A stretch of 64,000 bases of DNA. It comes from Siphonodentalium dalli (lineage: Eukaryota; Mollusca; Scaphopoda; Gadilida; Siphonodentaliidae). The notes beneath the pieces are model-generated. The model made no database searches, was not told the origin of the DNA, and saw nothing but the letters and a program-made list of their open reading frames with translations. Position numbers and translations under genes: made by a program. Location of the stretch: assembly GCA_032622095.1 (NCBI GenBank), contig CP136061.1:84170324-84234323 (forward strand), in the 5' to 3' direction. Of the stretch, positions 1 to 64,000 are shown in pieces; position 1 is the first letter of the stretch; the number at the start of each line of letters is the position of its first letter.

Positions 1-125
1 CATGTGGGGGAATAGGGGAAGTGTCAACTACAGACTCTACACTGAATCACAGTCAACCCAATCATAGCATGTGGGGGAATAGGGGAAGCGTGAACTGCAG
101 ACTCTACACTGAGTCAGTCACAAGT
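1..125. repeat. 67-bp tandem duplication
   Basis: Two imperfect copies of a unit beginning catgtgggggaatagggg start at 1 and 68. The first copy may continue to the left of the window. No coding signal. Confidence 0.8.
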
Positions 126-304
126 TTTAAGCACATTTATTTCGTTCTCTAACTTCTATACAATGACTGAGATAAGAAAATACACTACACATTTCACAAT
201 TTGCATACAATGTATTAGATATATGTTAAGAATTTAATAAAAGCTTGTCCGGCCTGAGAAGTGGCAGATTTTAGGGAGATGTCTCCCAAAGTATATTGGC
301 TGGT

Positions 305-780
305 TCCTGGGACAGGGCATCTATAATTTGGGTGTGTTAAATCCGACAGGGCATCTTTAATTTGGGTGTGTTAAATCCTGCAGGGCATCTTTAATTTGGG
401 TCTGTTAAATCCTGCAGGGCATCTTTAATTTGGGTGTGTTAAATCCTGCAGGGCATCTTTAATTTAGGTGGGTTAAATCCAACAGGGCATCTTTAATTTG
501 GGCATGTTAAATCCAACTGGGCATAACAGGGCATCTTTAATTTGGGTGTGTTAAATCCTGCAGGGCATCTTTAATTTGGGTGTGTTAAATCCTGCAGGGC
601 ATCTTTAATTTGGGTCTGTTAAATCCTGCAGGGCATCTTTAATTTGGGTGTGTTAAATCCAACAGGGCATCTTTAATTTGGGAATTTTAAATTCATATAG
701 GGCATCTTTAATTTGGGTCTGTTAAATCCGACGGGCATCTTTAATTTGGGTCTGTTAAATCCAACAGGCATCTTTAACTG
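305..780. repeat. 34-bp minisatellite
   Basis: About 14 copies of a roughly 34-bp unit with the core gggcatctttaatttggg followed by tgtgttaaatcc. Units differ by a few substitutions and small indels. It ends just before the next array. Confidence 0.92.
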
Positions 781-825
781 TTTTCTAAAAATTATAAACC
801 TCCACCAATTGAGAGACTTGTCTTG

Positions 826-2195
826 ACAGTTTAAATGAATGGGATTTTGACAGTTTAAATGAATGGGATCTTGACAGTTTAAATGAATGGGATCTTGGCA
901 GTTTAAAGGTACTCAACCCGATAAAACTCCTCTCAATTACTATTTCAATGGCTTCGGGGGTCAAAAATATTTGATTCGAGTCGAGGAAGTCACCCATCAA
1001 AGCTCAGATTTGTTAGATATCGATTTTAGAAATCTATTATTTTTCATTATCTGGAATACTATCTGGCCCAGAACTCAGTCAAAATTGCGTTAAAATTACC
1101 ACTTGATTTTAGAGTTATTCATCCTTGTCTGTTTGAATATATTTGGAGTACACATCCAGAGCAGATTACAGCAGTTATTAGTACTCATCTCGAGAACATA
1201 ACAAATTTGAAAAATCAATATCTAATAACTCTGAGCTTTGTTTGATGGGTTCCTCGACTCGAATCAAATATTTTTTACCCCCAAAGCCAAAGAAATAGTA
1301 ATATAGGACCCTCTAATCGGATTGTTGTTGTTGGAATCTGTTGAGATGGGGACCCTCTTTACGGGTTGAGTACCTTTAAATGAATGGGATGAAGTTTAAA
1401 TGAATGGGATCTTGGCAGTTTAAATGAATGGGATCTTGGCAGTTTAAATGAATGGGATATTGATAGTCTAAATGAATGGGATCTTGGCAGTTTAAATGAA
1501 TGGGATATTGATAGTCTAAATGAATGGGATCTTGACAGTTTAAATGAATGGGATCTTGGCAGTTTAAATGAATGGGATATTGATAGTCTAAATGAATGGG
1601 ATCTTGGCAGTTTAAATGAATGGGATCTTGAGAGTCTAAATGAATGGGATCTTGACAGTTTAAATGAATGGGATCTTGACAGTTTAAATGAATGGGATCT
1701 TGGCAGTTTAAATGAATGGGATGAAGTTTAAATGAATGGGATCTTGGCAGTTTAAATGAATGGGATCTTGACAGTTTAAATTAATGGGATCTTGATAGTC
1801 TAAATGAATGGGATCTTGACAGTTTAAATGAATGGGATCTTGACAGTTTAAATGAATGGGATCTTGACAGTTTAACTGAATGGGATGAAGTTTAAATGAA
1901 TGGGATCTTGGCAGTTTAAATGAATGGGATGAAGTTTAAATGAATGGGATCTTGAAGTTTAAATGAATGGGATCTTGGCAGTTTAAATGAATGGGATGAA
2001 GTTTAAATGAATGGGATCTTGACAGTTTAAATGAATGGGATCTTGACACTTAATTGAATGGGATCTTGAAGTTTAAATGAATGGGATCTTGACAGTTTAA
2101 ATGAATGGGATCTTGAAGTTTAATTGAATGGGATCTTGAAGTTTAAATGAATGGGATCTTGACAGTTTAAATGAATGGGATCTTGAGAGTTCAGG
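826..2195. repeat. 24-bp minisatellite, interrupted
   Basis: Array of roughly 24-bp units (core cagtttaaatgaatggga), with shorter 18-bp variants reading gaagtttaaatgaatggg. A transposon-like insert at 907-1375 splits off the first three to four units. Confidence 0.93.
907..1375. mobile_element. Non-autonomous element with ~130-bp inverted ends and TTAA duplication
   Basis: The ends read AGGTACTCAACCCG and its reverse complement, and inverted similarity extends inward roughly 130 bp through the stretch containing ttgattcgagtcgagga. The element lies inside a minisatellite unit, so the empty site is known: TTAA is present at 903-906 and 1376-1379. An alternative reading is a 6-bp TTTAAA duplication. 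TTAA targets are typical of piggyBac-type elements. No transposase is encoded; the short ORFs here are not convincing. Confidence 0.85.
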
Positions 2196-2410
2196 AAAAG
2201 GAAATCAACAAGATAGTTATACAATAGTATAATTAGTATTCATTATTTCTGCTGAATGTTTTGGTATAAAAATATCACAAATATGCACATCGTGAAAATG
2301 TAACATCACATAACATAACCATAATACAGTTCAGACAAATCAAATGAAAATATTCTAAAACAATGCTGCAATGATGGTTCCAACCATCAGTTGGAAGACC
2401 ATATTCTTAA

Positions 2411-2907
2411 AGATGATCTATCTCTTTGTAAACATGTGCTATATTGTTACCGCTGTATAAAATATGAGATATGAATCAAAGACTTGTTCGGTAACACTTC
2501 TGTCGATTAATAATAATTATATTTTGAATATTTTCTGGTATAAACACGTGATTGTTTAGCTAACAAACATTTGTGGTTACTGTTAGCAGAGACCAGAAAT
2601 TTTATTGTGTAATTTTGTCACAAATAAATGTTAACTAGACTCATTATTGGGATAAAACAATACAAACAATCAATCTGGGAAATTTGACATTCCACGGAGC
2701 GTAAATCGCCATATGATATCACCTGGTCTGTTCTAAAAATAGAACAATTATGTGTCATATTAATCATCTCATTATATAATAAAATATTCAAAATAAAATC
2801 AATAATAATTTATAGAAGCGTTTCCGGACATGAGTCTTCAAATCATATTTATTATTTTATACCCACGAAACTATTTCAAAATTGTTATATGAAAAGATAA
2901 TCCATCT
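2411..2907. mobile_element. TTAA-family MITE, copy 1
   Basis: Inverted ends related to AGATGGATTATCTCTTT are flanked by TTAA at 2407-2410 and 2908-2911. Internal landmarks shared with copies at 5937, 52756 and 54971 include the 'agaccagaaattt' and 'tttccggaca' stretches. Non-coding. Confidence 0.88.
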
Positions 2908-3065
2908 TTAAAACATCTTATTTCACATGTGAAACAGAAACAGACATAACAGTACACACATCTTAAATATACTAAACTAAATGGATTCTCCCATCATTCA
3001 TTTGGAGGAGTGTTCAGAATAAATGTATGAATGAGCAGATGACAGACAGATGAAAAGATAATACA

Positions 3066-3205
3066 AGTGCAGAAGAATTCATATTCATTGGTGGGAAATG
3101 TTGAGAAGAATTCATATTCATTGGTGGGAAATGTTGAGAAGAATTCATATTCATTGGTGGGAAATGTTGACAAGAATTCATATTCATTGGTGGGAAATGT
3201 TAAGA
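3066..3205. repeat. 33-bp minisatellite
   Basis: Four copies of a 33-bp unit containing gaattcatattcattggtgg. Because 33 is divisible by three the minus strand stays open, but the reading frame is only a product of the repeat. Confidence 0.9.
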
Positions 3206-3474
3206 CATGAAAATTCTCAAATATAGACAATTATTTATACATGTAGGTAGTTAGTTTGCCTTTCTAAAGGAAAATAATAATTAAATTTCATGAATCAAGA
3301 ATAATTAAATCGCCTCTCGTGATCTTGAGATATGATATCATGGATATATGAATTGCACCTTTGAAAGAAATATATTTTACAGAACGTGCCATCAATGACT
3401 CAAATATTGTGCGGGACTTCTAATTTCTGTAGAAACTTCTATAGAAAGTTTCTTTTTCAGTTTAGTTTTTCTAT

Positions 3475-3890
3475 ATCCCAAAATCGGCAGACAACACAAT
3501 GCATAATCAAGGTGCCCAATGGTTGCACATCACCATCTGGGAATTTAAATCTGAGTCTTTGTCTCCCATAAGAGATGAATCCATGCAGAATGAGGTCCCC
3601 AGTGGATGAACTCGGTGTAGCTTGCCGCAGTGGATGAATTTGGTGTAGCTTGCCGCAGTGGATGAATTCGGTGTACCTTGCCCGTTATGCAGGATAGTGT
3701 AATTAAATTCATCCTCTGGGGATGTTGAGACGATCCAAATAAAAACATGAATTTATGATCTAAGGCCAAATATAATTGATGTTCTGTTTCCAAGTTTCCA
3801 GCATGCCTTGACATCTATAGAATGAGGTTCCCAGAGGGAATATTTAGTGACACTATCCAGCACGGTGGGCTAGCATCCCCAAATACAGCG
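3475..3890. mobile_element. Degenerate copies of the 8-bp-TSD palindromic hAT MITE
   Basis: Contains internal landmarks of the long form of the family (catctgggaatttaaat, tctcccata) and two degraded half-hairpins related to gaatgaggtccccagaggg. A 30-bp piece around gcagtggatgaattcggtgt is triplicated at about 3597-3685. Confidence 0.75.
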
Positions 3891-3973
3891 AAACACGCAC
3901 ATACGTACATACGCGTTGGCTCATTCGGCCAAAAACATGTAATTTTTCCGATTTTCATTAAAAATGAAAGTGT

Positions 3974-5775
3974 CAATGACACTGTAGCTCAACTTGGAAA
4001 GGGAATAATTTAATGTATTACAGTCAATGGAGCGATTAGGAATGTGGAAAGTTGAATGTCTAATACTAGTTTATAGACATGAAGAGAAAAGTTAAATCCA
4101 AGATGGCTGCTGGCGGCCATGTTTTTTCGCCAAATGACCCCAAAATTACTCGTTCCCATCTACATGTCAATATTAACATCCATGACAAATTTCATGATGA
4201 TCAGACGAAAAGTACGACCTGTGGCCCGTGCTAATGGATTAAATTTTGAAATCCAAGATGGCCATGGCGGCCATGTTTTTTGTCCGAATGACCCCAAAAT
4301 GACTCGTTCCCATTTACATTCCAATTTCAACAGCCATGACAAATTTTATGATGATCAGACTAAAGGTACGACCTGTAGCCCGTGCTAAAGGATTTAGTCA
4401 TACAAAGAGTAAAATCCAAGATGGCTGCTGGCGACCATGTTTTTTGGCCGAATGACCCCAAAATTACTCGTTCCCATCTACATGTCATTGTTAACAACCA
4501 TGACAAATTTTATAATGATCAGACTAAAGGTACGACCTGTAGCCCGTGCTAAAGAATTTAGTCATACAAAGAGTAAAATCCAAGATGGCTGCTGGCGGCC
4601 ATGTTTTTTGGCCAAATAACCCCAAAATTACTCGTTCCCATCTACATGTCAATATTAACATCCATGACAAATTTCATGATGATCAGACAAACAGTACGAA
4701 CTGTGGCCGGTGCTAATGGATTAAATTTTTAAATGCAAGATGGCTGCTGGCGGCCATCTTTTTAGTCCGAATGACCCCAAAATGACTCGTTCCCATCTAC
4801 ATTCCAATTTCAACAGCCATGACAAATTTTATGATGATCAGACTAAATGTACGACCTGTAGCCCGTGCTAAAGGATTTAGTCATACAAAGAGTAAAATCC
4901 AAGATGGCTGCTGGCAGCCATGTTTTTTGACCGAATGACCCCAAAATGACTCGTTCCCATCTACATGTCATTATTAACATTCGTGACAAAGTTTATGATG
5001 ATCAGACTAAAGGTACGACCTGTAGCCCGTGCTAAAGGATTTAGTCATACAAAGAGTAAAATCCAAGATGACTGCTGGCGACCATGTTTTTTGGCCGAAT
5101 GACTCCAAAATGACTCGTTCCCATCTACATGTCATTATTAACATTCTTGACAAATTTTATGATGATCAGACTAAAAGTACGGCCTGTAGCCCGTGCTAAT
5201 GGATTGAATTTTGAAATCAAAGATGGCCACTGGCGGCCATGTTTATTTTCCGAATGACCCCAAAATTAATCATTCTGGTCTAAATGTTGATGTCAACAGC
5301 TATGACAAATTTCATAATGATCCAACCAAAGGTACGACCTGTAGCCTGCATTGTTGACGCCTTACGTACACATGCACACACAGACACACGGACGACGGAC
5401 GACAAAGCCATGGCAATAGCTCAAACTTTACAAAGTAAAGTTGAGCTAACAAATGACACTGGCAGCCATTTTGGATTTTACTCTTTACATGACTAAATCC
5501 TTTAGCACACCATACAGTCCACTTCCCTCATCCGATCATCACCAAATTTCATATTGATCTTGATATTAATCTACTAGATGGGAGATATCAAATATTTTTG
5601 ATTTTCATTGGAAAACATGGCCACCAGCGGCCATCTTGGATTTTACGTTATATATATCTCTTCATGCTGATAATCTAGTATTACTTAGACATTTCAACTT
5701 TCCGCAGTCCTAATCACTCTATTGACTGTAACACAAATTATCCCCTCTCCAAGTTGAGCTACAGTGTCATTTGAA
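3974..5775. mobile_element. 1.8-kb foldback element carrying a ~160-bp tandem array
   Basis: The left end (aatgacactgtagctcaact onward, about 3974-4085) recurs inverted at about 5640-5775. Between them lie about eight copies of a roughly 160-bp unit (landmarks aagatggctgctggcggcca, gaccccaaaatgactcgttc, gatgatcagac). A short GACGGACGAC run is at 5390-5400. Long inverted ends around a tandem core resemble Helentron-type non-autonomous elements or foldback elements. No protein is encoded, and no target duplication was identified. Confidence 0.75.
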
Positions 5776-5936
5776 ATTTTTGTTTTTACAAATGACAGGC
5801 TACTATGTCCACAATCTCTGTCCACTACAGGCCATAAATCTAGCTAGACACATTTGATATTTCCCATTGCTATTTCTGATAATAAGACTGGTCAAGTTTT
5901 CTTCTGAGTTTGTTTAAACAGTTTAAAGGTGGATTA

Positions 5937-6446
5937 TCTCTTTGTAAACATGTATTATATAGTTACCGGGGTATAAAATATTAGATTTGAATCGAAGACT
6001 ACTGTCCGGAAATGCTTCTATCGATTAATATTAATTTTATTTCATATATTTTCTGGTCTAAAAAGGTGTGTTTGTTCAGCTAACGAACAATAGTGGTTAC
6101 TGTTAACAGAGACCAGAAATTTGATTGTACAATTTTGTCACAAATAAATGTAAATTATACTCATTATCGCTTATATCTGTGGAACAAAACAATACAAACA
6201 ATCAATCTGGGACATTTGACTTTCGGTGCATAGCCATAAGAACAGCCCAGTGCTCTATATCGCAATATGGTATCATCCGAATGGTCTGTTCTAATAATAG
6301 ACAAATAAACGGTCCCGATTTAATATTCGAAATAAAATCAATATTACTTGATAGAAGCCTTTCCGGACAGCGGTCTTCAGTTCATATCTATTATTATATA
6401 CCCACGCAACTATTTCAAATTTGTTATTTAAAGAGATAATCCATCT
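5937..6446. mobile_element. TTAA-family MITE, copy 2
   Basis: Starts AGGTGGATTATCTCTTTG and ends with the inverted form AGAGATAATCCATCT. TTAA is at 5933-5936 and 6447-6450. Same internal landmarks as the copy at 2411. The 104-aa ORF inside is not conserved in sister copies. Confidence 0.88.
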
Positions 6447-6450
6447 TTAA

Positions 6451-7017
6451 CTGTATGTACGTGAATTGTTACATTGAATGTGTAATTAACATTTAATCAT
6501 GAAAAGTCATTTTTCTCACCCAACAATGTTTTTGATAATTCTTGAGAACCTGTCTGCTGGGAAATATTGCTCATAAAAAGTGGGAATAAAACCTTCCTGC
6601 CAGCTGCAATTTTGAAAAAAAGATTATCCCAGAAACAGATAATTAATATTGAGTGGCTTAAAGGGATGTGAAACACTCCGGTAGGATGGTCAAATAGAAA
6701 TGGAGAATAATCTTGCGTTAAGTAGTTATTTTTACCAAAATTATATCTAAATTAGCATCACATATCGTCATTCTTATATAATAATTAAATGCAGTGACTC
6801 TCTATGGGGAAACATGTTTTCGTTAGTTTATCGCCGATGTTTTCGGTCCGAATCGAGAAGTATTTACAATTGAGCGTAGTTCACATGATATTTTCTATGG
6901 AGTGGTGCGGTCGATTTGTTTGAGATTTTCGACAATGATACACAAATGAAAGGACGATGAGAACACAAATAAAAACATGGATTTATTGTGAAATATGAGG
7001 TAGATTTATCATTGAGA
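6451..7017. other. No recognisable feature
   Basis: AT-rich, apparently unique sequence. I see no coding exon, RNA gene or repeat here. Confidence 0.5.
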
Positions 7018-7019
7018 TA

Positions 7020-7365
7020 CAGTAATGCCTAAATAATCGACTCCTTAACCACAGCAGAATTATGGGTAATTTTTCAGGATTTAGTCGGAACACAGTTACT
7101 GGACATCAAACATGTAAAGTCCCAAAAATAAGGCTTTAATCGAGTTTATAAATCGGTATCCCAATATAAAGAGCACATTGGGATACCGATTTATAAACTC
7201 GATTGAACCCTTATTTTTGGGACTTTATGTCCAGTAACTGTGGTCGGAAATATGGCTTGTTGCCATTCATCGGAAAGATCTCACTGAGAGCTTTCCGATG
7301 AATGGCAACAAGCCATATTTCCAACTAAATCCTGAAAAATTACCCATAATTCTGCTGTAAGAGCT
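7020..7365. mobile_element. TA-family (Tc1/mariner-like) MITE, copy 1, with nested palindrome
   Basis: Begins CAGTAATGCCTAAATAATCG after TA, shared with the copies at 30690, 53296 and 62996. The right end is truncated after attctgctgtaa. A 152-bp palindrome is inserted at 7091-7242. Confidence 0.85.
7091..7242. mobile_element. 152-bp palindromic element nested in the TA-family MITE
   Basis: Near-perfect palindrome with ends CACAGTTACTGG and CCAGTAACTGTG. The disrupted host sequence reads tagtcggaaatatgg in other copies of the family. GTCGGAA is duplicated at 7084-7090 and 7243-7249, which indicates a transposition event with a 7-bp (possibly mutated 8-bp) target duplication. Confidence 0.85.
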
Positions 7366-7379
7366 ATTGATTTTCGAAA

Positions 7380-7880
7380 TGGAGTGGACAAGTGGGAACA
7401 AGAAGCTTGTACAGAAAAAATTATTCAAATCGGTTCATATTTGTTAAAAGTTATTAAGTCAGACAGAATTTTCTAAGTCAAAATAAGTCGAAAATGAGGT
7501 GTAATATTACGAAAAACAGTCTGAGCCAATCCCTAGCCGCATCATGTAGAGAGGGTATTGTGAGAAGCATGTATACCAAAAATGATTGAAATCGGTTCAT
7601 ATTTGTTAAAGTTATTAAGTCGGACAGAATTTTCTAAGTCAAAATAAGTCGAAAAAGAGGCGTAACTTGAAGAAAATAAGTCGGACCGAACCGCAATTAG
7701 CATCATGCGGAGAGACCGTCTCAAAGAGATTGCATACAAAAAATTATTGAAATCGGTTCATAGTTGTTCGAGTTATGAGGTCGGACGGACGGACGGACGG
7801 ACGGACGGCCGGATGGACGGACGGACGCAGTCAATCCAGTATACCCCCCATTTTCTACGAAAGTGGGGGTATAATTATAC
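7380..7880 (+). repeat. Modular 'gtcggac / ACGG-run / hairpin' repeat
   Basis: Three diverged internal units (aaatcggttcatatttgtt, ttctaagtcaaaataagtc) are followed by a GGAC run at about 7780-7825 and the terminal phrase cagtcaatccagtataccccc, whose inverse gggggtata closes a hairpin at about 7840-7873. This body plan recurs through the window with different heads. Confidence 0.75.
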
Positions 7881-7922
7881 GAAGAAAGTGAAGAATCGAG
7901 GGAAGAAAGTACTATAACTGAT

Positions 7923-9381
7923 ATGGAGGTGAACATAACAAAATCTTCTAAAGATAGCGAGATTAATGTAGCTGCTGCAAAATGTCAGGAATTGGAAAAT
8001 TGGAGTAAATTTGAAGTTTACGAGGAAGTTAATGACTCTGGACAGTCATTCATCTCAACTGAAAATTGTGTTGACGGACAACCGAAAGTTAAAGCCAGAT
8101 TAGTCGCCAGAGGGTTTGAAGAAATGGATTCACAAGGACTGATTCTCCCACAGCAGGAAAGGATACACTTAAAATATTCATTGGACTAGCTTCATCGTTA
8201 TCATGGAAATGCAACATTATCGATATCAAAGCTGCGTTTCTACAGGGGAACGCAATTGAAAGGGAAGTCCTGTTAAAACCTCCAAAGTGTTTTTATGGAC
8301 TTAACGATGCTTCTCGTAAGTGGTATTTCAGAGTGTGTGAAGTATTATAATCATCAGGCTGCAAACAATCACAAAATGATCCTGCTCTTTTCTACAAGTA
8401 TTCTGATAAAGGACTAGATGGGCTTTTTCTGATGCATGTGGACGATTTCTTGTGGTGTGGTAATGAACAATTTCGAACGGGAGTGATTTCAGAGATCTTG
8501 CGAACATTTCAAATAGGAAAGGCTTCTCATGATCAATTTCGTTACATTGGATTGGACATTCATCAAAGTGATAAAAATATAATGATGAATCAAACTCAGT
8601 ATATTGGATCATTGTGTGGAATTCCAATAACTTCGGCGAGAGCTTCACAAAAGAATGAATCTCTAAGCAAAAGTGAATTATCTCAATTGAGATGTGCTAT
8701 CAGTCAGATCAATTGGGTCGTTAATCAAACATGACCTGACTCATCTTATGATGCATTGGAACTTAGTACATCAGTGAGAGATCCAAAAGTTGAACACATA
8801 CGAAGTGCAAATAAAGTAATCAAAAAGTTGCAGTTGGAAACTTACAACTTAGTTTTTCCACAATTTACCAAGATAGAGAACTTGAGACTCCGAGTTTACT
8901 GCGATGCGTCGTTCGCAAATCTGCCTGACGGATATTCAAGTGCCGCTGGATTCATAATATTCTTGACTGACGAAAATGATTTGTCATGTCCTTTGTACTG
9001 GAAATCAACGAAAGTAAAAAGAATAGTAAAAAGCACATTGGCAGCTGAGACGCTATCAATGGTGGAAGCAGTAGATGCAGCTTTCTTTCTTGGATGTCTA
9101 TTGAGTGAAATTATTCACCAGAGATGCAATAAAAACTTGATTCCAATCGACGTATTCACAGATTATAAATCCTTGGTTGAAAACATACATTCCACCAAGA
9201 CGGCGTCTGAGAAAAGACTTAGAATGACATTGCTAGTTTAAAGGAGATGTTAAAACGAAATGAGATTGCCGAGATCCGATGGGTGGAAAGCTCTTTACAG
9301 CTATCAGACTGTCTGACAAAAAGAGGAGCTTCATCAAAAAAGCTTGCTGCTATGTTGAGCAACGGATATCTAGTTCTGTAA
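7923..9381 (+). pseudogene. Copia-type retrotransposon pol relic (RT and RNase H)
   Basis: Decayed 3' part of a Ty1/Copia polyprotein, interrupted by frameshifts and stops. Reverse-transcriptase motifs appear in order: KARLVARGFEE (7923-8189 frame), DIKAAFLQG at about 8222-8248, and the catalytic-type MHVDDFLW at about 8432-8456. The RNase H region follows at 8756-9241, with YCDASFA, WKSTKVKRIVKSTLAAET and a DCLTKRGASSKKL tail that is reached only by changing frame near 9230; it ends at TAA 9379-9381. Gag, protease and integrase are missing because a repeat abuts the 5' end. It lies downstream of XPC in convergent orientation. Non-functional as it stands. Confidence 0.9.
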
Positions 9382-9469
9382 ACATTTCTAGTGATGATGG
9401 CATTTATGGAGAAATGGATTTTGCTGTATATAGTGTATTGACATTGTTTTAGAGAAAATTATATCAACA

Positions 9470-9700
9470 AAAAAAGGAGAGAGAGGAATGTGTTAACTTG
9501 AATCATGTACATAACTTTAACTTCCTGGTTGAAGAGTTCTCGTTCGTTCCGGAAGTGACGTAAGTGCGTAAAAATGTTGGACGAGAAGGAAGTGTTTTAG
9601 AGGTGATGGTATTGTAATTGTATGAACCGAAGAAAGGAGAGGCGATCAGTGACAGTGCTGGCGGGATATTGGGCACAGAGGAGAGACACTTCAGGTGAGC
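9470..9700 (+). repeat. Polypurine tract and probable partial 3' LTR of the Copia relic
   Basis: An A/G-only tract at about 9470-9488 follows the RNase H region and is followed directly by TGTGTTAAC, as expected for the LTR start at 9489 or 9491. The LTR end and any matching 5' LTR are not visible, so the right edge is a guess. Confidence 0.5.
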
Positions 9701-9754
9701 TTTGCTATCGTTTTTAGCTTTGCTATCGTTTTTCAGTTCCTACATAATATGTCT

Positions 9755-9898
9755 GCAGAACATTGAATTGCAGAGATTTACCTCCACCAGGTTACCCCGA
9801 GTCACCACACCAAATTTGGTTGAAATCGGACCAGCGGTCTGGGAGAAAAATCTGGACAGACAGATGGACGGACAGACAGATCCTACTCTTTAATATAT
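9755..9898 (+). repeat. Short 'accaaatttggttgaaatcgg / gacagatgg' module
   Basis: The phrase caccaaatttggt, a GACAGA/GACGGACAGACAGA run and a terminal atatatatagat resemble, in inverted orientation, the block at about 42780-42900. Small dispersed repeat. Confidence 0.5.
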
Positions 9899-9906
9899 AT
9901 AGATAA

Positions 9907-10633
9907 GGCCAAAAAAAAGAGCTTTGATTCTCAGGCATAGCTGCATCGAAAAAAATGGCCCGCGTTAGACCATTTTATTACGATTTGGAACTCATCGTAG
10001 TTGTAAACTCGTAAGACAAAAATAGGAAACTGTACCATGGAAATTAGTTATGTTTCAAATATCAAATAGGAGCTAAATACAATGGTGTATGTGTGGGTAT
10101 TCAACAAAAGACCATTGGCAACAACAACAATCAGGTATATTGTCACCACAGGCTGTCCAAACCCCCCCAAGTTTATTGGTAAAATGCATTCAATATTTAG
10201 ATCTGTCAGCAGGAAGTTGGATATTGAAAAATCAATAAAATTCGGGAACGCAAACCGGAACACAATAAAAACTCAGTTTGACAATCAGTATATATTGGCC
10301 ATATTTTTAAAAGTTTTATTGTCATCATCCATTGCGGTACATATACAGTCTCTAATTAGTCAGTGGAATATGTGAAACAAGACTTTGTATGATAGTTTGG
10401 AAGATCACTTTATCTTTTCGTTTTGACTGTATTTATGCTCCGTATTTTTATATGAATCGGATATCTGGTGTTGTTAAAAATTATTGTGCCGATATTAAAA
10501 TCATATCAATAGATATATCGTTCTAGGTAATCCCTATATGATGCACGGGAAGTACAATGTCATAATTTTAATTCTTTATATCAGATTAAATTAGTTTATT
10601 GTCTGAGAATCAAATATCTTCTTTTTTTTGGCC
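9907..10633. mobile_element. Non-autonomous PIF/Harbinger-like element
   Basis: Inverted ends GGCCAAAAAAAAGA...TTGATTCTCAG (left) and the inverse at about 10605-10633. The element is flanked by TAA at 9904-9906 and 10634-10636, the 3-bp target type of PIF/Harbinger elements. A 97-codon plus-strand ORF at 10082-10375 resembles nothing I know. The element lies about 200 bp downstream of the XPC stop codon and carries AATAAA on the minus strand at 10595-10600. Confidence 0.7.
10595..10600 (-). promoter_or_regulatory. Candidate polyadenylation signal for XPC
   Basis: AATAAA on the minus strand, about 235 nt beyond the XPC stop codon and inside the inserted element at 9907-10633. No closer canonical AATAAA was seen. 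Use of this site is inference. Confidence 0.3.
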
Positions 10634-10689
10634 TAATAGTATAATGTGGATAATTGCACCTCATGGATTAAATTCAAGAGGCATATTCC

Positions 10690-10713
10690 ACCCCCCCCCC
10701 CCCCCCCCCCCCT
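10690..10713. repeat. Poly-C tract
   Basis: About 22 consecutive C residues, probably length-variable. It lies in the likely XPC 3' UTR, where it would read as poly-G in the transcript. Confidence 0.9.
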
Positions 10714-10835
10714 ACAAATATTTTTTGTAAATTGTGAATTATTTGGCAAGGAGCATGAATCCTGAGGGTGGGGAACCCTAGTTCAACCTCCGAATGTGTT
10801 CAGACGGATTCCTCATCAGAGACGTCAGAATATGT

Positions 10836-10970
10836 TTACATGGTTTCCTCATCAGAGTCGTCTTTTGTATCAGGTTTCATCCGGTTCCTCGGCCATGATA
10901 TCTCTGTATCTATTACTTTCCCCTTTGCTTTTTTCGTCGTCTTTGATATAATTTTTGGTACTTCAGGCCT
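10836..10970 (-). CDS. XPC: XPC exon 17 (C-terminus, stop)
   Basis: Acceptor tttgacag, then 44 codons starting [10 protein letters not shown] and ending DDSDEETM before TAA (10838-10836). Basic stretch TTKKAKGK followed by ISWPRNR, which matches the SWPQNR-type element near the end of vertebrate XPC, then an acidic tail. It enters in phase 0, as exon 16 requires. Confidence 0.85.
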   Translation of the reverse strand, partial: RPEVPKIISKTTKKAKGKVIDTEISWPRNRMKPDTKDDSDEETM

Positions 10971-13900
10971 CTGTCAAATATAAAATATACATGTATTATA
11001 TTTTCAGTTACTTTTTCAGTCATGCCCACTATATCAATGTAAGGATGCATGTATATTATTTTCAGCTACTTTTTCCTGTCATCCCCACTATTACCCTGTT
11101 AGGATGTTCATCCACTCTTAGCACTCTGTTACATGTATGACGTTATTTTGTTTGCGTTTTTTCTGTATCCTTGTGCAATAATTTAATGGAGAAGTCTGGT
11201 CAAATTGTAGATTAGACCAAGTATTCTAGGTCCACAACAGTTTGGGATATCGGTTGGGGTGATGCTGTTTTTGGACAGAGTCCCACCCCGTTGATCTTCT
11301 ATAACAGGCGTTCATTCAAAAGACATACCACATGTAAACATGGAGCCCAGACATTCACGTAAACCCATTCGCCTGACATGACCACGATGGTATATCATCA
11401 TATTAGAACAAGAGCATCGCTAGGGCGTGGCAAAATACGCCCTTTAGCCATTTCGAATTGTACTATCGCAAAATAAGATAATATTTTGAGCTTACATTTG
11501 AAGAAAATCTGATATACCCTTAATTTCAATGCCAAAATGTGGTCAAATTCTAAGTCGAAAAATGGCCATAACTCATGTAAAAATAATTAGACAGAACCTA
11601 TATTCAAACTTGGCCTATAGTTTTAGCTGGGAAATACACATACCAGCTTTGGTTCAGCTCAATAATCAAAACTGGAGTTATCGGTCGGAAACCAAAATGT
11701 TATGAAATTGGTCAAATTCTAAGTTGAAAAAGGGCCGTAACTCATGTAAAAATAACTGGACGGAACCCATATTCGAACTTGGCCTGTATCTTTAGCTGGG
11801 AAATGCACATACCAACTTTGGTTCAGATCAAACTAGAGGTGTGACTGTCCCAATGGGACTACGGATACCCCCCTTTTTTAAAAATACTAAGATGTTTGAC
11901 ATGTCAGTAAACATTTAGTTAAAATAATGAAATAACAGTTCCCATTGCAGGTGTACAACCATAACCCTAATCTTAAACCTATTGACCGAAAATTGTAGGA
12001 ATAAAAGCTTGGACAAAATTATGTATGTTGCGAAATAAATTCTAAGTCGAAAATGGGGAATAACTCCACACAAAAAATGTCGGACAGACGTCATAATTGC
12101 AGGTGCACAGGTTCCCATGGTACTAAATATCAGTGCCAAGATTAAAAAACATTGACCGAAAAATGTAGGAATAAAAGCTCGGACAAAATTATGCATGTTG
12201 CAAAAAAAAATTCTAAGTTGAAAAAGGGGGATAACTCCACCAAAAAATGTCGGACAGATGTCATAATCGCAGATGCACAAGTTCCAATGGTACTAAATAT
12301 CTGTGCCACGTTTTAAAAAAATTGACCAAAAAATGTAGGAATAAAAGCTCGGACAAAAGTATACATGCTGCGAAAATTTTCTAAGTCGAAAAAGGGGGGA
12401 TAACTCCCAAAAAAAAGAGTCCAACAGACGTCATAATCGCAGGTGCACAGGTTCCCATGGTGGTTGATGTCTGTGCCAAGTTTCACGGAAATTGATCAAA
12501 AAACGACTGAGAAAAACTCCGGACAAATTTGTGTCCACGGACGGACGGACGACGGACGGACGGACAAGCTGACTCCAGTATACCCCCCCTAACTTCGTTG
12601 CAGGGGGTATAATAATTCAAACTGGAGTTATCGATCGGAAACCAAAAATGTTAACAGACGGTCAAATTTTTAGCTGGGAAATACACATACCAACTTTGGT
12701 TCAGATCAAATAATCCAAACTGGAGTTATCGGTCGGAAACCAAAAATGTTAACAGACGGTCAAATTCTAAGTCAAAAAAGGGCCGTAACTCATGTAAAAA
12801 TAATTGGACGGAACCCATATTCGAACTTGGCCTGTATCTTTAGCTGGGAAATACACATACCAACTTTGGTTCAGATCAAATAATCCAAACTGGAGTTATC
12901 GATCGGAAACCAAAATTGTTAACGGACGGACGGCTCGACAGACGGCTCGACGGACGGACGGACGGACTGATAACATAATACGACCTTTTTTCAAAAAGGG
13001 CGTATAAAAAGGTATAGTGATGTTACGGTCATTTAATGTCTTGTTTACATGCATTTTCCATAGCGCAACAAATCAAAATTCTCTGGAAAACTAGTTGTTT
13101 TTTTTACTAACATAACTCGTTGTTTTTACATTTAACTGACCACTGATATATACATGTTTGATATCATCATGCTTGGGAAAGGCTGCCCTCTATGTTCATA
13201 TATGCAAAGCTTCCATTTGACCTAATCCTAAGACATACAAGCAATATAACTCCCACCCATGATTCTGGGCATAACATCCGTTATAGAAAAGCAACGGAGT
13301 GGGACTCGGTCCAATAAAAGCATCATCCCAACCGATAATCCAAGAAGACTTGGTCTAGTTGTAGATTTGCAGAGTTTCCGCTACCATGGCAGGCTGGCCG
13401 TCGAGCATCCACATTCCACTCCCCAACCGTGACTTTGTATTTAGCCACAAAATGGCCAAAGACTGTGCTCAACCACCATTTTCCCCACGAAGGTCAAACA
13501 CCGACACCGACTATTAACAAGTCGCAAGGAATCATAAACTTGATGCCTGAATAAGACGTGATCAGCAGCACAAACAACGTCAATAGTTGTCTACACTCTC
13601 TTATTAAAACTAGCCCAAGGTTTCATTAAGTCAACACTCTAGAGTCTACAGTACTTAAATTGATTTAAGAGATGAACGGGGAATCCTCAGCTCGCAACAG
13701 CTCATTAATATTCGAGTTTCAAAATAGGCACTGTTTACTGTTTTGATTGACGTGCCCGTATGTGTTTAATATTGTTAATAACAATAGGCGTAACCCGTAA
13801 ACAGAATAGCTGAATTGTCTTTTAATATTTTTGTGGATAAATAAGCCTGAAATAGTGTGTCTGTCATTTGCAGAATGAGGTCCCCAGAGGGTGAATTTAG

Positions 13901-16900
13901 TGATGCTAGCATCACCAAATTCACCCTCTGGGGACCTCATTCTGCAAATGACAGACACACTATCTCAAGGCTTGTGGATAAATAAGCTTTGTAGAATATT
14001 CTCTTGTTCTAGTTTCAGTGAATCAATGCCTATTTGATGAAATAAATTCTTAATTTCAATGTCGAGAATTTTTATTTTGCCAAAATCAGCCATTTTGTTG
14101 TCGTAAGGCCATCACTTCCACTTTCCATAATACTTATTTCTAGCTACATTGGGCAGGAATTGTGAATAAGTGACAAATTGTGAATAATTATTGGTTTTGC
14201 AGGAAGCTATTGATTTGTCGAGCAACGCATTCTTCGATGCGCAAGTAATTTCATAGGGGCGATTCATCACGTATGAAATAATTTATTCCATGGGAGACCG
14301 TAAGTTGATTGAAATGAAACATGGTGTAGTTATAACAAGACTGTTGTCTACAGAGTCCTTGGTAATGCTTAGTCAGTGAAAGTCAAACCCGATATTGTGA
14401 AAATAATAGGACTAATTGATGGCAATTGGCCTGTTAATCATATTTTGTTTACAAACGAAGCGAGTCTCTCCACATCTCACATGCAGTCACTGTTACCATC
14501 CAGGATACAAGATTGGAAACTGACAAGGTGCTTCAAGTGTATTTGAGGAAAAATAGCTACATTGTTAGTAGATAAATATGTGTTATATACACAATGTGTT
14601 TGTACCGATTCATGTATCATGAAAACGAATCATGAATCGGTACAAACACATTGTGTATATAACACGTTTATCTACCATTCGTGTGACAGAATCTACTACA
14701 CAAATTAGTTTAGGAGTTTTTTAAATAACAAAATCGTTGGAGCTTTCTTGAGTAAGTTCTCCCAAAATGCAAATGTAAGTGTCACATCATTATCTTGATT
14801 TGCTAAATTCTCCCAACCTGCAAGTTTACGCGAATATGCCTAACGGAAATTGAATTCAATTCTCTTGCACCTGCATTTTTATAATAATTATATAATAAAT
14901 ACTCCAACAAATATGTATTAGTTAATTTGTTATATGTTTTACCACAATACCCACGAAGAGGTTTTAATTTCTCACGCGATTGATGTGATGTCAATTCATT
15001 CATGATTTTGACCAGTCATGCGTGCCTTATACCGCAACTGCAGTAATGATACAGATGTCTATATCGCCAATTCGTTATCGCCAATTTTATCAGTGAATTT
15101 CATAGGAAATTGTAGATGAATTGAATGATTACCTGATCTTTCTCTGTCTTTTCATCAGATCCATATCTCCTCTTTATCTTTTCTTTAATAAAAAGACCCT
15201 TTACCAGCTTTTTCCAGTTAACGTAAACACGCTGCTCTCTCTTCTACAAGATAAAGATATTATCATAAACACGCTGCTCTCTCTTTTACAAAAATAATAA
15301 TGGTCGTTTGTTAAACTTATTATCTGAACATTTCCTAAAGGAACTACTCATCAATGAGTATTTAGTATAGAAAGGATTATATCAATTAAGACATCTCTTA
15401 TTCTGAGTTAGATATTTGCAATTTGCTTGCCTGCTGTGACAAGTAGAAATATCAGAACATTTCGAGCGCTGGAGATATATGCCGTGTTATTTATACTTGA
15501 GCGCTGGAGATAAAGGCTGTGTCATTTATACTTGTGTCGAGCGTGGGAGATATATGCCGTGTCATTTATACTTGTGTCGAGCGTGGGAGATATATGCTGT
15601 CATTTTTACCTGTGCTTCTTTCTCAATCATTATCTGCTGTTCATCATCCCATGCTAACAACAGAGCTTCTTTATTCTCTTCACAAACGACCCAACCATCA
15701 AACCTAGAATAGATAACAAACATCAAACATCTGTCCCCACAAACGACCCAACCATCAAACACAAACCACCCAACCATCAAACACAAACCACCCAACCATC
15801 AAACACAAACCACCCAACCATCAAACACAAACCACCCAACCATCAAACACAAACCACCCAACCATCAAACACAAACGACCCAACCATCAAACACAAACGA
15901 CCCAACCATCAACCTACAACTAATCATTAGCATAGCTCTGTCCCCACAAACCACCCAACCATCAAACCTACAACTAATCATTAGCATAGCTCTGTCCCCA
16001 CAAACCACCCAACCATCAAACCTACAACTAATCATTAGCATAGCTCTGTCCCCACAAACCACCCAACCATCAAACCTACAACTAATCATTAGCATAGCTC
16101 TGTCCCCACAAACCACCCAACCATCAAACCTACAACTAATCATTAGCATAGCTCTGTCCCCACAAACCACCCAACCATCAAACCTACAACTAATCATTAG
16201 CATAGCTCTGTCCCCACAAACCACCCAACCATCAAACCTACAACTAATCATTAGCATAGCTCTGTCCCCACAAACCACCCAACCATCAAACCTACAACTA
16301 ATCATTAGCATAGCTCTGTCCCCACAAACCACCCAACCATCAAACCTACAACTAATCATTAGCATAGCTCTGTCCCCACAAACCACCCAACCATCAAACC
16401 TACAACTAATCATTAGCATAGCTGTCCCCACAAACCACCCAACCATCAAACCTACAACTAATCATTAGCATAGCTCTGCTCAGAAAAGAGCTGTTAAAGT
16501 GACACAAGGACTTCGAAGTTGGTTCATGTGAATATGATAAATTTTTATAACAGTCTATAAAACTATCAACAACTACATTTAAAAATAAATAAATTTTGTT
16601 CTAATGTTTATTATTATCACTTTACCGGACGTTTTCCAGGGCATTAAAACACCATAATTACCGAGGTGCATTAACCGGAAGCGGGCGTTAATGAAACAAA
16701 TTAATGAACCCGCGGCCCGCATCCGGTTTGGGAAAAATGGTTTTGGACTCCACCTCGAATATGTATCCTATTTTCGTGTTATTATATATAGACACCCCGT
16801 ACAGTTCTGATCACTTAAGGGACCGCAGTCACCATGGTTGTCAGAAATATTTTATCAGAAATAAGCAGATGAGAAAATAGGTTCCCAATAAACTGAATAC

Positions 16901-19900
16901 ATGTATTAAGTTTGTGAACTCTCAGTTTGGAGTGAAGGCTTGCTTCTTGGACTGAGGGGTGCAAGCGGCTTAGTTCACCCAATGTGTTCAGTTCAACAGC
17001 TGCGCAGACATGCAACTGTCACCTTGGCGTTCTTATATATTGTTTGTGAAATGGAACAGAAATTGTTAATTATTGCTTCCGTACAACTTTTGGCCTTAAA
17101 TAACAGTACATGTGAGGGGTAATAATAGTAACAAGTGCACCGCTGGGTGGAGGTAACGCCCCCGACTGTACAATCAGAGAAACTTTCTGGTTAAGCGCTA
17201 TAAAAATGCCACATGTTGTTCTATATTAGCTTCAAATTTGGTCTGGTGCCACAAAAATAGAAGGAAAACTGAATTTTCTAAAAAAAAAACTGAATTTTTA
17301 AGTCGAAAAAGGGTCATAACTCTCACAAAAGTTATCCGATTGAACCGAAATTTTACCTTGACCTGTATTGCGATATTGGTAATACACAAAAAAACGGGTT
17401 TTGCAAATAAACAATCCAAAATCAAGTTATCATCTGGAAACCAAAAAAAGTAGCAGAAAACCTGAATTTTCTAAGTCCAAAAGTTATGGGGAAATCTTGT
17501 CCTCCCGGCTGGTCTATTAGCATACCAAAGATCAACTGAATTGAGTTAGCGAAACCAAAGTTATGAGTTGAAACGTTCGTACGGACGGAAGGACGGTACT
17601 ACCCACATTGAGCCCTATTGTGGTAATTTTGTTATGTGGTACTTTTTTCTCCCAAACGAACCTTAAGTGGGACTACAAATTGTGTTAGTCCAAGTGGACT
17701 TCATGTGGTATTCCACCCAGATTTTTTTTCTTTTGCAACAAAAATTACTGGCAATTACTGAATAAGCAAGAATGAATCAAATAAAACACAAACAATATAA
17801 GGAATTGCTTAATACTTTACAGATAATGTGGTACCATATGTCCTAAGATAATGTGGTACGCTATGTACCAAGGTAAGGTGGTACCCTACGTCCTTTAGTC
17901 AATACATTGAAAAATACATCCATTTAACCCTTTGAATACTGGATACTCAATAATGAGTAGGTGCTGGTTCTCATTAACTTATGTGTAAGGATGTTGAGAT
18001 AATAAGTTCAACAAACAACAATGGGTGGTTTGTTAAACTTATTTTCTCAACATCCTTACAAATGAAAGAATGAGAATCCATTTTAGAAAATTCATGATTT
18101 TTTCTGTCTGCGTCTGCTCATATATTATCAGAACATCCCTACAAATGAACAATGGATAATTCCAATGTATACATTTAGCACTCGATGTAGATTCCATTCA
18201 GTAAACAAAGGGTTAATTTGACACATTTAAATACCGACTTATGTTCTAAGATAATGTGGTAACCTACATCCCAAGATATTAATGTGGTAATATGTCCTAA
18301 GATCATGTGTCGCCATTTATCCAGAGATAACATATAAGATAATGTGGTAACCTACATCCCAAGATATTAATGTGGTATCATATGTCCTAAGATCATGTGT
18401 CGCCATTTATCCCGAGATAACAAATAAGATAATGTGGTAACCTACATCCCAAGATATTAATGTGGTAATATATGTCCTAAGATCATGTGTTGCCATTTAT
18501 CCCGAGATAACAAATAAGATAATGTGGTAACCTACATCCCAAGATATTAATGTGGTAATATATGTCCTAAGATCATGTGTCGCAATTTATCCCGAGATAA
18601 CATATAAGATAATGTGGTAACCTACATCCCAAGATATTAATGTGGTAATATATGTCCTAAGATCATGTGTCGCCATTTATCCCGAGATAACATATAAGAT
18701 AATGTGGTAACCTACATCCCAAGATATTAATGTGGTAATATATGTCCTAAGATCATGTGTCGCAATTTATCCCGAGATAACATATAAGATAATGTGATAA
18801 CCTACATCCCAAGATATTAATGTGGTAATATATGTCCTAAGATCATGTGTCGCCATTTATCCCGAGATAACATATAAGATAATGTGGTAACCAACATCCC
18901 AAGATATTAATGTGGTAATATATGTCCTAAGATCATGTGTCGCCATTTATCCAGAGATAACAAATAAGATAACGTGGTAACCTACATCCAAAGATATTAA
19001 TGTGGTAATATATGTCCTAATCATGTAATAATAATAATAATAATACAAGTGCACCGCTGGGCGGAGGTAACGCCCCCGACTGTACAATCAGAAAAAGTTT
19101 CTGGTTAAGCGCTATAAAAATGCCACATGTTGTTCTATATTAGCTTCAAATTTGGTCTGGTGCCACAAAAATAGAAGGAAAACTGAATTTTCTAAAAAAA
19201 AAACTGAATTTTTTAAGTCGAAAAAGGGTCATAACTCTCACAACAATTATCCGATTGAACCGAAATTTTACCTTGACCTGTGTTGCGATATTGGTAATAC
19301 ACAAAAAAACGGGTTTTGCAAATAAACAATCCAAAATCAAGTTATCATCTGGAAACCAAAAAAAGTAGCAGAAAACTGAATTTTCTAAGTCCAAAAAGGG
19401 GCGTAACTCTGGAACAAATGGGCGGACGAAACCACGGCTATGGGGAAATCTTGTCCCCCCCTGGCTGGTCTATTGGCATACCAAAGATCAACTGAATTGA
19501 ATTAGCGAAACCAAAGTTATGAGTTGAAACGTTCGTATGCCACAGAAAACTGAATTTTCTAAGTCCAAAAAGGGGCGTAACTCTGGAAAAAATGGGCGGA
19601 CGAAACCGCAGTTATGGGGAAATCTTGTCCCCCGGCTGGTCTATTAGCATACCAAAGATCAACCGAATTGAGTTAGCGAAACCAAAGTTATGAGTTGAAA
19701 CGTTCGTACGGACAGATGGACGGAAGGACGGACGGACGGACGGACGGACGGAGAGCTCCACTATATACCCCCAAATCTCCATCGGAGATCGGGGGCATAA
19801 TAAAGGTTTATAGTCACGACTCCACAAATGTGCTCTCGGACTTAACAATATACACATAAAACATATGCAACACAATACAAATATACAACATAAACTGCGG

Positions 19901-21633
19901 CTATTTCTTCACTTTAGGCAATGTGGGCCGAAGACCAAATGCCACTTCAAACAGGTGGGTTTTAAGTGCTGATTCAAAATCATTTATGTTTTGTGGAATC
20001 CTCAAGTGATCAGGAAGTAGATCCCACAGCTTTGGGCCAGCCACGCCGCATGTAACCAGATCCCCAAGTTTATAGACAAGTTGATTTGCCTTGGCGGACC
20101 TGATCTGACGGGCTGATAGCGCTGAATGAGATCCGACAAGTACGATGGTGCCAGATTATTTGAACACTTATAAGTGAAAAGCAAGACCTTAAAATGGATC
20201 CTCTGCTCAACGGAAAGCCAGTGTAATTTAGCTAGAATTGGAGTGATGTTATCAAATTTCTTTGTTTTGGTAACAATCCTAGCAGCACAGTTTTGTACAA
20301 GCTGAAGTTTCCGAATAAGGTATGTGTTGCAACCAAATAAAAGTGAGTTACAGTCTATACGGCTTGTGACAAATGCATGTACGAGTTGTTTGGCCGTCTC
20401 TTCGTCGACCACATTTCGCACCCTGCTGATAGTGCTCAGGTGATAATATGCCAATCTGCAAGCTTGCATTACATGCGCCTCCGCAGATAGATTGTCATCC
20501 ACCATATACCCCAGGTTGCCGACCATAGTCGACTTAGAGACTATCTGATTCTCCAAGCACAATATCGTGGGTAGTTGCTTTTTGCAACTGATACGGTAAC
20601 CCGATATATATCAGTTCAGTTTTGTCAGGATTCAACTTAAGGAAATTATCAGTCATCCAGATTTTAATATCGGATACACAGTGCTCTAGGGATTCTCTGG
20701 CTGGAATATCACAACCAGGGTTGAAATGAACGTAGAGTTGGGAATAACCATTTATCCCAAGATAACAAATAAGATGTGACATGGACATGGCCTCGTATTG
20801 CCCTCATGGAGTGACGTCCATATCCAATTTCGGGCCGAACACTCAGATATTAGATATGGACTCCAGGAGAGTGACATGAGGCCATGGACCATGTCACCCG
20901 TACGGAAAATGGATACCCTATAATATATTGGACAATTACAACAATACATGTAAATTACATCTGACACAGAAATGTTTTATATCTTGTTTGACAGGGCTAA
21001 GGACAAAGCTCAAGCAAGATATGATTATAAAATAGATAATGTGGTATCCAACGCCCCAGATAATGTGGTACTGCATGTCCTGAAATAGGATGTGTCCTAC
21101 ATACTCAAAACAATGCACTTTTCACATTTGGCATATGAACTACTTTCGGAGTATCTGGGATAATTACGGTACATACCGGTATATGGAATAGAATAGAATA
21201 GAATATTTTATTTGACCACGCGAACAATGGACCCTCGCGTGTATCAATAGAACACAATATTACAAGTTACAAGAATAAAATGAAATTAACATATTACATA
21301 GTTATATAATGATCAGGCCAGTTGGCAAATTGTATGACAAAACCAATCAAAATGAGAAGTTGCGCATATAGATTGCATGGATATGTTAACATAAACCAGA
21401 TAGCCTACATGCATTATGATAATGAAAGCATGGTGAAATATCATCAATACCGGTATGTGGTTTTTTAAATGTATTTGTTTATTTAGTTATCTTTTTATAC
21501 CACACTATTATGTATTTCACTCATTATATACTACAGTACCGGTAGCCAGTTAAAGCGGTTTTCAATGCAATTATTTTGCATTATAAAGTTTCAACACGTG
21601 TCCGGAGCAGGATGCTCTATCTGTAGAATTTTG

Positions 21634-21668
<35 letters not shown>

Positions 21669-24600
21669 TAGGCACATGCCCCCCTGGCTATGCGCCTGAA
21701 CAATTGTATATATGCGAGTAATAATATACATTATGTGTATCATATGGTTCGCCAGTACTGTCACGTTTTTGAGCGAACTGTCGCCCATACAAATCGGTTA
21801 CCTAATACTCTGCATGTTGGGTATAGAGTCTACACGATAATTCTCCATTGTACCGTTATCCAATCAAAATCGTCCTTGTATACGTTGTTTGAGGAAGATC
21901 GTCTTTATTTAATGGTAAAGGCATTGTTTACATTAAAAATACTAGTCGAATCAAAGATAACGATGCCGGTAATTGTCTCAATTAACTAACATATTTCCAA
22001 TAATTTTATTATATATTGACCAACAGTCGTTCGGAAAAAGGGCATCACCCGTTTTCGAACTAAGTATCGACTGAAGCAAAAGTTTTTCATTGTTGATTAA
22101 ATATCCTACAGCCCGATCGTTCTGTCAGCAGCCGAATCGATCTGTCAGCATATCGATTCTAAGGTCTTCCTGACCTGTTCTAGACATGATAGTCACACAA
22201 AAATGTTTTTATATTCTACTTCACTTTACTTGGGCCAAGTTAGGGCGAATTTCATTCTACTTAGGTCTTGGAACGTGATCTTGATAAGAAAAAATGCAGA
22301 AAATTGTTTTTTGAAAGAAACAAATTTTGATTTATTTTTGTCAACAAAAACTTTTGAAAAAGTAAAATAAACGAAAGAAATTGCTCCCTGGAATAACCGT
22401 TTATATTTTACACACCACATGACATTAAACATCTTGAATCAGTGTACCTGTAAGCACGAAACAGTTCTGAGATGTAGCCTATGCTAAAAAATTCAAATCC
22501 ACAAACGAAGGCATGCCTTTTACAAAAGGTGTGCTCGATTGAGTTTCTGTCTACCGGTGCCAACCGGTGCACAAAAAATAAAGTCCCAATGTTTATATTA
22601 AAAGATACGATAGGAAGGTCAATATTGAAACAGATAATTGACTTCAAACGTATAACATGGCTTCTAAATGTTAATGCAAGGGCATAATAATTATGAAACA
22701 TCGCCTTCACCCCAAACACGAATAATACAATACCAATATACAGAAGTCATGTCTAAATTTATCATAAATTTTACCACGAATTATCGAAAACTGGAGTCGT
22801 CCGCACACTTCACAGTAGCGTTATTTTCAGTGAAGAAAACAAAATCGAAATATAATGAAATGATTAGGTCTTATCTATATGCTTCACACAGTCTTTGTAA
22901 AGCTTTTTAATATATAAAGTACGAAGTATTGGTGTTTACATTTGAACCTTATTTGACACAATCCACGTCCATGTGTGCCTTATGGATCCTTATGTGGTAC
23001 CTATTTTTGGCCGCCATTTTGTCGATCCCAAAAATAAAATCTCGGAGCATATCTCGCGGCAAAATCTCGCGGTATTTCCCGCCGGCAATCGTCGTTATAG
23101 TCTCATGAGTTACTTCCCTTCAATCCGTCCGATCCGTACGTCTTATGATAAAGACGTACGTCTTGATATCCGGACTAATGTGGTATTTTTTTTCTGCGAC
23201 GGACTCTGACCACATTGAGACGTTCTGGACAAAATTATAATGTGGTTTACCACATAAACCCAAAATACCACATAAGGCACACTTGGACGCAGATTGTACA
23301 ACATAAGGTTCAAATGTAAACGCGGACGGACGGAAGGACGGACGGACGGAGGGCTCCACTATATACCCCCAAATCTCCATCGGAGATCGGGGGCATATTA
23401 TCAAGCTTTACGGTTTTATTAACGGCCCTCCATGAATTATTAACAGCCCTCTGGCCTATTAACGGCCCTTGACTGGTTAAAACCTTAGGGGCATGTTATA
23501 ACTCAAAACTATCACCAAGTATTCATAGTAATAATTTTGATGCCCATGAAAAACGTAATATTCCCTGGCACTAAACCTACAATATAAGTCTGTTAAAGAA
23601 TATAAGAAAAAATTATTAAAATTGTAAAAAATTGTAAAAAATAATAACAAATGATGAAAAATTGTTCGGCCAATGCATTCTCTTATATATGCGAGGCGAC
23701 CTATGGTTGACTCGCATATATAAGAGAATGCATTGGCACAGGGTATATGGGTTGATAAAAAAATCGGACTTGGCACTGAAAGGGTTAAAGTGGCATTACA
23801 GATCAAATTCAGGTTAGTCCAATAAGATACCAACAAAGTTCAATCAAAATTTGACAATAAATGTTACAAAAGGTCAAATTATTGAAACATAATCTGAAAA
23901 TAATATTTAGACTAAGATATTTGAACTTACAACACCATCGGTGATGTTTGTTGGCAAATCATTTTAACAGTTTTGTTACCATTTTAAACAATGGTTTAAA
24001 CATATGAAATGTCATTATTGAAGAATGAATATAAGGAAAACATTTCTCCATGATTTTCTCAGTGGTGATTTTTTTTAACAGACTTTTATCATTTTTGCAT
24101 TCTCATAAAAGCAGCTGATACGATTGTAGAATGCTAAAATTGATTCTCGCAAATTTTGAAGGATTTAAAGTCTGTTGACTTAAGGTGGGTAAAGCCATGA
24201 TGTAAAATCATATCCAATCATCGCCTAGTTATGACATCTGTGATGTAAATCAAATCAATCATCATTACATTGGGTGGGTGAATCCATGATGTAAACCACA
24301 TCCAATCATTGCCTAGATATGACTTACATTGGGTGGGTGAAGCCATGATGTAAACCACATCCAATCATTGCCTAGTTATGACTTACATTGGGTGGGTGAA
24401 TCCATGATGTAAACCACATCCAATCATTGCCTAGTTATGACTTACATTGGGTGGGTGAATCCATGATGTAAATCAAATCCAATCATCGCCTCGGCACAGT
24501 CAACACCAAGCTTCTTAGCAACCTTCTTTAGTCCAGGCACTGAAAAGTTTAAATGAAAATTCAAACAGTTGAAAGATCCTATAATATATTCTTAGATTGT

Positions 24601-27600
24601 ATGTATATGTAATTCAAGTTGAATATTTGTCACTAAAACACGCGTTTTGACTGGTTGAGAGCTGCTAAAGTTAGTTTTTGTTTCATAAGCATCGTCCACT
24701 GAAGGGTGCACCAATATAGAGCATGTTGGGATTGATAGCATGCAAGCCTGAAAATAGTGTCAGACATGAGTTACGTTATCGAGTTAAAAACAAATACGTC
24801 ACCACAAGCAGACATGAGTTACGTTATCGAGTTAAACACAAATACGTCACCACAAGCAGACATGAGTTACGTTATCGAGTTAAAAACAAATACGTCACCA
24901 CAAGCAGACATGAGTTACGTTATCGAGTTAAACACAAATACGTCACCACAAGCAGACATGAGTTACGTTATCGAGTTAAAAACAAATACGTCACCACAAG
25001 CAGACATGAGTTACGTTATCGAGTTAAACACAAATACGTCACCACAAGCAGACATGAGTTACGTTATCGAGTTAAACACAAATACGTCACCACAAGCAGA
25101 CATGAGTTACGTTATCGAGTTAAACACAAATACGTCACCACAAGCAGACATGAGTTACGTTATCGAGTTAAACACAAATACGTCACCACAAGCAGACATG
25201 AGTTACGTTATCGAGTTAAACACAAATACGTCACCACAAGCAGACATGAGTTACGTTATCGAGTTAAACACAAATACGTCACCACAAGCAGACATGAGTT
25301 ACGTTATCGAGTTAAACACAAATACGTCACCACAAGCAGACATGAGTTACGTTATCGAGTTAAACACAAATACGTCACCACAAGCAGACATGAGTTACGT
25401 TATCGAGTTAAACACAAATACGTCACCACAAGCAGACATGAGTTGCTTAATCGAGTTAAACACAAATATAAACCATGCAGACAGGAGTCGTGTCATCAAG
25501 TTCAACAAAAGTATGTCACCGTGCAGACAGGAGTCGCGTCATCGAGTTCAACAAAAGTATGTCGCCGTGCAGACAGGAGTCGCTTCATCAAGTTCAACAA
25601 AAGTATGTCACCGTGCAGACAGGAGTCGCGTCATCGAGTTCAACAAAAGTATGCCACCGTGCAGACAGGAGTTACATTATCGGGTTTAACCACGTCACAC
25701 AAATATAAACCATGCAGACAGGAGTCGTGTAATAAACTTCAAGACAAATACGTCACCATGCGCAAACATGAGTTGCGTTATCGAGTTCAACACAAATACG
25801 TACGACGCCATGCAGACAGGAGTCCCGTTATCGAGTTCAACACAAATACGTCACCACGCTCAGACATGAGTCGCGTTATCGAGTTCATAACAAATACGTC
25901 ACCACGCGGACATGAGTCGCGTTATCGAGTTCAAAACATATACAGGTAATTAATTGATCGTCCTTAACGACGCTGACATGCAGTATTGTCGTGGTGCAAT
26001 ACCGAGGTCAGGTGGTCAACCGCGGTATCAGGGCCGCGAAGTACCACGCACACCTCGATATTTAAGTTAGCCTGTGGAGGTTCTGGCATAGGAGCCAAAA
26101 AAGGCCAGGAACCACACTGAAGGTGGAGAGAAGAACGCAGGTGGATAACAGTGATACTTGCTTGCCCCAAAATCTGGAGGTACGGAAGCCAAAAGAGACC
26201 TGAATAGAGGACAGACCGTAGCCAGTGCAGTAAATTCCCCTGGAATGGAGGTGGTGGTAGGGGACACATTGAACTGTGATGGCAGGCAATGTGTCGAGAG
26301 CACTGGGGCTTGCCAGCAACATGGACCACCGACATTGGGGTAGCTATTTCAAGAAGCCGGCATGTGCAGTAAAGGAATGAACCTGGAGACCGGAGGCAGG
26401 ACCAGCGGTAGCTGCCACAGAACTTCCATTGCTGCCCTTCTCAGCGGAGGCCGCGACTAAATGTATAGAGGAGGCATGACTGCAGGCTGTACAGAGGTGG
26501 CAGAAGAAGGTGCCATGTCAGAGGGAAAAAAACATTTACGAAGATATGTCACCATAATTTAAAAGAATTTAATCGTCTGTTGAAGACAGGTGTCGATTTA
26601 ATTTTGAAAATTTGAATAGCATTTTGCAGCACTGGGTAACAGAATTTGGACATTTGCTTCACAATTTTTTAAGTGAATCCAGTTAAATCGAGCCCTGGGA
26701 TATATTCGAGGAGCCATTTTTGGCCAGCCATCCAAAATGGAATCACCAACCACATCTAGCTTCATGATGGCTAGTTTATATGATAAAGAAAGGAATGGAA
26801 AATGTTATTGGCCTAACAATTATCTGGCACCCTGTAGTATAAATATTGCTACAATATTCATTCCAAATTCCATTTGATTAAGTCTGTGGATCTAATTATT
26901 CCAACAGAGCTAGTCGCTCACGAATATAGATAGCTTGCCTCTTCCAAACCTTTTTCAAGCCAATGGACGCATAGCTGACCATTCGAAACCACAGGTCACT
27001 GAGTGCAAACCACGCCTGGTACAGGGCTCAAAATCCTACGAGAATTCGAAGAATTATTTAATTTAATCTGAGCATGATACTCGGGGAAAAAAAAAAAAAG
27101 GATTCAAGAAATTCGACATTGGTTTATTCTCACAAATTGTTTTGGAATTTTTACATCTGCGGTGCATGTTCATTGAAGCAATGTGTTACCCAAACCACAG
27201 CGCATACAATGACTATACATAATATTCATGTATAATGAAATAGTGAATAAGGATAAGAATAAGTGACTTATCTTGTCAGAGAAGAAAATAAGAATGAACA
27301 TATTCTCGTGTCATGTGGCCGGAGTTCCGGCTGGTGATTGGGAATCGGGAATTGGGAGCACTAGGCTTTTACCAGTACACAAATAAATATGTTGTACAAA
27401 TTATCTTTTTTTTATTTCTTCTAAGAATGCGGAGCATTAAGGATATATAAAACCAATAGTTCAGTGTCCACAATATCTTTGATGGAGATATATATATAAT
27501 ATGATGCAAACGTTCACCATTTGCAGAATGAGGTCCCCAGAGGGTGAATTTAGTGACGCTATCCCGCATAGCGGGCTAGCATCACTAAATTCACCCTCTG

Positions 27601-30600
27601 GGAACCTCATTCTGCATGGCCTCATCTGCTATGGGAGACATAGACTCAGACTGAAGTTCTTAAATGGTGAATATTGTGATGTACACCTATTGGGAACCTC
27701 GATTATGCAATGTGTCGTCTGCCAATTTGGGGATATAGAGAAACTAAATTAAAAAAGAAATAGAATCTATGTGAAGAAGTTTCTATTGCAATTTGACATG
27801 AAGAAACTTTCCAGAGAAGATGAGGTCTAAGCTGAGATTTGAATGAAACAGTTGAGAAAAAAATATAATTGACTTACACCCCTTGAGATGAGCACAGCCC
27901 CTAGGCAACATCGATAGTTTATACATGTCCACATTACCAAACTCATTCTTTGGAACGATACCCTGAAAAGAGATAAAAATAAGAAGTTTCACCTAGGGCA
28001 CTGGCATACCCCTACTACGGTGCCAGATTAAACTATGAGCAAGACGGTACCAAAACTTAAAATAAACATAAAAATAAAAATGTTTTAACTTTTGAATGCT
28101 GTCATGATACCAAATTTCACTCAGATCAGATAACCCATGGCTGAGATATCTGCGTGGACGGACAAAAAAAATCACGATAACCAGAAAAACAAAGAAGGAT
28201 AACTCTAGAATGTAAAACAGGAACGTCATTTGCACCTCTTCAAATAATTGGCGATCCTTCATAACAAATTTCATTCATATCAGATAACCCATGGCCGAGA
28301 TATATTCCTGAATGGATGGACACACACGTCCGCACCCATGAATGACCACAAGTTGGGTTACTCAGTGTCCGTTACTTATTGGGCGCTCTTGTTGGGTATC
28401 AAAAGTGCTCTTGTTGGGTTGTTTTGGCATATGGCGCATTTGTATAACACGTGCTTCAAAACAACACTTCTAATCTGCTGCTTGGTGCAATAACGTCACC
28501 AAGCCTTGAAATAGTGTGTCTGTCATTTGCAGAATGAGGTCCCCAGAGGGTGAATTTAGTGATGCTAGCCTGCTATTTGGGGTAGCATCACTAAATTCAC
28601 CCTCTGGGGACCTCATTCTGCAAATGACAGACACACTATTTCAAGGCAATAATGTCACATGACACTATAAGGATAATGTCACATGATACTATATGGCGTG
28701 AACTGTCAAATTTAAGGGACTGACCATCTTTTGGTAAAATATTATGGACTCGGAAAAGTCCAAACCTTTGTTGGGTACTTTTCATTAAACACACAATAAC
28801 CATTTTGGACACTTTTAAGGGGTTTTTATGGAGTTCTACCCAACAGTCGAAAAGTACCCAGCAAGTACTCTTTCAGCCCACATTTTACCCAATATATGCC
28901 CTCTGGTAAACAGACAGACTGATGGACAAACCTCTGGTAAACACAGACAGACTGATGGACAAACCTCTGGTAAATACAGACAGACTGATGGATAAACCTC
29001 TGGTAAACACAGACAGACTGATGGACAAACCTCTGGTAAACACAGACAGACTGATGGACAAACCTCTGGTAAACACAGACAGACTGATGGACAAACCTCT
29101 GGTAAATACAGACAGACTGATGGACAAACCTCTGGTAAACACAGACAGACTGATGGACAAACCTCTGGTAAACACAGACAGACTGATGGACAAACCTCTG
29201 GTAAACACAGACAGACTGATGGACAAACCTCTGGTAAACACAGACAGACTGATGGACAAACCTCTGGTAAACACAGACAGACTGATGGACAAACCTCTGG
29301 TAAACACAGACAGACTGATGGACAAACCTCTGGTAAACACAGACAGACTGATGGACAAACCTCTGGTAAACACAGACAGACTGATGGACAAACCTCTGGT
29401 AAACACAGACAGACTGATGGAAACACAGACAGACTGATGGACAAAGTCAATCCAGTATACCCTTTTTGAAAGAAAAACAAATTGACTGATAATTTAGAGT
29501 GTTATCCATTCCATGACTACAGACTCCTGAAATTTTGCGAAAACCCTGTGCCAATGCATTATCTTATTTATTATACGCACAACAGTGAATTATAGAAAAA
29601 ACGCGTTTAGATAAATATCGATATCACCCAGAAGGGGATATAGAAGAATATACTTTCACACTAGCTTGCGCGTGCGACCGATTCACTTGCGAGTACCAAT
29701 ACTGTTTCCGGTTTGTACTAAGGTCAAAGTGAAAGAACCCATTGTAATATTCTAAATTATATTATATTCACTGATACAGTTATAATTAAAATCTATTTTA
29801 TGTTGAAATTCGACATATTTATGGCGGAAATAAAGGGAAGAATACGGGAACTACATATTTATATTCTGCGGATGGTGAAGTAGCATTGTGAGAACAGGCA
29901 TTGATCAGCTGATGGCTTCAAAAATTATGCATCGATTGAAGACGATTGTGATATCATTTAACGTCTTAAGTGGTGAATTTCTTTGGAAATGCGTATAATA
30001 AAAAGAATATCTAGTGTTTTTTTTAGTGGATACCGAAAAATACGTCATTCGTGACCGCGACAAATGTTTATTTTGGCTCGCGGCAAGCCGCTCGCGAAAA
30101 TAAACATTTGTCTCGCTCACTCATGACATATTTTTCGGTATCCACTCAAAAACACTAGATATCCTCTATATATGTGAGTCTTCCATAGGTTGATGGTAAA
30201 CATCGCAAAGAGTCAAAGTATTGAAAAATATTCTGAAAATCATACTTAGAAAATTATTTACAACGCAATTTTTATGTTTGCTGATAAATCACTGTAACAG
30301 TTTTTTTTTAATAAAAATGTTTCAATGTGCGAAATTTCATTACTGGAGAACTATCAATAACAAGAGATGGACTGCCGTCCGGTGCATACCCCCTTTGTGG
30401 AATACGACCCAGTGTGGGCTTATCTATAAATCATATTCCCAGATATTTCCAGATAAACAAACTTGAATAACTCTAGAATGGAAAACCCTCTATTGAATGT
30501 CCTCATAGTAGTGAACATCCATACTATATTTCATTGAGATCCAAGCACTACTGTTCAAGTTATAACCTGAATACCTGAATAGACATCAGACGGACCAAAA

Positions 30601-33600
30601 AGCCAACATTTCCAGATAAACAAAGATGAATAACTCAAGAATAAAAAACACGAACAAAACGATTGAATGCCATATTGAATGTCCTCATACAGTAATGCCC
30701 TAAGTAATCGACTCCTTAACTACAGCAGAATTATGGGTAACTTTTCAAGATTTAGTGGGAAATATGGCTTGTTGCCATTCATCGGAAAGCTCTCGGGGAG
30801 AGCTTTCTGATGAATGGCAACAAGCCATATTTCCGACTAAATCCTGAAAAGTTACCAATAATTCTGCTGTGGTTAAGGAGTCGATTACATAGGGCATTAC
30901 TGTAGTAATGAACATCCATACCAAATTTCATTGTGATCATCGGACGGATGCCCCAACGGAAGGACGGATAGTTGCAAAAATAAAGGGGGTATAATGAATA
31001 TAAGAAGAAAGTTAGCATATTCACATTTACCCACTGTGAGTGCCTTCGATTCCTTTAAAACCAGGGGGGGGTGGGGAAAAGTTTTTTCCGGGCACGTATG
31101 CCGGGGTGGGTGGGTGGTCGTTAGGACCAACAAACAATTTTTTCCGCAACTCAAAAATATTTTTCCTGCAAGTCTTTTTGACTGTTTTTGCAATGAGTTT
31201 GGCTTAAAACACATCTATATGTCAATATTAACATAAATGACAAATTTCATGATGATCAGACAAACAGTATATCCTGTAACGCATGCTAATGGATTGAATT
31301 TTGAAATTCAAGATGGCTGCTGGCAGCCATGTTTTTTTTTGGCCGAATGACCCCAAAATGACTTGTTCCTATATACATGTCAATGTTAACATCCATGACT
31401 AATAGTATGCACAGAAATTCATATACAGCAGTTTACAGTGAATTTACACCCGAAAATCTCTGTTTTAGTGTTAAAAGGGGGTGGGTGTAAAAAAATGGTC
31501 GGAAATAACTGCCGAAAACAGAAAAAAATTTGGACGCGGGGGTGGGTGGGTCCCAACAAGGGTCGAAAGTAAACAATCAGCATACGTGCCTGAAAAAAAA
31601 TTCCAACCCCCCCCCCACCCCTGTTAAAACTGGAGAAAATAAAACTAAGGTAATGATCTTACGTCAACAGCTTCACCGGGCTCATAGTCCATCGTCTGCC
31701 ACACACCAAATATTCCAACAAGACCATCAGATGCTTTATTCTGTGAACAATAAGAAACAAGTTTATTTCAAACTGATGGGACTATCCCAGTGGGACTAAC
31801 GAAAACCCCGCATGGCAATTGGGCTACAGTAAAGGTAGCCATGCATTTTTTATATAATTTATTCTCTTTTATTTTTAAAGTTTGTACAACAAATATATTA
31901 CATAATATGACCATACGCTAGCATAATAACGAACCAAAGCTAAACCACTCACATGAGGATAGCTGCGGCTTTTAATTAAATTTTTTTTTTATCAAAATCA
32001 GACCTATGGCCGACTCGCATATATAAGAGAATGCATTGGCACAGGGCCGTTCTGTTGGGTAAAGGGTTAATGAGATGGACAACACCATATAGACCCGTCA
32101 AAAAGTTTCCACAGCGGTCCCCAATAAATTTTTTGAAAGTCGGTCGAGAGTTCCATAAAAATTCCTCAACTAGTTCATTATCTATATTATATTCAACCAT
32201 CGATTTTGAAAATGAAAACAAGTCTACAACCAATGTTCTCAATTAATGTGTGATGGTGCTACTGGACCATGTGACAAAGTTCTACTTTCGTTTGATGGGG
32301 AACTGCAGCCGGGCATACTAACATATTTGTTTAAAAAAAAAAAGGTTTGCATAGGGGTAAATATCTATGCCAAATTAAAACAAAATTTACAGGAAAATGA
32401 AGGAATATAAGCTCGGACAAAATTATGCATGTTGCAAAATGTTTCTAAGTCATAAAAGGGGGATAACACCACTAAAAGAAGTCGGACGGACCTCTTAATC
32501 ACAGGTGCACAGGTTCCCATACTACTAAATATCTGTGCCAAGTTTTAAAAACTTCATAACAATCAACAAAGAAATGAATGAATAGAATAAAATTGTGTAT
32601 GTCGCGATGAATTTCTAAGTCAAAAAGGGTGATAATTCTCCTAAATTAAGTCAGTCCAACCTCTTAAATCGCAGGTGCAATTCCCATGATGGTAAATGTT
32701 TGTACCAATTTTCCACAGCATTTAACAAAATTATGTAAGCCTATGTGTTAATTTAGCGATCAATAGCTGCTGACCTTGCAAATAGAATGACTGCCCTTGG
32801 ATTGTGAGGATTGGAGAAGACAGAAGTGACGTAACAATGAAGGCGCAGAAGTGATTTTAGCGATTGGAAATTTGTGCGATTGTGTAAAATATATATTGAA
32901 CTGGGAACAACAACGAGATCATGGGCCCAAGTAGAGGAGGAATCCAGAGTAAACTCTGCTACTGACATTTGTTAACCATGCCTGCAAATAGCGTGTCTGT
33001 CATTTGCAGAATGAGGTCCCCAGAGGGTGAATTTAGTGACGCTACCCCGCATAGCGGGCTAGCATCACTAAATACACCCTCTGGGGACCTCATTCTGCTC
33101 AGGACTTCAACTGCTATGGCAGACCTAGGATCAGATTGAAGTTCCCCAGTTGAAGTTGGTGATGTTCACCCATTGGGTGCCTCGATTATGGATTTTATCT
33201 TCTGCAAATTAGGGGATATAGAAACTTCCCAGATGGGAAAACGTAACTAAAAACAATGTTAATTTGATACCATAGATACTTCCCAGAAGATGAGGCCTAA
33301 GCAGAATGAGGTACACAGAGGGTGAATTTAGTGATGCTAGCCCGCTATGCAGGATAGCGTCTCTAAATTCACCCTCTGGGGACCTCATTCTGAAAAGGAC
33401 AGACACGCTATTTGCAGGCTTGTTGTTAACAGGATCAGGTTTTGATCCTCGGACCTCTCGGCCTATTACCCAGAGGTCCAAGGATCGAAACCTTGCTCTG
33501 TTACCAAATGTTAGCAAGCCTTGAAATAGTGTGTCTGTCATTTGCAGAATGAGGTCCCCAGAGGGTGAATTTAGTGATGCTAGCCCGCATAGCGGGCTAG

Positions 33601-36600
33601 CATCACCAAATTCACCCTCTGGGAACCTCATTCTGCTGAGGTGTAAGCAGAATAAGGTCCCCAGAGGGTGAATTTGGTGATGCTAGCCCGCTATGCGGGC
33701 TAGCATCACTAAATTCACCCTCTGGGGACCTCATTCTGCAAATGCTTGAATGTTAGTAGCAGAGCTTTCCCTGAAAAACAACAAGAGCATTGCTAGGGAG
33801 TGGCAAAATACGCTCCTGATAATTTCAACAATGGGCCATAACTCCGGTGAAAATTGGCCGGCTGAAGCCAAATTTGAACTTGTCCTGTATTTTGGGCTAG
33901 TAAACTCAAATACCAAATTTTATGCCATTCAGTTCAGACTTAAAGTTCTCATCCAGAAACAAATAATAAGGGCAAATGCCAACAAAAAGGGCTATAACTT
34001 GGGTGAAAATTGGCGGGCGGAACCCAAATTTGAACTTGACCTGTATTTTGGGCTAGTAAATTCACATACCAAATTTCATTTCATTCAGGTCTGACTTACT
34101 AAAGTTCTCATCCGGAAACGAAAATTAAGTGCAAATTCCAACAAAAAGGGCCGTAATTCCGGTGAAAATTGGCAGGCGGAACCCAAATTCGAATTTGACA
34201 TGTATTTTGTGCTAGTAAACCCACATACCAAATTTCAGTCCATTCAGTTGAGACTTACTACAGTTATAATCCGGAAAAAAAAAGCAAATGGAAGGACGGA
34301 CCAATAACATAAATTTTTTTTCTCAAAACGGGCATATGAAAACAAAGAATGGTGCATTACCCAACCATATGTTAGTAACAAACAGTCCAGATAGCTGCAC
34401 TTTATCAACCTTAATTTGAATTGTGAAAAATTAGACAAGAATATATAAACAGAAAGTACCTTCCTCGACTTTGACTTTACCATCTTGTATGGGACTTCCC
34501 CAGGCTACAAATAAAAAGAAAGATAATTATTCAAGTTGGTCCTGATATTCGATTTGAACTTACATTCAAAGTTTAATTTTCAAACATTCAGATGTCTTAA
34601 ATTATAAAGCTAGACATTCTTTTTTTGTTTTCCATCAATAACTCCTTCTCATTAATAACAAGGGCTGTGTACTGAAGATGTCGCTCTTCTTTTGTGTATT
34701 TGTGAATATTTTATAGTATGATCGATTATGCATACTATACCTTTATAGATCTCGCTTCTTTCAGCCAGGTTTCTTTTGAATGAAGCTTTAAAATAGAATG
34801 AAGAAATAGTAAGAGAGATAGTACAAAGAGATAGTACAAAGAGATAGTACAAAGGGGAAGAGAATCAATTTAGGAATCAGGAGGTTAACTTACCATGTGT
34901 ACAACCTCTCCCCTAACAGATAATCTAGCCACATCCTTGTGAATGGGGGAAGCCTAATAGAAATCAGGAGGTTAATAACTTACTGTGTGCACACCCCCCC
35001 CTATCAGACCATCTAGCCACATCCCTGTGAATGGGGGAATCCATTTAGGAATCAGGTAAACTTACCGTGTTCACACACACCCCCCCCCCAACAGACCATC
35101 TAGCCACATCCCTGTGAATTGGGGAATCCATTTAGGAATCAGGTTAACTTACCGTGTGCACACCCCCCCCCCCCCAACAGACCATCTAGCCACATCCCTG
35201 TGAATGGGGGAATCAGGTGAACTTACCGTGTTCACACACCCCCCCCCCAACAGACCATCTAGCCACATCCCTGTGAATGGGGGAATCCATTTAGGAATCA
35301 GGTTAACTTACCGTGTGCACCTCCCCCCCCAACAGACCATCTAGCCACATCCCTGTGAATGGGGGAATCCATTTAGGAATCAGGAGGTTATCTTACTGTG
35401 TGCACCCCCTAAACAAACTTACTGTATGCACCCCCCCCCCCCCAACAGACCATCTAGCACATCCCTGTGAATTGGGGAATCCATTTAGGAATCAGGAGGT
35501 TAACTTACCCTGTGCACACACCCCCTCCCCAAACAGACCATCTAGCCACATCCCTGTGAAAGGGGTAATCTATTTAGGAAGAATCAGGTGGTTAACTTAC
35601 CGTGTGCATCCCCCCTCCAACAGACCATCTAGCAACATCCCTGTAGGAATCAGATAGCTAACTTACCGTGTGCACCCCCCCCCCCCCCCCCCCATCCCCA
35701 ACAGACCATCTAGCCACATTCCTGTATGAATCAGATAGCTAACTTACCGTGTGCATCCCCCCCTCCAACAGACCATCTAGCCACATCCCTGTATGAATCA
35801 GATAGCTAACTTACCGTGTGCACGCAATCTCGAGAATAGACAGGTTCATTTTTCTTAAGATAACCTACAGGAATCGATGAATCGGGATAGATCGCCTCAA
35901 ATTTCAGCAGGTGTCTCCTCAGGAAGTACCTAAATTAGAAACAAGAGAGATAACTCTATAATAGTATCGATGAATCTGGATAGATCACTTCAAATTTCAG
36001 CAGGTGTCTCCTTAGGAAGTACAATGTACCTAAGTGAGAAACAAGAGATATAACTCTATAATAGTATCGGATGAATCAGGAGAGACGGGAATACGCTAAC
36101 AATTGTCATGTTTAATTTGAGGATTAACCCTTTCTATACTAAATACTCATTGACGAGTAGTTATCCAATAGGAAATGTTCAGATAATAACATTTGACACA
36201 TCCAAAGGAGGCTTAAGCAAAATGAAGTCCCCAGCGGGTAAATTTGGTGATGCTAGCCCACTGTGTGGGATAGCCAGAGACGTGGCGACAGGGAAGGTTT
36301 GGGGAGGTGTCTCACACCCCACCAACTTTGGTCAAAATTTTCAACAATTGCAAATGTCATACCTGCCAAAACAATAGTTGGAAATTTCACACCAACAATA
36401 GGTTGAAAATGTTCTTGTAGTTTGATTTCAAACAATTTATTGGAAGGAATTAATTGTTTTTGGAACAATATTTGTATATTTTCCTATTTTTGGTAAAAAC
36501 TTTGGACTGAAATTGTCATCAGTTGGAAATTTTCCAATCTTAGGGGGGGGGGGGGGGGGGGGGGTGGCAGGTTGGACATTTCCAACACTTGGAAAGCTTG

Positions 36601-39600
36601 TGTCCTGGTCCCTCCACCAGTCAAAAACTGCTAGTTAATTAAGAAAACAATATTGTCATACATTTAATTGGTCTTCATTGTCATTGGAATTGTCATCAGT
36701 TGGAAATTTTCCAACCTAAGTGGTGGGGTCAGGTTTGAAATTTCCAACTCTAGGAAGGCTTGATGCTAGTCTAGATGCTAGGATTTTGTGATTTTCCTTG
36801 TTCAAATTTCAAAATTTTCGCACACCTGGCCGAACCATGGTCGGCCCGGGTGTCATTGTCCCTTCCTCGTGGCCAATACAAACCTGCTAATTAGTTTAAC
36901 AAAACAATAATTACTACATTTGGTCAAACTTGTGGACTGAATGGTCATGAGTTGGAGAATTTTCCGACCTGAGTGGGAGTATGAGGTTTGAAATTACCAA
37001 CACAAGGAAAGCTTCAGTTGAGGCCAGTCTAGATGCTAGGATTTTCTTGTATCGTTTTCAAAATTTTCTCACACCGGTCGGCCCGGTGTGTCCTGATCTC
37101 TTGCCCGTATCTGTGTGCATTTAGACCACTAGATGTTAGAATTTATGCAATTTTCAGGTTAAAATATATTAATTTTCTCATACCGGGGATATAGACCCAT
37201 GGTATGGTTTATGAATATATAGGATATTCGGCCTGAGCACTGAGGTGCAAGGGGGGTGTAAATGGAATTATTGCAAAACTTGTGTTTGGTCTGATTCTGA
37301 TTCAAGGGGAATTTCACAAGGTGGACACCCCCCCCAGCTGTTAAGTTTCACGGATTGTCCGTGAGACTCACGGTTTGCCAAGGCAATTCCGCAAACATGG
37401 ATAACCCCCAATTTCTCACGGATTCGTCAAAACCCCACATTGAAAATCCCAAACGAAGTTTTTTTATTTTTTAAATTCGTGCATTTGCGGGAATTCCCCA
37501 AATGACAGTGACTTCCTTATTTCCGGTACCGTAAATACCCACACATTAACATTCACAGAATGTACCGTCAGTATCTTTTGATTGAAGACTCAAGTTGTGG
37601 TGAACTGTGACTGATATTAATTGATTTTCACACTCTGGTGAAGCCACACGTATAAAGGGTGTTGTTTTAGTAAACAATATGTATAATCACAAGTGTGCAA
37701 AGTTCTGTATTGTTAGGCTTCATTGATGAACATTTCTTAGTAACGGATTAGTGGCATGCATTGCAAACGAAATAAAACAATACGTTTAATCACAAGTGTA
37801 TTGTGAGGCCCCATTGATGAACATAAGTAATGGATACTTTATGATTTAAGTTAACTGATAGTGGTATGCATTGAGAACGGAATGTGTCTTTTATTTTGCG
37901 GGTAAAACTTTTAAGACAGGTCATTTTGTACTTTCGGTTTCACGCATGCATGTCCGGTTGTAACCTGTGTAACTCGGGTTCGTTTTGACTTACTTTAAGT
38001 TTCTGCTTCTTAAAATTTTTTAATAAATGGTGGAATGTGTGCATTTCTTTTGTGGGTTAAACCGTAAGACGAGTCCATTTTGTCATTTATTACGATGTTG
38101 TACTTTCGGTTTCGCGCATATCCGGCTGTATCCGGTGGAATTCTGAGTATTTTTACGAACTGTGATCTGCTTCTTTCTTTTCAATAAATGGTGGTATCTC
38201 CCACACAGAGCAGCTCTATTACAATTACCAACAGAACATTCATTACCATTTTATTAGATCTATATATTTATAAAATAGAAACTCATAAAAACTATGCAAT
38301 CTTCATCATAAAAATTATTTTTGGAACATGAACATATTTGGGCATACCTCCCGCAAAAATCTCACGGATTGACATTTTCAAAACTCTGACACCCACCAAC
38401 AGAGACCCTCTAGCCACATCCCTGGGTATAGCATCACTAAATTCACACTCCGGGACCTCAATCTGTAAATGTCAGACATACTTTATTCAGGCCTGATGCT
38501 CTACCAGACCTGTTTACTTTCAAAATTGGAAATAGGGAGATTTGTCCTCACAAATCAGGAGATTTAGTGAAAAATCGGGAGATTTTTTTTTCAATGTCAG
38601 TATCGTGGAAAAAAACTTCATATTTTTCATTTTAAATGTCATATAGACTGTTTGTTGCATTGGGTTTTCATCTGCCACAATTATTGGCCTTGAAATCACT
38701 CAATCATTTGTGAATAAAATTACGATTTTCCAGTTATGGATCACGTTTTATTCCGAACAAGGCAATACAACGATTAAAACTATAGTTGCACACTATAAAA
38801 TGGTGCTATCAGATAACATCGGTGAATTTAAAGAGAATACGTTTTGACAGAATTGTTTGAGGTCCGTTCGATTCGCGTTCTGTTATTGCGTATACAAAAC
38901 ACGGAATACCAAAAAGACGGAAACGGAACTTTCACCGACACAAAAACGAACAAAAAGTTTAAATCGGCAATATAATAATTTGAGTCGGCGGTTTTAAAGC
39001 ACTTGGTCGGGACGAGCAGAAACAAACACTTTATTAAGTGTGGCCAAAAGGGAAGGCTTCTTGTTTGATATTTTATAATCCTTGTCTGGACATTGAAGAC
39101 TGCATTTACTTACTCAACGCTGTTAAACAAAAGAGTTGACGTTGTGTCAACATTTTGTCACTGTTTGACTCGCAGGCGATATATTCCTAATTGATTTGTA
39201 ACACTATAGCATGCATGGCTTATTGCTTAATACAGCCGTTGGCTAATTTTTGGTTTTAACTTTTGAATCGGGAGATTTCGTTTCCCGATAGGGAGCACAG
39301 GAGAAATGACACAAAATCGGTTTCGGCGGGAAAGTAAACAGGTCTGTGCTCTACACATATAAATTCAGTTTACAATTCAAACATGGTCCATTATCATGAC
39401 ATAATTTAGTTGGGTCTGGCTTTAAAGTGAAATGAAACACTCCGCTCTTTCCATCAATGTATCACATTATTATAATCAATAAATTTGAAAAATGATCAAG
39501 GAAAAATGGGTTGATACAAAAATCAGACTTGGCACTGAAAGGGTTAACAATATACAGATCTCATATTTGTTCACAATACAATCGTAAGATCATAAAATGC

Positions 39601-42600
39601 TACTTACAAGGGATGACTTTTGTACTCTTGAACACTTTCAGGTAGTGGCTTGTTCATTAGCTGATCTACAATTGAAAACATTGAAATTTGTCATTGAATG
39701 AAATGTCCTGATAACATGAGTTTACTGCGAGACAATCAAAATATTCCTCATGAGACCACAGGGGCATGTCGTTAAAATGAATAAAATATAAATTAAAAAA
39801 TATAATAAGTTTAAAACGAGCACACCACTCTAAACAAGAGGTTGTACTGGCAGTGCTCAAGCCTTGAAATAGTGTGCCTGTCATTTGCAGAATGAGGTCC
39901 CCTGAGGGTGAATTTGGTGATGCTAGCCCACTATGCGGGGTAGCATCACTAAATTCACCCTCTGGGAACCTCATTCTGCAAATGACAGGCACACTATTTC
40001 AAGGCTTGGCAGTGCTGGAATATCCTCACTGTGGCAAATTCAATGGACAAAAAGTATGAGTGAGATATCTGCTCTTGACGGGAAAAAACCCAACATTTTC
40101 ATATAAACAAGAACGGAAAACATGAACAAAACGATTGAACACACAATTGATTGCTGTTATAGTAGTCAGGGTTTCTGCCAGGGGGAAATTAATGAGTCCG
40201 TATTGGGGAAACACATAACGCGACGGGACAACCATGGTTCGTCCCGTCGGGCGAAAATTTTGTTATTTTACACTGCAAAGTAGCCATTTCCTTGCACCTG
40301 AGTGTCCCACAAAGCAATCCAAAGCTACGTATATTATGCAAGTCGATCATTTCCGTGGGTGCATTAATTTTGTTGATGGTATCCAAATAATTAATTATGT
40401 AATTACGTACGTATAAGACTGCCGTCTGATTGAACACTATATAAATGAACGAGTTACAGTGTTAACACATTTATAACTTACAATTCCAACAGCTATAATG
40501 AATATAAACACTAAAAAGCATCTACACATTGACCAATAACACCTAGCAAGGAGAATTGAATAAAGTATTTCTTAGAATTTCAAGTAGCGTCCGTGAAAAT
40601 AAAACTGACAGGATTATATATTCTGTCAATCGTAAAACTATTTGTGCGCTGTGACGTCATACTGCAGGGTTTGTCTGCAGGAGCTATTTATAGCCGCGAA
40701 ATACGAATAGTAGCAAAATCTTTCACTCGGAACGCGTAGCTTGTTCAATAGTCTTTATAGGCCAACAACTGACGACCGCAGCTATAGAACAGAGTTTTAG
40801 CCAACGTTTTATAAAATATAATTGAGTTTTGGCGGGAAATATGAACATGTGCGTCGTTGATTGTGCTTGGGGACCCAGGCGGGACAAGGAAACTATTATT
40901 GACCGTACTTTGACTTTATCTCCATATTGGGGGGGGTATGTGTTTGTGTTTATCCTCCGTGCATGTAATATGGCTCAAATGAATGGTGTTGTCACTATGA
41001 ATTCCCGCTATAAAGACTGATTTGGGACAGGTTCCGTATTATTGTGAAATAAATCACTTTGGGATTTTGTTGAGTATGCATGGCAATATACGCATAATAA
41101 TCAACACACGTAGAGAATCACATGTATTTTTCAGGAACTTCACTTACATCGAACTCAAAACAAATGATAATACAGCAATAAGATAAATGATCAACATTGA
41201 GTAGTTTCATCCACGAAATCCCGTGCATTAAAATGTCCCGACTCAGCAATTGGGTGTTCTTTGATCCAATTATGTAATCGTACGATAACACGGGGTCTTC
41301 GAGCGTGAGTAGTTTCATCCATGGAATCCCGTGCACAAAAATATCCGTACTCAACAGTCCGGCATTCTTTGATGTTACCGCGACATGTATTACGCTGTAT
41401 CTAATGTCGCTATTTGACCCGCTTTTTCACCAGTATTCTGTTTAACCCCTGAACTCCCGTTGCAGCCGGATTTTTTACGACATATTGCTACTGACTTTTG
41501 GTACAAGCATGAATCAAACAGATCATCTGCGAGGGGAATGGGTCCGTGGGACGGACCCCCAGCCGGCCTGGCGGAAACCCTGTAGTAGTGAACATCGATC
41601 CATACAAAATTTCATTAATATCCTTCAACCAGTGGTGGAGATATCTGCTCGGATGGACAAAAAAATAAACATTTCCAAATAAACAATGATTCAAGCCTTG
41701 AAATAGTGAGCCTGTCATTTTCAGAATGAGGTCCCCAGAAGGTGAAGCCTTGAAATAGCGTGTCATTTGCAGAATGAGTGAGCCTGTCATTTGCAGAATG
41801 AGGTCCCCAGAGGGTGAATTTGGTGATGCTAGCCCACTATGCGGGGTAGCATCACTAAATTCACCCTCTGGGGACCTCATTCTGCAAATGACAGGCTCAC
41901 TATTTCAAGGCTTGAGGGAAATTACGATGAACACTCCAGTGAACATCCATACCAAATTTCATTCAAATCCGACAACTGGTGTTTGATATATCTGCCTGGA
42001 CGGAAGGAACGGAATGATGGACGACCGCCCTGAAAATGTCTGGACATACGGCTACACCGAAGGGCGGACAAACGGACAGGGTCAATCCAGTAAACACCCC
42101 CATTCTCTTCGAGAGTTGGGGTATAAAAATGCATCGCTATACAATACCTATGAAACATGGGAGTTAACTTTTTCAGATACCACCTCACTTCTAATGGCCA
42201 TAATTCACAAATGCCTGAACCGATTCTTAATTTTCCAAAACCAATCGCTTCGTAATTATTGTTAAATTTTGGAAGAGTGGTGACTTGGATTCAAATATGC
42301 GATTGATTTGGAGAAATTAACATTAGATCATTAGATATGAGTTTGGAATAAAATCATTTAATTTTCCAAGTAATCTATCCTTAATTCTGGAGGGGAGAGC
42401 AGTATGTAATTCTATATTGGATCCCCTCCAAACGGAGAACCTCTAGTCACGTCCCTGCATAGATTAAAAATAAATACCCTTCATTTTTGTGTTTTCTTTC
42501 TTTTCTCTGTCGACGTGCCTGCTTCTGTATGGACCTACGGTTTCTTTCCACCAATCAGAATCGATGCGTAACTTCTGGGTGGAGACCATCCAATTTGACG

Positions 42601-45600
42601 CATACTTTGCAGTCATGTCTTTGATCGAACCATCTGTAAAGACATCATACAGTAATAATGTTCCCTCAATGTTATCAAGCGATGTCGATAATCTATATAT
42701 ATAACAAGAGTAGGATCTGTCTGTCACAATACATCATACAGTAATAATGTTCCCTCAATGTTATCAAGCGATTCGATAATCTATATATATATCAAAGAGT
42801 AGGATCTGTCTGTCCGTCTGTCTGTTTGGATGTTTCTCCCAGACCCCTAGACCGATTACTACCAAATTTGGTGCGGTGACGCGGGGTACCCTGGCGGAGG
42901 TTATAACAGTGTTAGTTTTTCAAAATTTTGATTTAAAATGATTTAATTAAATAAATAAAAAAACACAAATAAAAATAAGCTCACTGTGGCCCACGCCATA
43001 CAATGGGTATAAGTCCACTATAGGCTTGGCTTATTTCAGAATCAAATAAGTCAAATATGAACCTATGTGAATATTTATTTCCAAATGTGCAGGGGCAGCA
43101 GGCCCCTCCGATGCTGAATAAATTCACCTGAAGGGAGCCTGTTTCAGCTAGTAAAACATAAATTCACAATACATCATTCAGTAATAACGTTCCCTCCATG
43201 TTATCAATCTATTCTGATAATGAAATGTAACATCACAATCATTGTTTAGGACCTATAACCCATTACACGAGAAGCCTGGATATGGAATGAGGTCCTCAGA
43301 GGGTGAACTGGGAAGTATCTATAGTCTCAAAATAACATTGTTTGTAATTACCTCTGTTCAGTTTCTATATCCCCTAATTTGCAGAAGATAAAATGCATAA
43401 TTGAGGTGACTAATGTGTGAACATCACAACTTCAACTGGGGAACTTCAATCTGATCCTAGGTCTCCCATAGTAGATGAGGCCTAAGTAGATTGAGGTGAA
43501 TTTGGTGATGCTAGCCCACTGTGCGGGATAGTGTCACTAAATTGACCATCTGGCGACTTCATTCTGCAAATGTAGGATGCACTATTTCCAGGCTTGCGAC
43601 ATGCACGTCTGTGCAACAAATAAAATTGATCCAGGCTTAACTCTTTCAACACCGAATTTACAGAGGTAAATTATCCAGGACACCGGGTTTACAGCAGTTT
43701 ACATGGAAATTCTTTGTCTCACATGTGGGGCATTCATACTAGTATTTATAGATGTGGTAGATATGGCACCCATATATTGTCATGACCAGTAACAACTAAC
43801 TACCCATCAATTTGCACTAACTGCTGATGGATGACGTCATATAATAACTTTATTTGCAATATTTCACCACATAAGTATATTGACCAAACTCATTTTCAAA
43901 TAGTTAGTATTATATCCATCACATGTCGTGATTTTAGCATATGTAATTAGAAGGTGAACAATGAGCATAATGATGAGAACAGACCAATAGTATGCCAAGA
44001 AGGCGTTATTTAACTAAAATAGACCCATTATCCCTCATTTAGGCCCATGTGTATTCAACTGTGATTATGCTAATGAATTATGAGTAACTCTCCAAAAACA
44101 ACTGCCAATGATCTCATTGCGTTCCCAACATGTTTATGGATGTCAATAGCATGCTTTCAACGTGCACTCGTAGCTATTATTATTGAAGTCGAACTATTGC
44201 ACGGCATGGTGAATTTCATAACATTACGTCGAAAATAGGAGACACTAGATGGATATCACAAAGAACACGTCATTAGAAAGGGCAACAATCTTCTTTATTT
44301 CATAAACATGTGTTATCGACATGTGTTTGTGATAAACAATAACAAACTAAATCAATCGGTACAATTGCATCTGATTAAAAACACCACACCTGTCAGCATT
44401 GTTTCATCAACATTTTTTGGGAAAACCCAGGAAAACCCCAAAATAGTAATTGTGATGTCATACATGTGCTGTCTATATTTAGGCCGGGAACATCTCATTG
44501 TGACTGTACTTGTCAGGTCTGCATGTTCAACAATCAATTAGTATTGATACAGAATATCACCCAAATGATATCTAAGTCGCCAACCAATACACAATCATTA
44601 GCATATCCCCGTAGATATGGTATTATTGACTGCTAATCCCGAAAATTATTCTCCGCCAGCTAAAGCGGGCTGCGGTGGTGAACGTAAATTAGCGGGCTGC
44701 AGTGTTGAAAGAGTCAATGCTCTTTATTGATCATATAATTTATTAGTTCCCCTTTAAGTTATCTGAGATCAAACATCAACGTCAAACTTCAAATACGCCC
44801 ATCCCATGGCATTCCCCTGGTCAGGTGAGTGGTGACCCATCTGTACCAATTTTCCCACATATCTTCTAAGCTCACAAGGAACACTCTTTATTGCTCATAT
44901 TTGCTCCTTTAAGTCGTCTGAATTCAACGGCATCTAACTCTTGACACTCTATGGGTCAATTTACCCCCCCCCCCCCCCCCCCCCCCCCAAGGTTTCAATT
45001 TTCACCGACCAGATTACATCCATTTTGTTATGTAATTAAAAAATTATTTTATTGTATTAATAATTTTAGCGCCCTTTTAAGATGTCTGATGTCAACGGGA
45101 CCTATCTAATTTTCCCGAGTCAAATTACCTCTATATACAAATTTTCATCTCCAATCCAGCCGATCAGTTATTTATTACCGCCGCTAGATAAAAGCCAATT
45201 GCGTCAGCCTTTCAAGTTTGACACTGCGTGTCTCTAGTAGTCCTTCATGTGACATCACATGAGGGAACATTAACTATTCAGACTGCATAATCCGTGATGG
45301 AACTTTAAATCGACATAACTTCAGTTACGGGTGGCCTATTACAAAAAACAATTTCGCCACCGTGTTCATTGGATTAGTGGCAATCGATAACGATAAAAAG
45401 AAATCTGGACCGGAGTAATCCTTTAAATCCGGTTACCGCGATTTGATTGGCCTGCTAACTTTGAAGCTCAGATACACCATTGTATTTATATGCACAGATT
45501 AACCTCTTGTGGATATTTAATCTGCGCCGTTTTCAAAAAGAAGAGTAGTGAACATTGTCAAATGATTATATTTATGTGATAGACATTGGTATGGGAATTG

Positions 45601-48600
45601 TTGGAGATAAATTTTAATACCATAATTGCCTATTCTATTGTGTGTATAACACCTATTTTGTAAACTTCATCTTTACACCCTATTGTAGGTATACAGCTTC
45701 CTACTGTGGGTATAAATGTCTACTGTGGGAGTAAATGTTCAAACGTAATTTCATGTGTTAAATGTTTATACCCATAGTAGAATTACATCATATTTAGCAA
45801 AAATAGTTCCTTAATTTGGAACATTCATTTAAAATTGGAAGGGTCAGGAAATAAATTAGATATGAGAAAAATTTCCTGCATTTCAATCCAATGTAGCTTG
45901 TTAGTGTTATATGAATTAGGAAACATATGAATGGTAATTCCAAGTGACTGATCGATCGGAAACAGTCTGACATCACGACGTAAATGTATGTATCACTACG
46001 CGTGACGCGACGCACATAGCGTCGTGTAAAGTAAACAGCAGAGTAGTTGAATTCGTTGAACAGATACAAAAAATAATAATTATGGAATAAATAAAATACA
46101 CGCATAGTAGCCGTGAGTACAAAATTTTCACCACTCGTAACCACTCGCTAACAAGTTCGTGGTTAAAACCACAATTCCAATCGTGTTGAAAATTTGGTAT
46201 TCTCGGCTACTATGGGTGTATTCTATATATATTCATATAACAATTATAATTGTCTCACTGTATGACAAGACATGACAGAGCTTGGGCGACTGTATATGCT
46301 ATATTTACAATTTTCTCACCGTTGCTGTACGACAAGACATATGAAAGAGGTATCGTAGCATGGTCCTCAAATTCTTCGTGCTTGCCGATAATGCCCCTCG
46401 AACAGTCTATGGCTGTTGAAGAAGAAAAGGCATGTGTCATTATATCAGGAGAACAACGGACAAGATACATGGGAATCATAGCTTCCTGAAATTTTGCGAA
46501 AACTCTGTGCCAATGCATTCTCTTATATATGCTAGTCTCCCATAGGGAGCCTCACGTATATAAGACAATAATTGGCCTAAAAATATTAACCTAGACCTTG
46601 TAAGTCCCTATGGAACACTCGCATATATAAGAGAATGCACTGGCACAGGGTCTTTAATGAGGCACCAACATAGCTCCCGTCATGAAAGGGTTTACACTTT
46701 CAATACTAAATACTCTATTAACCCTTTACCCAACAAAACGGCCAAAACTGGCCAAATAAGGCTTCAACAGCCTAAATTATCTTGGGTCTGTCTCAATAAA
46801 ACCATACAAATATGGATATCATTGGAACCGGCTCCTTGACCACATTGTGATAGTTACAGTTATGCCCTGTGCCAATGCATTCTCTTATATATGCAAGTCG
46901 ACCATAGGTCGCCTCGCATATATAAGAGAATGCATTGACCAATTTTTAATGTGTTAAGCCAATGCATTCTCTTATATATGCGAGGCGACCTATGGTCGAC
47001 TCGCATATATAAGAGAATGCATTGGCACAGGGCCCTCCTGTTGGGTAAAGGGTTAACAAGTAGTAGAACAGTACGTCGTTTGTAGAACTTATTATCTGAA
47101 CAATTTCCCACCAATAAATTGGACTCCTTCTATACTTGTATTATCTGCCGTCTGCTTATTTTTCCTGGAAACCCCTCCAGATGAATAATAGACCATTCCA
47201 ATGGATACTTTTATAGCCGAGTGGGAGAAACCATTAAGTATAGAAAGGGTTAACTTACTTATCCATTCTTCCATTGAAACCATGTATACCTCAATCGCCA
47301 TGTCGGTATCTGTAATGTTAACACAGAGTGTACATCCCTGCAAATCAATAATAGACCATTCCAATGTACACATTTTAACTGACTATCCATTTAGAAAAGA
47401 AAGGGTTAAATCACAGTAATATTATCTGTCGTCTGCTTTTATCACCTTATCATTCCTCCAAATCAATAATAGACCATTCCGATGTACACATTTTAAATGA
47501 CTGGGAGAATCCATTTAGTATAGAACGGGTAAAATCAGTTAAATTATCCACTGTCTGCTTTTACCACCAAATCAATAATAGACCATTCCAATGTACATGT
47601 TTTAACTGACTGGGAGAATCCATTTAGTATAGAACGGGTTAAATCACAGTAAATTTATCAGTCGTCCCATTTTATCACCTTAATATCCGTCCAAATCAAT
47701 AATAGAACATTTCCAATGTACAAGTTTTAACTGACTGGGAGAATCCATTTAGTAGAGAAAGGCCTATTAATGAAGCTATTTTTATCCCAGAACAGAGCAT
47801 GAAATGTGACAAAATTGAGAAGTAAATTGTACAGATACACAAATCAAGTTACCATCCCTTTTAATGGATGACAAGTCCTATCCACGCCTATCAGGGTATT
47901 GAATAAATCCACGCCTATCAGGGTATGAACCAGGTTCACCAGCAGTGGATAGCTTGTTTGTCTAATAGCAGGGTTTCCACTTGGGTAAAAATGTAGGGAC
48001 AGTAGAAGCTAGGATAGAACTGGCTGACCATGGTTAAAATGTAGGGTCCGTAGAACCTAGGATATTACAAGCCGACCATGGTTAAAATGTAGGGTCCGTA
48101 GAACCTAGGATATTACAAGCTGACCATGGTTAAAATGTAGGGTCCGTAGAACCTAGGATATTACAAGCCGACCATGGTCAAAATGTAGGGTCCGTAGAAC
48201 CTAGGATATTACAAGCCGACCATGGTTTAAATGTAGGGTGCGTAGAAACTAGGATACGACGGGCTGACCATAGTGAGTTGTATGAACATTTTGAAATTCC
48301 ATGCCCAAAACCCCCCTATTTCCTTACATCAGAGAATAATGCTGGGCGGTTCTATTGGGCTAAAAATACCGCCGCAATTTGAAAATCACCCCACATTACA
48401 CACAATTACATGTTATTTTCATTAGTAACAAGAAATTTAACCTAATTTATCTTTTATCATCTATGAACAAAAGACAACCCTGGTCATCGATACATAGATG
48501 TCATGGTAATATCGGATCAATCTAATCCTGAGCACGGAATTACTATTTATGACCCGCCATATCAAATCCAGTCGTAAGTCGGGATTTTTTTTACCCTGTG

Positions 48601-51600
48601 CCAATGCATTCTCTTATATATGCGAGTCGACCATAGGTCGCCTCGCATATATAAGAGAATGCATTGGCCTAACAATTTTGTATCATTTTTTTTAAATAAA
48701 TGTTTCTGACAATTTTTAGGACATAAAATAAAAAACATCCATTACCCTGCAGGGAGCCCCACTCATATATAGAAGCATGTAGAAGAGTGTCGTCTGCTCA
48801 TGTTAGTCTGGGGCTCTGTATGGGTGAAATTATAAAATTGTTAAAGAATACAAGAAAAAATTATTAAAATTGTAAAAAATTGTTAGGCCAATGCATTCTC
48901 TTATATATGCGAGGTGACCTATGGTCATCTCGCATATATAAGAGAATGCATTGGCACAGGGTAAAAAAATCCCGACTTACGACTGGATTTGATATGGCGG
49001 GTCACATTTATGAAATTGTCAAGGGCACTATTTATCAAAGTTAATTTTCAGGCTCATGATTATCCCATTTAAATTCACAATTTACGGACAGAAATATATG
49101 GATGGATTAATTTATTGTACAGTACATACCAGACGATAGCTCAAAAAGATCTTGAATTCTAGTTCAACCCTGTCTGTGCACATGCCACTGTTTTTCCCGC
49201 CATCGGCCATATGGTCTTTCTTGCCAAAATCAAAGTTTTGATAAGGAAGGTTAAGCTTGTATTTTCCTTTGTGCCCGACCCCTGATATTTTTGCATGTAA
49301 CATTTCCCTCATTTTAGGAAATTACTCTTTGAATTTGTTTCATACAAAATTGAATTAGTCAACGGCAAAACACAGGTGCCTGCTTTCTTTTGATCTGTTG
49401 CAGTTTGTGGCATTGGTGACCAGTAATCAGAATTCAAATACAACCAGACCTGTACAAAACATCTCTTTTTATATTGATTTATGCCCCATTTTGTGGGGTG
49501 GCACCAAAAACCTTGTGGAAACCCTGCTAATACACCTTACCAACTGAAACACTACTCATTGAGAGATCAAATGTGTGATATACATACTTAGCAGTCAGGG
49601 CTTAAAATCCGTTGGAAGTGAGGAAATTCAAAACTGATTCAGATCTTTTAATAGTTAAGAGCCCTACTAATTGAGAGATCAAAATGTGATGGACCTTCAC
49701 ATACTTAGCAGTCAGGGCTTAAAATCCGTTGGAAGTGAGGAAATTCAAAACTGATTCAGATCTTTTAATAGTTAAGAGCCCTACTAATTGAGAGATCAAA
49801 ATGTGATGGACCTTCACATACTTAGCAGTCAGGGCTTAAAATCCGTTGGAAGTGAGGAAATTCAAAACTGATTCAGATCTTTTAATAGTTAAGAGCCCTA
49901 CTAATTGAGAGATCAAAATGTGATGGAACTTCACATACTTAGCAGTCAGGGCTTAAAATCCGTTGGAAGTGAGGAAATTCAAAACTGATTCAGATCTTTT
50001 AATAGTTAAGAGCCCTACTAATTGAGAGATCAAAATGTGATGGACCTTCACATACTTAGCAGTCAGGGCTTAAAATCCGTTGGAAGTGAGGAAATTCAAA
50101 ACTGATTCAGATCTTTTAATAGTTAAGAGCCCTACTAATTGAGAGATCAAAATGTGATGGAACTTCACATACTTAGCAGTCAGGGCTTAAAATCCGTTGG
50201 AAGTGAGGAAATTCAAAACCGAATTCAGATCTATTAATAGCTAAGAATCATAGTATCAGAATGATGTACCCAAGTGGGGTTACGAGGGCCGAATCCAGGG
50301 TGGGTACGGGAGGGGGTCCCACATGGATTTCTGTACTGCATTTCCATTTCCGACATGAAAAACGCTTTTCACAATGAACAGGACTTCATTCCCCTGACAT
50401 ATATAACCATTTATACATCTATAACCATTTATACATCTATAACCATTATACATTTATAACCATTTATACATCTATAACCATTTATACATCTATAACCGTT
50501 TATACATCTAGAGCCGTTTATACATCTATAACCATTTATACATCTATAACCATTTATACATCTATAACCGTTTATACATCTATAACTGTTTATACATCTA
50601 TAACCGTTTATACATCTATAACCGTTATACATCTATAACCATTTATACAGCCATAACCATTTATACATCTATAACCATTTATACATCTATAACCGTTTAT
50701 ACATCTATAACCATTTATAGATCTATAACCATTTATACATCTATAACCATTTATACAGCTATAACCATTTATACATCTATAACCATTTATACATCTATAA
50801 CCGTTTATACATCTATAACCGTTTATACATCTAGAACCATTTATACATCTATAACCGTTTATACATCAATAACCATTTATACATCTATAGCCGTTTATAC
50901 ATCTATAACCATTTATACATCTATAACCATTTATACATCTATAACCATTTATACATCTATAACCATTTATACATCTATAACCATTTATACATCTATAACC
51001 ATTTATATATCTATAACCGTTATACATCTATAACCGTTTATACATCTATAACCGTTTATACATCTATAACCGTTATACATCTATAACCATTATACATCTA
51101 TAACCATTTATACATCTATAACCGTTTATACATCTATAACCGTTTATACATCTATAACCGTTTATACATCTATAACCATTATACATCTATAACCGTTTAT
51201 ACATCTATAACCGTTTATACATCTATAACCGTTTATACATCTATAACCGTTTATACATCTATAACCGTTTATACATCTATAACCGTTAATACATCTATAA
51301 CAGTTTATACATCTATAACCGTTTATACATCTATAACCATTTATACACCTATAACCATTTATACATCTATAACCGTTTATACATCTATATCCGTTATACA
51401 TCTATAACCATTTATACATCTATAACCATTTATACATTTATAACCATTTATACATCTATAACCATTTATACATCTATAACCGTTATACATCTATAACCAT
51501 TTATACATCTATAACCATTTATACATCTATAACCATTATACATCTATAACCGTTTATACATCTATAACCGTTATACATCTATAACCATTTATACATCTAT

Positions 51601-54600
51601 AACCATTTATACATCTATAACCGTTTATACATCTATAACCGTTTATACATCTATAACCATTTATACATCTATAACCATTATACATCTATAACCATTTATA
51701 CATCTATAACCATTTATACATCTATAACCATTATACATCTATAACCGTTTATACATCTATAACCGTTATACATCTATAACCATTTATACATCTATAACCA
51801 TTTATACATCTATAACCGTTTATACATCTATAACCGTTTATACATCTATAACCATTTATACATCTATAACCATTATACATCTATAACCATTTATACATCT
51901 ATAACCATTTATACATCTATAACCATGTATACATCTATAACCGTTTATACAACTAGAACCATTTATACATCTATAACCATTTATACATCTATAACCGTTT
52001 ATACATCTATAACCATTTATACATCTATAACCGTTTATACATCTATAACCGTTTATACATCTATAACCATTTATACATCTATAACCATTTATACATCTAT
52101 AACCGTTATACATCTATAACCGTTTATACATCTATAACCGTTTATACATCTATAACCATTTATACATCTATAACCGTTATACATCTATAACCGTTTATAC
52201 ATCTATAACCGTTATACATCTATAACCATTTATACATCTATAACCATTTATACATCTATAACCATTTATACATCTATAACCATTTATACATCTATAACCG
52301 TTTAAACATTTATACATCTATAACCGTTTATACATCTATAACCATTTATACACCTATAACCATTTATACATCTATAACTGTTTCAGCCGAATTACTGCCA
52401 TTATTCTATGAAAAAGAGTTTTCTACACGAATCAGATGTTGGCAATTGTGCGAATCAATTTTGATTTTGTTATTCTGCTGTGTTATTTAATTTCATATAT
52501 AAAACAGACTAACATAGCGCTACAGTTTAGCGTTAAACAACCAATTGAGGCAGTGCATCACAAACTATAAAGGCAGATAATATTTCTTTCAAAATGGCGG
52601 TGTCAAGCTACCAACGTAATTCCTTGTGCAGGTTAGTTTGAGACGCCATATCTCCGTTCTTGTGTGAAGGTTTGCACTGAAACTTTACAAACGAACAGAG
52701 AACAGATTACTTAATGCACATGCCTTTTCGTTATGCGAGTTTCCTTTCCAGTTAAAGGTGGATTATCTCTTCAGCAACATGATCTATTTATAGTTTCCTG
52801 GGTATGAAATAGTACATACGAATCGAAGACCCCTGTCCGGAAACGCATCTATCAATTAATATTCATTTTACATATAATTAAAATTAGTCTGTGCCGTTCA
52901 ATAATGGTCCCTGATATTCACGAAAGTCTTATTTATTTGCGTTTCTTCGTTATTTTCAGTTATTTTAATCATTGAAAATAAGCATATGATACACTCTAGG
53001 TCATATCTAGTCGATTCGCACTTAAAAATTACAATAGATACAATCAATCAGAGACATTTTGCGGTAAGCAAGCGTTCGAAGCACTACCTTGGATGCCTCT
53101 ATCTAAAAGTTCTATTTATAGAACAAAGAAGTGTCCCATTAATTGAATAAAATATTATCGACATAAAATCAATATTAATTGATAGAATTGTTTCCGGGCA
53201 GGGATTTCCAACTCATACGTATTATTTAATACCTAGGAAACTATCTAAAATTTATTGTTTAAAGAGATAATCCATCTTTTAAGATCCTGGCAGTACAGTA
53301 ATGCCCTAAATAATCGACTCCTTAACCACATAAGAATTATGGGTAACTTTTCAGGATTTAGTCGGAAATATGGCTTTTTGCCATTCGTCCGAAAGCTCTC
53401 AGTGAAAGCCATATTTCCGACTAAATCCTGAAAAGTTACCAATAATTCTGCTGTGGTTAAGAAGTCGATTATTTAGGGCATTATTGTACCACATACTACA
53501 ATGACTCACGGTTTCTCTTGTTCTTGGGTGATTTATTTGTAGATGGTTTCTTAAGATTCCTCTGGACAGGTGATGTTTGCTCTTCAAAGTCACTGTCCGA
53601 GCTGAAGTTTATAATATTAATTCAACATTCAATGTATATTTTAACATGGACATGACATGTTACTTTAACATTCAATGTATATTTTAAAATCGACAAGAGA
53701 CATTACTTTAGCAATCAATGCATATTTTAACATGGACAGGACAGAACCCAGATTTCAAGATAAAATATCAACAATTCCAACTAAACAAAGAAGATAATAA
53801 TGTTATCAGAGATGCAGGGGTCGAGTTTTGGTAGCTATCCCGCAGTGGGCTAGCAACAGCACATTCACCTTCTGGGGGACCTCATTCTGCTTAGATCTCC
53901 TCTCCTGGAAAGTATATGTAGTCTCATATTAACATTTGTAGTTACTGGGGAACTTCAATCTGATCCTACCGGTAGGTCTCCCATTGCAGTTGAGGCCTAA
54001 GCAGAACGAGGTTACCAGAGGGTGAATTAATTTGGTGGTGCTAGCCCATCGTGCGGGATAGCATCACTAAATTCACCCTCTGGGTACCTCATTCTATGGT
54101 AGTTATGCTAAACATGGGCTTGGTTTTCGAACTCAATCAAGACATTGTTGAGCAAGTCTCATATATTGATATTTGTTCATGATATCCTGAAAAATTCAAG
54201 AAAATGAACTAATTAAGGGTCGTAACTCAGTCAAAAGTAGGAAAACCAGGCCGTTTTCTGACTTGATTAAAACAATGTTGAGAAAGTCTCATATACCGAA
54301 TATTAACAAAATCAGTTGGTATTTGTTCAAGTTATCGCACTATCGCCATCTGTGGATGCCCGCTGGTGAACACACCTCACCAGATTTAGGTTGAGTTTTT
54401 TTTAATCTCAACCATAAAAGAAGGATAACTCTATATGACAAACCTCCATATCAAGTTTCATTGAAATCTGATAAATAATGGCTGAGATATCAGCGCGGAG
54501 GGAGAGAAATCCATTGTTTCCAGACAAGCAAAGAAGGGCAAATGGAAAATATTCTTGATCGGCATTTGCCTCTCATTATAAAACACACCTGGTGGATACA

Positions 54601-57600
54601 ATAGTGGACTAGTACTGTATAAGTTGCTTTAAAGACTCACTCGAGATTTCTAACATTGCTCTCTTCATTAGAATCACAGAAATATTTGCTAGTATTCTTT
54701 GTTTGTTTTGCTTTGCCTTTTTTGGTTACTTTATCCTTGTTATTTGGCTGCTTGGCGAGTTTCGGGTGGTTTTTCTTCCCACTAGACATCTTCTTTTCTC
54801 TACCATCTTCAGTCATGTTCTTGTGTTTCGTTTTAGCTGAATGTTCTGACTGAGTACTGCTTGAAGTATTTGACCTTGACCTAAATCCTGGAAGTGGAGG
54901 GAACGTTTCCTTTCCTTTTGTTTTCTGGCACAGTTCGTTCTGAAATGATAATTAATATGAAAACAATTAAAGATGGATTATCTCTTCATATAACAATTTT
55001 GGAATAGTTTTGTGGGTATAAAATAATAAATATGAATTGAAGAATGCGACCCGGAAATGCTTCTATCAATTAATATTAATTATATTTCGAATATTTTCTG
55101 ATATAATGCAATGATTAAAAGGGACCATTATATTTGCTTTATTTTTAGAACAGACCATTCAGGCGATAAGAGATTCTTGGAGTGCTCCCATTGCTACACA
55201 CCAAACATCAAATGTCTCAGGTGGATTGTTTCTATTGTTATATTCTATAGTAGTGATGTGACGATACGGGGGTTATCGGTAAAAGCCGATAGCCGATATT
55301 TTCAGTAGAATTATCGGCCGATCCGATACAGATACCGATAAGTCTTGTACGTGAACCAAACTCCATATCAATTTGTCTTTTAAATTACATCACTATTCTA
55401 TAGTTACAAGCGATAATTAATATAATTAACGTTGTTTATTGGTGACAAAATTACACAATAAAATTTCTGGTCTCTGTTAACAGTAACCACTATTGGTCGT
55501 AAGCTAAATGTTCACCCATATTTGACCAGAAAATGTTTGAAATATAATCAATATTAATCGATAGAAGCATTTCCGGACAGGGGTCTTCGATTTATACCTA
55601 ATATTTTATATTCAATTTTTTTTACGAGAACAGTTGTAGATTAGGTCCTACGTAATATACGGGCATGGCTTTATAATAACAACACATCGCGATACATATA
55701 ATAATAACACGATAAAGACGTTTAATTACGAGAACTGCGATGTATTTCGACGAAGTTTTGCATTTTTCCATAACGCGACCAACTTCAAAAGCCGTGATCG
55801 AATTCATGATCGCTTTGCGCGTGCAAACTTTATATACCACTGTTGTGTATCTATGCGTTGTCAATGAGTTACCACGTGATCATGTGCTATGCTTCTGTTT
55901 ACATGTGACAATCATGTGATCGGACCGATGCTCACGTGACTTCGTCTACAACACAAAATCTTCGGCTAACTTCGGAATTTTTTTTAATCGTTATCAAAAT
56001 AACGATTGGCGGCCGAATATTTGATTATATGCGCCTAATGGACATTATATATATATTATCGGTATATTGAAAGAAAATACTATATATTTTTTCAGGATCA
56101 TATTCCTTTAATATCAATGTAAAAGATTATTAAATATAAAACAATGAGATTTTGAAGATGTATACTTAATATTGTAGTGGGGACAATATAGGTCAACAAA
56201 TACATGAAATACTGGTACATAGACTTTAAAGATGGTCAATCTCTTTATAAACATGTGTTATATAGTTACCGGGGTATAAAGATGGTATATCTCTTTGTAA
56301 ACATGTGTTATATAGTTACCGGGGTATAAAGATGGTCTCTCTCTTTGTAAACATGTGTTATATAGTTACCGGGGTATAAAGATGGTCTATCTCTTTGTAA
56401 ACATGTGTTATATAGTTACCGGGGTATAAAGATGGTCTATCTCTTTGTAAACATGTGTTATATAGTTACCGGGGTAAAAAGATGGTCTATCTCTTTGTAA
56501 ACATGTGTTATATAGTTACCGGGATATAAAGATGGTCTATCTCTTTGTAAACATGTGTTATATAGTTACCGGGGTATAAAGATGGTCTATCTCTTTGTAA
56601 ACATGTGTTATATAGTTACCGGGGTAAAAAGATGGTCTATCTCTTTGTAAACATGTGTTATATAGTTACCGGGATATAAAGATGGCCTATCTCTTTGTAA
56701 ACATGTGTTATATAGTTACCGGGGTATAAAGATGGTCTATCTCTTTGTAAACATATATGTGTTATATAGTTACCGGGGTATAAAGATGGTCTATCTCTTT
56801 GTAAACATGTGTTATATAGTTACAGGGGTATAAAGATGGTCTATCTCCCATTAATCGCCTCAAATTTTATCTTCTGCAAATTAGGGGATATAGAAACCTC
56901 CCAGAAGGGAAAAAGTAACTAGAAACAATGTTAATTTGAGACTATAGATTCAAAAGATGAAGCCTAAGCAGAATGAAGTCCCCGCTGTGCGGGATAGCAT
57001 CACTATATTCACCCTCTGGGGACCTCTTTGAATACTCACATGTGGCACTTTGAATGTAACAGGATGATGAGACATGACGAGGCGAGCATCGAGATGCAAC
57101 ACTCTTAATATAATGATGAACACCTGAAAATAACCAGGAAATATTAATACAGATTAATATAATGATGAACAACTGAAAATAACCAGGAAATATTTATACA
57201 GATTAATATAATAATGAACAGCTGAAAATAACCAGGAAATATTTATACAGATTAATATAATGATGAACACCTGAAAATAACCAGGAAATATTTATACAGA
57301 TTAATATAATAATGAACAGCTGAAAATAACCAGGAAATATTAATACAGATTAATATAATAATGAACAGCTGAAAATAACCAGGAAATATTTATACAGATT
57401 AATATAATGATGAACGGCTGAAAATAACCAGGAAATATTTATACAGATTAATATAATGATGAACGGCTGAAAATAACCAGGAAATATTAATACAGATTAA
57501 TATAATAATGAACAGCTGAAAATAACCAGGAAATATTTATACAGATTAATATAATGATGAACGGCTGAAAATAACCAGGAAATATTTATACAGATTAATA

Positions 57601-60600
57601 TAATAATGAACAGCTGAAAATAACCAGGAAATATTAATACATATTAATATAATAATGAACGGCTGAAAATAACCAGGAAATAGTAATACAGATTAATATA
57701 ATAATGAACGGCTGAAAATCACCAGGAAATATTAATACAGACTAATATAATAATGAACACCTGAAAATAACCAGGAAATATTAATACAGATTAATATAAT
57801 GATGAACGGCTGAAAATAACCAGGAAATATTAATACAGATTAATACAAGAGGTGGCATCAGAGATGCTGTGTCTCGTTTTCGGTGGCTTACCGCCGGTGG
57901 CTACCGCCAATTGGTGTGCATCAGTATCGGTAGACTAATTAATAGGTAAAATCGAAAAATGACTAATTAAGGGCCATAACTCCATCAAATTTTATCGGGC
58001 TAGGCTGGTTTTCGAACTCGTCCGAAATATTCTTGGCAAGTATGTCTATTCCAAATTTTAAACAAATCGGAGAACGTTTGTTGAAGTTATCGCGCTAACG
58101 AGCTGACAATTCGTGAAAAATGACTAATTAAGGGCCATAACTCTATCAAATTTTATCGGACGAGGCCGGTTTTCGAACTCATCCGAGATATTCTTGGGAG
58201 ACACCTGTATACCAAATTTCAATCAAATCGGATAACGTTTGTTGAAGTTATCGCGCTAACGAGCTGAAAATTCATGAAAAATGACTAATTAAGGGTCATA
58301 ACTCTATCAAATTTTATCGGACCAGGCCGGTTTTCGAACTCATCCGAGATATTCTTGGGAGACACCTATATACCAAATTTCAATCAAATCGGATAACGTT
58401 TGTTGAAGTTATCGCGCTAACGAGCTGAAAATTCAAAGGGCCATAACTCTGTAATAAATGTGCGGACGAACCCGATTTTTTGTCTGCAGCTTACGAGCAT
58501 GGATATTTTTTAATCCGTCAATAAACGGTTGAGTTATAAGCAAAACACGCCCGCCCGCCTGCCCGCCCGTCCGCCCGCCCGTCCGCCGCCCACCGTCCCT
58601 CATCAAACTATAAGTCGAGTTTTGGAAAAAAACTCGACTAATAATAATGAACACCTGAAAATAACCAGGAAATATTAATACAGATTAATATAATGATGAA
58701 CGGCTGAAAATAACCAGGAAATATTAATACAGATTAATATAATGATGAACGGCTGAAAATAACCAGGAAATATTAATACAGATCAGGCCAATATAAATAA
58801 ATTGCTAGATTTACACCCAACTTTTTCAGAAAAATGAGTCGGAAGGGCAAATTAATTTTTTTATATTTTATTCATCTTAACATAAGTGGTGATGGACAGT
58901 TCTAGATATTGAAGCAGTATCCTATCTAAGGAGATTTAGATTATCAAAATACCAAAATAATTGTCAAATTATAAGTCAACAAGGACCATAACTCTGGTTA
59001 AAATAGGCGGACGGGACCCAAATTCAAACTTGACCTGTATTTTGGGCTAGTAAACTCACAAACCAAATTTAATTCCATTCAGTTTAGACTCACTAAAGTT
59101 ATCATCCCGAAATGAAAATTGAGTACAAATTCCAACAAAAAGGGCTGTAACTGGTGTAACTTAATCTGTATTTTGGGCTAGTAAACCCACACAACAAATT
59201 TCAGTCCATTTAGATTAGACATACTAAAATTATCATCCGGAAACGAAAAAAGTGAATGGACAGACGGAAAGGACCAATAACATAATATGTCGTTTTTTTT
59301 CAAAACGGGCATGAAGGCAGCTGCGGTGGGGCAGCATTAAAGATTCTGTAGCAGTGCATTCTCTTATATATACATAGAGAGCCTCGCATATCTAAGAGAA
59401 TGCACTGGCCTACAAGGTGAAGGTAAATATTGTTAAGCCAATGGATTCTCCTATATATGCGAGGCTCCCAATGGGAGACTCGCATATATAAGAGAATGCA
59501 TCAATTGGCACAGGGTTTTCAAAAAATTTCAGGAAGCACCTGTTATGGAAGGGTTTACAGTAAAATTTATTTTGACATGCATCTACTATTTTCAAAATGG
59601 CAAACGCAATAGTTTAATGAGGTAAAAGTTTTGTTGACCAAAATGTTTTTGAGGATTTTTTATTTTATGGACTATTGGACAACCATGAATAAATGTACGT
59701 TTGCAGTAGATTTCAGTCGATATATCATTACTTTTATTATCAATATGATCATAGGTAACTCACCATAACATAACTGTTCTCATATATGTAACTCACTGTA
59801 ATATAATTGTTCTCACACCGTAATAATTGTTCTCATAAAGATAACTCACCGTAACAATAGTTCTCATATAGCAGCTCACCATATAATAATTGTTCTTATA
59901 TCAGGGATGAGAATGGCTGAGAGTCAAAAACACTGAAATGACAGCCGAAGGCGGGGGAGGGTATGGGAGGGGGTGTCCCCCTCCCCTAGATGGGGGGTTT
60001 GGGGGTTCTCCCCCAAGAAAATTTTAGATTTTTCAGTGCCCTTAGAGCGAATCTGGGCTATTCTGAAGCCAAAATTATAGTTGGAGAATTACTAACATTT
60101 TGTATATGAATTCAATGAAAAATTATGTTAAACACATCATGCATCACATTACAGGTAGTTTTAGTACTTTGTTATTGGTACCCATATTTCAGACTCACTA
60201 CTGGTAGGGTATATTAAGCATGCATAATAAAGAAAATGTACTCATCGCTTTGGTTTCCTCAATATTCTGTCCAATGGTAATGTCTATCACACTTTCAACA
60301 CAAACTATTTTAGTCTTTGAATGTAAGGTCCTCCAGGTAAAGAATACAGATCATCATCAAGTCACCATTTGTTCATTATTAATCACATATATACAAATGT
60401 ACATTGACCACTTTACAGGTTAAATTTTCACTGACAAATCTTTCTTTTTTTCACATTTACTGAAAGCTGCTCCAGGGCTCTTTTTCTACAGTTTTTCTTC
60501 TCTCTCTGCTCGTGTTTAGCTAGTTCTTCTTTTTGCTCTAACGCAGAGGCAGCCTTCGTTTTAGCTTTGGAGAGAGGAATACTTCGTTTGATCTTGAGTT

Positions 60601-62935: not shown

Positions 62936-62995
62936 CTGAAGCAGTCTGTTATACTGTAAGTGGAATTATAGTATGGTCATTAAAATATATATATA

Positions 62996-63195
62996 GTAAT
63001 GCCCTAAATAATCGACTCCTTAACCACAGCAGAATTATGGGTAACTTTTCAGGATTTAGTCGGAAATATGGCTTGTTGCCATTCATCGGAAAGCTCTCAC
63101 TGATGAATGTCAACAAGCCATATTTCCGACTAAATCCTGAAAAGTTACCCATAATTCTGCTGTGGTTAAGTAGTCGATTATTTAGGGCGTTACTG
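62996..63195. mobile_element. TA-family MITE, copy 4
   Basis: Near-perfect hairpin beginning gtaatgccctaaataatcga (first two bases altered) and ending TTACTG before TA. Confidence 0.88.
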
Positions 63196-63240
63196 TACTT
63201 GAGTTCTCAGCAGGCCTATTAACCTTCCAGGATTTGGGCC

Positions 63241-63470
63241 ATGCTTTGAAATAGTGTGTCTGACATTTGCAGAATGAGATTTTCAGATGGTGAATTTAGT
63301 GATGATACCCCACATGGCGGGCTAGCATCATCAAATTCACCATCTGGGAACCTCATTCTGCTGAGGCCTCAACTATGGGAGACCTAGGATCAGATTGAAG
63401 TTCCCCAGTTTAAGTTGGTGATGTTCACACATTAGTCACCTCGATTATGCATTTTATCTTCTGTTTTAAG
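63241..63470. mobile_element. hAT-type MITE, long form, right end lost
   Basis: Begins tttgaaatagtgtgtctgac, has a hairpin with gaatgagattttcagatggt arms and then the interior ggatcagattgaagttcccc ... ttttatcttctg. Confidence 0.82.
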
Positions 63471-63474
63471 GGAA

Positions 63475-64000
63475 TGTCATGGTCCTATACATATTTGAAC
63501 GGTTTTGTTCAAGTTATCGCACCAACGGACAAAAATTTGCTTAAAATAGACAAACTTAGGCACATAACTAAGGTAAAAACAAGCACTGGGCTGTCACCCG
63601 ACACATCCCCCCCCCATGTGGCTTACCACCTAGTGTGGGCATACCTACAACCTATGGCTGAAATACTCAGACAGATGGACCAAAAAATCAACTTTTTCAT
63701 ATAAATAAAAATGAATAACTCCAGAACGGAAAACAAAATGATTGAACACTCCACCTAACTTACTCATAGACTTTGAACATCCATACCAAAGGGTTGCACA
63801 TCAAAGATGGCTCTCGTCAAGTTTTTCTGCCCATAAGAGTGAATCGGTCTGACCGCGGATTGCTAAAAATGGACAAACTAAGGAACTATAACTCAGAACT
63901 AAGGGTCATAACTCAGGTAAAAAAATCAGATAAACCTGGTTTTTTAACTCGTTCGCGATAGTGTTGTAAAAAATAGATATACCAAATTAGAATTAAATTG
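63475..64000 (+). repeat. Modular 'aactaaggtaaaa / catcccccccc' repeats
   Basis: Body-type phrases (acgggtttgttcaagttat type, gaataactccagaacgg, agggtcataactcaggtaaa) at the window end. No exon recognised. Confidence 0.5.

Follow-up and report, generated by a model that had tools for sequence, protein, structure and literature searches.

Background

How do tandem arrays come to lie across the splice junctions of a conserved gene, and does their number at a single locus call for a mechanism that acts at exon borders? The question is raised by a 64,000-nucleotide stretch of the genome of the scaphopod mollusc Siphonodentalium dalli (hereafter the window), which carries a gene of the XPC/Rad4 family. 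An earlier note on this DNA reported that several XPC junctions abut minisatellites whose units are copies of the junction itself, and offered two readings, namely a duplication mechanism acting at splice junctions, or a filter by which arrays survive only where splicing is preserved. Here we delineate the junction arrays, compare their number and placement with chance expectation, relate them to a class of repeats already described in amphioxus, and weigh the explanations for their origin.

Results and discussion

The XPC/Rad4 gene and its repeat context

The XPC/Rad4 gene is on the minus strand of the window, and 17 exons join to give a frame of 565 amino acids without an internal stop codon. 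Exons 1 to 16, which were set by reading phase, form a single open frame of 521 amino acids, in which the Rad4 (transglutaminase-like), BHD1, BHD2 and BHD3 domains all score above the Pfam cut-offs; exon 17 completes the frame (Table 1). The 565-residue protein is matched to human XPC with E=1.7e-118, and a second, weaker stretch of the human protein (19.8 bits) crosses the junction between exons 1 and 2. Since the human match begins at residue 289, "exon 1" is the first exon of the window and not of the gene, the earlier exons lying outside the window. The XPC exons in the window are 45-299 bp long. By eye, the end of exon 17 with its stop codon is apparently duplicated in tandem just downstream (10790-10860, minus strand), where TCTGATGAGGAA occurs twice at a distance of about 36 bp.

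Mobile elements and further repeats are found both within and around the gene. A hAT transposase remnant comprises three reading-frame pieces (60431-62400, minus strand), the last of which contains the PF05699 match while the other two remain below the cut-off. Several Helentron/Pearl-like elements combine a tetranucleotide microsatellite with nearby repeats of 160-174 bp, and in this they resemble the non-autonomous Pearl/HINE Helentrons of bivalves, for which the same build of microsatellite and tandem repeats is described (PMC7492417). They are separate mobile elements and not the makers of the junction arrays. Pieces of a Copia-like retrotransposon were recognized by eye at 7875-9238 (plus strand), one of them with an RVT_2 match below the cut-off (E=0.006) and two with none, as were frames resembling the end of a LINE reverse transcriptase at 20005-20803 (minus strand), of which the portion 20005-20610 gave no Pfam match. 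An array of about 110 copies of an 18-bp unit occupies 50397-52378 in intron 4, away from the junctions. Additional arrays outside the XPC exons (1375-2191 and 4090-5346, with 24-bp and ~164-bp units) indicate that array density is high across the whole window. No tRNA gene was found in the window by ARAGORN.

Table 1. Positions of the XPC exons, junction arrays and mobile elements discussed in the text (coordinates of the window)
Feature	Position	Strand	Evidence and remarks
XPC exon 1 (first in window)	62891..62953	-	open frame with exon 2; human XPC match
XPC exon 2	57040..57123	-	phase-set frame; human XPC match
XPC exon 9	35815..35929	-	phase-set frame; human XPC match
XPC exon 14	24446..24539	-	phase-set frame; human XPC match
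XPC exon 15	15610..15703	-	phase-set frame; human XPC match
XPC exon 17 and stop codon	10836..10970	-	in phase; closes the 565-aa frame
Junction array, exon 1 donor, proximal block	62620..62922	-	units of 33 bp with GTGAGTT and 15 or more exon bases; 49/60 identical
Exon 1 donor array, second block	59745..59915	-	split off by the inserted hAT element; unit found in these two blocks only within the window
Junction array, exon 2 acceptor	57105..57845	-	~15 copies of a 49-bp unit (19 exon bases and, with TTTTCAG, 30 intron bases); 48/49 identical
Exon 2 acceptor array, second block	58641..58783	-	set apart by the inserted Helentron-like element
Exon 6 donor and decayed copy 69 bp downstream	46236..46350 (approximate)	-	weak; 33/45 identical
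Exon 9 acceptor, duplicated once	35870..36070 (approximate)	-	at least 30 exon bases, shift ~100 bp; 56/67 identical
Junction array, exon 9 donor	34862..35822	-	mostly 66-92-bp units, 8 exon bases and GTAAGTT; 38/39 identical
Junction array, exon 14 donor	24200..24491	-	59-bp units, 44 exon bases and GTAAGTCATAACTAG; 57/57 identical
Junction array, exon 15 acceptor	15681..16478	-	units of 54 bp (acceptor with the first 23 bases of the exon) and of 22 bp (exon sequence only); 27/29 identical
Junction array, exon 15 donor	15462..15614	-	35-40-bp units beginning at the donor, 5 exon bases; 33/37 identical
Exon 16 acceptor and one upstream copy 42 bp off	15220..15300	-	~20 exon bases; 24/30 at shift 42, 17/18 in aligned core
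hAT-family transposon remnant splitting exon 1 array	59930..62610 (outer limits by eye)	-	PF05699 in 60431-61186, E=8e-6
Helentron/Pearl-like elements	7401-7827, 11981-12565, 19369-19752, 57954-58591		tetranucleotide run beside tandem repeats of 160-174 bp

Junction-spanning copies in the XPC gene

Each of 32 junctions, represented by 30 exon and 30 intron bases, was compared with the 1.5 kb on either side of it, and a match was required to cross the junction by 5 bases. This gapped scan recovered a junction-spanning copy on the intron side at nine of the 32 XPC junctions; on the opposite side of these nine, again within 1.5 kb, there was none. Seven of the copies are strong (score 45 or more), namely those of the exon 1 (60), exon 9 (73), exon 14 (114) and exon 15 (52) donors and of the exon 2 (93), exon 9 (82) and exon 15 (48) acceptors, and two are weak, those of the exon 16 acceptor (31) and the exon 6 donor (30). 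An ungapped 30-base scan with a cut-off of 21/30 detected six of the 32 junctions of exons 1-16 (the exon 1, 9 and 14 donors and the exon 2, 15 and 16 acceptors), missing three that the gapped scan picks up. A control matched 30 junctions against the ends of other introns, without the requirement of spanning. The best foreign-intron scores of the nine copy-bearing junctions were 21-28, including 24 for the exon 16 acceptor and 28 for the exon 6 donor. Two junctions outside the nine, the exon 2 and exon 5 donors, scored 35 and 36 against other introns; hence the copies at the exon 16 acceptor and the exon 6 donor are within the control range, and a score of about 30 is by itself no proof.

The five junctions named at the outset (the exon 1, 9 and 14 donors and the exon 2 and 15 acceptors) do adjoin arrays of units that contain the junction in question together with exon bases, and the exon 15 donor, which had been put forward as a possible sixth, likewise bears a real junction array. 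The TRF array at the exon 1 donor overlaps the exon by 32 bases, and of the 1029 bp in intron 9, 978 belong to TRF arrays. Many units contain decoy splice signals, with 12 donors in the exon 9 array, 14 acceptors in that of exon 2 and 11 acceptors in that of exon 15. The hAT element interrupts the exon 1 array, and a Helentron-like element with 161-bp repeats and a tetranucleotide run interrupts that of exon 2; both arrays therefore look older than the respective insertions. Five whole units, those of the donor arrays of exons 1, 14 and 15 and of the acceptor arrays of exons 2 and 15, were absent elsewhere in the window, which suggests that they were probably made in place. A 32-base G-rich piece of the exon 9 unit, the sole part of it that was searched, recurs at 38403, and by eye this piece of the array at 34910-35760 (minus strand) is also present near 42460, just past the exon 7 donor. 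It may be a transposon end that was caught in the array unit.

Other repeats close to XPC exons are not copies of a junction. Small duplications had also been noted at the acceptors of exons 7, 16 and 17: that of exon 16 holds as a weak case with its nearly identical core, but the 89-bp repeat at exon 7 matches only positions -30 to -5 and ends before the AG, and the scan gave no spanning copy at the exon 17 acceptor. Arrays are indeed present beside exons 4 and 5, as had been remarked, but they stop short of the exon; at score cut-offs of 40 and 50 the repeats at the exon 4, 5, 7 and 10 acceptors end 14, 21, 8 and 7 bp before it. In the case of exon 5 the acceptor is fixed by phase at 47309/47310. 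The unit of this array matches on both sides of the exon (47174-47690), with one 18-base match at 2976, and like words were seen by eye near 18.2 kb and 15.4 kb; judged by these sequences, the exon 5 array may be transposon-derived.

Relationship to the mirages of amphioxus

The earlier note knew of no described class of this kind, which is incorrect: tandem repeats that span exon-intron boundaries are known from amphioxus as "mirages", and these are exactly such structures (PMC3087553, PMC3902484). Their units span the boundary on either side of an exon in Adh3, the globins BflGb6/BflGb9, troponin C and PGBD5 (the last two in PMC3902484, troponin C by citation), are tens to ~160 bp long and homogenised within an array, and many contain AG or GT; the XPC arrays share the boundary-spanning tandem units, unit lengths in that range, the apparent homogenisation and the many units with a splice dinucleotide. 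RT-PCR suggested that mirages leave splicing undisturbed (PMC3087553), and this is reported for Adh3, globin and troponin C and suggested for PGBD5 (PMC3087553, PMC3902484). Our literature search met the term "mirage" for such repeats only in these two papers, and among the matches listed it found no report of mirages in molluscs. The XPC arrays differ in that seven strong and two weak cases occur in one gene of a non-cephalochordate host, and in being known here from the sequence of one assembly. What is new is thus the number of mirages in one gene and the host outside the cephalochordates, the kind itself having already been named.

Two further systems offer a more distant likeness. The human gene IFI6 (6-16) reportedly contains a minisatellite that gives multiple splice donor sites, to go by the title of a study by Turri from 1995. 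It is comparable, by that title, in having repeated donor sites in a minisatellite; unlike this single human locus with donors in a transcript, the XPC decoys are seen in genomic DNA alone. Intron creation by internal tandem duplication, which Rogers in 1989 and Gao and Lynch in 2009 are said to have described, likewise involves a duplication that bears splice signals. In XPC, by contrast, existing introns gain junction copies, and the ends of introns 1, 14 and 15 are not mutual copies.

Chance, density and placement of the arrays

The expected number of one-sided spanning copies was obtained from 3000 random intronic positions, 2216 of them outside dispersed repeats. Against the nine of 32 seen in this one gene, which was picked after the pattern had been noticed, 3.3 are expected from all intronic positions (P 3.8e-3) and 2.3 from those outside dispersed repeats (P 2.6e-4). 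With a cut-off of 26, nine are again seen where the two expectations are 3.7 (P 0.0085) and 2.7 (P 9.3e-4); with cut-offs of 36 and 45, seven are seen and 1.7-2.9 expected (P 0.0013-0.023). A smaller run of the null (30 junctions, 2500 positions) gave expectations of 2.7 and 1.8.

Of the 46,258 bp in the 15 introns that separate exons 1 to 16, TRF arrays account for 12,041 bp (26%). From the nearest to the farthest distance bin the array coverage is 20%, 31%, 33%, 32%, 32%, 28%, 18% and 28%, and is thus lowest beside the exons and at 800-1600 bp. The 31 merged arrays have 62 edges, of which four are in exons (2.6 per kb), four are intronic and within 25 bp of an exon (5.3 per kb) and the other 54 are deeper (1.2 per kb). 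Edges are thus 4-5 times denser in the first 25 intron bp than beyond, a figure that depends on four edges. The arrays are therefore fairly evenly spread, with a moderate pile-up of their ends at exons.

Placement was also simulated with 16 arrays hand-chosen from 34 merged TRF arrays, the native DNA being shared equally among the 15 introns. Three Helentron-like arrays, one MITE pair and the arrays under score 90 were left out of this set, and blocks of one array were merged; nine of these 16 hand-chosen non-transposon arrays span a junction or sit within 25 bp of one. Six or more spanning arrays were obtained in 0 of 3000 runs with 26 and 46 kb of native intron DNA, and with a probability of 0.0013 at 15 kb, 0.004 at 10 kb, 0.015 at 7.5 kb, 0.07 at 5 kb and 0.23 at 3.5 kb; the excess loses significance if the ancestral introns averaged ~330 bp or less. 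As much of the intron DNA consists of transposons and array growth, the original claim that the junction arrays are far more than chance would place in 52 kb hinges on native intron length. An excess over expectation is borne out, but it is 3-4-fold and gone if the ancestral introns were short, so that the claim was overstated. Purely random placement explains the spanning excess and the denser edges beside exons only with such short ancestral introns.

A duplication process aimed at splice junctions, as might arise from transcription, R-loops, nucleosome edges or fork stalling at exon borders, would account for the excess of spanning copies, for the density of array edges in the first 25 intron bp and for the share of hand-chosen arrays at or near a junction. 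Nevertheless, we regard such a process as unlikely. Array coverage is no higher near the junctions than far off, which favours a non-targeted process; the spanning excess loses significance once native intron DNA totals no more than 5 kb (P 0.07 and 0.11); and the edge excess amounts to 4 intron and 4 exon edges in a single gene chosen afterwards. A junction-aimed mechanism, the first of the two readings originally offered, is hence not needed.

Decoy splice sites and their conservation

Decoys were counted as the sites that match each array's own motif, sites missed by the motifs remaining uncounted. On this basis 44 of the 49 decoys at seven junctions would bring a stop codon into frame if used. 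For the donors these are all 12 at exon 9, both at exon 14, 3 of the 6 at exon 1 and 2 of the 3 at exon 15; for the acceptors they are 13 of the 14 at exon 2, all 11 at exon 15 and the single one at exon 9. The outer, exon-proximal junctions yield the open 565-aa frame. The other reading proposed at the outset, that only splicing-preserving arrays are retained, fits both these consequences and the confinement of the copies to the intron side.

The decoys might alternatively owe their persistence to selection or to exchange with the functional copy, as a store of spare junctions that can replace the used one after contraction or as a tuner of XPC splicing. In three arrays (10, 14 and 10 units) the splice cores are among the better-conserved stretches of the unit, with rank P values of 0.061, 0.204 and 0.080; in this test the functional unit is left out of the exon 1 and exon 9 sets, as is one 26-bp unit of exon 9. 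This high rank hints that decoy sites may be retained rather than strictly neutral, and the 12 decoy donors of exon 9, recognised by GTAAG, stand at successive unit spacing with no gap from a lost site. However, no array is significant singly, so that the sequences give at most a hint and no firm sign of selection on the decoys. The units were partly recognised by the site itself, most of the decoys would cause a stop, and the exon 15 acceptor array is too uniform for the test (site rank P 0.88). That value comes from a run with fewer units (3, 12, 5 and 9), in which the cutting method lost most units, in which the other site ranks were P 0.31, 0.62 and 0.26, and which is superseded for three arrays. 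The functional copy is slightly less like the decoys than these are among themselves at exons 1, 2, 14 (3 units) and 15, and more like them at exon 9. On balance it is quite improbable that the decoys are kept in this way.

Origin of the junction arrays

We consider it likely that the XPC junction arrays are mirage-type minisatellites, in which ordinary local tandem duplications across a junction were tolerated and later expanded and homogenised. In such a history a local tandem duplication would by chance cover an exon-intron junction, the copy beside the exon would stay in use for splicing, and the remaining copies would turn into intron while the mRNA is unchanged. Selection at the protein level would hold the exon-side copy, and the intron-side copies could expand, contract and homogenise like those of any minisatellite. 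Subsequent transposon insertions would then have stretched the introns and split some of the arrays. Exon definition favours, on both sides of an exon, the splice-site copy nearest the other exon end. With exons as short as these, pairing across the exon between the closest 3' and 5' splice sites is likely to be the reason that the outer copies are ignored, in which case mis-splicing would be presumed absent.

The introns themselves could have been born by tandem duplication of exon segments, of the Rogers or Gao and Lynch type, or from introner elements that carry splice sites. Every unit has exon bases and most have a splice site, and the amphioxus work proposes mirages as a source of new introns (PMC3087553); yet for introns 1, 14 and 15 the donor units have no match at the opposite intron end, and the five units searched whole are not dispersed within the window, which makes such a birth very improbable. 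Equally remote is an assembly artefact with repeats collapsed or expanded around true junctions, since, although tandem arrays are often misassembled, as one amphioxus mirage was in a draft (PMC3087553), the units diverge by substitutions and indels, a separate transposon insertion divides each of two arrays and the coding frame is unbroken; the copy numbers of the arrays may nonetheless be wrong in the assembly.

Conclusions

The junction arrays of XPC are real and unusual in density, and as mirage-type minisatellites they would be the tolerated product of ordinary tandem duplication. A much broader scenario, to which we give little credence, is that junction-spanning minisatellites might be genome-wide and recurrent outside the cephalochordates, seeded or kept preferentially at junctions, with decoys preserved because the functional site is replaced time and again by exchange with array units; the junctions of conserved genes would then evolve via a pool of tandem spares. 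The XPC locus also carries a warning that in such genomes simple geometry and selection can be enough to make tandem arrays end at exons. If mirages are this dense in lophotrochozoans, they are no oddity of amphioxus, and at such density they would be natural tests of how the spliceosome chooses among near-identical sites and of how introns grow.
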